64,000 nucleotides of DNA from Adineta ricciae. Its lineage: Eukaryota > Rotifera > Eurotatoria > Adinetida > Adinetidae. The DNA lies in assembly GCA_905250025.1 (NCBI GenBank), contig CAJNOJ010000294.1:51397-115396 (forward strand), given 5' to 3'. Shown in pieces: positions 1-64,000 of the stretch. Position numbers and translations under genes: made by a program. The notes under the pieces were generated by a model, which saw only the letters and a program-made list of their open reading frames with translations, ran no database searches and was not told the DNA's origin. Position 1 is the stretch's first letter, and each line of letters begins with the position of its first letter.

Positions 1-405
1 ACTCTCTTTTCATTCAATTACACAGCAGTGACCTCAGGACCTACGCTCATGTTTGGGTTCAAAAATGGTCCAGCAGATACAAACTACTTGGACGATGTAT
101 CTGTCGTACTTGCTAGTGCGCCTCTTATTCAACTGTTGCAGAATCCTGCCTTCGAAAACTCATCATCAACACCAACTGGTTGGATAACATCGTGTCAATC
201 AGGATGTGGTGCTGGAAATCAAGGTCAAATAACAAGCAGTAGCTGCTATTCTGGTAACTGTTACATTGATCGTTGCCAAAATCCTAATTATGATTTTCTC
301 GCTCAATCCTTTCCGGCCACAATTGGTTATAACTACATAATCTCATTTCGACTCTACCAGACGGGAGGTGCCGCTGGCAAATTCTATGCCAATATTTATG
401 ATTGA
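1..405 (+). CDS. Secreted repeat-domain protein, C-terminal end (5' truncated by window)
   Basis: The reading frame is open from base 1 to a TGA at 403-405, so this is the last 134 codons of a longer gene; the GTG at 28 is not a real start. Two similar modules are visible. The first ends with YLDDVSV near residue 35. The second begins near residue 53 (NPAFENSS..TGW) and carries cysteine pairs CQSGCG and CYSGNCYIDRC before an aromatic beta-rich tail. From family memory, this jelly-roll-like module recurs in secreted bdelloid proteins; a sugar-binding role is only a guess. No membrane segment follows. A poly(A) signal (AATAAA) lies about 35 bp after the stop. Confidence 0.6.
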   Translation, partial: TLFSFNYTAVTSGPTLMFGFKNGPADTNYLDDVSVVLASAPLIQLLQNPAFENSSSTPTGWITSCQSGCGAGNQGQITSSSCYSGNCYIDRCQNPNYDFLAQSFPATIGYNYIISFRLYQTGGAAGKFYANIYD

Positions 406-630
406 ACTGTTTTATTATTTCATATACTAAAACTAATTAATAAAGACAATCTCTCAGCGCTATTCTTGATTGCAAGAGTGAAATGTTGTAGTTTTGTATT
501 TGCTGAAGAAATGTGACAGTATCGTCGTATCTTCTTTCGAAAATTCTTATCTCGAATATAAAAAAGATACTAATGTAAGAGAAAGACCAAAACTGCGAAG
601 TAATCATTCGCTTTTTAGTCATATTTCAGT

Positions 631-1166
631 ATGCCACTCTATGTTATTGAACATCCAAAGGTACTACTAACCAAGCAACAAAAGGAGAGAGTATGCAAAG
701 AAATCACACACATTCATTGCACTGTAACTGGTGCTTTACCTGCACTTGTCAACGTTGTATTTCATTCAACTGATGATAACGTAAGTACAAATGTAGCAGA
801 TTTACTACTAGAATTGTTTTTCTGCTTGAAAATGAAAAGGTTGAATTCATCAATAATAAACCTCGCCATAAAGCACGAATTATTGGTCATATCCGAGCTG
901 GTCGATCGGCCGAGTCAAAGGAATCTTTGATTTCTCAAATAAATAATGCATGGATGACGATTGTGGGTGAACGTTGCCATCTTATCGGCGTAAACGATGT
1001 AAATCCCGAAAATGCTGCTGAAGATGGTATCATGCTTCCTGCAGCAGGAGAAGAAATGGAATGGCTAGAGAGAAATGAGAAGATCTTTGAAGAGCGCGCC
1101 GAGAAAGGCGAGGAAACTTCACGAGATTTTCTAGCTGATCTAAAGGCCATGCAATCGAAATTGTAA
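631..1166 (+). CDS. Tautomerase superfamily protein, cis-CaaD-like, two exons
   Basis: Join 631-780 and 840-1166 gives 158 aa; the 59-bp intron starts GTAAGT and ends AAAAG and lies in phase 0. The protein starts Met-Pro, so removal of Met exposes the Pro-1 catalytic base of the tautomerase family. The run IIGHIRAGRSAESKESLI after the splice joins exon 1 motifs (ITHIHCTVTGA, FVNVVF-like) exactly as in the cis-3-chloroacrylic acid dehalogenase/tautomerase_3 group, and EDGIMLPAAGEE near the C-terminus also fits. Members act as cytosolic homo-oligomers on small alpha-keto or haloacid substrates; the substrate here is unknown. The family is common in bacteria and fungi, so transfer is possible. 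Poly(A) signal AATAAA at 1246-1251. Confidence 0.82.
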
Positions 1167-1659
1167 CATCTTACTCTTTCCGCTCACATGAGTCGAGCGC
1201 ATATTCTTCTTGTAAGAATATTGAATGTGGACATTTTTCTCTTTAAATAAATGCGTTCGCTCGTTCATCCGATCTGTTTCGAAATCTGTAACGAGTCGAC
1301 AATGATTAGTTGTGATTATTTTTTTGTTATATTGAGTACATTTTCTAAAATGCTTTACGATAAAAACTCTTTAATGAATCAACATCTATCTGTTTTTCAT
1401 CTATTTCTTAGGTCTGAAAATGCAAGCTATATGAACACTACTCTCTATTGTATGAAAATCAGGTTGATGAGTTGGACAAAAAGAAATCATTCATCTTTAC
1501 TATTATTTATATTTTTTGCGAATAGAAAAAAACTTCGAAATCGCTTACAATCGATTACTGCAAGCCGATATTTACTTCAATTGGATGTGTTATGTTCAAC
1601 AATAGAACTGTCAGTTTGATCTTTTTAAATTGTTTCAGTTGTTGGTATTGTAATATTTC
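1167..1659. other. Intergenic, no gene recognised
   Basis: The 1251-1619 open frame has no recognisable domain and low-complexity AT-rich composition. It probably contains the promoter and leader of the downstream DED-like exon. Confidence 0.5.
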
Positions 1660-1912
1660 ATGGATTATCATCACTTATGTGCGATTCTTCTCAATCTTCA
1701 AGATCGTCTTGCAAATGATGATCGAAAGCGTCTTCATTTTTACCTTGGGAATGATATTCCACGAAGGTTTCGAGATGGTCCATCTCTTAGTGGAACACTC
1801 AGCCTGATGGATTCCCTTTTTGATCAGGATAAAATCAATGAAGACGATTTAACCCATCTTATCAACGCTTTGGAACAAATTCGTCGTTTGGATGCCGTAA
1901 AATTATTGAAAG
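1660..1912 (+). pseudogene. Death-effector-domain-like exon (gene probably decayed)
   Basis: From ATG 1660 the frame encodes an 84-residue all-helical module: LQDRLANDDRKRL, a central LMDSLF, and ALEQIRRLDAVKLL. The last element resembles the helix 6 RxDL-type motif of death effector domains. The exon would end at 1912 in phase 1 (LLK, then G/GT), the same intron position and phase as the shorter DED genes at 30256 and 43160, which confirms relationship. No acceptor within the next 100 bp gives a long in-frame continuation. An open frame at 1931-2060 (..GLNESVQSLSV..) may be the old second exon. DED proteins act in cell-death or immune scaffolds in animals; the partner here is unknown. A decayed NHL region follows 300 bp downstream and may once have been part of the same gene. 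Confidence 0.5.
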
Positions 1913-2241
1913 GTTTGCTTTTCTCCTTAGTACATTTTCATCGAAATCAATGACTATGGATTAAATGAATCTGTGCAAAGTCTATCAGTCATAATACTAC
2001 CATTCACCGATCAACTTCTTCACGATGATAAGGTTGAAGAAGATAAAGAAGCTTTAAAATCTGGTAAGTTAATGTTCTTTTAGTTCTCATTGCAGAGAAA
2101 GATATTCAAACAAGCGTTGAAAATCTCGATGATTTCTCTTTAAAGCGAAAGAAGAAACCAGCACTATGAATATATTTTAGATTAGTTCTTTGTGCCGTTA
2201 TGATCATGTTGAATATTTTCCTTTGGAGTTGAAATCGAACC

Positions 2242-2718
2242 AGAGACAAATGGTTCAATCAGAATCGACAGGAAATTGTTATTGGAAACATTTCATGTCG
2301 AAGTTTAACAGTGGATCAACACGGATTTCTCTATGTTTCAGATCACGAAAGAAATAAAGTGAGAAGATGGAAACTCGGAGAAAAAGGAAGAAGAACATTG
2401 ACCGCAGGTGGTAATGGCCAAGGAAACCAATTGAATCTACTCGAAAAGCCTACTTTTATTTTCGTTGATACCAATCAATCGATTTAGATATCAGATCATG
2501 CGAATCATCGCGTTATGAAATAGTTTAAGGCTGCGAAGAAAGAGATCATTGTCGCTGAAGGAGATGAGAGATGTGAAGTCGTTGTTGGCGGATATAGAAG
2601 AGGCAGTCGGAAAAATCGATTCAATAATCCTGATGATTTATCAATGGATCTTGAAGGAAACTGTTACATTTCGGACACTGAGAATCATCGAATCGTTCTT
2701 GTTGATTCGATTTCATGA
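2242..2718 (+). pseudogene. NHL-repeat (six-bladed propeller) protein remnant
   Basis: Reading in the frame of TGG 2251 gives typical NHL blades: WFNQNR, then LTVDQHGFLYVSDHERNKVRRW, then FIFVDTNQSI, ISDHANHRVMK and MDLEGNCYISDTENHRIVLVD. The frame is broken by TAG at 2485, TAG at 2521 and TGA at 2716, and the usual start and further blades are missing. NHL-propeller proteins are greatly expanded in bdelloids. The stops in conserved blade positions show decay rather than intron structure. The upstream DED-like exon raises the possibility of an ancestral DED-NHL composite, but continuity cannot be shown. Confidence 0.72.
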
Positions 2719-3559
2719 TTTGAACCCCAATTTAAGAACTTTTTCTTTTCATATAATATTTTTACAAGTAAAATTGACGAAGCCTAGTCGAATCGTGCCT
2801 CATCTTAATTACAATATGGAAGCACATTGAATGGTGCTCTTGTTGAGCAGAAAATCAAGGGATACCTGGAAAAGATGAGGGTGACCTGACGTGAGTGAAA
2901 TTTCACCCACGCGGTTTCATGGCAAAAAAAGAACGACAAGCTTTTCATATCGCCTTGTTAAGTGTAGTCAAACGTGGATATAGTATTAAAAGACAAGTAA
3001 GGAGTGAGTTAGACCGATGTGGATAAACTAGATGCAAACTTTGGTGAAATTTATTCAGATCTCCTTTGTACTTGTTGACATTACCGAAGTCATGCCCGAT
3101 GTTCTCGATGATCTAAAGCATAGACATCCGTTCAGAAACAGCTTTCAAATATGGTCTTGACTTGAAGAGAGTTAAAGTACGGACAAAACGTTACGAGAAA
3201 AATGTTTAAAACTTCTCGGTGCTTCAGTATGCCGAAAAGGAACGCTTTACTAAAATCTTTTACGGTCCTTCATAAATTCATTTGCACAATAACTCCTGAA
3301 AAAGCGATTTGACTGTGATGAAACTCTCAATGGCGTACTATTACATCAAAATTTCACTGGAGTTCGAAAGCTTTTTAACTTATAGTTTATCTCACAAAAT
3401 ACGATGTAATAAACCATAAATTCGCTTCGCATCCATTTTATTATCTTTAAGAATATAAAACTATTCGTTGATAAGAGTTCTTTCTTCTTTTATATATCTC
3501 CTGAATAGGGCTCACAAGTGGTTCTATTGTATACGATTTGCTCCTTTATTGAGTGAATA
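2719..3559. other. Intergenic; possible further NHL debris and promoter of WWE-ART gene
   Basis: No frame with a recognisable domain is seen. The segment next to 2719 may be decayed extension of the NHL gene. The last 100 bp before 3560 should hold the promoter of the next gene; no clear TATA box was identified. Confidence 0.4.
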
Positions 3560-4630
3560 ATGGCACACGCTGCTTCCTCTCATGTACCACTACAAAGATG
3601 GAGACGCACAGAATGGTTGTATAAGTCGAATACGGATCCATGGTCTTCCGAGGCTGCTCAATGGAGTTGTTATTCGGATGTGGAAGCAGCGATGATTGAA
3701 GAAGCGTTTCAGAAAAAAGCAAGTGAAGCTCTTCTCGACAGCTACCACGTCGATTTCAAACACTTTGTTCAAATCTCGAACGATGATTTCAATAAACAAC
3801 GACCTGTAAAAAGACTTCATGGAAGGGAGAACGAAGTACGACTACGTGAAGGCAGATTCTTTTCTAGCATTATATCACCTGCAACAGCGTTCGTCGAAAG
3901 TACAAATGTATCCAACTTCAATGATATGGTTCGAAATCATTTCAACTGTAAATCTTTTATGGACTGCTACAGAACTAATGGTTGCTTCTGGATAGAGAGA
4001 GCAGTGGAAGGTCTGGTTATAGAAGGAAAGAAAATGGGAAGACAACAAGAAGCAGAGTGGATGGCACAACAGCTTCTTAATGTGAAAGGAGAAAGCGAAG
4101 AAAAGGCACTCGCTGTCTGCGTCCGTTTATACACTATGGAAACGTTCTTGTATAAAAAGATCAATGAATTTCTCCGTTTATTGGGGGAAGATGCACACAT
4201 TGATTTTGTACGAAGCAAAGTACCTACATTTGGACCGTTCATACATCTTTTTCATAGCCTGTTAGGGCGCAATAAAGAAAAATTGACTGTTTATCGTGGT
4301 GCCAATCTGTCCAATCAGTTGATCGAGCAGTTTAAACGGTCTATTGGCAAAAAACAATGGTTATTTCCAGCATTTACTTCAACGAGTCGTTCCGTCAGTT
4401 TGGCCGAACAGTTTGGCAATGTATTGTTTGAAATTGATATAAATTACTTGGGTACGGATATTTCAGAATACTCATTTTACCCTGAAGAAGAAGAGGTTCT
4501 ACTCCGAAACGGCTTCTGGTTTCAGATTGATTCATGCTCATTCGATGCTAAAAAGGCAAAGTGGATTATACATCTCAGTGAAGGACTGGTCGTACGCGTT
4601 GTCGACGCGATTAGACCAACCAATAAGTGA
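3560..4630 (+). CDS. WWE-domain ADP-ribosyltransferase (ARTC/R-S-E type)
   Basis: A single-exon gene of 356 aa starting at ATG 3560. Residues about 12-90 form a WWE domain: TEWLYKS, DPWSS, QWSCYSD, IEEAF, then YHVDFKHFVQIS and QRPVKR, a module that binds poly- or iso-ADP-ribose in PARPs and Deltex-type E3s. The C-terminal half is an arginine-type ADP-ribosyltransferase fold with the R-S-E triad: Tyr-Arg-Gly at 245-247, FTSTSR at 272-277, and the ARTT E-x-E at 310-312 (EEEEVLL). It would transfer ADP-ribose from NAD+ to protein side chains, guided by WWE recognition of existing ADP-ribose chains. No signal peptide or membrane segment, so cytosolic or nuclear. Poly(A) signal near 4702. The catalytic residues look intact. 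Confidence 0.88.
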   Translation: MAHAASSHVPLQRWRRTEWLYKSNTDPWSSEAAQWSCYSDVEAAMIEEAFQKKASEALLDSYHVDFKHFVQISNDDFNKQRPVKRLHGRENEVRLREGRFFSSIISPATAFVESTNVSNFNDMVRNHFNCKSFMDCYRTNGCFWIERAVEGLVIEGKKMGRQQEAEWMAQQLLNVKGESEEKALAVCVRLYTMETFLYKKINEFLRLLGEDAHIDFVRSKVPTFGPFIHLFHSLLGRNKEKLTVYRGANLSNQLIEQFKRSIGKKQWLFPAFTSTSRSVSLAEQFGNVLFEIDINYLGTDISEYSFYPEEEEVLLRNGFWFQIDSCSFDAKKAKWIIHLSEGLVVRVVDAIRPTNK

Positions 4631-4871
4631 GTTTTTATGCTCCTTGTATCTGAAGTATAATTTCTAGTTCCACATATTCTCTTCACATAAATGTTAAACT
4701 CAAAATAAAGAACTGTCACCCAGTAAAAACCTTACACCTTCTATGTGATATGAAGAATTCACTCATAACCAGTTCATAGTTTTCGGTAATGAATTTGATG
4801 TGAATACGAATTCAAAGAATGAAGTATGTGGTATTAATTGTGGCTTTTCGATGTATCAAATTGAAGTTAGT

Positions 4872-5260
4872 TATTTGTGTTGCAATTAAATGTGTGCACG
4901 GTTCGCGTACCAAACCAAATCTGCGAAAATAATTTGTTACAGTGATCACTATATGGGTCAATGTAATCGGCTGAGAGAATTGAAGTCCGGTGTAACTAAG
5001 GTATTTTTTTGGAAACGACTCTGTAGGTCATGCATCAGCATCGATCAATGTTGTACTGTTGCGACNTATTTGTGTTGCAATTAAATGTGTGCACGGTTCG
5101 CGTACCAAACCAAATCTGCGAAAATAATTTGTTACAGTGATCACTATATGGGTCAATGTAATCGGCTGAGAGAATTGAAGTCCGGTGTAACTAAGGTATT
5201 TTTTTGGAAACGACTCTGTAGGTCATGCATCAGCATCGATCAATGTTGTACTGTTGCGAC
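4872..5260. repeat. Perfect 194-bp tandem copy around a single N (assembly join)
   Basis: Bases 4872-5065 are repeated without any difference that I can see at 5067-5260, and the only base between them is the N at 5066. Zero divergence plus an N at the seam is what results when two contig ends that overlap are joined without merging. The duplicated open frame (..CARFAYQTK..) has no recognised domain. Confidence 0.9.
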
Positions 5261-6120
5261 AATTTGTCATCTACGAACTATAGTAAGAATTCATCGGTAA
5301 ACGCGCTTGACGCATCGATATCCCGGACAAACTTGGCGTTTGGCACAGAAATTATATTGTGAGTATGACAGTGCATCATTATCATCCATTCTATAGGGGA
5401 TAGAATCTAGCCTAGATAAAAATAGTGTTTTTCAAGTAATATCAAATTCAATGACGCGACAACTTACCACTCTGTCTTATGATGTTAATACACCGGAGAT
5501 TATAACGTGCCGCAAGAGAAAAAAATCGTTGATTTTTCTTATAGTTCAATGCATGAAGATAAACGTTGACAGAGTCGAGATTTTCTGGTGATTCAACATT
5601 TTTCTATGCTGAGACATCTCAAAGTGGTCATCTTTTTTCGCTGTTGCTGTTCGCTGCATAATAACAAGTTATAACACGATGAAAAATAACTATAGTAATG
5701 ACAAAATCCCACACAAATCTTGGTGATGCTTATTGCAATTATTTCGCTACTGACAGAGCTCTCTAATTTTTGCAGTCGACGTGGATGTTCTACGTCGCAA
5801 ACATTTTTATTTTACTAGAAAAATGTATCAAGAACATATTCGCCTATGAAGAACCCATTTGTGTATTGTCTCTATAGCCTCAGTGGTGACCAGAATTAAA
5901 TCAGAAGCTATTCTATAGTATGTCGAAGTACAGAAAAGCGTATGAGGACTTCATCTTCGTTGCATAAATTTTCAACTATTTTTGTTTTTTTCAGCATCTG
6001 TATTTATTGATGAATACGAATGAATAATGGCAGAGAAAGATCCAAGGAAAAAAGTAAAAGTCAATGATTTAGCATATAAAATTAAAATCAGTCAAACATG
6101 TCAAAGTATAAGCATGCCTA
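5261..6120. other. Intergenic, nothing recognised
   Basis: No coding frame with domain resemblance on either strand. The D8C gene ends at 6121 on the minus strand, so the right edge should carry its 3' UTR. Confidence 0.45.
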
Positions 6121-7227
6121 TCAATTGGTTGTGCAATATCTATAGCTTGAACTACTGGTTGGTACTAGATAAAATATATAATACCCGCTACAGTTCATAA
6201 CGCTGATTGGCGAGACTGAATACCCACAATAAGAACCTGTGTAAAAGCATGCATTTCCAGTTGTTAATGTACCGGCTTTTGATGGTAATGATCCATTATA
6301 ATAGCCAGGATAATTGGTGCCACATGTATTTGTCGTATAAATAGGTGACGAAGCAATTTGTGAACCGGCACTTCCAGAAGCACGGTACCAACCGGCGGTG
6401 AGGCTTGAGTCATAGGGAGTATAACAACAGCTATAACCCACTTGCTGATTTCGAGTTACATCATTCAGAATCGAGTAAGCGTAACATTGAATTGGTAAAG
6501 TGGCGGAACTGGCAGTTGTTGATGCTGAAACACGAACAAAATCGATAGTTGATTCTAATAAAGATCTTTAAAAAACTAATCTTTACTTGTGCCACTGTCT
6601 TCTGAACTGGAACTCGAACGACTACTTACCCTACAAAAGATAAGTGATATCAGAATAAATAGCGTTAGTTTTTTCAAATTTCCTTCCTACCAAAGTGTGA
6701 CAAACACAGCTAGTGGAACAGCAGCTATGATAAATCCAACTAAGAAGAAGAGCATTTTCGACGAGGTGATTTTCGCGCACAGTTTCGAGCAACTATATCA
6801 AAGACAAGTCTTTTGTTATGCTTGTTTGGCACTATTTACCTAAATTTAGATTCTTCGTTTGTTTTCGAGTTCATTCCTCCTTTATTCATAGAATTTGGAT
6901 CACCCCAAGCATTGCCTTGCACCATTGCAGCTGACGATGACGATCCATATTGTGCTGGTGTGATGTTCGAAACACTCAGTGATGAGTTCTGCTGAGGAAG
7001 AGTATTTATATTCCAATTGCTTTGTCGTTGAGACATTGCTTGATTATATTGAGGATCAACCGAGTTTCTAGGCAAAGAAACTAATGGAAGGTCTGATCTG
7101 CGAGTGTTGAGACCGTATTGATATGTTGAACTATCGTACGAATCCTATACACAAGTGGATATGAAAGCAGTGTCTCCACACATTATATAACACAGAAATC
7201 GTATTTGCATTCTATCCTACTTACCAT
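6121..7227 (-). CDS. Type II membrane protein with extracellular D8C domain, five exons
   Basis: Spliced on the minus strand from 7225-7227, 6840-7144, 6691-6792, 6587-6630 and 6121-6524; all introns are GT-AG (80, 47, 60 and 62 bp) and all junctions keep frame, giving 285 aa. The first exon would contain only the ATG. Residues 1-115 are polar and Asn/Ser/Gln rich (cytoplasmic); one hydrophobic helix lies at about 117-137 (MLFFLVGFIIAA..), with no signal peptide. Residues about 175-285 match the D8C domain of uromodulin/GP2-like proteins: GWYRASGSAG, CGTNYPGYYNG, CFYTGSYCGYS and a terminal YCTTN. D8C domains are extracellular, disulphide-rich and in known cases polymer or lectin-associated. 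The exact function here is unknown. The one-codon exon is an inference from splice signals. Confidence 0.75.
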
Positions 7228-8391
7228 AAGTCTCGTTTCAAATGTATCTATTTGTATAAAAATAATACAATCGTCTCTTTTTATTTCATCATTTTCTGTG
7301 TGAATATGTATGTTAATTAAATTCAGAGATCACGTTATGGTCGGCCCCGAGCAATTGTAATACTTCCAAATAAAAAAGTCTTCAACATGGGTTGCAGTTC
7401 TTTTATTTTTTTTTCGATAACGTCTCTTCTTAAAACAAATATAATTTCAAACAGTATATTCCGTGGACGAAATTTCTGGAATGCATTGTGTGACTATCAA
7501 CTGAATAAACCAAATCAGAAGGGCTAGCACTTGTTTTTCTTCCTTCTTCAGAGGAACTTCTGTTTCTTAATCAACATACCAATAGGTATTCGTACGGATT
7601 CTTGTATTATGAATTCCAACAACAATCCACCGAAATAGAGTTTAAAAATATACACTTCACTCATCAATTCGATCAGATGCTGTTGCTTTAGTATCACGAA
7701 ATCTGTCAAGTTTATACATTTCTCTTTGGTTGTCCATAGGGATGTACCGAGAAACTCGGTAGTCTTGTCGAAGTCCCGAGATTCACGTTCATCTAAGTTT
7801 TAGTCACCATACGTCAAAAGTTACTAAATTTAATTTCGAGTCCAGTCGACACCGTTTCAGTCATGTATTGGTCTCGGTACATCGCTAGTTGTTCATGGTA
7901 ACTAATAAAACACAAGAAATTGGATCAAAAGTATAAACTCTCGAACTGGTATTATTGATATACGAAACGGTGTTGAAAATCTGTGGAATTCTCTGTTTGA
8001 TTAAGATTAAGATGCTTTTCCGCTATCCGAGAAGTCGAAAACAATATGCGGGCAAATGACTGAACTTTCCAGAAACACTTATACAATGTTGAACGTTAAA
8101 ATAATGGTTAGACTTTACTCAATACTACTCGAAGAATCAATTCATATGAAGAGTAAAAAATTTGAAATGGAGTATTGTACAAATACAAAAAACAACGAGA
8201 AGAAATATAAAGAACTCCAGAGCCTCGTAAGATTGCATAATCTACATATTTATTACGAAATCTTCTACAATAAATTATTCTAATAATTGAAACAGAGCCG
8301 ACTTTTTTGTTACTTCTTCCTTTCTACATGTTTATTGATCATCAAATAACAAAATGACTCAAAGTAAAGAATGAGTTTAACTAACACGTTC
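7228..8391. other. Intergenic spacer containing a MITE
   Basis: Holds the upstream region of the D8C gene and the 3' side of the FAD monooxygenase, whose minus-strand AATAAA lies near 8334. The 75-aa open frame at 8056-8283 shows no domain and is probably chance. The only structured element found is the hAT-like MITE at 7737-7887. Confidence 0.5.
7737..7887. mobile_element. hAT-like miniature inverted-repeat element, 151 bp
   Basis: The two ends are inverted copies of TAGSGATGTACCGAGA: left end TAGGGATGTACCGAGA and right end, reverse complemented, TAGCGATGTACCGAGA, one mismatch in 16. The bases just outside are direct repeats of 8 bp, GTTGTCCA at 7729-7736 and GTTGTTCA at 7888-7895, one mismatch. 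A 16-bp terminal inverted repeat beginning TAG plus an 8-bp target duplication is the hAT superfamily signature. The interior has no transposase frame, so the element is non-autonomous. An internal hairpin ACCGAG-AAA-CTCGGT lies next to the left end (7745-7759). The mismatched target copies suggest an old insertion. Confidence 0.78.
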
Positions 8392-9636
8392 TTATTCACT
8401 TCCCTCAGAGACTGATCGATCCTCATTTGCAGCCATGTAGCCCATCTTAATCTTGCCACCGACTTTATACTCTTCAAATTGAGATGCGTGACCTAATTTT
8501 TGTCCATGTTCAACACCTTGTCTAGCGAATTTCATGACGATGTCTTCGTATGAACTTCTATTCTTCAACCAATCAGACCAACTTTGCATTTTCTCCCATA
8601 ATTGTAAGCCGTGAAAAGCAGCTTGACTCGTAGCGCTAGCGGTGTGTGGTCGAAATCCAGCTAATGCATCACCGACAAGTACTACCCTGCCATTGTAGTA
8701 ACACGCTTGCGTCGCCAGAATATCACTAACGGCTTGAACAAACGGTAATTGTGTCGCATTTACTAGTTCGATAAATTGAGGTGGAAGATTGCTATTCGCA
8801 TATTGTTTCAAATCTTTCCATACTTTGTGGGCAACTTTACCGCGGGGCACTGTCCAATGATGTTTTCTTCCATGACAATCAGTAAGAATTTCGGACGGAT
8901 CTGCGTGATTGCAATACCAAACCCAATTAATTAATCGACGTCCTTGATCTAATGCGCCATTTTGACCCGGGATAGTATAGCAAGCAAATTGAATTTCGGG
9001 TGCGTGGAAAAAAGTAACACCACCGATGAATGTTGATGTAAGTGATTCGGATATATCTGATTCAGGAACTGTTCCTCGCCAAACAACGTAATCAACATAA
9101 TTTCGTTCTATATTCGGATCGATTAACGTTCGAATACGACTTGATGCTCCGTCGGCTGCGATTAAAATATCACCTTTTATCGACTGCTTTTCATTTTTCT
9201 GCTCATAAAAGATTGTTACTGAATCATCATCGACTTCGATGTCCGTTACGTTTGCATCATAATCATAGCCTGTATTTCCACCCGTGTCGTCCGGTAATTG
9301 ACAGTACGCGCTCTTGATTCCATCGAAGTTGGCACGTAAAATATGATATAGTAAATCCCAACTAGTCGCTTGATGATCTATATTTTCCCGATGTATTTCG
9401 TTACCATGAACATCGAGATAACGTAGGAGAGTTGTTGGTATGGTAAGATCTCGTTTCGATCTATCGAATTTTTTTATAAATAAACGAGTTTCTTCGCCAG
9501 CGAAAATACCTGCTCCATTACCTTGAAAAAGAGGTAGAGAATTACGTTCTAAAATGTGAACATGGTGACCAAGCCGTTTGAGAGACAATCCAACGAATAA
9601 ACCCGCCAGACTTCCACCGACAACGATTATATTCAT
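8392..9636 (-). CDS. FAD-dependent aromatic monooxygenase, dihydroxypyridine-hydroxylase-like
   Basis: Single exon, 414 aa, ATG at 9634-9636. The N-terminus MNIIVVGGSLAGL is the Rossmann dinucleotide motif of group A flavoprotein monooxygenases, followed by ILER at the end of beta-2. IAADGASSRIR is the DG fingerprint, and VLVGDALAGFRPHTASATSQAAFHG is the GD motif that binds the FAD ribityl chain; the HTASATSQA form with YTIPGQNG and RRLINWVWY recalls 2,6-dihydroxypyridine 3-monooxygenase relatives. The enzyme would hydroxylate an aromatic or heteroaromatic ring with NAD(P)H and O2; substrate unknown. No targeting peptide or membrane anchor. Lack of introns and resemblance to bacterial/fungal enzymes fit horizontal origin, which needs a tree. 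A minus-strand poly(A) signal is near 8334. Confidence 0.87.
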   Translation of the reverse strand: MNIIVVGGSLAGLFVGLSLKRLGHHVHILERNSLPLFQGNGAGIFAGEETRLFIKKFDRSKRDLTIPTTLLRYLDVHGNEIHRENIDHQATSWDLLYHILRANFDGIKSAYCQLPDDTGGNTGYDYDANVTDIEVDDDSVTIFYEQKNEKQSIKGDILIAADGASSRIRTLIDPNIERNYVDYVVWRGTVPESDISESLTSTFIGGVTFFHAPEIQFACYTIPGQNGALDQGRRLINWVWYCNHADPSEILTDCHGRKHHWTVPRGKVAHKVWKDLKQYANSNLPPQFIELVNATQLPFVQAVSDILATQACYYNGRVVLVGDALAGFRPHTASATSQAAFHGLQLWEKMQSWSDWLKNRSSYEDIVMKFARQGVEHGQKLGHASQFEEYKVGGKIKMGYMAANEDRSVSEGSE

Positions 9637-9938
9637 TCTTATATGAAACTTGATTGATTAGTTATTGAAGTTCACCTTGTAATTATAATCAACATTGGAT
9701 TTCACTTTCACTTAGAAACAAATCAGTCTAATATTGACAGAGAGTTATGCTTTATCTCGATGGACATGCACTTGACTATGCACGTGTCAGTCGATGTGGT
9801 AGAAGAAAGAAGTAGAAAAGTGTATCGATGATGTCCATGTGTTTATTTAAAGAAAAAGACAACGAACGATATGTTTGTTATTGGTGTAGCATCGAGGAAT
9901 AGAAACATTACAATCGCTCCGCACACATATATTCAATC
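9637..9938. other. Upstream region of FAD monooxygenase and 3' flank of ART-TPR gene
   Basis: A 302-bp spacer between two minus-strand genes. No clear core promoter or other motif was identified. Confidence 0.4.
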
Positions 9939-10800
9939 TTACGATTCTATGTTGTTTCGAATGGATTCAATTTTCTCTTGAATGTCTTGTATCTCTTCAT
10001 GACGAACGAACCTATCTGATAATTCTTGTCGTAATTTCAGTGCTGCATCATAGAGTTCATGTGCTTCTTTATAGCAATGCAATTTTGTGTATAAATCTGC
10101 TAATTCGACTTGTTCATCAGCAATATAACGCTTTTTCCGCTGTGATTTGTCATAACTATCAGTCAAATTTGCTTGATTTTGTTTTAATGTACATTCATGT
10201 TTGATCAATTGATATTTTAATGCTGAATTATAATCATTTTTTCGCTCGGTATAAATCTCAATTACGTCAGAAACCTTTCGAATAATCCAATCATAATCTA
10301 ATTCCGATTCTTTTAGGTAGATGTCTATCACATGTTCATATATATTCAAAGCTTCATCATATTTACGATTTGATGCATAAATCCAACCAGGTTCCATTAA
10401 ACGATCGCGAAACGATGAATCGTTCAATGATGTGTATTTCAACATATTTTCACCAGATAGTTGTTTACATTTGATAAATTCAGCATAATCTTGTTTACTT
10501 TCGTTTTCATTTGTTTTAATATCCATCTTTAAACTATAAACATCAGTTAATTGTTCCAATAATGATGTTTTTTCATAGTCATCTCTTGCGAGCGGAATCG
10601 CTAATTGATAATTTGTAATTGCTAATCTGTAATTTATGAGAGCTGTTTTCACGTCTTTCTTATGTGTATGATAGCACTCCCCGAGATTGCAATAGATCTT
10701 TGCGATGTCACGGAAACAGTTCATCTCACTATCCGTAACATATTCTGACCAGAATTTTAAAGCGTCATTGTAGTTTTTTATAGCTGCTGATGGATCGTGT
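9939..10800 (-). CDS. TPR tail of the same ADP-ribosyltransferase gene, in a shifted frame
   Basis: This frame encodes at least 261 aa of tetratricopeptide-like helices (IYCNLGECYHTHKKDV.., ALNIYEHVIDIYLKE, ELADLYTKLHCYKEAHELYDAALKLR) and ends at 9939. Upstream of its first Met the frame stays open back to a TAA at 10812-10814 and reads ..RHDPSAAIKNYNDALKFW, a normal TPR start, so it is a direct continuation of the ART reading frame and not an independent gene. ART followed by TPR is a common bdelloid architecture. No GT-AG pair of plausible length joins the two frames in phase; a net +1 shift within 14 bp is required. The TPRs would bind partner proteins or autoregulate the transferase. Confidence 0.7.
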
Positions 10801-12279
10801 CTAATGCGGTTTTACCGCTATATAGCGATGTTTTATTGCTTTTATCCATTTTTTTGCTGGACAAATTTCATTTAATTTCTCGAAAATGATCATTGCATCA
10901 TCAAACATTGGCTTACTCATTTGGTTTTCATCAAATAAATCATTTACGCAATCTTTAAGTCTTCTTTCTGTGATGGTTGTATCAAACTTATTTATGTCAT
11001 TGATTTTATGATAATTGTATAAACGGAGTTTCTTCACCCAGACTTTATCTTCATCGTTGTACTCTAAGGAATCTGGTTGAACTCGAAAATCAGTTCCGAT
11101 CATAAATAAAACTTCTTCTTCATATGGAATTTCACTCAGGTGTGAAATCAACGCATAAGGACGTGTAATTTCGTTCAAATCAATTTCAATTTCAAATAAA
11201 GCTCGAATGTAATCATCTTTCATAGTTCCTAAACTAATAAATTCCAATGCTTTCTTACGATTAAGACTTGTTGATAATAGAGAATTATTCATCACATTAC
11301 TAGCTATGTGATGGTTGAATTCATACGTTGGCATCACTTGTCCACGGTAAACATGCATTTTAGGCGTTTCCGAGGATCGTTTTTCTTTAAAAGCATCACT
11401 TTCCTTCTTTAATTGCTGATAAATATCTTGAACGTATGGTCCGAATAGGAACGATAATTCAATGTTATGCTGCCGACATGCTCTGTTTAACAGTTCACAG
11501 AAGAATGTTGCGCGTGTATACCACCAAATAACATTCTCGGATTTGTAATTCTTTTCCAATTCATCGACAGTAGCCAATTTTGATGATACTCCGTCGTAGT
11601 AATCTCTCAATAAAGGAATAATTTGAAGTCGATAATCTTCTGGATAAGGAAGATAACAAAGAAGATGAATGTAACGTAACCACCAATCATCACACCATTC
11701 CGCTGTATTACCCTGACTTTCTGTGCCCATGACTGCTGCAAATTTCTCCTGTTTTAAATACTGTTGAACGTCTTTTGTTAAAGATTCTAACAAGTGACTG
11801 GTTTTAGCGAAAATAATTTTAACCTATAAGAGAAAACAAACAGTATAACTCTATTTCTTAAATCTACTTCGATTTACTTGACTATACGAGTGAACAAAGT
11901 GCGGGTTATTTTGTATATCATTATTATAAATGTGAATAGACCAAATATGTTTCAATTGATAAACTTCTGGAACAATCAATGGTCCGAATTTCTCTGAACA
12001 AACAAGGAATATCGTATTTTCAGATTGTTTTAAATATTCGATGCATTCTTTAGCATTTTGAAAGTGTTTAAAATCATTGGCAACACTTCGAACGTTTGCT
12101 ACTGGGATTATATTACTCGTTTCATCTTCAGCTAGCCAAACTAAACGATACGATTCACTAAGTGTCTCTCGAATAACTGGACGTTTGCTTCTTGGTTTTT
12201 CATCTGCAGTCGTATGACGCTGTGCATTGTTTGCAGGTATTTGTCGAACACTTTTAATAGTCGTTGATTTACGATTCAT
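10801..12279 (-). CDS. ADP-ribosyltransferase (R-S-E type) with receiver-like N-terminal domain
   Basis: Exons 11878-12279 and 10801-11823 with a 54-bp phase 0 intron give 474 aa up to a TAG at 10801-10803. Residues about 45-130 (YRLVWLAEDET.., HFQNAKECIEYL, TIFLVCSEKFG, WSIHIYNND) form an alpha/beta module typical of bdelloid ART proteins, possibly a degenerate receiver-like fold. The catalytic domain has HVYRG at 292-295, LLSTSLNR with STS at 318-320 and the ARTT loop YEEEVLF with E at 369-371, so the R-S-E triad is complete. It would mono-ADP-ribosylate proteins using NAD+. The expected TPR tail is encoded immediately downstream but in another frame, so the gene is disrupted or mis-sequenced at 10801-10814. 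Confidence 0.82.
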
Positions 12280-13206
12280 TTTTTACCAAGTTGAGTATTG
12301 AAGTGAAAAATGCACATAAGCAAATACTTGTATTTACTTTCAATCATAAATTTTCAGATGCGAGAGAAAACGAAGAAAGACAATACCATTTTCTAATGTG
12401 CTTTAAAAATAAAATTCTCGCACTTTTATTCATTCGAATTCATTTCGAGAATGAGTGAAAGTGCTGGTGAGATTCACATCTCTAGCAAACAATTCTATTG
12501 GCAACAACTAATGTAGTCAAGCGAAAAATCACAACCTGTTTATTATATGAATACAATCAATGATGCGAAAAAGTTAGATGATTCTATTTCATTTTGTTGT
12601 TCACGAAACTCATTCGTAAGTTGAAATGAAACAAATATATAAAAGTTCGATCATAAGTTACATGTGCTTGTGCGTTTGAAGCAACGAATGGGAATGTTGT
12701 GAGAGAAGAAATGAGACCAACTCGCACGTTCTCATAAACTATTCATTGGTGAAAACAAAATGATTTTCATCACCTAAATGGAGAAATAGACAAAAAGTAA
12801 AAATATTTCATGTTTTATTTCGATTTAATATAATTTTTCAATCTCACATATTCTTACGCGAAGAAGAGAGTTTATAGTCGTCGTGAATGACATAGATCGA
12901 TTGGTTATTTTGAAGAATTTTCTCATCACATGGATTACGTTTTGACCGTGAATAGAGCCATAGTCAGCGATAATATTAGATGGCACAGACTTGACATTAT
13001 ATACCATCAATCATACCGGAAATAATGGGAGCATTTGTTTTTTCAAAGGTTGTGAGTCGAATTGGGTCCGATCACATTTATTCTTCGTACAAAAGAAACA
13101 AAAGAGCATAATCAGCGTTAACGAACATAATCAATAGAAAAAAGTGCGAGTAAAGTAATAGATGGCGTATTTTCCGGCCTTGTAGATTTTATCTTCAAAG
13201 CTAGAC
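12280..13206. other. Intergenic, nothing recognised
   Basis: Contains the upstream region of the ART-TPR gene on its left and the 3' side of the F-box gene on its right. The 13118-13309 frame on the minus strand has a hydrophobic stretch but overlaps the F-box gene end and shows no domain. Confidence 0.45.
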
Positions 13207-14930
13207 CTACTGTAGAACACATGACAAGCGTGAATACCAAGTAGACAACGGTTCGGTGTCGGTCAGTGTTAATGCACCGAGATTGTTTGCGTTCTCCGTG
13301 GCCATCCATAAATAAATAGTATCATTGACATATCTGAATGTGAAATTGTCCGTTGTTTGGAAACGTCGGCAATTATTTATTAACCAGTTACGCTGCATGG
13401 TAGGAGATTCAGATGATGATTGATGGAGTTCAAATTTTGCAATTGATAGATATTTTAATTGATCAATTAGTCGAAACAAATGAATATGAGAGAGTAATTT
13501 CATGTTCAAGCGTTCTAGTCGAGGAAAAGTAAAACATACTCGATCGAGATCATGTATTGTTTGATCACTATCACTTGTACTGAATTCTTGTACTGATAAA
13601 CTTCGAATCTTCTCGAAGACTACATTGATCGGTATGTGATTTACGATTGAAAGGTCTACAATTGAAATTGAATATAAAAATTTCATCTGCTCAATAACTT
13701 GAACCAATGTCTGGCCGTCAAGCGTTCGATTTGTATGTATCGTAAGTGACGTTATGTTTGGAAATTGATCAGCAATCAGAGGATAAAGTGCTGAACACTG
13801 TAGATGTGTAATATGTTTGGCAAAAGGAAAGTCAGGTAGTGTACATTGTGGGGGCCAATTCACAGACGGATAATTGCCGATCGTTGATAAAAACCGAGGA
13901 ACTGTGAAAATCTCTCGCGCGTTTGGAGTGTAATAAGCTACGAACCAACGTTTCTGTTCAAGCCAAAATAATGAACGAAAAGATTGAAGGACATGTTCGC
14001 GTTCAAAAATGTTATTCGAAGTGTCACTACAATGGATTCGAAAATCAAATCTCGAAAGACCAGAAACAATCGGTTCCCATCGTTCACCATCGAAAAGTTC
14101 CTTGAGTCCTTCCGTCTCCAATTCGAAATGTTTCAAATTGGGTGTTTTGGATAAGAATTTTTCTACTTGACTCAAAGTTAAATATTCGCCTACAATACAA
14201 AAACAGTTTCAATCCGATTCCATATAGTCGGCTTTATCTATTTACCTTCAGTTCGAAGTGTGAATTTTTTCAAATAAAGTAACAGTGGAAGTTCAATCGG
14301 CCAATGTGAACGAACACCACATGTCAATATAACATCAAATGTTCGAAGGTTAGGCATCAGTGTGAGTATAGTTACTAAATGCCGACAATCACAATATCGC
14401 AAAGCTAAATGGTGTAGATTTGGTAACGGGTCGTTCAAAAGGCAATATACATTGTACACTGCTAGTTGATTCAATTGTGGAAGTAGTTTTTGGATGCTTG
14501 TACTAAATTCTGGACATACTCTCTGGAATACATGAGATAGGCTAATCGTTGTTAGCTGTTGGAGCTGGTGTAGTTGGGTTAGTTTGTTGCATGTGTCACT
14601 GTTGATAGATTCCATGTTGAACGAACGAAGATGAGTAAATTGTTCGATGTTGAAGTAGGAAAAGAAAATTTCGGATTGCTTTGATGCTTCATCATCATCA
14701 GAGAATGTGAGGGAAAGAATTTGTTCAGGCCGTAAACAACGACATGTCATATCAAATTGACATTTGGTAATAGCATGAAAAGCAACTACGTATCGATCAT
14801 AAGTCGCCACTATTCCATTGAGATATTCAGTGGTACCTGAAAATGCATAGACTATTTCATGTGCTGATAGATAAGCAAAGATCTGATGAATTAATTCGAC
14901 AGGAAAACGATCCAACAAACAGAACGACAT
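13207..14930 (-). CDS. F-box/LRR-like protein, two exons
   Basis: Exons 14246-14930 and 13207-14189 with a 56-bp GT-AG phase 1 intron give 555 aa. The N-terminus LLDRFPVELIHQIFAYLSAHEI (about residues 4-26) is an F-box, which binds Skp1 in SCF ubiquitin ligases. The rest is a series of irregular leucine-rich repeats (LHQLQQLTTISLSHVF, LNQLAVYNVYCLL, LPNLHHLALRYCDC, MPNLRTFDVIL, FPNITSLTIHTN, FPRLERLNMKLL) that would choose the substrate. The spliced junction reads TEGEYLTLSQVEKFL in frame. The end near YVNDTIYLWM is typical of the large bdelloid F-box family, after which about 30 unrelated residues precede the stop. No signal peptide; cytosolic or nuclear. Substrate unknown. Confidence 0.85.
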
Positions 14931-15823
14931 ATTGTAAAAAGGAATAAAAACAAACGCCGTTAGAAATAAAATCAGAATGTCACGTGTGATGAATCATGCT
15001 TCGTAGCTGACTAAAACAACAATCCGCATTCGTTTTTCATCGAGACGAATAGCGCTTTGGCGAGAATAAAAAGCGAAGATGACTTTAATTTTTTTGGCTA
15101 CAAGTCATTAAAGATCGCTGTTCATGAATGTGAAATAGCTTTTAGACATGATCTAAAAGCGATTGTCCTCATCAGTCATAGTCAGCAGATGGCAAACTAA
15201 GGCATCATCTTGATATCATAGCATACTATCATACGAAATAGAAAAGGGAAATATTGTGAGTACAAGATAAGCCTAAGAGCTGATATAGGTTGTAAGTCAC
15301 ATATGGAACAGTATCATTTCATGTAGCCTAGAGGAAATGCAAAAATATGGTTTTAGCTCGACATGATTCATTAACCATACGCTGATTATGGAATGTTTTG
15401 TGACTTGAAGAACACAGAAAAAAACTAAGCTAGATATCGTTTCAAAAGTCACATATGAATCGATACAGCGCCGCAAGTTCAGGAAAAGAAAGGAAAAGAT
15501 TCTATGTTACTTGTTTATGATTTTAAAATCGTATTTTCCGGTTTCATTTCCCGTAGAGGTTCCTGACTATTAACCTATGATTTATTAAGCACACAGAACT
15601 AGGACTGAGTATTCTATATCTAACACTGCCTGAGTCAAGTCGTTATCGATATATATATATATGCAAGTATGTTCATTATGCTACATAAAAATACACCAGC
15701 CCTTTTCTAGGTAAGTAAATTGTAGCTAAGACAAAACGAAGAAGCATTTTCGTCTTAAGCGGTTACTTTTCACAAAAACATTATTTCTGTTTTTAGCCGA
15801 TCACTAAATTCTCATTATTGGCC
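14931..15823. other. Divergent spacer with 5' leader intron of the insulin-like gene
   Basis: Lies between the F-box gene (minus) and the insulin-like gene (plus), so it should hold both promoters. A probable 5' UTR intron of the insulin-like gene runs from GTAAGT at 15711 to TTTTAG ending at 15796. An (AT)7 run is at 15649-15662. Nothing else is recognised. Confidence 0.5.
15649..15662. repeat. (AT)7 microsatellite
   Basis: A simple AT run about 50 bp before the leader intron donor of the insulin-like gene; it could double as a TATA-like promoter element, which is not demonstrated. Confidence 0.6.
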
Positions 15824-16228
15824 ATGGCGATGCTGTCCTATGTCCAATATATCTTGTTCATACTGGTTCTGTACTATCAAGGTGTCTACTGTGAGTCAAG
15901 TGAGACAAGTGAGACAAGTGTGCCAGTAGTTCATGATAATTGCACCGTCGAATACAATGGAAATTTGCTAACAGAAGGCCAAACTATTGAAATGAAAAAA
16001 AAGCTTTACAAAATCGAAGACTGCGGAATCCATCGGGCGTATCATGCGTGTGGAGTTTATCTCTTACAAATGGTCAGTATTGCTTGTGATATTCTTCGAA
16101 GAGATGTACGTTCACTACCAGCTACGAAACGTGTTCGACGATCAATACGACGAAAATTACTTACTGAAGCATGCTGTGAAACGTTATGTACTGTTGCAGA
16201 AATGACACGCTATTGTCCTAGGCATTGA
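15824..16228 (+). CDS. Insulin-like peptide precursor with extra N-terminal cysteine module
   Basis: ATG 15824 in a good context (GGCCATGGC) gives 134 aa; the open frame extends upstream only to a TTG. Residues 1-23 are a signal peptide. Cys76 and Cys88 are spaced as in an insulin B chain (C-G-x10-C, ACGVYLLQMVSIAC). Residues 102-111 hold several basic pairs for proconvertase cleavage (KR, RR, RRK). Residues 117-131 match the A-chain signature CC-x3-C-x8-C exactly (ACCETLCTVAEMTRYC). The short 10-28 residue C region suits an insulin rather than an IGF. An odd feature is an additional 50-residue segment before the B chain with Cys40 and Cys67 that recalls a small VWC-like module. It would be secreted as a hormone acting on an insulin-type or relaxin-type receptor. 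Confidence 0.85.
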   Translation: MAMLSYVQYILFILVLYYQGVYCESSETSETSVPVVHDNCTVEYNGNLLTEGQTIEMKKKLYKIEDCGIHRAYHACGVYLLQMVSIACDILRRDVRSLPATKRVRRSIRRKLLTEACCETLCTVAEMTRYCPRH

Positions 16229-16775
16229 CAGAGTCAAATGCTATTAATTGTTTTGTGCAATATCCTTCTTACCGTATGAATATAGATTGGCCTTCGATTA
16301 AAAAGTGACTTGATTATGTTCTTCTTTTGAAATTCTTCATTTCCTGAATCACAAATGTTTTCTGCTCACATACAGAGAGAGAGAGAGAGAGAGAGATGAC
16401 TCATGTAAAATCTTGGTTTCTCATCAGTGCACTATCTATAACGCATAGGCGAAATATATTTATCATTTACGGAAAGAAACGAGCTATGGTTGAATAATCA
16501 TAACGATAAAAGAAAAGGAGAGAGTATGGAGTTTGGGAGTTTGACTGTCAGTTGCACTTTCTCTTTCAAGAATATACACCTCATGAAAAATGCATATTGA
16601 AAACTACGGACACGACATCGCCGAGAAGTAAATTTGTCTTTTAACGGCAAACGATACCTCTCGGAAAACGATGTTTACCCTTCGAATAGGAGAAGAGTGT
16701 TTACATCCTCACTCTTCTTATTAAAGAAGACTTGAAACAAGAAAAGCAAACGTTCACACATCGTATTCGAAATCA
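16229..16775. other. Intergenic spacer
   Basis: Carries the 3' end of the insulin-like gene and the upstream region of the DEG/ENaC gene. Apart from the (AG)n run at 16374-16396 nothing is recognised. Confidence 0.45.
16374..16396. repeat. (AG)n microsatellite
   Basis: About eleven and a half AG units without interruption. Confidence 0.9.
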
Positions 16776-18394
16776 ATGGACCAAAAACAAAACCCCATCG
16801 GTCAGCGTCGTCCTCGTCGTCGCTCCATAATTCATGAATCGTGTTTGAATACATCTGCGTATGGTCTGTCACGAGTTGCTCGTTCAACCGATATTCTCAG
16901 TCGCTTCTTCTGGTTGATTTCTTTTACCTGTTTTACTGCTATCATGATCTATTTTATCGTTCGATCGATCTTAGCTTACTTTGAATATCCAACTAAAATA
17001 GATATTAGCTACGTGAACAAATGGCCGAACTATTTTCCAGCATTCAGCCTTTGCAATCTATCACCCGTTCGATCCGATGAAATCATCGGTTTGTTGCTTA
17101 ACTATAGTAATATGTCTAACGGGACAAATGTAAATGGAACAGCAGATATCAATCAATTCAGTGTTGCTTTTATTTATGATTTCATGGTCGATCGAATGAA
17201 CAGGAACCAATCAATCGAGTCATTTTTGTTTTCATTGCCGGTCATGCTTCAATCTTGTTCATTTAACAATCGTCCATGCTCACTATCAGATTTTGTTCTA
17301 TTTACATCATCACTATACGGATTTTGTTATACATTCAATGCCAAGATGAAGAATAGCTCAAACAGTACCGTACGCTTAGCTGGACAGTATGGTGGTGATG
17401 GAATACTCTCTTTGGGGATATATTTACATAGTCACCAATACGTTCCTCAAATGACTGATTGTGAGTATACGAAGACAATTTGTGCCAGATCAAATTATTT
17501 TGTTATAATATTCTGATTTCAGCTGTCGGTCTCATTGGTCTAATACATGGAAATACACAATTACCGCTAATTGAAGCAGCTGGTGTAGAGCTAGCAGCGG
17601 GGCGAAAACATCGACTAAGTTATAGTGAGAAGACAGTCCGCTTCCTGCCTGCACCATATTCTAACTGTAAAGATGAAGTATCTTCTCTGATGCAACTGAT
17701 GCTGGATAAATATAACGGTGCTGATTACGGATATTCAGAAGTTATTTGTTACCAACTTTGTGAACAAGCATATGTGTGAGTATAATTAATCATTGCATCC
17801 GTACATGATGAATTCGTACATAGGTTTGATCAGTGTGGCTGTGTCAATCCGTATAAATGGAATGCTCGTTCGATCATGTTGCCCGAAACGAATAAAATCA
17901 TATATACAACTCTTTGCAGTGGAAATGATACTTGTTATCGTGACGCTATCAGTGTATTCTCTGCTTCACCATCGCTTATGAATCAGTATTGTGCAGACTG
18001 TCAAACTCAGTGTGAAAAAACGGACTTTGCTGTTCAGACATCATCTTCGGTTGCGCCGATTGAATCTCAAATGAATGATATAAAGTTATTCGTCGAAAAT
18101 TCAACTGTTCCGCTGCCTACTAACTGGTCAAGTATATGGCGTGAACAGATTTATAACAATTATCTTCGCGTTGATGTAGTGCGTCGAACAGGCATTGTAG
18201 AAATGAATAGCGAGTCAGCAACACTTGCTCCAGTGGATCTGTTTTCCAATATCGGCGGACAAACAGGCTTATGGATCGGTGTCAGCTTTCTTTCATTGAT
18301 GGAATTAGTTGAAATTATCTATCGGTTAATCCGGCATTATTTCCGTCCAAACCGAGTGAATGCAGCAACTGACCAGGAAACGACTGGTACATGA
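16776..18394 (+). CDS. DEG/ENaC-family sodium channel subunit, three exons
   Basis: Exons 16776-17460, 17523-17775 and 17824-18394, with GT-AG introns of 62 and 48 bp, give 502 aa in one frame. After a basic N-terminus (RRPRRRS) the first membrane helix spans about residues 47-72 (FFWLISFTCFTAIMIYFIV). It is followed by YPTKIDISYVNKWPNYFPAFSLCN, the standard post-TM1 segment. The ectodomain has many N-glycosylation sequons and the cysteine pattern CYQLCEQAYVFDQCGCVNP joined across intron 2. The second helix GLWIGVSFLSLMELVEIIY near residues 455-475 contains the G-x-S selectivity filter and the S-x-x-E motif of the family. It would form trimeric amiloride-type Na+ channels; ligand (peptide, acid, force) not predictable. 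Confidence 0.9.
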
Positions 18395-18913
18395 TTAAGA
18401 ACGAACGCCTTTCCTTTCGAAATAGCATAACATATAAAAGAAAGGCTAACTTCAATCTTTTTCTTCTATAAAAGAAAGTAAAAATATACTAGTAGCAACA
18501 TCTCTAGAAAATGATAGTGCCTGTAACGACAGCATGTAATTCCATTGGCAGTTCAATAGTCAACAGAAAACACATGTACACTACTCATATCAGTTTATTT
18601 CATTATTGAGATGAGTACTTCTCCCGAATAGAATAGCGTGTTTCAAAAATCAACTAAAAGCCATTTTTTTGACATATCAACGGCTTTGCACGATGTCAAA
18701 AATGCTCGAGATAAAAAATACTTTCAACATGTCTTATGCTGATGTGAATGAAAGATAGAAACTAGAAAAACAGCTTTTTATTTCTAGCCCAGCTTCCCTA
18801 TACTCTTACACCTACATAATCAATTTGAATGATGTGTCATAGGCAATATATATAGAATTTCATCTGAAAAATTTTCAAATTATTTTTTATTAATACTCAA
18901 ATCTACTCTTACG
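18395..18913. other. Intergenic spacer
   Basis: Between the DEG/ENaC channel and a GPCR, both on the plus strand. Contains the GPCR upstream region; no motif assigned. Confidence 0.45.
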
Positions 18914-19900
18914 ATGCCTGCGACGATTTTACCCTCTGTGCAACAAATTCTAAATCGATATATTATGAGTACTAGTTTTACCATGGGTCTCCTTGGCAAT
19001 CTATGCTGTAGCATAGTTTTCTTCAAGAATTCTAATCCTCGCACCGCTTGTTCGATCTATTTTTTTGCATTATCCATTTCTACCAATGTGTATCTTCTTT
19101 GGTCAGTTCCACTCATTTTTTATACTCTCGATCACGTCGATCCACAAACCAAATCATTAGTTTACTGCAAGATGCGTATCTACATTAGCCATGTGCTCGG
19201 TCTCTACACCCGTTATCTTATTGTTCTTGCCTGTATCGATGTCTTCTTTCTTACGCGCTCAAATGTTCGAATTCGTTTATGGAGTTCCACTAAAATAGCA
19301 TACCTACTCACAGCAACCGTATGCGTAGCGTGCCCTACCGTTGCGTCTCATTTTCCCATTTTCATGGATCTACGTGGTAGTACTTGTGGATTGTTCGATT
19401 CCTATAGATACTTTTTCGGCATCTATCAGTTAGTACTGGTCTCTCTTTTGCCATCCGTATTGATGGGCATATTCGGCATCCTTGCCGTTCGCACTATTCA
19501 TCAACGAGGAACCGCTTTGACCAGTGTGAGACGAAGGGATCGTGATTTGATGCGCATGATAGTGGCTGAGATTTTAATAAATATTATTGCGTCTATTCCA
19601 CTTTCAGCGAATCTGATTTATACTGCAGCAACAATTTCTCTGATGAATAAAAGCGCAGAACGCATAGAAATCGATGCTTTTATGAACTTCTTGGGTCAGT
19701 TCATCAATCAGGGAATATTCATTGCTCCGTTTTACTTGTTTATCCTGTCGTCAAAATCATTTCGACATGATTTCCAGCAAATCGTCAACACGTTCTGGTT
19801 TAAATACATTCGACGACAAAATCGAGTAACTCAAATCAATGCACGACCTGTTACATTCACAAAGCATCATGAGACTGGTTTTCCAAAAACAACTATTTAA
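18914..19900 (+). CDS. Rhodopsin-type GPCR (bdelloid expanded family)
   Basis: A single-exon 328-aa protein with seven hydrophobic helices: about 20-42, 50-72, 90-112, 133-150, 173-197, 227-250 and 262-284. A cysteine before TM3 (YCKMRIYIS) and one in loop 2 (STCGLFD) can form the conserved disulphide. At the end of TM3 the usual DRY is replaced by ACIDVFF, and TM7 has FYLFILSSKSFRHDF rather than NPxxY. Similar receptors form a very large bdelloid family, tentatively neuropeptide or chemosensory receptors; ligand unknown. Loss of the Arg of DRY suggests unusual G-protein coupling. Poly(A) signal AATAAA lies near 19952. Confidence 0.85.
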   Translation: MPATILPSVQQILNRYIMSTSFTMGLLGNLCCSIVFFKNSNPRTACSIYFFALSISTNVYLLWSVPLIFYTLDHVDPQTKSLVYCKMRIYISHVLGLYTRYLIVLACIDVFFLTRSNVRIRLWSSTKIAYLLTATVCVACPTVASHFPIFMDLRGSTCGLFDSYRYFFGIYQLVLVSLLPSVLMGIFGILAVRTIHQRGTALTSVRRRDRDLMRMIVAEILINIIASIPLSANLIYTAATISLMNKSAERIEIDAFMNFLGQFINQGIFIAPFYLFILSSKSFRHDFQQIVNTFWFKYIRRQNRVTQINARPVTFTKHHETGFPKTTI

Positions 19901-20036
19901 TCCGTAATTGAAAAGGCGTATAAGATCATAATGCTCTTTCTATTTAATCATAATAAATTCTGATGACATGAGTATGACATCTACATAACATTTTTATTAA
20001 GATTGAAAAAAAAGATGGTTCAAATCTAATCTTTGT

Positions 20037-21792
20037 TTAGCTAAAAATTATATTACATGTCTCTTCGTTTTCGATTTTCTCTTGAAGTTCATGCAACTGA
20101 ATGCTTTGTAGCATTTGCGGATGTTCAGTTAAAAACGTGTGGTACCACCATTGTGAATCAGGCAATACTCCTGGATGATTGTCTGTAACACGTACCATGA
20201 GACCTGTACAAACAATAGTGGAGTTGGGATCATTAAAATCCATGATGGGTTTGTCTTGCGCATCGATAAGCCATTCGATGACGGCATTATCGAAGTTAGG
20301 ATCGATGACTGTATCATAAGTTTTAATCGTTTCTTGGCCAATCTTTTTTATGTTATCCGGATGTACACGGCATTGTAAAACAAACTGAACATATTTACCA
20401 CCCTTGAAAAATGTACTCTCAGTCTCTGATTCGATTTTTTTAATCTCAGAGTACCTTGGATGAGCTGTATAGATAATTGATGGACTGGCGTATATACCGT
20501 CACCATGTGCTGTATCGATTGCTGGTTTCAAACCGCTGAGTAATATCGATAGGCCGTAGGCGAACCTTGTTCCATGGTAACATACAGACCATCCTTTAAA
20601 TTTTTCGTAAAATTTGTCAGCGACGTAGAACGAAAATCTTTGCCATCCGAGTGGACAGTAATAAGGATGAGGTCCTCGATCTAATTCATCAGGAGCAGAA
20701 CCAGTCCAGTATGAATGGTTTACATCATAGATACGATTAAATTCGGGATGCAATGTAATCTGCGAGCGAAACTTGATAGAATCATCATATGTTTCCATGT
20801 CACCCATAAACATGAACAAAACTTTTAATAAACCTAATGATTGAAGTGTTTTATCCGTCATTGAACTATAGAGGGCTTTAACTTCAATTTTTTTCTTTAC
20901 ACCATCCACTTGCTTGAAAATATCAAATACAACTTTAACACATCCACTTTGTATCTTGCTTATAGTGATATCATCAATGTTTAAGATATTGGCGATGTTG
21001 GTCAAAAAAGTTTCCGGATCAAAATCACTAGCGTCTTGATCGACGACGCATACCAGCGATGCAGTTAAGAGTTCAAAATCATCGTAAAATATCTTCTCGG
21101 AAACAGACACGAGCGGCTGTCCTAGAATATCGTAGTATTGCTTGCATTTATGATAATGAGCCTTTTCGTCGGCTGATATTGGCTCCGTGGACCATATGTT
21201 GGGTTTTTCAGGTGGTTGATCATTTGCATGTTCTGACCGCATATCTAAATACAATCAAACAATCGATATATTAATCGAATAGAATAATTATAATCAACTC
21301 GCGCTGGTCCCAATAGGAAATAACAGACTTTTACTATTTACCAGGAGAACTTGCAGATGGCACTGGCGTTGGTTCTGGTTGTGGCGACGGGGATGGTGTT
21401 CGAGGCGGTGAGATAGATGGCGACCGAGATGGTGCTCGAGGTATCGATGGTGATCGATGTGATAATGATAAAATAGGTGTAGGTGCCGGTCGTGGAGTTG
21501 TTGATGAGGGTGAAGGCACACGCAATGGTGGTGGTGGTGGAGGTGGTGATGGAGATGATTTTCTAGTTACCCTAACGTTAGAGTAATGCCTCATTATTTC
21601 GTCCTGCCGTTTCAATGTTAATTTGTCGATATGTGTTTCCAAATCTTCCATATAACTCTTGCGTGTTCTTTCACTCGTCAGACCACTTTTCTCTTGGCTA
21701 TACTTTATTGCGAGAAGACGTGCCCGTGAATCGTCGATATCGTCACTAAGTCGATAAATTTTCTTCAATCGTTTCTCTGCTGATTTGTCCAT
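20037..21792 (-). CDS. Coiled-coil, Pro/Ser-rich protein with C-terminal PARP-like domain (alpha copy)
   Basis: Exons 21342-21792 and 20037-21244 with a 97-bp GT-AG phase 1 intron give 552 aa. Residues 1-75 are charged and helical (RLKKIYRLSDDIDDSRARLL..), probably a coiled coil. Residues 78-150 are almost only Pro, Ser and Arg. The C-terminal 400 residues contain an alpha/beta module (LVCVVDQDASDFDPETFL..) and a region with GWSVCYHGTRFAYGLSILLSGLKPA, then HGDGIYASPSIIYTAHPRYSE and YVQFVLQCRV. HGT near beta-1 followed by a GIYxSPS/Y strand is reminiscent of the PARP-type NAD-binding fold, so ADP-ribosylation is possible but a catalytic Glu is not assured. No signal peptide. A second, truncated allele starts at 33586. 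Function uncertain. Confidence 0.68.
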
Positions 21793-22835
21793 AGTTCAAT
21801 CTTTCAACCTAAATTTCAACAGAAAAGTCTAACAATCCTATGAGCGATATACAGTATGTAAATTTTTAATAAAAGATCATGTTTCGCGAAAACAGCGAAC
21901 CACAGAAATGTCGAGTTGTGATAAAAGATTTTATTCGTTCTATTTATTTGACTTTTTATTATCAAGAATGTCGAGAAGAAGCATATCAACTATTATTTGC
22001 CTTTCGAAGAAGAAAGACAAAGCCGGTAACAATAAAGAAACATTTTATAGACGAGACATAGTGTTATTAACAGACACTTTCAATCGGTTACCATTGTAAG
22101 CTGATAAAGTTATTTGCAAAAACACTACATCGAACTATATGCATATATTGAAGATAAGAAACTACTTTCAAATTCACGTATAGTCGATTCCATGACAAGA
22201 GATTTATAAAAAGCAAACAAGGAAGTGAATAAAATTGTACTCTGCTATCGCTAAATTCTGTTCATATTTTCTCACTATGATGACAACGCTCTTGCAGATT
22301 TACAACTTCAAATCCTTCTTTGTGAATACCTACCGATCACTCGGCAAACCAAAATATTTGCTCATGAGGTTTGCCTCTTATCCCTAATGGTTTTTATCAA
22401 CTACGGAAAAATTTTGCATACACGTTATTTGGTGTGAGCTCAAAATACATAGATTTGTTCGAAACGTTGGAGAATGAGTTGTTTTAGCAAAACGATATAA
22501 ATTGCACAGTGAAAGTACCACATACAGGAAGATAATTCAATCTAATCATGCTGGATTATTGCACACTTTAAGACATATCCGTTCTTTAAGTTGAAAGATG
22601 TATGATTCTATCATCACGCATCATGAGATGTACAACCTAAACTTCCAACGTAGAAAAGTCTCAACTATGAATCACCCATCATATTTTCACATTTACTTCA
22701 ACTTATACGATGGCATATGCTTTATCAGTGATTTAATTACACATGAAACTCGATTGTGTATATTTATTTATTAAAGAAGACAGTAACAGATAATACATCG
22801 TTTTATCTCAGATCAAACACTCAAAATAAAGTATT
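21793..22835. other. Spacer between PARP-like and MARCH genes (alpha)
   Basis: Contains the PARP-like gene promoter side. A 63-codon frame at 21908-22099 is also open in the beta copy but its amino-acid changes are as frequent as in neutral sequence, so I do not call it a gene. Confidence 0.45.
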
Positions 22836-23609
22836 CTATGGTATTGCAGATGCTGCCATTGGCGTTCTATACTTTTCTAATTCTGATCTTCGTCCTTGAA
22901 AATCTTTAACAATATATTTGTTTGCTTCTTGTCTTAGCCATAACTTTCTTGTATGGTGTTCCATGATTTTCTGGAGAATGACAATACTATAAAACACCCC
23001 GACGAGCACTCCAATCATGGCGTAAATTACTACAAAGATTATAAGACAGGTAAGTAGTCCTTTCCCACTATTGAGACCAAAACCGTTTGGAATACAACGA
23101 TCAATACGACCAAGGGACCAGCAACTAATTATGAATGCAATGAAACCAATTAATACTAATAATAAAACAAACGAAGTTAAGTAGTACATCGCAAATTCAC
23201 TCATCCAACTTGGAAATTGATGCTTAATATCTCCACTATTCTTATCAATCAATTTCAATAAGAATGTTAAAGCAAGAATAATTAGTTGAGTTAACAAGAA
23301 AATTGATGTTATATCGCGAGTAACAAAGAAATAATACTTTAAACGTCTTATCTTTTCAGCTTTTAAGTCATTATCGACTGTTTCAATCACATATTCAAAT
23401 TTACAAATATCACAATAGTTAAATCCAATTCCACGGATATTTTCCGATCGCCAATTATCTAAACATGTCCGATGAACGAAGGCCGCACTGCCACTGCATA
23501 AACATGGGCTAATTAAACTATCAGTATTATCAGTATCTAAACATATTCGACATTGCTTGACTTGATCGTTCCGAAGAAATTGTTCGCGTTCAGATTCATT
23601 GTGCACCAT
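22836..23609 (-). CDS. MARCH-type RING-CH membrane E3 ubiquitin ligase (alpha copy)
   Basis: Single exon, 257 aa. The RING-CH zinc ligands follow the C4HC3 order: Cys20, Cys23, Cys36, Cys38, His46, Cys49, Cys66, Cys69 (CRICL, PCLCSG, FVHRTCLDNW, CDIC). Trp53 after HRTCLDN is the usual E2-contact residue. The remainder has about four hydrophobic helices (about 95-122, 138-165, 186-215) and a cytoplasmic basic tail. Members ubiquitinate membrane proteins and send them to lysosomes or ERAD; the target is unknown. Tandem AATAAA signals on the minus strand lie near 22760. The beta allele at 35826 conserves every zinc ligand. Confidence 0.9.
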   Translation of the reverse strand: MVHNESEREQFLRNDQVKQCRICLDTDNTDSLISPCLCSGSAAFVHRTCLDNWRSENIRGIGFNYCDICKFEYVIETVDNDLKAEKIRRLKYYFFVTRDITSIFLLTQLIILALTFLLKLIDKNSGDIKHQFPSWMSEFAMYYLTSFVLLLVLIGFIAFIISCWSLGRIDRCIPNGFGLNSGKGLLTCLIIFVVIYAMIGVLVGVFYSIVILQKIMEHHTRKLWLRQEANKYIVKDFQGRRSELEKYRTPMAASAIP

Positions 23610-24703
23610 TGAATCTTATTTCTCAATGTAGCTATGGAAAACAAGAATAGGACGACAGAAAAAAAAATTATGATGACGTGTCGTGTGTTGTGCAATAATG
23701 ACAAATGGCTGTATTTTGTGCACATATTCTTCCATTATTAGAAAGGAATGATGATTCATAACTACTGACATCATTTATATGAAAAAGAACCACATGGATT
23801 TGTTTTCTTTTCGATGAGGGTTTTCATCAGTCACTCTTACTCTCCATCTGCACAACTAAAAACTAAAGGCAAATAGTACTCAATATGGTAGGTATAGAAC
23901 TGAATGATCGATCATATACGATTAAGCAATAGTACTTGTAAAGAAAGGTCAGATATCTAACATATATCCTTCTTAAAAATAGCATCTCAAATGATGACTG
24001 ACATGAATTCCGAAACCATGCATGTTTTTGATGTATCACAATCATTATCCGATATTTGAAATCAATCGCCGTAATCAAGGTAGCATATAGTAAAAGTGTT
24101 GTATTGACACATTAAAACTGTCTACCTTTCATTTAAAAAATACGAAATGAACGCATATTTTCTGTGACTACTTGTACAATGCAAATGAACAAAAGCTAGA
24201 GTCTACTTCTCATCGAAAGCATATGAACAGAGTGGATTTTTTAATCTATCCCAATATAAGGACGACACCAATCGACCAAACTCCAAAGGTAGGTATCTTA
24301 TCTTAATAATCCTATAAAAACGCGTATTAAGAAACTGTGTCGGTAGTTAATACAATAAAGAGGATTGCAAATTTCTTTCGTACAATACGGAGTAGCCGTG
24401 ACAATTTGAAGAATACCAACTATTTTCAATATATCACTGTCGTTCATACATGAATCCCATTAGTGATTTATTTTTTGTCAATAAAATACTAACTGTATAA
24501 AAAGGACTCGCTTATCGATTTCGATAAATATTCTTTCATTCATCTTCATATATAACTTTTCGTCCGCTCTGTCTATTGTAACGATGGGGTCAAGTACATA
24601 AATGAAAAGTACGTTCACGAACATCTTTCGTTCCTTTCTCTTCTCGCTGTCTGTGCGTAAATATAAATACGACTGAACAAGGGCACATACAATCATAGCA
24701 ATT
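23610..24703. other. Divergent spacer of MARCH and UGT genes (alpha)
   Basis: Holds the promoters of both flanking genes. A TATA box (TATAAATA near 24662) stands about 40 bp before the UGT start. About 100 bp near 24287-24388 are absent from the beta copy. No gene seen. Confidence 0.5.
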
Positions 24704-26129
24704 ATGTTCGGCTCATCTATATTTATCACTCTGATTTGCGGTTTGCTATCAACAGCGAATGCTACTCACATTCTGGTTATCGCTCCACCGTTTTTAAGCC
24801 ATATGATTCGTACGTAGTTGTAGTTTACAAAGGTGAATTCTCGATTGGTATTTGTGTGTATCCATAGCTTCGTTAGAACTGGCAAAACAGTTATCATCTT
24901 ATTGTCATGTTACGTATCTTACATCAATAAATTCGATTAGTGAACTTGAACGCAAAGAATTCATTTCGCATTTGAACAGCAGCAAAACACTTGATATTGT
25001 CGGCTTAGTCGATGGCAACAATCATCTTCCGGGCTTAATGATCGAAGAATCTCAAATTAATTCGAATAACACTGCACAAGTACGTTTTGACCTATTCCGA
25101 ACCTAGCCTTTTCTAAATCGAAATTTTTAGATCGCTTTTGACGATCATCAAAGAATATTATTTAATGAGGTTTTAGTTCGGATGGGCCAAGCATTGCATC
25201 ATCTATTTCAAACAGATCTTCAATCATCTGTTCGTTTACCAATTGATATGATTATCGCTCGTTCATTTGTACCATTGTCGTTCTTGAATACATCCATACC
25301 GATTCATTTATTTCTGCCCAGTAATCTTCGCGGTGTAGTTAGTTACATGCGCAGGCAGCATACGGATAAAACTGGCCAATTTAAAGAAGCTTACGATTAC
25401 ATACGAGAAAATATTCATCAAGCAAATGGTTTTCTTTGTAATTCTTTAAAAGAGTTCGATGGCGAATACGTTGACGAATTTTATCAATCATCGGGAACCT
25501 TAGCACCTATTCGTTTCATTGGTCCGCTAGTTTTTGATAATAAACAAGCAACGATGACGTCGCAAACGCGAAATATCATTGATTGGCTTGATAAACAGTC
25601 AACTGGTTCTGTTATTTATATCGCTTTCGGTTCAATTGCGAATTTACCGGCAAATGCTATTGATAGTGTTGCTTGTGCACTGAAACATCATGCATTTATT
25701 TGGTCGTTAAAAACGAAATCAGCGCTTCCGCCATCATTACATAACCTTGATTCTGTTCATCAACTTATTGTTGATTGGGCGCCGCAGCGCGCGATATTAT
25801 CGCATAGTTCCGTGGCATTTTTCTTCTCACATGGCGGATGGAATTCTCTTTTAGAAAGCATGCTATATGGAAAAGCACTGCTGGTATGGCCTTTCTTTGC
25901 TGATCAATTTGATAATGCACTGCAAGTCGTCGATATGGGTGTCGGTCGTCAAGTTTCGTACAATCTTACAGATGATATTCAACATATGTTACTTAATGGT
26001 AGTTATGCGAAAAGAGCAAAGGATGTTCAGCAATTGGCCATTGACGCTCGAGAAAATACATCGAAGAAACAGATCCTTGATATCGTTCGACTTATTTCGA
26101 AGAATCAACAGGAACACAATGAACTTTAA
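24704..26129 (+). CDS. Soluble UDP-glycosyltransferase with signal peptide (GT1, PSPG-like; alpha copy)
   Basis: Exons 24704-24809, 24868-25079 and 25131-26129 (introns 58 and 51 bp, GT-AG) give 438 aa. Residues 1-20 are a signal peptide ending ANA. The N-terminal acceptor domain begins THILVIAPPFLSHMIPSLELAKQL, joined correctly over intron 1. The C-terminal donor domain has the UGT signature WAPQRAILSH at 322-331, HGGWNSLLES at 340-349 and FFADQFDNA near 361-369, including His and Gln contacts for UDP-sugar. Unlike animal UGTs there is no C-terminal membrane anchor, making it closer to plant and bacterial GT1 enzymes; it would be secreted or luminal. The acceptor is unknown. A TATA box is just upstream. 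Confidence 0.88.
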
Positions 26130-26299
26130 TTCGACTTCTGAGTTCAACTGGACAGTCAGAAAAAATTCAACAACTGTATTTTTTTGTATATTAGTTTCTT
26201 ACTGACTCATTGACACAGACAGATCACTTACCATTCTTTCTCTCTTTCACGGAACAACCTGCACATTTTGAAAGTTCCTCAATATCTAAGTAAATTAGA

Positions 26300-27014
26300 A
26301 AAATAATATCGACACCTTCTCTTGTCGATGCCGAACATTCTGCATAATGCACAGCACCTATTGCTCTAGTCAATTTGAAATCATACTTACGACGAGCCAT
26401 TTATTCATTCATTGTCTTATTTGCTAAGAAAATCAGCTTGTACTCGGTATTTTCAGCATCAATGGCATGTTTCATCAACGAGAATTGTAGGCACATGGGG
26501 ACATCAGTGAGCACATCCAAGTTTGTGTAGAAAGAAATTTACTCAAAACTGTCAATTGACTTCAACAATACTGTTGGGGTCATCGATGGCAAGACACATA
26601 ATAATGGAATTAACATCAAAATAAGAGAGCGGTCGTAATCAATCGAACTCTTCTGTTCCGACTGTATTGTATAGATTTATATCGCACTGGGAAAAACGAA
26701 AATTACTTGATTGAGTTTAAGCTGTTGTTTTTGCGTGAAAATCGAACTTTGCGATAGTCGGTTCTTCGCAGACTGTCATATTATTATCAGACCATAGTTG
26801 GCCAGCGACAACACGAACTAAAGCAGATTTATATATAACAGCAGCAAACGTAAACAACGATAAAATGAATAGAAAAATATTTTCTACCGCACTGATTATC
26901 ATCGACAATGAGAATTTTTCGGTTTAGCTTTGAAGTTGGTTCGTATCGTTTTTCAATACTCCAATAGAACATCATCATGTATGTAATGCACCGTTCTTTC
27001 TCTACTGCACTCAT
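26300..27014 (-). pseudogene. Rho-family small GTPase pseudogene (alpha copy)
   Basis: Minus-strand fragments follow a Rho GTPase from end to end: a degenerate P-loop (RKILIVDDNQCGRKYF in place of GDGxxGKT), a switch II region (EEFDRLRPLSY in beta), ILV-x-E where NKxD is expected, and a C-terminal VHY-ECSASTREG box. Frames are broken. In this copy the region matching the beta exon acceptor (CTTTCAG) is deleted, the Trp after CAH has become TGA, and an additional TAA interrupts the C-terminal part. Both copies share the frameshift at the NKxD site. It is not functional as a GTPase. Confidence 0.75.
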
Positions 27015-27366
27015 TGGATATTTAGTTGAGAGTCATGCAGTCCAATTTGTTCTATTCAGAGCTAAACATTGAATTCCTGTCTGATTATGGATACAAAGAA
27101 CATGTCAGTTCATTTGGTTTATGGAATAAGATAAACGGAATTTCATGTCAGTGGATTAGAACAGGATGAAGCACATTTCTTGCTGATAAAAATAAACATG
27201 AAAAACACGCAGATTAATTATTCGATTTTGGGAGTTAGAAAGCAAGATTTTAAATTGAAATGAACAACAAATACACTACAGTTGACAACGACAATGAATT
27301 CTTATGAAGTCACAAAATGACAAATAAAATAATCCGCTTCTCACACTACAATGTCATACCAGTGAC
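27015..27366. other. Spacer, nothing recognised (alpha)
   Basis: Short AT-rich spacer between the Rho pseudogene and the 3' end of the GPCR. Confidence 0.4.
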
Positions 27367-28335
27367 TTATTTGCAAGTAAAGATATTTTTTACTTCCTGC
27401 CGAAAGGTTTTTGAGACTATAAGATTGGTGTAAGCTTCGATACAAAAAGGTATCGATGTGACAGTGGCACTGAGAATAAGAACAAATCCTTCGATTCGAG
27501 ATTGCAAATATGTTTTCGTATAAAATTTCGTAACTTCTTGGTATATGAGAATAGCAGATTGAATTATATTGAATACAATGTAGGTCGTGATGCTCACCAG
27601 TAAAATTCGAATAAGTTGTCGATCTTTTGATTTCGGCTTAGTAACATTCCTGCTTGGTATTACTCTGGAGACTTGTGCAGCAACAGGATGAGTCACTCTC
27701 AATGTTGTTCCAACATTCTGTATTGTCCACAAAGCTAAAGTGATTAACATAGAAGGAATAAGAATGACTTTTGTGACCAGTGGATAATAACTCATCACTG
27801 ATAAATACAAATCGGAATAAAAAACACAAACAATGGAACCTGATGGGAATGTTTTCAATTCCATAAGAATCAATGCATGAGTGTGAACTATTAACCAGAA
27901 TATTGTCACAATCATGATACAAGTATAGGCACGACGAACAGTGCTTTTGCGTCGTGTTAAAGGATTACGTGATGTAATCAATACTCGATCAATAGAAGCC
28001 AATATTAAATAGCTTGGGGACAAGACATCGAAAACGTACAGCGTATAAGCACGGAAACGACAGAAAAATAAGTTGTATCTAGTTAAATCGATCGAATAGC
28101 CATATGTTAATGTCAAAGTTAAGTTTGACGTGTAGATTAAGAAAAGACTGGCAATGTTTGTACCTATGAGATAGATTGTACATGGATTTTTGCGTAAACT
28201 TCTTCTTGAAAAGACACACAAGCTGAGTATAGAACTGATAGTTCCTGTAATCATTAAAACGGGTCCGCCATATTGGTGTAAACTCTGTAGAATTGAGGAG
28301 AACAGTTTGATCAGGTTGTTATCCGAGGACATCAT
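27367..28335 (-). CDS. Rhodopsin-type GPCR (alpha copy)
   Basis: Single coding exon, 322 aa, seven hydrophobic helices. TM1 ILMITGTISSILSLCVF is followed by the family-typical RRSLRKNPCTIYLIGTNIASLF. TM3 starts with FCRFRAY and ends LASIDRVLITSRNP, an SIDR form of the DRY motif that keeps the Arg. TM7 has IPFCIEAYTNLIVSKTFRQEV. It belongs to the same broad bdelloid receptor family as 18914 but to another subfamily. A probable 5' UTR intron lies just upstream (GTAGGT to TTCACAG, about 28345-28402). Start: this allele has two adjacent ATGs, the beta allele one. Ligand unknown. Confidence 0.85.
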   Translation of the reverse strand: MMSSDNNLIKLFSSILQSLHQYGGPVLMITGTISSILSLCVFSRRSLRKNPCTIYLIGTNIASLFLIYTSNLTLTLTYGYSIDLTRYNLFFCRFRAYTLYVFDVLSPSYLILASIDRVLITSRNPLTRRKSTVRRAYTCIMIVTIFWLIVHTHALILMELKTFPSGSIVCVFYSDLYLSVMSYYPLVTKVILIPSMLITLALWTIQNVGTTLRVTHPVAAQVSRVIPSRNVTKPKSKDRQLIRILLVSITTYIVFNIIQSAILIYQEVTKFYTKTYLQSRIEGFVLILSATVTSIPFCIEAYTNLIVSKTFRQEVKNIFTCK

Positions 28336-29248
28336 TTTATATCTGTGAAAAAGAGAAGAAAGAATACATTTATATACTCTGGAACTTATGCGTACCTACC
28401 TTTCAACAGATTTCGCTAAAATAACGCCTGATTCGTCATCGCTGCTATGTGCCTGCAATCGTCTAATTAACTAATGAATTTGACGTGTAGAAAATAAAGT
28501 CGATTACAAAGTAATTGACGCGAAAATGTCCTTAAGTTTCAGTTTCTTACTGTACTGAACAATTACATACATTCATTACTTGAACGTGTAGGTCGTTGTT
28601 TATTTCTACGCCTGGTAGTAATACCACTAATTTTCTGTATTAGGAATCTGAATAGTTTTAGTAGATTTTACTGTTCTTTCTGAGGTTAATTGAAGTTAAA
28701 ATGTAGCACGTGACCTTGAAGATATTTTACTTTTATGTCAAATGATTATCAACTCATGTCCCCTGGATGGAAATAATGCCATACAGTATATACAATACAT
28801 CGACAGTGTATATAAATCTTTTAACATACACAATTATATATTGTTATAGTCTGTTAGAGTTGTCACCGATTGCATATAAATACATTGTGGAATGCATTTT
28901 GGAGGCACCCTAAAGATCAGATTTTGCAGAACGTGAAATTGTTTTTATTTCTTATAAAAACAAAAACATATTCTGTACGTATGTGAAATTTCGTGTTCTC
29001 TTGCACTATATCAATCTTGTGTTGAAAATATTTGACAATTAATCCTTCAAGCATTGTCAATGCCCTTACACATCACGTTTTCCGGTCTGCTGCCAACAGG
29101 AACTCCTGTAAAAAATAGTTTGTTCAAGATTAAGCATCTTCAAATGTACTCATATAAAGTTGGCAAGAGCTCCACCGACTATATGAGACTATATAATTAC
29201 GTTTGCTAAATATTAATTTATACTGTGTTTATGTAATCTGTCATAATC
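28336..29248. other. Spacer with allele-specific insertion (alpha)
   Basis: Upstream region of the GPCR. A segment of roughly 200 bp ending near 29250 has no counterpart in beta. No gene recognised. Confidence 0.45.
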
Positions 29249-29449
29249 TTATGTTAATTCAATGATCCACGCTGAGGAATCTTCTTGTTGAATAAAATCA
29301 ACTGAAAAAATTGTCCCGACAAAGAATAAAACTTGAAATATCAATAAACGGTCGGAATTTTCCGTCGACTTCCCGGAACAAACGAACGAGCGAGCGATCC
29401 GTTCGCTATGCGACATTGACATAAATATGTAGATTGGAATCGTTGGCAA
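29249..29449 (-). pseudogene. ADP-ribosyltransferase remnant, C-terminal (alpha copy)
   Basis: The frame ends with VLFFVGTIFSVDFIQQEDSSAWIIEL, the last strands of an R-S-E ADP-ribosyltransferase domain right after the catalytic E-x-E position. In alpha the segment holding that Glu is missing, and no catalytic Arg or Ser motif is found upstream. The beta copy at 42014 retains slightly more. A dead gene fragment. Confidence 0.65.
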
Positions 29450-30255
29450 CTATTTTTTGTTCAAAAATTGTCCTTGAAATTTACAAATAAAAGCGATGCT
29501 TCGTGTACGAAATGCTTTATACAGAGAGTTTTCCAATGTTTGATCAAAAAGGAGGTAAAAGATTGATACTATAAGGTTGTTAAAGCATTTTCATTTCAAT
29601 TGATTAACGATTGCTCAATGCGATTGGTAAATCAGTTGTGTGAGATAGAAGGATATTTTTACGTAGCCGACTGATTAATTACTTGACAGTTTCCAGTTTT
29701 GAGAATATGAATCGAAGAATGAATTTGAGAGAAAGTTTCAAAGGTCGTTAGAAAGTCATGATTTTGTATTTCATTCAATTTGCTCAATGGTTAATTGCAG
29801 ACCTTCATTGGAACTAGGCAACAAGTCTAATAAAATGAAAAGAACGATTTTTATTCTGCATCTCGTACATTTGCCTATTCTACATGACACTTTCTTATTG
29901 ATGTTTTGACTGACTTTTATTTTATCTTACTCAGACCGTAAATCTTCAAAGCTCCTGTCACAGTAATTCCGTGATAATTTCTGTCAAGAAAAGTGGGGCA
30001 AAACGTTTTCATTTATTGCTTCTCGAGAATTGCTCCGGACTGAGACAAAACGTACGCGTTAGCACTTGCATATCAAGAACAAAAAGAATGCTAATATGTC
30101 AGATGATAAGAACTACTAAAAATGGCAAATAGTATATTCTTGATATGGGAAAAAGCCTTGATGAGGGAAAAAAACCTTCTGAACTGATCTTCTATATAAA
30201 AAACACATATTTTTCTCGCAATTTATTCTTCATTTTCCCTACAGGTCTAATTAGA
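29450..30255. other. Spacer, several allele indels (alpha)
   Basis: Contains the upstream region of the DED gene. It lacks the 126 bp (an 11-bp repeat plus 115 bp) that beta carries at 42352-42477. No gene recognised. Confidence 0.4.
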
Positions 30256-30619
30256 ATGGACGGTAATTGTTTACGTGTTTTTCTCGCCAATCTTCAAGAT
30301 CGTCTCAGTAATGATGAACGAAAACGTCTGGCGTTCATTGTTGGTGACGGTAATTTTTCATCTGGCGGCACCCTCAATTTAGTGGACGCTCTTTCGTATC
30401 GAAGTACAATCAACAACAAGGATTTAAGATATCTAATTGATGGTTTGAAAGAACTTGGTTGTTCTGAAACAGCACGAATAGTAGAAGGTAATTTCTCTTT
30501 TGTTTTATTATGTTCGACACTTTTGTTTATATTTATAATCTTTAGATAATTTACCATTGATGATTCCATCAAGCCGAATGACATTAGAGGAACTTCTAGA
30601 TAACTGTGAAGAAGATTGA
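30256..30619 (+). CDS. DED-only small protein (alpha copy), two exons
   Basis: Exons 30256-30487 and 30546-30619 (58-bp GT-AG phase 1 intron) give 101 aa. Residues 5-78 resemble a death effector domain: LANLQDRLSNDERKRLAFIVGD, LNLVDALSY, DLRYLIDGLKELGCSETARIVE. The short second exon adds an acidic tail (MTLEELLDNCEED). Such single-domain DED proteins could act as adaptors or competitive inhibitors in caspase-8/FADD-like assemblies, as FLIP-type proteins do; the DED call rests on pattern similarity. A longer 5' frame from 30145 exists but the ATG at 30256 follows a CCCTACAG acceptor-like site and matches the paralogue at 1660. The beta allele encodes the same length. Confidence 0.65.
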
Positions 30620-31512
30620 TCAATTTGAAAAGATCAACATCAACTTTTTTTCCTAAGTTTCTCCTTTTGTGTTATTTTGAATATCACCTAATATAAAATA
30701 TAAAGAATTAGAAAAACCTTGATGGTGTTTGCTAACCTCTGTGTTTCTGCTTTGATTTGACTCTACAAAACAAATTGGGGTTTGTCTTCCTATCGTTACA
30801 AGTGTTGAATTTCATGTGGGATATAAACGGTCATTACGTCATGCACAAAAAGATTCTTGTTGTGCCGATTGTTTTTTTTTTATCAAAATAGAATAAACGG
30901 CGGATATGTTTAAAACGCTATCAATGATTATACGGTGAAAATTTTCTCTTCGGTCACTGTTCAACAATTTTCCCCCGTGTTTAAAACGTTTAACTCGGAA
31001 CTGGATGAACGAATTCAATGAATCCCACCCTCAGTGATTGTTAATATTTATTTGTATTTAGTCTATTTTCTTCGCGTTTTGAAATCGTGGAGATGTTTTG
31101 TAAATCGAACTGAAGCAGATGGAAGTTCTCAAAATGATACAATTCTGATCTCCATGGGATTTTAATCGACATAGACAAGTCTGTTTTGATTATTAAATAG
31201 GTATAGAGATTTCTACAGTTCATTAACGTCGATTGCAACAGATGACGGCGTTTATTCAAATTTTGTTAAAAATTTATTCGTATTGAACTTCTATTCGTCA
31301 CATAGAATTAATCGACAATCTCCTTCACATATTCTTTTCTTTTCTGTTCTGCGATAGTCCATTGCTTTATCTGTATGACAAACAGAAAATGTGACATACG
31401 TTCTCACTCGTACTTTCTGCACGCGTACTGACCCTGTGGATGTATTACATGAGTGCTCGTATAAAAAGATGAGATGAACAACAAATTCACATAGTCAATC
31501 ATTCGATTCACT
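30620..31512. other. Spacer upstream of membrane UGT (alpha)
   Basis: A TATA box (TATAAAAA at 31460-31467) lies about 50 bp before the UGT start. Otherwise nothing recognised. Confidence 0.5.
31460..31467 (+). promoter_or_regulatory. TATA box of the membrane UGT gene (alpha)
   Basis: TATAAAAA, 45 bp before the ATG at 31513 and conserved in beta at about 44357. Confidence 0.6.
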
Positions 31513-33162
31513 ATGATTTTCATTCAATTCGTGTTCATCTGTTTATCAACTTGGATTTTACAATCACATTGTCTGAATGTGTTATTTGTCGTCGATGGCG
31601 CTGCAGGCCATCTGACGCCTGTGTTGGAATTGGCCAAGGCAATGAAAAATCACAATATAACTTTTCTCACTCAACAATTGGCTCGAATTTATACTGATTT
31701 GAATTCATATTCCTCTCCTCGATTCCGCGTTATCTATGCTAACGACACAATTGATGGTTTTCTGCGAGAGAAATACTTTGTAGAACAGGAAGTCATTAAT
31801 TTTGCTAATCACTCTGTGCTGAACGCACTTCCTGAGATCGTGTCATTGGCAGGCGATATATTCAGCGAACTGCTGAACAAAACGATTCATGTGTTGATGC
31901 ACGAACGTTTTGATGTCATCGTGGCAGGTCAAATGATTTTCGGAATATCATTGTTATGCAACAAGATTTCAACACCATGCGTTATTCAAGACGCAGTACA
32001 TCCATTGAGTTTTTTAAATCTTAATTCACCAAATGAATTTGCCTCATTGACAACTAAAGAAATGAGTCAGTTTAAATATCGTATTTACAATCTAGCATTT
32101 ACTGTTCATGCTACAACAAGAATAATAACGAAGTTGGTACCAGCAGTTTACACACTCTTTCAATCATTACCTCAAATACCCGGTCCATTCTACGATGCTT
32201 TTACATTGAAGAATATTCTATCGTCCAGATCGAAACAACTGCATTTGATTAGTTTGCCATCATCGTTTCCTATGTCGGTCTCTCCAACTCCTTACAAAAA
32301 ATATTTAGGTGCATTTATAGATGAAACATCTATTGGTGATGATAATAGCACTCTAATTACATGGATAAAATCTAAACCAATCAGTTCAATTGTGTATGGA
32401 GCATTTGGTAGCACCTCATTTATTTTCTATGATCGAATGTACAGTTTAATCAGTGGTTTAGCAATGTTTTTGTTACAAACGGAGGATAGTTTTCTACTCC
32501 TAGCATTTCAGAATGCTAATTATGATACTTATCAAGCAGTTCTGAATAATTTACCTGATGTAAGATACCGTCAAATATTGAAAAATGAAGAACGAGTCAG
32601 AATCAAGCAAGGATTCGTCAAACAAAAAATGATTTTACAACAACCAACTGTGAAAATCTTCTTAAGTCATTGCGGAATGGGCTCTTGTATAGAAGGACTG
32701 TATTTCCGTAAGCCTATTATATGTATGCCATTCAATGTGGATCAGTTCTATAATTCACGTTCAATCGAGAATTTCAAATTGGGACAATCGCTGTTCATTC
32801 CACCTTCTCGTCTACAAACAATGCAAAGTCTTGGCCATTTTACCACGTATACTTTTACATCCGAGAGTGTCAGTGATAAACTAATGACTATATGGACGAA
32901 CCCGACGTACGAGAGGGCAGCTGAACATATTTCGTTGGAAATGAAGCATGCAGGTGGCCTAAAACGGGCAGTGGAAGAGATCGAATTTTTTGTTAGTCTT
33001 AATGGAGATCTCGACCGTTTTACGCCGTTTCCCGATACTTTACGATTCTATCAACAGTATTGTTTGGATTTATTGTTCGTAGCCATTATTTTACCTTTGA
33101 TGATCGTCAGGTATCTCTTTTTAAAATGTTCTAAGAGACAAAGAAAAACAAAAACAGATTAA
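31513..33162 (+). CDS. Membrane UDP-glucuronosyltransferase-like enzyme (alpha copy)
   Basis: Single exon, 549 aa, in the animal UGT size range. Residues 1-20 are a signal peptide. The N-terminal domain begins LNVLFVVDGAAGHLTPVLELAKAM. The donor-site region has LSHCGMGSCIEGLYFRKPIICMPFNVDQF, where the usual HGGxxS/T reads HCGMGS and the DQ pair that contacts the sugar is kept. A transmembrane helix at about 516-535 is followed by a basic tail ending KTKTD, which fits the KxKxx ER-retrieval form. It would conjugate lipophilic compounds in the ER lumen. It is not closely similar to the soluble UGT 5 kb away. Catalytic His near residue 33 (AGHL) is present. The AATAAA signal overlaps the stop codon. 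Confidence 0.88.
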   Translation: MIFIQFVFICLSTWILQSHCLNVLFVVDGAAGHLTPVLELAKAMKNHNITFLTQQLARIYTDLNSYSSPRFRVIYANDTIDGFLREKYFVEQEVINFANHSVLNALPEIVSLAGDIFSELLNKTIHVLMHERFDVIVAGQMIFGISLLCNKISTPCVIQDAVHPLSFLNLNSPNEFASLTTKEMSQFKYRIYNLAFTVHATTRIITKLVPAVYTLFQSLPQIPGPFYDAFTLKNILSSRSKQLHLISLPSSFPMSVSPTPYKKYLGAFIDETSIGDDNSTLITWIKSKPISSIVYGAFGSTSFIFYDRMYSLISGLAMFLLQTEDSFLLLAFQNANYDTYQAVLNNLPDVRYRQILKNEERVRIKQGFVKQKMILQQPTVKIFLSHCGMGSCIEGLYFRKPIICMPFNVDQFYNSRSIENFKLGQSLFIPPSRLQTMQSLGHFTTYTFTSESVSDKLMTIWTNPTYERAAEHISLEMKHAGGLKRAVEEIEFFVSLNGDLDRFTPFPDTLRFYQQYCLDLLFVAIILPLMIVRYLFLKCSKRQRKTKTD

Positions 33163-33189
33163 TAAATATTCATGCAGGAATAAAATGCA

Positions 33190-33584
33190 TTAAAAAGTAT
33201 TCGCTGATATATTAATTTCGAGTTCATCATGAACAGCATACGGCTGGTGATAGTTCTCAAAAGTAGACATTTTGTTCATTTTAGCTTCCAAATCGAGAAT
33301 TTTCTTGCGAAGTTCTACAATTTCCAAAGAATCGCTTTGTGTTCCGATGACCAAACGGTGCACCCAATTGTTTGGCTGTAGAAGCTTATGGAAAAATAAT
33401 TTTATAACAGGAATTATCCATAATCCAAGTAGAAGAAATAGCATAGCTAATAAATCAATACAGATCCCAGCAAATAAAATCGTCTTGAAAATAATTTCAG
33501 CTTGTCGCGCGATCGGTTGCTGTTTGTTTCTTACAAAGAAAGGTGTTTCACTAGTTCCAACATCTAATATCGTTTGCGGATGAT
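33190..33584 (-). CDS. Receptor-like three-TM protein, C-terminal fragment (alpha, cut by N)
   Basis: The last 131 codons of the 894-aa protein annotated at 46088-48772. The frame is open to base 33584, next to the N at 33585. It holds the final membrane helix (ILFAGICIDLLAMLFLLLGLWIIP) and the cytoplasmic heptad-like tail (EIVELRKKILDLEAKM). The tail end (ELEINISANTF) differs from beta (EREGYVSQNTF). The 665-codon N-terminal part in gamma (54399-56393) is probably the other half of this allele. Confidence 0.85.
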
Positions 33585-33585
33585 N
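33585..33585. other. Single-N join between alpha and beta segments
   Basis: Left of the N is the middle of the receptor-like gene; right of it is the middle of the PARP-like gene. Both genes are intact elsewhere in the window and are interrupted exactly here. Confidence 0.95.
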
Positions 33586-34706
33586 AATAAGGATGAGGTC
33601 CTCGATCTAATTCATCAGGAGCAGAACCAGTCCAGTATGAATGGTTTACATCATAGATACGATTAAATTCGGGATGCAATGTAATCTGCGAGCGAAACTT
33701 GATAGACTCATCATATGTTTCCATGTCACCCATAAACATGAACAAAACTTTTAATAAACCTAATGATTGAAGCGTTTTATCCGTCATTGAACTATAGAGG
33801 GTTTTAACTTCAATTTTTTTCTTTACACCATCCACTTGCTTGAAAATATCAAATACAACTTTAACACATCCACTTTGCATCTTGCTTATAGTGATATCAT
33901 CAATGTTTAAGATATTGGCAATATTGGTCAAAAATGTTTCCGGATCAAAATCATTAGCGTCTTGATCGACCACGCATACCAGCGATGCAGTTAAGAGTTC
34001 AAAATCATCGTAAAATATCTTCTCGGAAACAGACACGAGAGGTTGTCCTAGAATATCGTAGTATTGCTTGCATTTATGATAATGAGCCTTTTCGTCGGCT
34101 GATATTGGCTCTGTAGACCATATGTTGGGTTTTTCAGGTGGTTGATCATTTGCATGTTTAGACCGCATATCTAAATACAATCAAACAATCGATATATTAA
34201 TCGAATAGAATAATTCTAATCAACTCGCACTGGTCCCAATAGGAAATAATAGACTTTTACTACTCACCAGGAGAACTCGCAGGTAGCACTGGCGGTGGTT
34301 CTGGTTGTGGCGACGGAGATGGTGTTCGAGGTGGCGAGATAGATGGCGACCGGGTTGGTGCACGAGGTATCGATGATGATCGATGTGGTGATGATAAAGT
34401 AGGTGACGGTCGTGGAATTGTTGATGAGGATGAAGGCACACGCAATAGTGGTGGAGGTGGTGATGGAGATGACTTTCTTGTTAACCTAACGTTAGAGTAA
34501 TGCCTCATTATTTCGTCCTGCCGTTTCAATGTTAATTTGTCGATATGTGTTTCCAAATCTTCCATACGATTCTTGCGTGTTCTTTCACTCGTCAGATCAC
34601 TTTTCTCTTGACTATACTTTATTGCGAGAAGACGTGCCCGTGAATCGTCGATATCGTCACTAAGTCGATAAATTTTCTTCAATCGTTTCTCTGCTGACTT
34701 GTCCAT
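33586..34706 (-). CDS. Coiled-coil/PARP-like protein, N-terminal part (beta, cut by N)
   Basis: Exons 34268-34706 and 33586-34170 (97-bp intron) encode the first 341 residues of the protein at 20037-21792; the PARP-like HGT region is missing because the contig starts here. The intron donor is GTGAGT here and GTAAAT in alpha. The Pro/Ser linker is four residues shorter. The rest is nearly identical, so the missing 3' part is a result of assembly, not gene loss. Confidence 0.8.
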
Positions 34707-35825
34707 AGTTCAATCTTTCAACCTAAATTTCAACAGAAAAGTCTAACAACCCTTTGAGCGATATACAATACGTAAATTTTTAATAAAAGATGGTGTTTTG
34801 CGAATAAAGCAAACCACAGAAATGTCGAGTTCCGATAAAAGACTTTATTCGTTCTATTTATTTGACTTTTTATTATCAAGAACACCGAGAAAATGCTTAT
34901 CAACTACTATTTGCCTTTCGAAGAAGAAACACAAAGCCGGTAACCAAAAAGAAACATTTTATAGACGAGACATAGTGTTATTAACAGAAACTTTCAATCG
35001 GTTACAATTGTAAACTGATAAAGTTATTTGCAAAAACACTACATCGAATTATATGCATAGATTGAAGATAAGAAAACTACTTTCAAATTCGCATATACTC
35101 GATTCCATGTGGCAAGACATTTATAAAAAGCAAACAAGGAAGTGAATGAAGTTGTATTCTACTAGCGCTAAATTCTGTTCACATTTTCTCACTATGATGA
35201 CTCAAATCAGATGATGACAACGCTCTTGCAGATATACAACTTCAAATCCATCTTTGTGCATACCTACGGATCACTCGGCAAACCAAAATATTTGCTCATG
35301 AGGTTTGCCTCTTATCCTTAATGGTTTTTATCGACTGCGGAAAAATTTTGCATACATGTTATTTGGCGTGAGCTCAAAATACATAGATTTGTTCGAAACG
35401 TTGGAGAACGAGTTGTTTTTGCAAAGATTTTAAAAAGCAACTTATACAAGTATTTCAGTGTACGATCTGTTTTTAGCAAAACGATATAAATTGCACAATG
35501 AAAGTACCACATACAGGAAGATAATTCAATCTAATCATGCTGCATTATCACACACTTTAAGACATATCCGTCCTTTAAGTTGAAAGATGTATGTTTCTAT
35601 CATCACGCATCATGAGATGCACAACTCAAACTTCCAACATAGAAAAGTTCTCAACTATGAATCAACCATCATATTTTCACATTTACTTGAACTTATACGA
35701 TGGCATATGTTTTATCAGTGATTTAATTACACATCAACCTCGATTGTGTATATTTATTTATTAAAGAAGACAGTAACAGATAATACATCGTTCTATCTCG
35801 GATCAAACACTCAAAATAAAGTAGT
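34707..35825. other. Spacer between PARP-like and MARCH genes (beta)
   Basis: Homologous to 21793-22835 with small insertions (for example near 35205 and 35425). No gene seen. Confidence 0.45.
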
Positions 35826-36599
35826 TTACGGTATTGCAGATGCTGTCATTGGCATTCTATACTTTTCTAATTCTGATTTTCGTTCTTGAAAATCTTTAAC
35901 AATATATTTGTTTGCTTCTTGTCTTAGCCATAACTTCCTTGTATGGTGTTCCATGATTTTCTTGAGAATGGCAATACCATAAAATACCCCGACAACCACT
36001 CCAATCACAGCGCAAATTACTACAAAAATCATAAGACAAGCAAGTAGTCTTTTCTCACTATTGAGACTAAAACCATTTAGAATATAGCTATCAATACGAC
36101 CAAGGGAATAGCAAGTAATTATGAATACAATGAAACCAATTAATACTAATAATAAAACAAACGAAGTTAAGTAATACATCGCAAATTCACTCATCCAACT
36201 TGGAAATTGACGCTTAATATCTCCACTATTCTTATCAATCAATTTCAATACGAATGTTAAAGCAAGAATAATTAGTTGAGTTAACAAGAAAATTGATGTT
36301 ATATCGCGAATAACAAAGAAATAATACTTTAAACGTCTTATCTTTCCAGCTTGTAAGTCGTCATCGACTGTTTCAATCACATATTCAAATTTACAAATAT
36401 CACAATATTTAAATCCAATTCCACGGATATTTTCCGATCGCCAATTATCTAAACATGTCCGATGAACGAAGGCTGCACTACCACTGCATAAACATGGGCT
36501 AATTAAACTATCAGTATTATCAGTATCTAAACATATTCGACATTGCTTGATTTGATCGTTCTGAAGAAATTGTTCGCGTTCAGATTCATTGTGCACCAT
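35826..36599 (-). CDS. MARCH-type RING-CH membrane E3 ubiquitin ligase (beta copy)
   Basis: 257 aa, allele of 22836-23609. All eight C4HC3 zinc ligands (Cys20, Cys23, Cys36, Cys38, His46, Cys49, Cys66, Cys69) and Trp53 are conserved. Changes concentrate in the loop between the membrane helices (RCIPNGFGLNSGK versus SYILNGFSLNSEK), which suggests that the catalytic domain is under stronger constraint. Confidence 0.9.
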   Translation of the reverse strand: MVHNESEREQFLQNDQIKQCRICLDTDNTDSLISPCLCSGSAAFVHRTCLDNWRSENIRGIGFKYCDICKFEYVIETVDDDLQAGKIRRLKYYFFVIRDITSIFLLTQLIILALTFVLKLIDKNSGDIKRQFPSWMSEFAMYYLTSFVLLLVLIGFIVFIITCYSLGRIDSYILNGFSLNSEKRLLACLMIFVVICAVIGVVVGVFYGIAILKKIMEHHTRKLWLRQEANKYIVKDFQERKSELEKYRMPMTASAIP

Positions 36600-37625
36600 T
36601 GAATCTTATTTCTCACTGTAGCTATGGAAAATAAGAATAGGAAGACAGAAAAAAAAATTACAATGACGTGTCGTGTGTTGTGCAATAATGTTAAATGGCT
36701 GTATTGTGCACATATTCTTCCATTATTAGAAAAGAATGATGATTCATAACTACTGACATCATTTATATGGAAGAAGAACCGCGTGAATTGGTTTTATTTT
36801 CGATGGTCGAGTATGATTCATGGGAACGTAATAATCAAGTAAAATGTTCTCATTTGTCACTCTTACTCTCCATCTGCACAACTAAAAACTAACGACAAAT
36901 AGTATTCAATATGGTAGGTATAGAACTGAACGATCGACGATGCGATTAAGCAATAGTACTTGTAAAGAAAGAGAAGATATCTAACATATATCCTTCTTAA
37001 AAATAGCATCTCAAATGATGACTGACCTGAAGTCCAAAACCATGCATGTTTTTTTATGTATCACAATCATTATTCGATATTTGAAATCAATCACCGTAAT
37101 CAAAGTAGCATATAGTAAAAATGTATTGTATTGACACATTAAAACTGTCAACTTTTCATTTTAAACATACGAAATGAACGCATGTTTTCTGTGACTATTT
37201 GTACAATGCAAATGAACAAAAGCAAGAGCCTATTTTTCATTGGAAGCGTATGAACAGAGTGGATTTTTTTAATCTACCCCAATATAAGGAAGACACCAAT
37301 CGACCAAACTCCAAGGAGTAGGCATGACAATTTGAAGAATACTATTTTTATTATATCCCTGTCGTTCACACATGAATGCCATTAGTGATTTATTTTTTGT
37401 CAATAAAATACTAACCGTATAAAAAGAACTCGCTTATCGGTTTCGATAAATATCCATTCATCCATCTTCATACATAACTTTTCGTCCGCTCTGTCTATTG
37501 TAACGATGGGGTCAAGTACATAAATGAAAAGTACGTTCACGAACATCTTTCTTTCCTTTCTTTTCTCGCTGTCTGCGCATACATATAAATACGACTGAAC
37601 AAGGGTATATACGATCATAGCAGTT
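36600..37625. other. Divergent spacer of MARCH and UGT genes (beta)
   Basis: Like 23610-24703 but shorter by about 100 bp near 37315. A TATA-like box (TATAAATA near 37585) precedes the UGT start. No gene seen. Confidence 0.5.
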
Positions 37626-39049
37626 ATGTTCGTCTCATGTATATTTATCACCCTGATTTGCGGTTTACTATCAACAGCGAATGCTACTCACATTCTGGTT
37701 ATCGCTCCACCGTTTTTAAGCCATATGATTCGTACGTAGTGTAGTTTAGAAAGGTGAATTGTCGATTTGTATTTGTATGTATCCATAGCTTCATTAGAAC
37801 TGGCAAAACAGCTCTCATCTTATTGTCATGTTACGTTTCTTACATCAATATATCGAATTAATGAATTTGAACGCAAAGGATTCATTTCGGATTTGAACAG
37901 CAGCAAAACACTTGATATTGTCGGCTTAGTCGATGGTAACAATCATTTTCCGGGCTTAACAATCGAAGAATCTCAAATTAGTTCGAATAACACTGCACAG
38001 GTACGTTTTGACTTTTTCGAACTTATTTTTTTCTAAATCGAAATTTTTAGATCGCTTTTGACAATGATCAAAGAATATTATTTAATGAGGTTTTAGTTCG
38101 GATGGGCAAAGCATTGCATCATCTATTTCAAACAGATCTTCAATCATCTGTTCGTTTACCAATTGATATGATTATCGCTCGTTCATTTGTACCATTATCG
38201 TTCTTGAATGCATCCATACCGATTCATTTATTTCTGCCCAGTAATCTTCGTGGTGTGATTAATTATATGCGCAGTCAGCATACGGATAAAACTGGCCAAT
38301 TGAAAGAAGCATATGATTACGTACGAGAAAATATTCATCAAGCAAATGGTTTTATCTGTAATTCTTTGAAAGAGTTCGATGGCAAATACGTCGAGGAATT
38401 TTATCAATCATCGGGAAACTTAGCACCTATTCGTTTTATTGGTCCGCTAGTTTTCAATAATGAACAATCAAGGATGACGTCTCAAACGCGAAATATCATT
38501 GATTGGCTTGATAAACAGCCAATTGGTTCTGTTATTTATATCGCTTTCGGTTCAATTGCGAATTTACCGACAAATGTTATTGATAGTGTTGCTTGTGCAC
38601 TGAAACATCATTCATTTATTTGGTCGTTAAAAACGAAATCAGCGCTTCCACCATCATTACATAACCTTGATTCTGATCATCAACTTATTGTTGATTGGGC
38701 GCCGCAACGCGCGATATTATCACATATTTCCGTGGCATTTTTCTTCTCCCATGGTGGATGGAATTCTCTCTTAGAAAGTATGATACATGGAAAAGTACTG
38801 TTAGTATGGCCTTTCTTTGCTGATCAATTTGATAATGCACTGCAAGTTGTCGATATGGGCGTCGGTCGTCAAGTTTCGTACAATCTTACAGATGATATTC
38901 AACATATGTTACTTAATGGTAGTTATGCAAAAAGAGCAAAGGAAGTTCAGGAATTGGTCATTGACGCTCGAGAAAATACATCGAAGAAACAGATCCTTGA
39001 TATCGTTCGGCTTATTTCAAAGAATCAGCATGAATACGATGAACTTTAA
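37626..39049 (+). CDS. Soluble UDP-glycosyltransferase (beta copy)
   Basis: Exons 37626-37731, 37789-38000 and 38051-39049 give 438 aa, allele of 24704-26129; intron lengths 57 and 50 bp. Signal peptide MFVSCIFITLICGLLSTANA. Donor-site motifs WAPQRAILSH, HGGWNSLLES and FFADQFDNA are intact. Among the substitutions are Leu-Tyr to Ile-His after HGGWNSLLESM. Both alleles appear functional. Confidence 0.88.
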
Positions 39050-39201
39050 TTCGACTTCTCTCAACTCAACTGGACAGTCAGAACAAATTCAGCAACTGTA
39101 TTTTTTTGTAGATTAGCTTCTTACTGACTTATTGATACGGACAGATCACTTATTTTACCATTCTTTCTTTCATGGAACAAGCTGCACATTTTGAAACTTC
39201 T

Positions 39202-39985
39202 TCAATACATAAATAAATGAGAAAAATAATCTCGAATTGTATACTTAAAAATATCGTCACCTTCTCTTGTCGATGCCGAACATTCTACGTAATGTACAGT
39301 ACCTATTGCCCTAGTCAATTTGAAATCATACTTAGGCCGAACCATTTCGTTTGTTGTCTTATTTCCTAAGAAAATCCGCCTATACTCGGTATTTTCAGCA
39401 TCAATGGCATGTTTTATCAACGAGAATTATAGGTACATGGAGACACCAGTGAGCACACTCAGATTTCCATTTCTGAAAGGAGTTATGTTTGCGTAGAAAG
39501 AAATCTACTCAAACTATTAATTGACTTCAACAATACTGTTGGGGTCATCGATGGCAAGACACATAATAATGGAATCAACATCAACATAAGAGAGCGGTCG
39601 TAATCGATCGAACTCTTCTGTTTCGATTGTATTGTGTAGATTTATATCGTACTGGGAAAAACGAAAGCTACTTGATTGAGTTTAAGCTGTTGTTTTCTAC
39701 TGTTTTTCCGTGAAAATTGAACTTTGCGGTAGTCGGCTCTTCGCAGACTGTCATATTATTATCAGACCATAGTTGGCCAGTGACAACACGAACTAAAGCA
39801 GATTTATATACAACAGCAGCAGTAAACGCAAACAACGATAAAATGAATAGAAAAAGATTTTCTACTGCACTGATTATCATCGACAATGAGAATTTGTCGG
39901 TTTAGCTTTGAATTTGATTCGTATCGTTTTTTAATACTCCAATAAAACATCGTCACGGATGCAATGCATCACTCTTTTTCTACTG
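39202..39985 (-). pseudogene. Rho-family small GTPase pseudogene (beta copy)
   Basis: Better preserved than alpha: a switch II segment EEFDRLRPLSYVDVDSIIMCLAIDDPNSIVE, then a possible 59-bp intron (GTCAAT to TTTCAG), then KWKSECAHWCLHVPIILVDK as in Rho proteins, then a 1-base frameshift after VDK shared with alpha, then the C-terminal YDFKLTRAIGTVHYVECSASTREG. The P-loop lacks GKT, and the first ATG and early frame are lost. Nucleotide binding is not expected. Confidence 0.75.
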
Positions 39986-40365
39986 TACATATTGAATATT
40001 TAGTTGAGAGCCATGTAATCCGATTTGTTCTATTCAAAGCCAAACATTGAATACCTGTCTAATTATGGATACGAAGAACATGTCAGTTCATTTAGTTTAT
40101 GGAATAAGATAAACGAAGTGAGTAATTCATAAACGGAATTTCACATCAGTGGATTAGAACAGGATGAACTACATTCCTTGCTGATAAAAATAAACATTAA
40201 AAACACTCAGATTAAGTATTCGATTTTGGGAGTTAGAAAGTAAAGATTTTAAATTGAAATGAACAACAAATAGACTACCGTTGACAACGACAATAAATTC
40301 TCATAAAGTCACAAAATGACAAATAAAATAATCCGCTTTTCACACTACAATGTCATGCCAGTGAC
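39986..40365. other. Spacer, nothing recognised (beta)
   Basis: Homologous to 27015-27366. Confidence 0.4.
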
Positions 40366-41331
40366 TTATTTGCAAGTGAGGACATTTTTTACTTCCTGCC
40401 GAAATGTTTTTGAGACTATAAGATTGGTGTAAGCTTCGATACAAAACGGAATTGATGTGACAGTAGCACTTAGAATAAGAACAAATCCTTCGATTCGGGA
40501 TTGCAAATATGTTTTCGTATAAAATTTAGTAACTTCTTGGTATATGAGAATAGCAGATTGAATTATGTTGAATACAATGTAAATCGTAATGCTCACAAGT
40601 AAAATTCGAATAAGTTGTCGATCTTTTGATTTTGGCGTGTTAATATTCCTGCTTTGCATTGTTCTGGAGACTTGTGTAGCAACAGGATGAGTCACTCTCA
40701 ATGTTGTTCCAACATTCTTTACTGTCCACAAAGCCAAAATGATCAACATAGAAGGAATAAGAACGACTTTTGTGACCAGTGGATAATAACTCATCACTGA
40801 TAAATACAAGTCAGAATAAAAAACACAAATAACGAAACCTGATGCGAATGTTTTCAGTTCCATAAGAATCAATGCATGAGTGTGAACTATTAACCAGAAT
40901 ATTGTCACCATCATGATAGAAGTATAGGCACGACAAGCAGTGCTTTTGCGTCGTATTAACGGATTGCGTGATGTAATCAATACTCGATCAATAGAAGCCA
41001 ATATTAAATAGCTTGGGGATAAGACATCGAAAACGTACAGTGTATAAGCACGAAAACGACAGAAAAATAAATTGTATCTTGTTAAATCGATCGAATAGCC
41101 ATAGGTTAATGTCAAGGTTAAGTTTGACGTGTAGATTAAGAACAGACTGGCAATGTTTGTAGCTATAAGATAGATTGTACACGGATTTTTGCGTAAACTT
41201 CTTCGTGCAAAGACACACAAGCTGAGTATAGAACTGATAGTTCCTGTAATCATTAAAATGGGTCCGCCATATTGGTGTAAACTCTGTAGTATTGAGGAGA
41301 ACAGTTTGATCAGGTCGTAATCCGAAGACAT
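40366..41331 (-). CDS. Rhodopsin-type GPCR (beta copy)
   Basis: 321 aa, allele of 27367-28335. One ATG instead of two at the start. The SIDR motif after TM3 and the IPFCIEAYTNLIVSKTFRQEV end of TM7 are unchanged; differences cluster in intracellular loop 3 (SRTMQSRNINTPKSK versus SRVIPSRNVTKPKSK). Confidence 0.85.
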   Translation of the reverse strand: MSSDYDLIKLFSSILQSLHQYGGPILMITGTISSILSLCVFARRSLRKNPCTIYLIATNIASLFLIYTSNLTLTLTYGYSIDLTRYNLFFCRFRAYTLYVFDVLSPSYLILASIDRVLITSRNPLIRRKSTACRAYTSIMMVTIFWLIVHTHALILMELKTFASGFVICVFYSDLYLSVMSYYPLVTKVVLIPSMLIILALWTVKNVGTTLRVTHPVATQVSRTMQSRNINTPKSKDRQLIRILLVSITIYIVFNIIQSAILIYQEVTKFYTKTYLQSRIEGFVLILSATVTSIPFCIEAYTNLIVSKTFRQEVKNVLTCK

Positions 41332-42013
41332 GATTTTATATCTGTGAAAAAGAAAAAAAAAGAATACATTTATTTACTCTGAAACTTATGCACACCTACC
41401 TTCCAACAGATTTCGTTAAAATAATATCTGATCCGTCATCGCTGCTATGTGGCTGTAACCGTCTAATTAACTAATGAATTTGACGTGCAGAAAATAAAGG
41501 CGATTACAAAGTAATTGACGCGAAAATATGTCCTTAAGTTTCAGTTTCTTACTGCACTGAACAATTACATACATTCATTATACTTGAACGTGTTGCTCGT
41601 TGTTTATTTCTACAGCTGGTAGTAACGCCACTAATTTTCTGTATTAGCAATCTGAATAGTTTGAGTAGATTTTATTGGATTTTACTGTTCTTTCTGACGT
41701 TAATTGAAGTTCAAATGTACCATGTTACCCTGGATAAATTTTAATTTTGTATCGAAAGATTATCGACTTATGCCCTCTGGCTGAAAATAATGCCATACAG
41801 TATATATAAATCTTTTAACAAACGCACTTATATATTCTCGTTGGCCGTAGAGTTGTCGCCAATTGCATAGAAATACATTGTGGAATGCATTTTGAAGACA
41901 CCCTATAAGGATCAGATTTTTGCAAAACGTGAAATTGTTTTTATTTCCAATATAAAAACACATATACTCTGTACATACCTGAAATTTCGTGTTATCCTAC
42001 ACTATCATCAATC
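41332..42013. other. Spacer upstream of GPCR (beta)
   Basis: Lacks the roughly 200 bp found in alpha before 29250. Nothing recognised. Confidence 0.4.
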
Positions 42014-42260
42014 TTATGTTGAAAATATTTTATAATTAATCCTTAATTCAATGATCCACGCTGAGGAATCTTCTTTTTGAATAGAGTCAATTGGAAAAAT
42101 TATTCCGACAAAGAATAAAACTTTTCTTTCACATGGCATGGTACTGAAACTTGAAATATCAATAAAAGATCGGAATTTGCCGTCGACTCCCTTCGATGGA
42201 ATACGAATTTCAAACAAAGTACACTAAAGAGCTCCTTGAACAAACGAACGAGCCATCCGT
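42014..42260 (-). pseudogene. ADP-ribosyltransferase remnant, C-terminal (beta copy)
   Basis: Reads LFEIRIPSKGVDGKFRSFIDISSFS, then CERKVLFFVGIIFPIDSIQKEDSSAWIIEL. This aligns with the end of R-S-E transferases (compare LFEIDI..EEEEVLL..GFWFQIDS at 3560-4630). The ARTT E-x-E is degraded to E-R-K and the catalytic Arg and Ser parts are absent. An in-frame stop lies upstream. Non-functional. Confidence 0.68.
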
Positions 42261-43159
42261 TCGCTATGTGACATTGACAACTATTTTTTGTTCAAAAATC
42301 ATTCTTGAAATTTACAAATGAAACCGATGTTTCTTGTACGAAATGCTTTATTCAATAGTCGATACACGAATGCACCTTTGGTATACCAATTTAAGATACT
42401 CTCATCTGAACCTCACAAATCAAAATGATTAATTCAAGTCGACATTTCTCGAACATGGTTTGTTTTAAATGCTTTATACAGAAAGTTTTCCAATGTTTGA
42501 TCAAATAGGAGGTAAAAGATTGATACTATAAGATTGTTCGAGCATTTCCACTCAAATTGAGTAACGATTGTTCTATGCAATTCTCATCTATAGAAGACAT
42601 GTTGACTAGCAAATCGGTTGCATAAGATCGTAGGATATTTTTACGTAACCGACTGATTAATTTCGATTGATTACGATTAATTACTTGACAGCTTTCTTGG
42701 TCAATGATAAAATGCAGATTTTCATTGCAACTAGAGAACAAGTCTAATAGAATGAAAAGGACGATTTTGGCATTTACATACACATCACCCAATATTCGCT
42801 CGTTGTGTTATACAATCGAAGCAGCATATTTTTATTCTGTATCTCGTACATTTGCCTATTCTACATGACGCGTTCTTACTGACATATTGACTGACTTTTA
42901 TCTTATTTCACTCAGACAGCAAGTCGTCAAAGCTCCTGTCAAAGAAAGTGGGACAAAACGTACGCGTTAGCACTTACATATTAAGAACGAACAGAAAACT
43001 AATATGTCAGATGATAAGAACTACCAAAAAATGGCAAATAGTAGATTTTCGATATGGGAAAAATGTCTTGATGGGGAAAAACCTTCTAAACTGATCTTCT
43101 ATATAAACACATATTTTTATCGCAATTTATTCTTCATTTTGCCTGCGGGTCTAATTAAA
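42261..43159. other. Spacer with a 126-bp segment absent from alpha (beta)
   Basis: AAATGCTTTAT occurs at 42341-42351 and again at 42467-42477; alpha has one copy and none of the 115 bp between. The 88-aa minus-strand frame at 42526-42792 is not conserved in alpha and is probably chance. Confidence 0.5.
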
Positions 43160-43523
43160 ATGGATGGTAATTGTTTCCGTGTTTTTCTCGCCAATCTTCA
43201 AGATCGTCTGAGTAATGATGAACGAAAACGTCTCGCATTCATTGTTGGTGACGGTAGATTTTCACCTGGTAGTAGTCTTAATTTAGTGGACGCTCTTTCT
43301 TATCGAAATACAATCAACAACGAGGATTTAAGACATCTAATTGATGGTTTGAAAGAACTTGGTTGTTCTGAAACAGCACGAATAGTAGAAGGTAATTTCT
43401 CTTTTGTTTTATTATTTTCGACACTTTTGCTTATATTTGTAATCTTTAGATAGTTTGCCATTGATGATTCCATCAAGCCGAATAACGTTAGAGGAAATTC
43501 TAAATGACTATGAAGAAGATTGA
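43160..43523 (+). CDS. DED-only small protein (beta copy)
   Basis: Exons 43160-43391 and 43450-43523 (58-bp intron) give 101 aa, allele of 30256-30619. Around 8 per cent nucleotide difference in the first 120 bp, higher than in neighbouring genes, but frame, intron phase and length are kept, which supports a real coding gene. Changes are at DED surface positions (for example NFSSGGT versus RFSPGSS). Confidence 0.65.
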
Positions 43524-44410
43524 TCACAATTGAAAAGATCATCAGAAGCTTTTCTTTACTAAGTTTCTCCTTTTGTGCTATTTTGAATATCACCAAATAT
43601 AAAGAAGTAGAAAAACCTCGATGGTGTTTGCTAATCTCTGTATTTCTGCTTTGATTTTACTCTATAAAACAAGTCGAAATTTGTCTTCCTATCGTAGCAC
43701 GTGTTGAATTCCATGTGGAATATAAAAGGTCATTACGTCATGCACAAAAAGATTCTTGTTGTGCCGATTGTTTTTCTTTTATCAAAATAGAATAAACAAT
43801 GAAAATATTAAAAACATTATCAATGGTTACGCGGTGAAAGTTTTCTCCCGTATTTAAAACATTTAAGTCGGAACTGGATGAACGAATTCAATGAATTCCA
43901 CATCAGTGATTGTTACTATTTATTTGTATTTAATCTACTTTCTTTGCGTTTTGAAATCGTGGAGATGTTTCGTAAATCGAACTGAAGCAGATGGAAGTTC
44001 TCAAAACGATACATTTCTGATCTCGATGGGATTTTAATCGACATAGACAAGACTGTTTTGATTATTAAATAGGTATAGAGATTTCTAGATTTCATTAACA
44101 TCGATTGCAACAACTGCCAAAAGTTTTGATGACATAGATGATGGAGTTTATTCAAGTTTTGTTAAAGAATTTATTCGTATTGAACTTCTATTCGTCACAT
44201 AGAATTAATCGACAATCTCCTTCACGCATTCTTTTCTATTCTGTTCTGTGATAGTCCATTGCTTTACCTGTATGACAAACAGAAAATGTGACGCACGTCC
44301 TCATTCGTACTTTCTGCACGCGTGCTGACCCTGTGGATGTATTACATGAGTGCTTGTATAAAAAGATGAGATTGAATAGCAAATTCACATAGTCAATAAT
44401 TCGATTCAAT
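43524..44410. other. Spacer upstream of membrane UGT (beta)
   Basis: TATA box at about 44357, 54 bp before the ATG. Otherwise nothing recognised. Confidence 0.45.
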
Positions 44411-46060
44411 ATGATTTTCATTCAACTCGTGTTCATCTGTTTATCAACATGGATTTTACAATCACATTGTCTGAATGTGTTATTCGTCGTTGATGGCGCT
44501 GCAGGTCATCTGACGCCTGTGTTGGAATTGGCCAAGGCAATGAAAAATCACAATATCACTTTTCTCACTCAACAAGTGGCTCGAATTTATACTGATTTGA
44601 ATTCATATTCCTCTCCTCGATTCCGCGTTATCTATGCTAATGACACAATCGATGGTTTTCTTCGAGAGAAATACTTTGAAGAACAGAAAATCGTTACTAT
44701 AGCTAATCGTTCGGTGCTGAGCGCACTTCCTGAGATCGTGTCATTGGTAGGTGATATATTCAGCGAATTGCTGAACAAAACGATTTATGTGTTGATGCAC
44801 GAACGTTTTGATGTAATCGTCGCAGGCCAAATGGTTTTTGGAATATCATTGTTATGCAACAAAATTTCAACACCGTGCGTTATTCAAGACGCAGTACAAC
44901 CATTGGGTTTTTTAAATCTTAATTCACCAAATGAATTTGCCTCATTGACAACCAAAGAGATGAGTCAGTTTAAATATCGTATTTACAATATAGCATTTAT
45001 TGTTCATGCTACAACAAGAATAATAACGGAGTTGGTACCAGCAGTTTACACACTCTTTCAATCATTACCTCAAATACCCGGTCCATTCTACGATGCGTTT
45101 ACATTGAAGAATATTCTATCGTCCAGATCGAAACAACTGCATTTGATTAGTTTGCCATCATCGTTTCCTATGTCGGTCTCTCCAACCCCTTACAAGAAAT
45201 ATTTAGGCGCATTTATAGATGAAACACCTATTGACGATGATAATAGTACTCTAATTACATGGATCAAATCTAAGCCAATCAGTTCAATTGTGTATGGAGC
45301 ATTTGGTAGCACCTCACTTATTTTTTATGAACGAATGTATAGTTTAATCAGTGGTTTAGCAATGTTTTTGTTACAAACGGAAGATAGTTTTCTACTCCTA
45401 GCATTTCAGAATGCTAATTATGATACTTATCAAGCAGTTCTGAATAATTTACCTGATAAAAGATACAGGCAAGTATTGGAAAATGAAGAACGAGTCAAAA
45501 TCAAGCAAGGATTCGTCAAACAAAAGATGATTTTACAACAACCAACTGTGAAAATCTTCTTAAGTCATTGCGGAATGGGTTCTTGTATAGAAGGACTGTA
45601 CTTCCGTAAGCCTATTGTATGCATGCCATTCAATATGGATCAGTTTTATAATTCACGTTCAATCGAAAATTTCAAATTCGGACAATCTCTATTCATTCCA
45701 CATTCTCTTCTGCAAACAATGCAAAGTCTTGGCGATTTTACGACGTATACTTTTACATCCGAGAGTGTCAGTGATAAACTAATGGCTATATGGACGAACC
45801 CGACGTACGAGAAGGCAGCTGAACATATTTCGTTGGAAATGAAGCATGCAGGTGGCCTAAAACGGGCAGTAGAAGAGATCGAGTTTTTTGTTAGTCTTAA
45901 TGGAGATCTGGACCGTTTTATGCCACTTTCCAATACTTTACGATTCTATCAACGGTATTGTTTGGATTTATTGTTCGTAGTTATTATTTTACCTTTGATC
46001 ATCGTCAAATGTGTCTTTTTAAAATGTTGTAAGAGACAAAGAAAAACAAAAAAAGATTAA
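44411..46060 (+). CDS. Membrane UDP-glucuronosyltransferase-like enzyme (beta copy)
   Basis: 549 aa, allele of 31513-33162 with roughly nine in ten residues identical. Signal peptide, AGHL, HCGMGS, the DQF donor motif and the C-terminal membrane helix are conserved. The cytoplasmic end is KTKKD instead of KTKTD, still a KxKxx ER-retrieval form. A cluster of changes lies at residues about 93-110 in the acceptor domain (VEQEVINFANHSVLN versus EEQKIVTIANRSVLS), which may alter substrate range between alleles. The poly(A) signal AATAAA overlaps the stop codon. Confidence 0.88.
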   Translation: MIFIQLVFICLSTWILQSHCLNVLFVVDGAAGHLTPVLELAKAMKNHNITFLTQQVARIYTDLNSYSSPRFRVIYANDTIDGFLREKYFEEQKIVTIANRSVLSALPEIVSLVGDIFSELLNKTIYVLMHERFDVIVAGQMVFGISLLCNKISTPCVIQDAVQPLGFLNLNSPNEFASLTTKEMSQFKYRIYNIAFIVHATTRIITELVPAVYTLFQSLPQIPGPFYDAFTLKNILSSRSKQLHLISLPSSFPMSVSPTPYKKYLGAFIDETPIDDDNSTLITWIKSKPISSIVYGAFGSTSLIFYERMYSLISGLAMFLLQTEDSFLLLAFQNANYDTYQAVLNNLPDKRYRQVLENEERVKIKQGFVKQKMILQQPTVKIFLSHCGMGSCIEGLYFRKPIVCMPFNMDQFYNSRSIENFKFGQSLFIPHSLLQTMQSLGDFTTYTFTSESVSDKLMAIWTNPTYEKAAEHISLEMKHAGGLKRAVEEIEFFVSLNGDLDRFMPLSNTLRFYQRYCLDLLFVVIILPLIIVKCVFLKCCKRQRKTKKD

Positions 46061-46087
46061 TAAATATTCATGTAGAGATAAAATGCA

Positions 46088-48772
46088 CTAAAAAGTATTT
46101 TGTGATACATAACCTTCCCGTTCATCATGAACAGCATACAGCTGGTGATAGTTCTCAAAGACAGATATTTTGTTCATTTTGGCTTCCAAATCGAGAATTT
46201 TCTTGCGAAGTTCTACAATTTCCAATGAATCGCTTTGCGTTCCGATGAGCAAGCGATGTATCCAATTGTTTGGCTGTAGAAGCTTATGGAAAAATAATTT
46301 TATAACAGGAATTATCCATAATCCAAGTAGAAGAAATAGCATAGCTAATAAATCAATACAGATCCCAGCAAATAAAATCGTCTTGAAAATAATTTCAGCT
46401 TGTCGCGCGATCGGTTGCTGTTTGTTTCGTACAAAGAAAGGTGTTTCACTAGTTCCAACATCTAATATCGTTTGCGGATGATCGTTTAGTAGTGTGGTAT
46501 TTTTAAATAATTGATCGGGATCAAATGTAAACGTAGGAAACCAAAGTCCACTATAAGTCGTCTGATCATTCTTTGTCAAACCTTCAGTTACGTTAATTAC
46601 TTTCGTCAATTCCAGATGAATATTCATATTTTGGGACATCATTTTTGATCTATCATGAAACATTTTCGAAAAATTCAATGCTTGCGTCCAGCTATCACCT
46701 ATACGAGAGTATTCAGCTGATAAACCTACTCGAACAGCTTGAATTGTATTGTTTCCTTGAAGAGTCATTTTTACGCTGGAGACATGAAATGGTAATTTAA
46801 TCGAAACGACAAGCGATGTGTCAGTTGGATAACAGGAAAACAAAGACTTGTTACTGTCAGTTTCGTTGCGAATAGCAAACATAATTCGTCCGCAATGTAA
46901 CGAGGTGTTGATGAATTGAATATTCAAAGTGAATACTTGTGAATTGAGTAAATTGAAGACTGTTTCATGATCACCGGCTGGCGAGTTTAAAAAGCGGAGG
47001 CTAGTTTCGAATTTGGCATTGAGCAGATCTTTGGTTTGACACGTTGAATGTTTTGTTTCCATTGAATACTGAGTATGAAAAGTGACACTAAATTGTACGA
47101 GAAATCCAATAAAGAATAAAGCACTGATGGAAATGAGACCACCGAACCAGAATTTGCCTTGTTCGATTAAATCGAAATGTTTGAACAAATTCTTTGCAAA
47201 TTGCTGTTTAATTCTAAATCGTTTCGAAAGGTTCATTGAACATATCAACATTGAAAGAAGCACTACAATCGAAAGAACTATTGCAGTCATAATTATCGGA
47301 GATTTCCAACCACAATCTGTGCGAAACATATTATAGAATAAGATATCATCGAACACATCGATTTCCGCTGTTTCAGGATAACCAATTGATTGTGTAACAT
47401 CGCTCATTAGTTCTTCTGTCATGGCAAACTCCAGTGGACAATTTGATCTATTTTGACATTGCAGACAGGTAGGAATGAGACTGGTATTATCTGCTTTGCA
47501 AACACTGCACGGCCATATTCCAGCATCATTTTTATAGGTTCCAACTGGACAGGTAACACGATTTGGATAGAGAAAGTAGAGTCCATCGACATGATTCGTA
47601 TAAATATCATCATAAAAGAAAGATTCTACTGAATAGTATCCAGGATCAGATGGTAACAGAACTAAGATATGATAAAGTTGATTGATTAGATACAATGTAG
47701 AAGGAGTCGTTTGTGTGGCAACCATGAACGTAGCAGTTGGTTTGAATTGATTGGTGTATTTCTGAAAAAAGTTAGGAAAAGTCATCGTGGCTGTTGCATT
47801 AGTTATAAACAATGTCATGTTGTTCGAATCATAAATATAAACATTTGATCTTGCAGTTATTACTGAATCTCGTGGTAGATCAGCCGTATCTAACACGGCA
47901 GCCCTTTGTCCGTTATTTAACCAAACGACACTCGTTCCGTAATTGTCTCTCATCATAATATCTTGCCGTTTAGTGCCTAGATGTTGCAACCGGAATGACT
48001 TCGTAGGCGTTTCATCGATAGTAAATAGATAAACCGAGTTTATAGTTGGAATTCCAAGCAGAATCTTCTCATCTGCTTGTTCACTTACGCTAAGCGATAG
48101 GTCAAGATGGTCATAGCTACACGCTAGTTCTGATTGCCATCGATCATGGAATTGAATTCGACATCCACTGAAATCAACTGACATTAAATAAACTGTTACA
48201 GTGCATGAACCCGCAGATTTTTCATAACCAGCCATATAGACAAAACGAGCGCTCATATCAGCACATACCGGTGTAAAACGTGTTGAATTTGGCCAAACAA
48301 TCTCATCGATCCAATGTATCCGTGTGAATAAATTACGAATAAAAATAAAAGAATCCGTCATAGCAATTGCATATTGACCACGTGGTTCAACCGATAATAC
48401 AAGACGATTAATAGGATTAGCTTTTGATAGATTTCCAGACGTAACCGTATCCATTTCAACATATTCATTATCAGTAACAGTAACTTTTGACATATACAGC
48501 ACGGATCCGTTTTTCTGCATGGTAACAAAATAAAGTTGAGAGTGATTTTGTGCTTTACCAATAGCAACAGTTGACGCATTCAACAAACTTCTAGAAATGT
48601 AGAACACCTTTTTTCGATTGGCAGAAAACTGATATTGTATGGGAGAATTTGAATTTGATTTCAAAGAAACAAAAAGATGATCATTCGCTGCTAGTATAAC
48701 AGAAACTGGAGGAGATCTTTGTCCGTTGATAAATTGTACCATAAATACAAATAGAAATACAATACACTCCAT
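46088..48772 (-). CDS. Receptor-like protein: large ectodomain, Cys-rich module, three membrane helices (complete, beta)
   Basis: Single exon, 894 aa. Residues 1-17 are a signal peptide. Residues 20-400 are beta-rich with many N-glycosylation sequons (for example SRSLLNAS, YDSNNMTLF) and could be a propeller. Residues about 410-445 carry a Cys-rich module CPVGTYKNDAGIWPCSVC..CLQCQNRSNC like the ephrin-receptor/GCC2-type EGF-like repeats. Membrane helices lie at about 490-512, 545-567 and 810-835; a second luminal region lies between the last two. The tail holds a heptad-like ELRKKILDLEAKM. No known enzyme domain is seen, so an adhesion or scaffold role is a guess. This is the only complete copy; alpha and gamma hold the two ends of the other allele. 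Confidence 0.75.
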   Translation of the reverse strand: MECIVFLFVFMVQFINGQRSPPVSVILAANDHLFVSLKSNSNSPIQYQFSANRKKVFYISRSLLNASTVAIGKAQNHSQLYFVTMQKNGSVLYMSKVTVTDNEYVEMDTVTSGNLSKANPINRLVLSVEPRGQYAIAMTDSFIFIRNLFTRIHWIDEIVWPNSTRFTPVCADMSARFVYMAGYEKSAGSCTVTVYLMSVDFSGCRIQFHDRWQSELACSYDHLDLSLSVSEQADEKILLGIPTINSVYLFTIDETPTKSFRLQHLGTKRQDIMMRDNYGTSVVWLNNGQRAAVLDTADLPRDSVITARSNVYIYDSNNMTLFITNATATMTFPNFFQKYTNQFKPTATFMVATQTTPSTLYLINQLYHILVLLPSDPGYYSVESFFYDDIYTNHVDGLYFLYPNRVTCPVGTYKNDAGIWPCSVCKADNTSLIPTCLQCQNRSNCPLEFAMTEELMSDVTQSIGYPETAEIDVFDDILFYNMFRTDCGWKSPIIMTAIVLSIVVLLSMLICSMNLSKRFRIKQQFAKNLFKHFDLIEQGKFWFGGLISISALFFIGFLVQFSVTFHTQYSMETKHSTCQTKDLLNAKFETSLRFLNSPAGDHETVFNLLNSQVFTLNIQFINTSLHCGRIMFAIRNETDSNKSLFSCYPTDTSLVVSIKLPFHVSSVKMTLQGNNTIQAVRVGLSAEYSRIGDSWTQALNFSKMFHDRSKMMSQNMNIHLELTKVINVTEGLTKNDQTTYSGLWFPTFTFDPDQLFKNTTLLNDHPQTILDVGTSETPFFVRNKQQPIARQAEIIFKTILFAGICIDLLAMLFLLLGLWIIPVIKLFFHKLLQPNNWIHRLLIGTQSDSLEIVELRKKILDLEAKMNKISVFENYHQLYAVHDEREGYVSQNTF

Positions 48773-49874
48773 TGAACACTTCTATTCGATTGTGCATAAT
48801 ATAGATGTGACACGCGATAACATTCTATTTATTCTAAATATGACGATGACGTCCAAAATGGTGAAATACGAGATATCTTCTCTCTCAAATATTGTAAAAA
48901 AATACATCACAGATTTACATTAATCATTTTCAATCAAATACTTTCAATATCCTATTACATATTTCGATCATTCAGATAGATTGTTGACCTTGGATGAAGT
49001 TAAAAATATAAAACATATGCGAGTAAGTGCGCTCAATAACTGCTCAGTTTCTTTAGGAAATTATTCAACAGAATTAACGCGTTCTTGGCACATCTTTCCT
49101 TGGTTCGACTTCTGGCGGCCTACAAAATATTTCAATAAATTCTTCATTGTGAAAGTGAATCACCCCTATCAATCAATCAATTTTATCCTTTCCTCCGATC
49201 GTTTGTTTGTGCTTGATGAAAATGTTGCTTAATAAAGGCTCAGCGATACTTAATTGATGTGCATGAAATTCCATTAGTAGTATTTTTGTTGTCTGAAAAC
49301 GTGATGAATACACTCACAATCTTGAGACAAATGAACGGTCAATTGGTACAAATATAAATAGACTCTTTTGATCATTTGAGCGCTACTGTCTTCGAACTGA
49401 ATACTTGCGGAGATTTGTTCACGAACGAAATATACATACAATCAATTTTGAGTGGGATTTCTTTCATGTTTAGCGGTCTGTAAAAGCACACACCATCGCG
49501 TATATGTAGGAGGTTCGTAGAATATCCTCGATCTACCCAACGTTTTCTTAGTTTATCGTTAATAGTAATCTAATCAGAAGTTTATTTTATATACATATGT
49601 GATTAGACTGGTTGACTGGACTACGTTTGATAATCAAAAGCTAAAGACGCAGTGAATATGTGTCATCGGTCACATTTCTTTTTCTCTTCGGCGTAGTGGG
49701 ACAAATGTATCCCCATATGAATACTTGCGTCATCAAATCTGTATATAAATATACGAATATATACTGAACGAGCAGAATAGTTTATATTTCATTCTAATTA
49801 TATGGTAAGTGCACAATGTAACAAGTATTTCTCATAGTTTATCAATATTCGCATATTTTAGCGTTAAACTGAAT
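48773..49874. other. Divergent spacer and leader of Cys-rich gene (beta)
   Basis: Promoters of the receptor-like gene and of the Cys-rich gene. TATAAATA stands near 49744 and a 5' UTR intron (GTAAGT at 49805 to TTTTAG ending about 49860) precedes the ATG. Nothing else seen. Confidence 0.5.
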
Positions 49875-50180
49875 ATGCGTTCTTGTTTGTTTACTGCGCT
49901 CTTTCTGATTCTGATTATCAATTATGTTCATTTGGAGGAAGCTAAACCACGCAAAGTTTGTCTGAAGTGTTGTGGCAAACCTCCGTGTTGCAATTGTTGT
50001 GGCTTGCCTGGCTGTAATAGTGGAACTGATCAAACTAGTACTACTCCTGCTCCGAGTACAGCATCAGTCGCATATGAAAGAAATTTTCCTGTTGCAATCA
50101 ACACACCACGGCCATCTGGAGCATGCCTGACCTGTTGTGGACCGCCGCCTTGTTGTAATACTTGTGGACTTGATATCTAA
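49875..50180 (+). CDS. Small secreted Cys-rich protein with two CLxCCGxPPCCNxCGL boxes (beta)
   Basis: 101 aa from ATG 49875, just after a leader intron. Residues 1-18 are a signal peptide. Two copies of CLxCCGxPPCCNxCGL (about 28-43 and 84-99) flank a Ser/Thr/Pro-rich linker. The box holds seven cysteines in 16 residues, with CC and PPCC pairs, so it is either densely disulphide-linked or metal-binding. I do not recognise a named family; conotoxin-like or metallothionein-like spacing are possible comparisons only. The gamma allele is almost unchanged in the boxes but varies in the linker. Poly(A) signal AATAAA near 50224. Confidence 0.72.
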   Translation: MRSCLFTALFLILIINYVHLEEAKPRKVCLKCCGKPPCCNCCGLPGCNSGTDQTSTTPAPSTASVAYERNFPVAINTPRPSGACLTCCGPPPCCNTCGLDI

Positions 50181-50229
50181 TTCTTTCTGTGACAAACTAG
50201 AACTTCTTTTGTACATTTTTTTACAATAA

Positions 50230-50880
50230 AAAAGCGTGACATCAAAGTCAGTACGATGAAAGAGAATAACAATATTGTTAGTACATACGTTTCCGACAAT
50301 AATGGCCGATCTATTATCCTTATTAAGATCAGAAGCTACTGCGACCATCAGTTCAATCATAAACCGCGTGGGTGTGAACCAGTTGAATATTTTACGGGTG
50401 TAGCAAAAGATCCGTTACCTTGATTAAAAATTAGTCACAACAATATCTGATGTAGCATCATCATTTATTTCATTCACTACTATATTTCAAGGATCGTTCC
50501 CTGCTGGAAAAAGCGCTTGTTTAAGCAATGCTCCATTGTCTGCATTTAGAAAAACGCGAATTTTACCATTCGCATTAAGAACAATAATGTCTAGATTATA
50601 CTCACCATTAATAACTTCCACTGCAATACTTTGCAGAACATCGCTACTGTTATATACTACTTGTGGTAAGTATGCTAGATTGTATTGTGCTATAAGAAAT
50701 CTAACAATTGTGTTACTATCTATTGCTGAAAAGAAAAGCAACAAGTTACTATCTTCATTCGTGCCTTCAGTAAAACAAAAGCATTCAATTACTTGCTATG
50801 ACATTACTAGGCAGACACTGTGGTACAATCGACGTTACCAATAGTTATTATCGAAATCACTAAAAGAACTGAATATGCCA
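50230..50880 (-). pseudogene. FG-GAP (integrin-like propeller) protein remnant (beta)
   Basis: Minus-strand frames read SSDVLQSIAVEVINGEYNLDIIVLNANGKIRVFLNADN and, after stops, NDDATSDIVVTNF and VAVASDLNKDNRSAIIVGN, all versions of the FG-GAP/VCBS Ca-binding repeat (..DxNxDxxxDIVV..). Stops and frame changes occur near 50490 and 50420. The N-terminal domain found in gamma is absent. Such proteins are secreted in bdelloids. Dead gene. Confidence 0.7.
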
Positions 50881-51043
50881 TTTCTATGAGTTGAATATCA
50901 AATGGCTTGGTGAATATATTATTTTACACTACGGGTAAAAGTGGATAATAATAAAAAGAAAATCATATCTATGTACACTCTCAGAGTCCTTTTCCGATGG
51001 AAGTCATCAAAGCATGATAAAAGTAAATCGAATTGCGTTTGAA

Positions 51044-52189
51044 TTATTTAGAATTTTCGTCGGCAATTTTTAATATTAACTTTCCTTGTGCCATTCGATT
51101 TCGAGATCGTTCATAAGCAGAATACAATGCTTCGATTCCATCTTTTCTCCAATCGTATACTTTATCGATAATGGGTTTAACTTTCCCATTTTCAAAATAA
51201 TTCAATCGTAAATCATCGAGATTCTCCGGTGTTTGACTGTGAACATGCATGAAATATTTGTGGCGTTCAGAGCCGAAAACTGACCAGAATTTTCGATTAA
51301 GTAGATTTGCAGCAGTATGAACGATCCATGTTAATGAAAGAACAGGATTTGGATCGTCACCAACAAATGTAATAAAATCGCCACCGCGTTTAAGAATACG
51401 CTGCGCAGATATCCAATTCTGTTGTCCTCCAACACAATCGCAAACGATATCGTAATCATTTCCTTGCAATTCTTCGCCGAAATCTTTTTCTTTGTAATCG
51501 ATGACTAAGATCTGATTGTCCATATTGATCCATTCGGATTTATTTCGGATAATCTCATAACCTAACTTTTCAATGAGGAAAAGATTTCTTTGTGAACAAG
51601 TAAGAGCAACGAATGCTCCAACGGCTTTAGCTAATTGAATGGCAAACAGCCCTGTTGCTGAACCGCCGCCACAAATGAATAATTTTGTTCCTTTCCCAAC
51701 TGGTGATGAACATCGTTGAAATAACGCTTCATAACTTGTTTCACAAGCTAATGGAATTGACGCAGCTTCTTCCATCGTTAAATTCGTTGGTTTGATAGCT
51801 AACATTGACTCTTCTGCTCGAGCATATTCTGCGTAACCTCCTCCGTTAGTCCCTAAATTCCCATAAACATGGTCACCTATGCGAACACGTTCGACAGCGG
51901 AACCAACATCGACAACGACACCAGCTACGTCACCGCCCGGAATATGAGGAAATGAATATCGAATAGCAAACGATACGTCGCCGTATAACAGTTTACAATC
52001 AGCAGGATTAATTGATGCAGCATAAACACGAACAAGAACTTGCTTGGAAGTCAATTCTCGAGGAACGGAGACATTGTCGTCAAGTTTTAAGACATCGCGA
52101 ACATTTCCATAGTTTATCTGCTGAGCCGCTCGCATAACAGATGGAATTTCATTATTTGAAGTTGTAACGTTATTTTCCGTCATCGACAA
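51044..52189 (-). CDS. MDR-family NADPH-dependent quinone/enone reductase (beta)
   Basis: Single exon, 381 aa, ATG at 52187-52189. The N-terminal GroES-like domain has SINPADCKLLYGDVSF and IPGGDVAGVVVDVGSAV; the Rossmann domain has LFICGGGSATGLFAIQLAKAVGA, the zinc-free quinone oxidoreductase type nucleotide motif. No structural zinc Cys cluster is present. Related to RTN4IP1/QOR-like enzymes; it would reduce quinones or alpha,beta-unsaturated carbonyls. The methyltransferase gene lies 221 bp upstream on the same strand; a shared pathway is possible but unproven. Cytosolic: no signal peptide. Confidence 0.88.
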   Translation of the reverse strand: MSMTENNVTTSNNEIPSVMRAAQQINYGNVRDVLKLDDNVSVPRELTSKQVLVRVYAASINPADCKLLYGDVSFAIRYSFPHIPGGDVAGVVVDVGSAVERVRIGDHVYGNLGTNGGGYAEYARAEESMLAIKPTNLTMEEAASIPLACETSYEALFQRCSSPVGKGTKLFICGGGSATGLFAIQLAKAVGAFVALTCSQRNLFLIEKLGYEIIRNKSEWINMDNQILVIDYKEKDFGEELQGNDYDIVCDCVGGQQNWISAQRILKRGGDFITFVGDDPNPVLSLTWIVHTAANLLNRKFWSVFGSERHKYFMHVHSQTPENLDDLRLNYFENGKVKPIIDKVYDWRKDGIEALYSAYERSRNRMAQGKLILKIADENSK

Positions 52190-52410
52190 TACTTTCTTTG
52201 CACTGATCTATTTCAGAATACAGTTATAGAACATAATTTGTAAACAATACACGATGACTCAGAGATCCTATTTTGACACAATTCATCGTTGAAATACCAA
52301 TCAAACAAATGTCGCCTTCTTTTATGTAGATGTCACAAATTAATTTATCGACGATTACAGTACTATGTAAAAAATTTTCTGTTTATTCTATCAGAATGTG
52401 AATCTATCAA

Positions 52411-53493
52411 TTATTGTTTTATAATACTAAGGAAACAATGCACATAATCCATCGAATAATCCTTTGGTGCAACAATCACATCGTTCTCCAGGGCTTGATA
52501 GAAGCGATCAATGATAGTTTGACGTTCAGTTAAATTTCGTGTCAGATCTAATGCATTGAAAAAGGTACTTTCAGACCAAGAGCGTAAAGTTGGTATGAAA
52601 GCTTTAGCAAATACGTGTGCATCGCCATGCTCTCGAAATTGTGCTGCATACGGACATTTGGTAACACGTGTACTCACGTGCTCGAGTACGAGACCGGCGC
52701 GTCGCACTGAAGAGTTTTCATCGTCAAAAGGTGCTGTGAATTCATTTACAGTTCTGTAGTGCTGCTGAAACGTAGCGTTGTGATATTCCGACTCGGTTAT
52801 TTCGCCATCGTTCATCAGTTTTCGCCAGTGGTTAGTAAACCAATTGAACATATTTACACCATTACCTGTAGCACCCAGGTAACGGCCTTGCTCATCTATG
52901 CAGAAATTGGCGAGTACCAGCACACCGCCAGAGACAAGTTCTCGAGCTCGTGTCAGAAGAATCGTCTCCCAATCAGTAGCGGCTTGACGACGAAAATTTT
53001 CACGTTCTTCGAAACTTGCACCAGTAGCATGTACATGGTCAGCAATGAGTGACGGTTGTTTACTTAACCAATGCATAGCCGTAGCAGAGAATCCAAGTGA
53101 GAGCGTGTTCTCAGGAAAAATCTGTCGATAAAATGTTGTTCCACTTGCAAATGTATAAACATTTGGTTCATGACCTAATGGTGTAACGTGGTCGTCGTGA
53201 AAATGAAGACGACGAAACAATGCCGAGAAATCATTTTGTGGTAGATCTGTATAAGTAATTGTAATTGGTCGCGTCATGTTTGCTGCTCGAATTGATTTGA
53301 TTAAACAGCGCATCAGATCGAGTGATGTACCACCGTCAGCTGCACCGAAATCGGCGATTTCAAACGGTGCATTCGATTGAAACAAATTCATTCTTGAAAG
53401 AGCGTCAACAGCTAGATCACCTGCAGTATCAATAACGACTTTGGCACCAATTGTATTTTCACTATAGTAGCCCATACCACGCATTGCAATCAT
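52411..53493 (-). CDS. SABATH-type SAM-dependent carboxyl methyltransferase (beta)
   Basis: Single exon, 360 aa. Motifs of the SABATH (Methyltransf_7) family follow in order: N-terminal MGYYSENT, IADFGAADGGTSLDL (SAM binding), TYTDLPQNDFSALF (plant form NDLPGNDFN), TFYRQIFPENTLSLGFSATAMHWLSK (plant form SFYGRLFP..SSYSLHWLSQ), and a C-terminal cap. The family makes methyl esters of small carboxylic acids or N-methyl compounds, best known in plants and with bacterial relatives. It is not a usual animal family, so horizontal acquisition is likely. Substrate unknown. No introns or targeting peptide. The short 5' context (AAAATG) supports the ATG at 53491-53493. Confidence 0.85.
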   Translation of the reverse strand: MIAMRGMGYYSENTIGAKVVIDTAGDLAVDALSRMNLFQSNAPFEIADFGAADGGTSLDLMRCLIKSIRAANMTRPITITYTDLPQNDFSALFRRLHFHDDHVTPLGHEPNVYTFASGTTFYRQIFPENTLSLGFSATAMHWLSKQPSLIADHVHATGASFEERENFRRQAATDWETILLTRARELVSGGVLVLANFCIDEQGRYLGATGNGVNMFNWFTNHWRKLMNDGEITESEYHNATFQQHYRTVNEFTAPFDDENSSVRRAGLVLEHVSTRVTKCPYAAQFREHGDAHVFAKAFIPTLRSWSESTFFNALDLTRNLTERQTIIDRFYQALENDVIVAPKDYSMDYVHCFLSIIKQ

Positions 53494-53825
53494 TTTCGCG
53501 CTTGAATTTTTTATTTCTTTGAACGAAGCGACCTACAATATTCATTATATAAGCAAACTTAGACAAAGCTATAGACGAAATATTATCAAGTGATCGCGAA
53601 GTGAACTAGGAGAAAGGAAAAGACTGTTGTATATTCGGCGATCAGCGTGACATAATCACACATTAACAAAACATGTTAGAAGTTTAACTCACACTATTAA
53701 AAGCAATAAAAGATAAAGTGACAAAAAGAAACACGTGTCTCGAGCACTGATAACATGTCTTTCGTTTCTGCCTTAAATTTTTATATTTATGAATGCAGTG
53801 GAAGCAAAACGAGAAAAACAATATA
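53494..53825. other. Upstream region of methyltransferase (beta)
   Basis: 332-bp spacer; no motif recognised. Confidence 0.4.
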
Positions 53826-54397
53826 TCAATGACGTGTTAGTTTCTTTTTCATTCTGTTTAATATTTGTGCGAATGATGTCTGATCGAATTCTGCCTGATA
53901 AAATTTGGAAGGTGAGATAAACAGAATGTAATTTGTCATTTGAGATAAATAGGATAAGAAGTAAGTTACAAATAAATATATACTTTCATACACGATTGGT
54001 TTCGATTGACATTCGCACGTTTACATGTAACAAGGAGAATAAGGATAAGTACAGAAAAAAATGATCAAACACGGAATCATATAACCAAATATGGTTATCG
54101 TTTGACTATAAATGGACAAATGTTGATCATATTGTATAACACACCATGTACCTGTTTTTATGTATTTCGGATCAGGAACAACGTTGTAATAAATGACTTC
54201 ATAAATGATTTAGAAACACAGATACGCACGCACTTTCAATGGATGTGAAAGTAATTAACCAGAAACATAATCGCGTAAAACACGATAAACCATATGTAAT
54301 CGATTTACACAGAATTGTGTTAATTGTATAATTCAATATGAAACCTCTTGCACTTAACAGGAAATAAATGTTCTTTGAAAACAAAAATACAATTGAT
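53826..54397 (-). pseudogene. Rhodopsin-type GPCR remnant, 3' side (beta, cut by N)
   Basis: Holds a C-terminal TM7-like exon (MTNYILFISPSKFYQAEF..QILNRMKKKLTRH) and part of TM3-TM4 (..GLSCFTRLCFWLITF). TM6 is not found between them. Relative to gamma, an inserted base near 54190 breaks the frame after VFLNHL. The 5' part is beyond the N. Confidence 0.6.
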
Positions 54398-54398
54398 N
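54398..54398. other. Single-N join between beta and gamma segments
   Basis: To the left is the GPCR remnant; to the right the middle of the receptor-like gene, which is intact at 46088-48772. Confidence 0.95.
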
Positions 54399-56393
54399 GG
54401 AGACATGAAATGGTAATTTAATCGAAACGACAAGCGATGTGTCAGTTGGATAACAGGAAAACAAAGACTTGTTACTGTCAGTTTCGTTGCGAATAGCAAA
54501 CATAATTCGTCCGCAATGTAACGAGGTGTTGATGAATTGAATATTCAAAGTGAATACTTGTGAATTGAGTAAATTGAAGACTGTTTCATGATCACCGGTT
54601 GGCATGTTTAAAAAGCGAAGACTAGTTTCGAATTTAGCATTGAGCAGATCTTTGGTTTGACACGTCGAATGTTTTGTTTCCATTGAATACTGAGTATGAA
54701 AAGTGGCACTAAATTGTACGAGAAATCCAATAAAGAATAAAGCACTGATGGAAATCAGACCACCGAACCAGAATTTGCCTTGTTCGATTAAATCGAAATG
54801 TTTGAACAAGTTCTTTGCAAATTGCTGCTTAATTCTAAATCGTTTCGAAAGGTTCATCGAACATATCAACATTGAAAGAAGCACTACAATCGAAAGAACT
54901 ATCGCAGTCATAATTATCGGAGATTTCCAACCACAATCCGTGCGAAACATATTATAGAATAAGATATCATCGAACACATCGATTTCCGCTGTTTCAGGAT
55001 AAGCAATTGATTGTGTAACATCGCTCATTAGTTCTTCTGTCGTGGCAAACTCCAGTGGACAATTTGATCTATTTTGACATTGCAGACAGCTAGGAATGAG
55101 ACGGCTATTATCTGCTTTACAAACACTGCATGGCCATATTCCAGCATCATTTTTATAGGTTCCGACTGGACAGGTTACACGATTGGGATAGAGAAAGTAG
55201 AGTCCATCAACATGACTCGTATAAATATCATCGTAAAAGAAAGATTCTACCGAATAGTATCCAGGATCAGATGGTAATAGAACTAAGATATGAGAAAGTT
55301 GATTGATTAGATACAATGTAGAAGGAGTCGTTTGTGTGGCAACCATGAACGTAGCAGTTGGTTTGAACTGATTGGCGTATTTCTGAAAAAAGTTAGGAAA
55401 AGTCATCGTGGCTGTTGCATTAGTTATAAACAGTGTCATGTCGTTGGAATCATAAATATAAACATTTGATCTTGCAGCTATTACTGAATCTCGTGGTAGA
55501 TCAGCCGTATCTAACACGGCAGCCCTTTGTCCGTTATTTAACCAAGCGACAGTCGTTCCGTAATTGTCTCTCATCACAATATCTTGCTGTTTAGTGCCTA
55601 GATGCTGCAACCGGAATGACTTCGTAGGCGTTTCATCGATAGTAAATAAATAAATCGAGTTTATAGTTGGAATTCCAAGCAGAATCTTCTCACCTGCTTG
55701 TTCACTTGCGCTAAGCGATAGGTCAAGATGCTCATAACTACACGCTAGTTCTGATTGCCATCGATCATGGAATTGAATTCGATATCCACTGAAATCAACT
55801 GACATTAAATAAACTGTTACTGTACATGAACCCGCGGATTTTTCATAACCAGCCATATACACAAAACGAGCGCTCGTATCAGCACATACCGGTGTAAAAT
55901 ATGTTGAATTTGGCCACACCATCTCATCGATCCAATGCATCCGTGTAAATAAATTACGAATAAAAATAAAAGATTCCGTCATCGCAATTGCATATTGACC
56001 ATACGGTTCAACCGATAATACAAGACGATTAATAGGATTAGCTTTTGATAGATTTCCAGACGTAATTGTATCCATTTCAACATGTTCATTATTAGTAACA
56101 GTAACCTTTGACATATACAATGCGGATCCGCTTTTCTCTATGGCAACAAAATAAAGTTGCGAGTGATTTTGTGCTTTGCCAATAGCAACAGTCGACGCAT
56201 TCAACAAACTTCTAGAAATGTAGAACACCTTTTTTCGATTGGCAGAAAACTGATATTGTATGGGAGAATTTGAATTTGATTTCAAAGAAACCAAAAGATG
56301 ATCATTCGCTGCTAGTATAACAGAAACTGGAGGAGATCTTTGTCCGTTGATAAATTGTACCATAAATACAAATAGAAATACAATACACTCCAT
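54399..56393 (-). CDS. Receptor-like three-TM protein, N-terminal 665 codons (gamma, cut by N)
   Basis: Same protein as 46088-48772, from signal peptide through the Cys-rich module and two membrane helices, stopping at the N (..LPFHVS). Together with the 131 codons at 33190-33584 it lacks about 98 residues of the 894. A few substitutions, such as VTMQKNG versus VAIEKSG; conserved cysteines kept. Confidence 0.85.
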
Positions 56394-57499
56394 TGAACAC
56401 TTCTATTCGATTGTGCATAATATAGATGTGACACGCGATAACATTCTATTTATTCTAAATATGACGATGACGTCCAAAATGGTGAAATACGAGATATCTT
56501 CTCTCTCAAATATTGTAAAAAAATACATCACAGATTTACATTAATCATTTTCAATCAAATACTTTCAATATCCTATTACATATTTCGATCATCCAGATAG
56601 ATTGTTGACCTTGGATGAAGTTAAAAATACAAAACATATGCGAGTGAGTGCGCTCAATAAGTGCTCAGTGTCTTTAGGAAACTATTCAACAGAACTAATG
56701 TGTTCTCGACACATATTCTCTTGGTTTGGTTTGACTTCTTGCGGCCTACGAAAGATTTCAATAAATTCTTCATTTTGAAAGTAAATCACTCCGATCAATC
56801 AATTAATTTTATCATTTCCTCCGATCGTTTGTTTGTGCTTGGTGAAAATGTTGCTTAATAAAGACTCAGCGATACTTAATTGATGTAAATGAAATTCCAT
56901 TAGTTGTATTTTTGTTGTCTGAAAAAGTGATGAATACACCCACAATCTTGAGACAAATGAACGGTCAATTGGTATAAATATATATAGAATCTTTTGATCA
57001 TTTGAATACTGCTGTCTTCAAACTGAATACTTGCGGAGATTTGTTCACGTACGAAATATACATACAATCAATTTTGAGTGGGATTTCTTTCATGTTTAAT
57101 GGTCCGCAAAAGCGCAAACCATAATCGCGTATATGTAGGAGGTTCATAGAATATCCTCGATCTACCTAACATTTTCTTAGTTTACCGTTGACAATAATCT
57201 AACCAAAGGTTTATTTTACATTCATATGTGATTAGACTGGTTGACTGGACTACGTTTGATAATCAAAAGCTAAAGACGCAGTGAATATGTGTCATCGATC
57301 ACATTTCTTTTCCTCTTCGTCGTAGTGGGACAAATGTATCCCCATATGAATACTTGCGTCATCAAATCCGTATATAAATATACGAATATGTACTGAACGA
57401 GCGGAATAGTTTATATTTCATTCTATATGGTAAGTGCACAATGTAACAAGTATTTCTCATAGTTTGTCAATATTCGCATATTTTAGTGTTAAACTGAAT
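56394..57499. other. Divergent spacer and leader of Cys-rich gene (gamma)
   Basis: Homologous to 48773-49874 with few changes in the first 200 bp, more further on. Leader intron begins GTAAGT near 57429. Confidence 0.45.
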
Positions 57500-57805
57500 A
57501 TGCGTTCTTGTTTGTTTACTGCGCTCTTTTTGATTCTGATTATCAAATATGTTCATTTGGAGGAAGCTAAACCACGCAAAGTTTGTCTGATGTGCTGTGG
57601 CAAACCTCCATGTTGCAACTGTTGTGGCTTGCCTGGCTGTACTAGTGGAACTGATCAAGCTAGTAGTACTCCTGCTCCGAGTACAGCATCAGCCGCATAT
57701 GAAAGAAATATTCGTGTTGCAATCAACACACCACGGCCATCTGGAGCATGCCTGACATGTTGTGGACCGCCGCCTTGTTGTAATACTTGTGGACTTGATA
57801 TCTAA
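57500..57805 (+). CDS. Small secreted Cys-rich protein (gamma copy)
   Basis: 101 aa, allele of 49875-50180. Both CLxCCGxPPCCNxCGL boxes are identical in cysteine positions (one Lys to Met change at x in the first). Linker changes (Thr to Ser, Val to Ala, NFP to NIR) show that only the boxes are constrained. Confidence 0.72.
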   Translation: MRSCLFTALFLILIIKYVHLEEAKPRKVCLMCCGKPPCCNCCGLPGCTSGTDQASSTPAPSTASAAYERNIRVAINTPRPSGACLTCCGPPPCCNTCGLDI

Positions 57806-57849
57806 TTCTTTCTGTGACAAACTCGAACTTCTTTTGTACATTTTTTTAC

Positions 57850-58636
57850 AATAAAAAAGCGTGACATCAAAGTCAGTACGATGAAAGAGAATAACAATAT
57901 TGTTAGTACAAACGTTTCCGACAATAATGGCCGGTCTATTATTATTCTTATTGAGATCAGCAGCAACTGCGACCATCGGTTCAATCATAAACCGTGTGCG
58001 TATGAGCCAGTTGAATATTTTACGGGTGTAGCAAAATATCCGTTACCTTGATTAAAAATTAGTCACAACAATATCTGATGTAGCATCATCATTTATTTCA
58101 TTCACTACTGTATTCCAAGGATCGTTCCCTGCTGGAAAAGCGCTTGTTTAAGCAATGCTCCATTGTCTACATTTAGAAAAACTGCAGAACATCGGTACTA
58201 TTATATACTATATGTGGTAAGTATGCTAGATTGTATTGTGCTGTAAGAAATCTAACAATTGTGTTACTATCTTCATTCGTGCCTTCAGTAAAACAGAAGT
58301 ATTCAATTACTTGTTATGACACTACTAGGTAAAGGTGGTTTGAGATACAAAAAAAAACGATGAATTAAGATCGATGCGCAGTACTGACTTCGGCAAGTAA
58401 TAAACAAACATTTGACAATGTTTTTCAACCGAATAACAATTCAACGCTGTATATAGTGAAAATGTAGTGGAAAAGAATGCTTTACAAACGTACACAAAAC
58501 ATGTATTCGTATAGATCGTAGTAATATTCGAAAATGAAACATATGATGCATCAGGAACATGTCTCATAGATACTGTAGTACAATCGACATTACCAATAGT
58601 TATTATCGAAATTACTAGAAGAACCGAATATGTCAT
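57850..58636 (-). pseudogene. PAN-like plus FG-GAP protein remnant (gamma)
   Basis: The 5' end is kept: a signal peptide (TYSVLLVISIITIGNVDC) and a PAN-like domain with NTCFVYVCKAFF, TALNCYSVEKHCQMFVYYLPKS, as seen at the start of many bdelloid FG-GAP proteins. After a stop the FG-GAP repeats follow in broken frames. About 80 bp of the FG-GAP part present in beta are deleted near 58182, whereas about 240 bp of the PAN part are absent from beta. So the two alleles have lost different pieces. Confidence 0.7.
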
Positions 58637-58832
58637 CGCTATGAGTTGAATCTCAAATGGTTTCGTGAATGTATTATTTGTAAAATACTTTTATAATGCA
58701 ATTAGAGTATGGTACACTACGGGTAAAAAATGGATAATATTAAAAAGAAAAGCATATCTATGTATACTCTCAGGGCCCTTTTTCGATGGAAGTAATGAAA
58801 GCATGATAAAACTAAATCGAATTGCGTTTGAA

Positions 58833-59978
58833 TTATTTAGAATTTTCGTCGGCAATTTTTAATATTAACTTTCCTTGTGCCATTCGATTTCGAGATCGTT
58901 CATAAGCAGAATACAATGCTTCGATTCCATCTTTTCTCCAATCGTATACTTTATCGATAATGGGTTTAACTTTCCCACTTTCGAAATAATTCAATCTTAA
59001 ATCATCGAGATTCTCCGGTGTTTGACTGTGAACATGCATGAAATATTTATGGCGTTCAGAACCAAAAACTGACCAGAATTTTCGGTTGAGCAGATTTCCA
59101 GCAGTTTGAACGATCCATGTTACTGAAAGAACAGGATTCGGATCGTCGCCTACAAATGTAATAAAATCTCCACCGCGTTTAAGAATGCGCTGCGCAGATA
59201 TCCAATTCTGTTGTCCTCCAACACAATCACAAACGATATCGTAATCATTTCCTTGCAATTCTTCGCCGAAATCTTTTTCTTTGTAATCGATGACTAAGAT
59301 CTGATTGTCCATATTGATCCATTCGGATTTATTTCGGATAATCTCATAACCTAACTTTTCAATGAGGAAAAGATTTCTTTGTGAACAAGTAAGAGCAACG
59401 AATGCTCCAACTGCTTTAGCTAATTGAATGGCAAACAGCCCTGTTGCTGAACCGCCGCCACAAATGAATAATTTTGTTCCTTTTCCAACTGGTGACGAAC
59501 ATCGTTGAAATAAAGCTTCATAACTTGTTTCACAAGCTAATGGAATTGCCGCAGCTTCTTCCATCGTTAAATTCGTTGGTTTAATAGCTAACATTGACTC
59601 TTCTGCTCGAGCATATTCTGCGTAACCTCCTCCGTTAGTCCCTAAATTCCCATAAACATGGTCACCTATGCGAACACGTCCGACAGCGGAACCAACATCG
59701 ACAACAACGCCAGCTACGTCACCACCAGGAATATGAGGAAATGAATATCGAATAGCAAACGATACGTCGCCGTATAGCAGTTTACAATCAGCAGGGTTAA
59801 TTGATGCAGCATAAACACGAATAAGAACTTGCTTTGAAGTTAATTCTCGAGGAACGGAAACATTGTCGTCAAGTTGTAAGACATCACGAACATTTCCATA
59901 GTTTATCTGCTGAGCTGCTCGCATAACATATGGAATTTCATTATTTGAAGTTGTAACGTTATCTTCCGTCATCGACAA
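58833..59978 (-). CDS. MDR-family NADPH-dependent quinone/enone reductase (gamma)
   Basis: 381 aa, allele of 51044-52189 with about ten substitutions; GGDVAGVVVDVG and GGGSATGLFAIQLAK unchanged. Both alleles look functional. Confidence 0.88.
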   Translation of the reverse strand: MSMTEDNVTTSNNEIPYVMRAAQQINYGNVRDVLQLDDNVSVPRELTSKQVLIRVYAASINPADCKLLYGDVSFAIRYSFPHIPGGDVAGVVVDVGSAVGRVRIGDHVYGNLGTNGGGYAEYARAEESMLAIKPTNLTMEEAAAIPLACETSYEALFQRCSSPVGKGTKLFICGGGSATGLFAIQLAKAVGAFVALTCSQRNLFLIEKLGYEIIRNKSEWINMDNQILVIDYKEKDFGEELQGNDYDIVCDCVGGQQNWISAQRILKRGGDFITFVGDDPNPVLSVTWIVQTAGNLLNRKFWSVFGSERHKYFMHVHSQTPENLDDLRLNYFESGKVKPIIDKVYDWRKDGIEALYSAYERSRNRMAQGKLILKIADENSK

Positions 59979-60197
59979 TGCTTTCTTTGCACTGATCTAG
60001 TTCAGAATACAGTTAGAACATAATTTGTACACATACACGATGACTCAGAGATCCTGTTTTGACACAATTCATCATTGAAATACCAATCAAACAAATGTCG
60101 CTTTCTTTTATGTAGATGTCACAAATTAATTTATCGACGATTACAGTACTATGTAAAAAACTTCTCTGTTTATTCAACTAGAATGTGAATCTATCAG

Positions 60198-61280
60198 TTA
60201 TTGTTTTACAATACTAAGGAAACAATGCACATAGTCCATCGAATAATCCTTTGGTGCAACAATCACATCGTTCTCTATGGCTTGATAGAAGCGATCAATG
60301 ATAGTTTGACGTTCAGTTGAATTTCGTGTAAGATCTAATGCATTGAAAAAAGTGCTTTCAGACCAAGAGCGTAAAGTTGGTATGAAAGCTCTAGCAAATA
60401 CGTGTGCGTCGCCATGCTCTCGAAATTGTGCTGCATACGGGCATTTGGTAACACGTGTACTCACGTGCTTGAGTACGAGACCGGCGCGTCGCACTGAAGA
60501 GTTTTCATCGTCGAAAGGTGCTGTGAATTCATTTACAGTTCTGTAGTACTGCTGAAACGTAGCGTTGTGATATTCCGACTCGGTTATTTCGCCATCGCTC
60601 ATCAGTTTTCGCCAGTGGTTAGTAAACCAATCGAACATATTTACACCATTACCTGTAGCACCAAGGTAATGACCTTGATCATCTATACAGAAATTGGCGA
60701 GTACCAGCACACCGCCAGAGACAAGTTCTCGAGCTCGTGTCAGAAGAATCGTCTCCCAATCAGTAGCGGCTTGACGACGAAAATGTTCACGTTCTTCGGA
60801 ACTTGCACCAGTAGCATGTACATGGTCAGCAATGAGTGACGGCCGTTTACTTAACCAATGCATAGCCGTAGCAGAGAATCCAAGTGAGAGCGTATTCTCA
60901 GGAAAAATCTGTCGATAAAATGTTGTTCCACTTGCAAATGTATAAACGTTTGGTTCATGGCCTAATGGTGTAACGTGATCGTCGTGAAAATGAAGACGAC
61001 GAAATAATGCCGAGAAATCATTCTGTGGTAGATCTGTATAAGTAATTGTAATTGGTCGCGCCACGTTTGCTGCTCGAACTGATTCGATTAAACATCGCAT
61101 CAGATCGAGTGATGTACCACCATCGGCTGCACCGAAATCGGCGATTTCAAATGATGCATTCGATTGGAACAAATTCATTCTTGAAAGAGCATCAACAACT
61201 AGAACACCTGCAGTATCAATAACAACTTTAGCACCAATTGTATTTTCACTATAATAACCCATACCACGCATTGCAATCAT
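60198..61280 (-). CDS. SABATH-type carboxyl methyltransferase (gamma)
   Basis: 360 aa, allele of 52411-53493. SAM motif IADFGAADGGTSLDL, TDLPQNDFSALF, TFYRQIFP and SATAMHWLSK are identical. Substitutions such as DLAVDAL to VLVVDAL and NWF to DWF lie outside motifs. 219 bp upstream of the reductase gene. Confidence 0.85.
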   Translation of the reverse strand: MIAMRGMGYYSENTIGAKVVIDTAGVLVVDALSRMNLFQSNASFEIADFGAADGGTSLDLMRCLIESVRAANVARPITITYTDLPQNDFSALFRRLHFHDDHVTPLGHEPNVYTFASGTTFYRQIFPENTLSLGFSATAMHWLSKRPSLIADHVHATGASSEEREHFRRQAATDWETILLTRARELVSGGVLVLANFCIDDQGHYLGATGNGVNMFDWFTNHWRKLMSDGEITESEYHNATFQQYYRTVNEFTAPFDDENSSVRRAGLVLKHVSTRVTKCPYAAQFREHGDAHVFARAFIPTLRSWSESTFFNALDLTRNSTERQTIIDRFYQAIENDVIVAPKDYSMDYVHCFLSIVKQ

Positions 61281-61603
61281 CTTTGTACTTGAACTTTTGA
61301 TTTCTTTGAACGAAGCGATCTACAATATTCTTTATGTAGGAAAACTTAGACAAAGCGATGGAGGAAATATTATCGAGTGATCGTGAAGTGAACTAGGAGA
61401 AAGGAAAAGACTGTTGTATATTCGACGATCAGCGTGACATAATTACACGTTAACAAAACATGCTAGAAGTTTAACTCACACTGTTAAAAACAATAAAAGA
61501 TAAAGTGACAAAAAGAAACACGTGTCTCGAGCATTGATAACTTGTCTTTCGTTTCTGCCTTAAATTTTTATATTTATGAGTGAAGTGGAAGAAAAACAAT
61601 ATA
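61281..61603. other. Upstream region of methyltransferase (gamma)
   Basis: Homologous to 53494-53825; nothing recognised. Confidence 0.4.
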
Positions 61604-62232
61604 TCAATGACGTGTTAATTTCTTTTTCATTCTGTTTAATATTTGTGCGAATGATGTCTGATCGAAGTGTGCCTGGTAAGACTTCGAAGGTGAGATAAGC
61701 AGAATGTAATTTGCCATTTGACGTAAGTAGGACAAGAACTAGGATGCTATCATTAAATAACATTGCCATGGAACTTCTAAGAATCGTGTAGACATTTGCA
61801 CGTTTACATGTAACAACGAGAATAAGAATAAGCACAGAAAAAAATGATCAAACACGGAATCATATAACCAAATATGGTTATCGTTTGACTATAAATGGAC
61901 AAATGTTGATCATATTGTATAACACACCATATACCTGTTTTTGTGTATTTCGGATCAGGAACAACGTTGTAACAATGACTCCATAAATGATTTAGAAACA
62001 CAGTTACGCACGCACTTACAATGGATGTGAAAGTAATCAACCAGAAACATAATCGTGTAAAACACGATAAACCATATGTAATCGATTTACACAGAATTGT
62101 GTTAATTGTATAATTCAATATGAAACCTCTTGCACTTAACAGGAAATAAATGTTCTTTGAAAACAAAAATACAATTGATATTTGACTTGTTACGCTATTG
62201 ATGAACAAATAGTAGCCAACACCAACTAAAAT
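61604..62232 (-). pseudogene. Rhodopsin-type GPCR remnant (gamma)
   Basis: An exon beginning after a TTTTCAG acceptor (62233-62234) encodes TM2 to TM5: YYLFINSVTSQISIVFLF, CKSITYGLSCFTRLCFWLITF, HCYNVVPDPKYTKTGIWC, IFGYMIPCLIIFFCAYSYSR. A later frame to 61604 gives the TM7 end (MANYILLISPSKSYQAHF..ILNRMKKKLTRH). TM6 is missing between them and no exon with TM1 is recognised, so the receptor is incomplete, though this allele lacks the extra frameshift of beta. Confidence 0.6.
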
Positions 62233-63073
62233 CTGAAAATAAGTTAAAAAACGGATTTATTTTGAAAGAAAGAGTGACCTTAGTGTAATTTAACTTCACC
62301 AGGGAAGTGTCACATACTTTCACTCAGTCATAAATAACTCGTCGAGGCTTTGGACGACGAAATGTTACAAAACATGAGATATTATTTTAAAAAAACGAAG
62401 ATTAACACGATGACAAGTATGACAATGTAATCAGTAATAAATAAATGTTGACTTTTAACTGAATTGGAGAGTATATCATTAGTAAGTAGTGAATCTAATG
62501 AAAAACTTAAAAACATGTATTGGGTCAATCCACTTTTTGGAAAGGTTTTTCGGCTCAAACACCCGATCTCTGTTAGAAAACACTTTTGGTGAACAAAAAA
62601 TTGGGCCCTATCTGCGGAAAACCTCGAGTTTTTTTATACGTAGAAAAAATGACAGAAAAACGTCTGGAACTTCATCAAAGGCTCTTTTTTCGGAATTGTC
62701 TAGTACTCATAAATATCAAACAAGTCTAGAAACATGTTTTCTGGTAGGAATTAGACTGATCTTATTGAATTTCATATGTGATAAGTCATTTTCTATGTAT
62801 ATGATAATAGTCCTATTGCACGATTGTGAATTAGATTTAATTAATTCGAAGAAATCTTGTCTTATTTTCGTCGTAGAGTATGAGAATTTTGATGATACTG
62901 TTCTCTCGAAATGGTGCTGAACTGATGACTTTGCTCACATCGCTAGAAAGGTTCGTCATGAAGCGTTCTCACAGAAGTAAGAGAGCGCAGTCGAAAAGGA
63001 CAGTGTTATCAAAAAGATGGGTTTTCCATTTCTGTGTAAGGACATCTTTAGATTTAAAACGTGATGTGTTTCT
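62233..63073. other. Spacer, nothing recognised
   Basis: The 143-aa frame at 62489-62920 has no domain and biased composition; I regard it as chance or very decayed. Confidence 0.4.
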
Positions 63074-63957
63074 AAAAATGTCCTGATCTTAAACGAATAA
63101 GATTACGGGATGAATCATTGAATATTAGTACAGATATTGATTGCTCAGTGGTACCTCTCTTCTTCGAAAATATTGTGAACATCCGATAAATCATGAGAAA
63201 TATACACGTGTGCCAAAAGGAGTCAAGCCTGTGTCTATACAGCTTTCGAACTTTTTGATTTCTCATTATGATGTGGCTCACAATCGAATTCGTTGGTTAT
63301 GTCCAAGATGCCATACATTCGAATCGAAGAAAATGATGAATCATCAATCAATGGAAGTCAACGACGATGAAAGTTCTAGTGGTGAAGAATTCATGACAGA
63401 AGGTTCTCCTATCAATCAAAATCAAAATAATGATGCTGTCGATATGGATGTCAATGAACTGAACGAAGAAGAGAAACAAAATTCTCATATGGATAGTGGT
63501 ATTATAGCTGAATCAGACGACAACGATGATGAATCGCCACAAATGGATGAAAGCCCAACTGATCCCGAATCGAGGAACGAAAAGATGATCATGTTTTTTA
63601 TGAACTCGAACATAAGAAAGACAAAGCAATAGAAGAACTGTCGGCTGTATTCAAATTACTGAACATAGATCCGATTCGTGACAGGATAGTTTGTAAACTC
63701 AATTCGAATTTACTGAAATGAGGATTGTATTTAGATCAGTAGTAGCACCCATTCAGACCAAAGTTGTGGAAGTTTATCGAAAACTAAATCGATTATGCGA
63801 TGTACTGGATGAGAAATCTCAACTTTCAAATGATGCCAGTCCTAATGATCTAACAATACAAGAATCGAACGAACTTTTGAGTGATTTAAAAAAGTTATAT
63901 GATGATAGTGATGCTGATGAAAGGGTCCGCGTGATGACAATTGTTCCTAAAGATTAG
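63074..63957 (+). pseudogene. Decayed zinc-finger-like ORF of a probably repetitive family
   Basis: Frames in succession encode a C/H-rich module (RKYCEHPINHEKYTRVPKGVK..RIRWLCPRCHTFE), a long acidic Asp/Glu/Asn/Ser segment, LEHKKDKAIEELSAVFKLLNIDPIRDRI, then over a possible 47-bp intron VAPIQTKVVEVYRKLNRLCDVLDE and MTIVPKD. Frameshifts lie near 63150 and 63583, and TAG at 63955 stops the frame where a Trp would suit the MTIxPxxWG motif that I associate with multi-copy, possibly transposon-carried animal ORFs. The assignment to a mobile element is an inference from memory. Confidence 0.45.
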
Positions 63958-64000
63958 GGTCAACAAAAAATAGCAAAATGGTGCGTATTCTATTCTCTTC

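Follow-up and report, generated by a model that had tools for sequence, protein, structure and literature searches.

Apparent tandem gene duplications on a scaffold of Adineta ricciae as a probable interleaving of two haplotypes of one locus

The window analysed here, meaning the whole stretch of 64,000 bp (GC content 35.7%), is the final part (positions 51397-115396) of a 115,396-bp scaffold of A. ricciae, hereafter C294. It contains three Ns, each single, at 5066, 33585 and 54398. The scaffold as a whole has seven such single-N seams (C294:9196, 13868, 17714, 47701, 56462, 84981 and 105794) and begins with a run of Ns (C294:1-3032). Its contigs were labelled c1 to c8; c6 carries alpha as its tail, c7 is beta and c8 is gamma. 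The features of the window are given below, with H1 and H2 denoting the two putative haplotypes.

1..5065, forward strand: tail of c5 (C294:47702-56461), assigned to H2
5066: seam between c5 and c6, a single N at an unmerged overlap, 194 bp of it exact (202-bp match)
5067..33584, forward strand: c6, assigned to H2; alpha is its tail, 20660-33584
20040..21254, reverse strand: open frame of 405 codons, whole in alpha and split in H1
20579..20659, forward strand: alpha-only stretch of 81 bp, separating c4 from beta in H1
33585: seam between alpha and beta, a single N
33586..54397, forward strand: c7 (beta), assigned to H1; its initial 121 bp equal alpha 20660-20780
46091..48781, reverse strand: open frame of 897 codons (stop to stop), whole in beta and split in H2
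46483..46777, forward strand: beta-only stretch of 295 bp, between alpha and gamma
54398: seam between beta and gamma, a single N
54399..64000, forward strand: c8 (gamma), assigned to H2; its head is allelic to beta up to 62179
62180..64000, forward strand: dispersed repeat, directly after the final allelic base of beta

Pfam analysis reveals in both copies a RINGv domain (MARCH-like), two UDP-glycosyltransferases, a zinc-dehydrogenase and a SABATH-type methyltransferase. The original prediction, made from the letters of the window, had listed duplicated UGT, MARCH, MDR (the zinc-dehydrogenase), SABATH and GPCR genes; the first four are present twice, but the GPCR is weak, being a 7tm_1 match below the Pfam cut-off in the alpha copy only. 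Among the best 120 of 2,669 matches to the methyltransferase, the best named relatives are from A. steineri (78%) and A. vaga (79% over 80% of the query). A comparison of eight pairs of open frames, with introns unmodelled, gave a pooled Ka/Ks of 0.26 (Ka 0.033, Ks 0.127), which shows that these coding pairs are under purifying constraint; this fits alleles, although many young paralogues would look alike. The dispersed repeat at the end of the window has 43 genome matches to 62180-63000 and 25 to 63000-64000, the window itself being counted in each.

Positions 20660-33584 align from end to end with 33586-46482 (905 mismatches in 12,343 sites, or 7.3%; identity 92.7%; 60 indels), as do 46778-54397 with 54399-62179 (375 mismatches in 7,482 sites, or 5.0%; identity 95.0%; 17 indels). 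Both alignments stop at contig ends, and the copies are exactly those drawn in the original prediction, which had also recognised that the seams at 33585 and 54398 are single Ns that cut genes. The pairing continues upstream of the window. In C294 coordinates, the tail of c3 (15206-17713) pairs with the head of c4 (17715-20229), the tail of c4 (21981-47700) with c5 plus the head of c6 (47702-71974), the tail of c6 (72056-84980) with the head of c7, and the tail of c7 with the head of c8. The whole of c5 is allelic to c4 (C294:21981-30248) with 7.3% mismatches, while c6 is allelic to c4 at its head, as far as window position 20578, and to beta at its tail, from 20660.

Arranged in this way, H1 consists of c4 and c7 with 81 bp between them, and H2 of c3, c5, c6 and c8 with successive intervals of 1,751 bp, a 194-bp overlap and 295 bp. 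These six contigs share a single orientation, are ordered by their start on the locus and alternate in haplotype from C294:13869 on, such that 101,528 bp of scaffold (approximately 101.5 kb) correspond to 54,037 bp of locus (approximately 54 kb). The two versions differ at 2,928 of 45,511 aligned sites (6.43%), the divergence of the individual overlaps being 5.0-8.0%. Contig-end (dovetail) alignment is found at four of the seven single-N seams (17714, 47701, 84981 and 105794). A fifth, C294:56462, is an exact unmerged overlap, the final 194 bp of c5 being identical to the initial 194 bp of c6. No end-to-end overlap was found at C294:9196 or 13868, where the sole match is one of 334 bp that c1 and c2 share at their heads; these two contigs lie outside the two-haplotype scheme. 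The interleaved order might be real, with homologous segments in tandem on one chromosome of a genome that does not divide into two haploid sets, as was reportedly once inferred for A. vaga; we regard this as extremely unlikely for C294.

The open frames at the contig ends proved informative. The 897-codon frame is whole in beta, whereas in H2 its initial 668 codons lie in gamma (54399-56402) and 130 whole C-terminal codons at the end of alpha; the missing 98-99 codons or so correspond to the 295 bp. This is in close agreement with the predicted split gene of about 894 codons lacking some 98. Alpha and gamma together lack exactly these 295 bp of beta (46483-46777), again as predicted. A second break of the same type was found at the other end of beta. 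There the 405-codon frame is whole in alpha, and in H1 its initial 198 codons lie in the head of beta and its final 179 whole codons in the tail of c4; the remaining 28 fall wholly or partly within the 81-bp stretch that c4 and beta together lack.

The number of copies was assessed by searching the genome (130.46 Mb in 1,033 contigs) with probes of 1.5-2 kb; a 12.9-kb query missed its own locus and was therefore not used for claims of absence. Window 37500-39000 matched itself and one partner on C294 at 94%, and nothing else. Window 51500-53000 matched itself and one C294 partner at 96%, with other matches at 68-71%, and window 18660-20659 itself and one C294 partner at 95%, with other matches at 65-74%. 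None of the three probes found a third high-identity copy anywhere in the genome. For comparison, a probe from scaffold C300 had one partner at 93%, on the separate scaffold C717, and a probe from C60 had no partner above 75%.

These data bear upon the most obvious alternative, namely that one chromosome truly carries segmental duplications in tandem, one of 12.9 kb, one of about 7.7 kb and further ones upstream, and that assembly breaks coincide with their junctions by chance. A perfect tandem duplication also yields head-to-tail copies that meet at a junction, and tandem homologous blocks on one scaffold were reported in 2018 for two cases in A. ricciae (PMC5916493). It does not, however, predict that non-adjacent contigs should end 81 and 295 bp apart within the same genes, that contig starts should carry identities of 121 bp, or that each of three probes should have one partner with no allelic third copy; moreover, the seams at 33585 and 54398 both fall on a single N and both cut a gene. 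Separate duplications are expected to have independent breakpoints, whereas the breaks here are complementary to within 81 and 295 bp inside the same genes, which is not expected of independent events. The argument from complementarity had been made in the original prediction for the 295-bp break, and the pair c4 and beta, flanking 81 bp of alpha, now furnishes a second instance. Tandem duplication is thus considered very unlikely.

The uncovered stretches themselves deserve comment. The final 221 bp of alpha show one mismatch to beta and the initial 200 bp of gamma show none, which would place the 295 bp in a near-homozygous tract rather than in a haplotype gap. A search with window 46300-46900 found no second genome match to the 295 bp. 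Assuming homozygosity of the uncovered bases, the identical tracts would be 40 + 81 + 121 bp and 53 + 295 + 200 bp, both longer than 121 bp, the latter growing to approximately 716 bp when one mismatch is allowed. The 295 bp are probably part of this near-homozygous tract of about 716 bp, which the assembler would have written once; the homozygosity is what we infer from the flanks. Beta had originally been described as inserted in a 0.3-kb gap of the other haplotype. It does seem to be an allelic contig out of place, but it is not a lone insert, as the interleaving starts at C294:13869, and the supposed gap is probably near-homozygous sequence. For the 1,751-bp stretch in H2, no match above 77% was found to the 1,500 bp probed, the high scorers (67-82%) being short pieces.

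The divergence of the copies is congruent with what is known of alleles in this species. Homologous divergence in A. ricciae has a reported coding median of 4.55% (PMC5916493), and the 5.0-8.0% of the C294 overlaps resembles the 93% identity of the C300/C717 pair, which is a single yardstick. The prediction that a divergence of a few per cent fits bdelloid allele pairs agrees with the 6.4% found here. Against an allelic interpretation, the values for alpha/beta (7.3%) and beta/gamma (5.0%) are unequal, and both exceed the published coding median. Bdelloids are described as degenerate tetraploids in which four related copies are expected (PMC5916493), and the two versions could conceivably be ohnologues of this ancient tetraploidy joined by mis-scaffolding. 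In A. vaga, however, the median divergence of ohnologues is given as 24.9% in the same source, as opposed to 6.4% together with collinearity here, and it is the matches of 65-75% on other scaffolds that have the look expected of ohnologues or paralogues; this origin is hardly credible. Nor, in our view, is there more than a negligible chance that two lineages were present in the sample and that the haplotypes come from different animals. Sequence alone cannot separate an allele from a strain variant, but if the assembly is ARIC003 the roughly 200 animals that supplied the DNA shared a single ancestor individual (PMC7943196), and the published median of 4.55% is itself a divergence within A. 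ricciae.

On the strength of the tiling, the ordering by start, both complementary breaks, the 121-bp starts and the single partner of each probe, we surmise that C294 zips together both haplotypes of a single diploid Adineta locus, with a probability of roughly 0.95. The duplicated gene run is almost certainly an assembly error in which two versions of one region were joined head to tail, with the result that the majority of its genes show up twice. A de Bruijn assembler would hold haplotypes with about 6% divergence apart, and its contigs would break where the haplotypes have a common tract longer than k; a scaffolder would string contigs from either haplotype along a single guide by start position, and the negative gaps so calculated would leave a single N between contigs. 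The assembler with its k and the scaffolder with its guide are those that we infer from the product. A scaffolder may write a negative gap that is left unmerged as one N. Of the N runs in the fetched sequence, 17 of 20 are single, the other three being 17, 19 (cut by the locus edge) and 75 long; this count, which omits runs of 3,032, 3,523 and two of 200, fits a scaffolder that writes one N at a negative gap estimate. SSPACE-LongRead, the program reported for the A. ricciae assembly Ar2018, is described as ordering contigs by where they fall on long reads and as merging a negative gap if an overlap is found. It is also described as removing a contig which overlaps a better one by at least 200 bp on a read; this fits badly with the 13-kb overlaps seen here and counts against the zipper.

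The ends of the contigs provide a further signal. Beta agrees with alpha throughout its initial 121 bp and departs from it at the following base; a run of exactly 121 bp also occurs at the contig starts C294:3033, C294:47702 and C38:143861. In all, 36 ends were examined, in C294 and in what was sampled of C243 and C38, excluding ends made by the sampling edges and seeking matches within the same piece. Twenty of them have an exact 20-base match, and at four the run is exactly 121, for which the chance per end is approximately 2 in 100,000 at a constant divergence of 6.4%. Where a contig starts at the last k-mer that two haplotypes have in common, the identical run is exactly k bases long, and the four starts therefore look like graph forks with k = 121; this value is given for the maximum-haplotig (maxhap) assemblies, made with SPAdes at a final k of 121 (PMC7943196), one of which the present assembly may be. 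The reference assemblies of that study, to which the present one may instead belong, are stated to have used SPAdes with default settings. The remaining 16 matched ends differ from 121. The run is 123 at the end of beta, 53 at the end of alpha, 40 and 41 at the ends of c4 and c3, 20 at the start of c4 and 200 at the start of gamma; lengths of 102, 147, 161, 170 and 194-196 were seen among others. One constant overlap length for all matched ends was considered and is ruled out by runs of 53, 102, 123, 147, 161, 170, 194-196 and 200. As the lengths vary from end to end, the 121 signal rests on the four starts, and the runs at the ends of alpha, c4 and c3 and at the starts of c4 and gamma would have to be explained by trimming, by path extension or in some other way.

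Haplotype interleaving seems to reach beyond C294. The clean case is C38 (20 kb sampled), in which the next three contigs (142045-145804) repeat a contig tail (138456-142043) with 95% identity. On C243 (30 kb sampled), a single N separates 34095-35647 from its 96% match, 35649-37200. Another collinear pair on this scaffold, longer than the first, joins 13672-16899 and 18639-21144 with 26036-31856 at 94-95% and involves two contigs; 16900-18638 has no part in it, and the start order is not strict, the second contig extending further left. No long allelic overlap was found in C60:1-50000, C300:1-10000 or C1:1-10000, and no overlap at the seams C1:1920, C226 (L010), C38:147216 and C243:22062. The sample of other scaffolds is small and chosen, and gives no rate.

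The error is of an ordinary and already known kind; its extent is unusual, and high heterozygosity favours it. Duplicated overlapping contigs are among the false segmental duplications described by Kelley and Salzberg (2010; PMC2864568), with which C294 shares contigs of one haplotype standing side by side, each overreaching the other at opposite ends, and alignments that reach contig ends. It differs from them in its chain of six contigs, which alternates between haplotypes along some 100 kb, and in overlaps that differ by 5-8%, compared with 98.9% identity in one of their examples. The heterotype false duplications described in Genome Biology in 2022 (PMC9516828) likewise comprise allelic copies on one scaffold with an assembly gap between them and false gene gains; those are from vertebrates, whereas C294 is from a rotifer and was recognised from the assembled sequence. 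The features of false haplotypic duplication present in C294 are gap-separated copies, alignments that run to contig ends, divergence at the allelic level and, for the three probes, no further allelic copy. The two A. ricciae cases of 2018, scaffolds ARIC00305 and ARIC00659 of Ar2018, also display homologous blocks as tandem repeats on one scaffold (PMC5916493). Ar2018 is a different assembly from that of C294, and it is by analogy that we would guess at the same kind of error in these scaffolds. Interleaving of haplotypes in scaffolds of A. ricciae was not described in the literature searched; an account elsewhere may exist.

Where a contig starts with exactly k bases identical to its partner, a fork in the assembly can be told from the junction of a duplication cheaply and with no reads. 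For A. ricciae, the UGT, RINGv, dehydrogenase, GPCR-like and SABATH-type genes that seem to stand in tandem on C294 should not be counted as expansions. The overlaps in two further sampled scaffolds suggest that haplotypes be purged before gene-family counts, scans for tandem duplications or claims of linked homologues are drawn from this assembly.

Beta (contig c7, 33586-54397) and gamma (contig c8, 54399-64000), which carry allelic copies belonging to different haplotypes, share several long identical tracts. The longest spans 300 bp (48672-48971 with 56293-56592), whereas at a constant divergence of 5% the longest identical tract is expected to be about 118 bp. Together with further tracts of 200, 182 and 165 bp, this hints at either gene conversion or strong constraint. 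Positions 29000-30000 of alpha (the tail of contig c6, 20660-33584) align poorly to 42000-42950 of beta, at 68-88% with many gaps, and the sequences flanking this stretch are better conserved. It may be an intergenic region that is diverging fast or a site of differing insertions.

Directly past the last base of gamma that is allelic to beta, the sequence passes into a repeat:

62180-64000, dispersed repeat family, present at dozens of places in the genome with identities of up to 93-94%.

The match begins at 62197 in one copy and at about 62528 or later in most others. This repeat may be the cause of beta's end, or may instead be an insertion in a single haplotype. The start of the scaffold, C294:1-3032, reads as N, and so do the first 200 bp of scaffolds C50 and C295.

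Two further features are protein-coding:

3557-4627, plus strand, WWE-domain protein resembling ADP-ribosyltransferases (it matches the Pfam families ART, ADPrib_exo_Tox and WWE).

52414-53532 (beta) and 60201-61319 (gamma), minus strand, SABATH-type methyltransferase (Methyltransf_7).

Among the best 120 of 2,669 matches to the methyltransferase, the named relatives outside Adineta are Alphaproteobacteria, including Phreatobacter and Mesorhizobium among others, at about 57-60%; some further matches within these 120 reach 71-77%. The alphaproteobacterial affiliation of the named relatives among these best matches suggests that this gene may have had a bacterial source.
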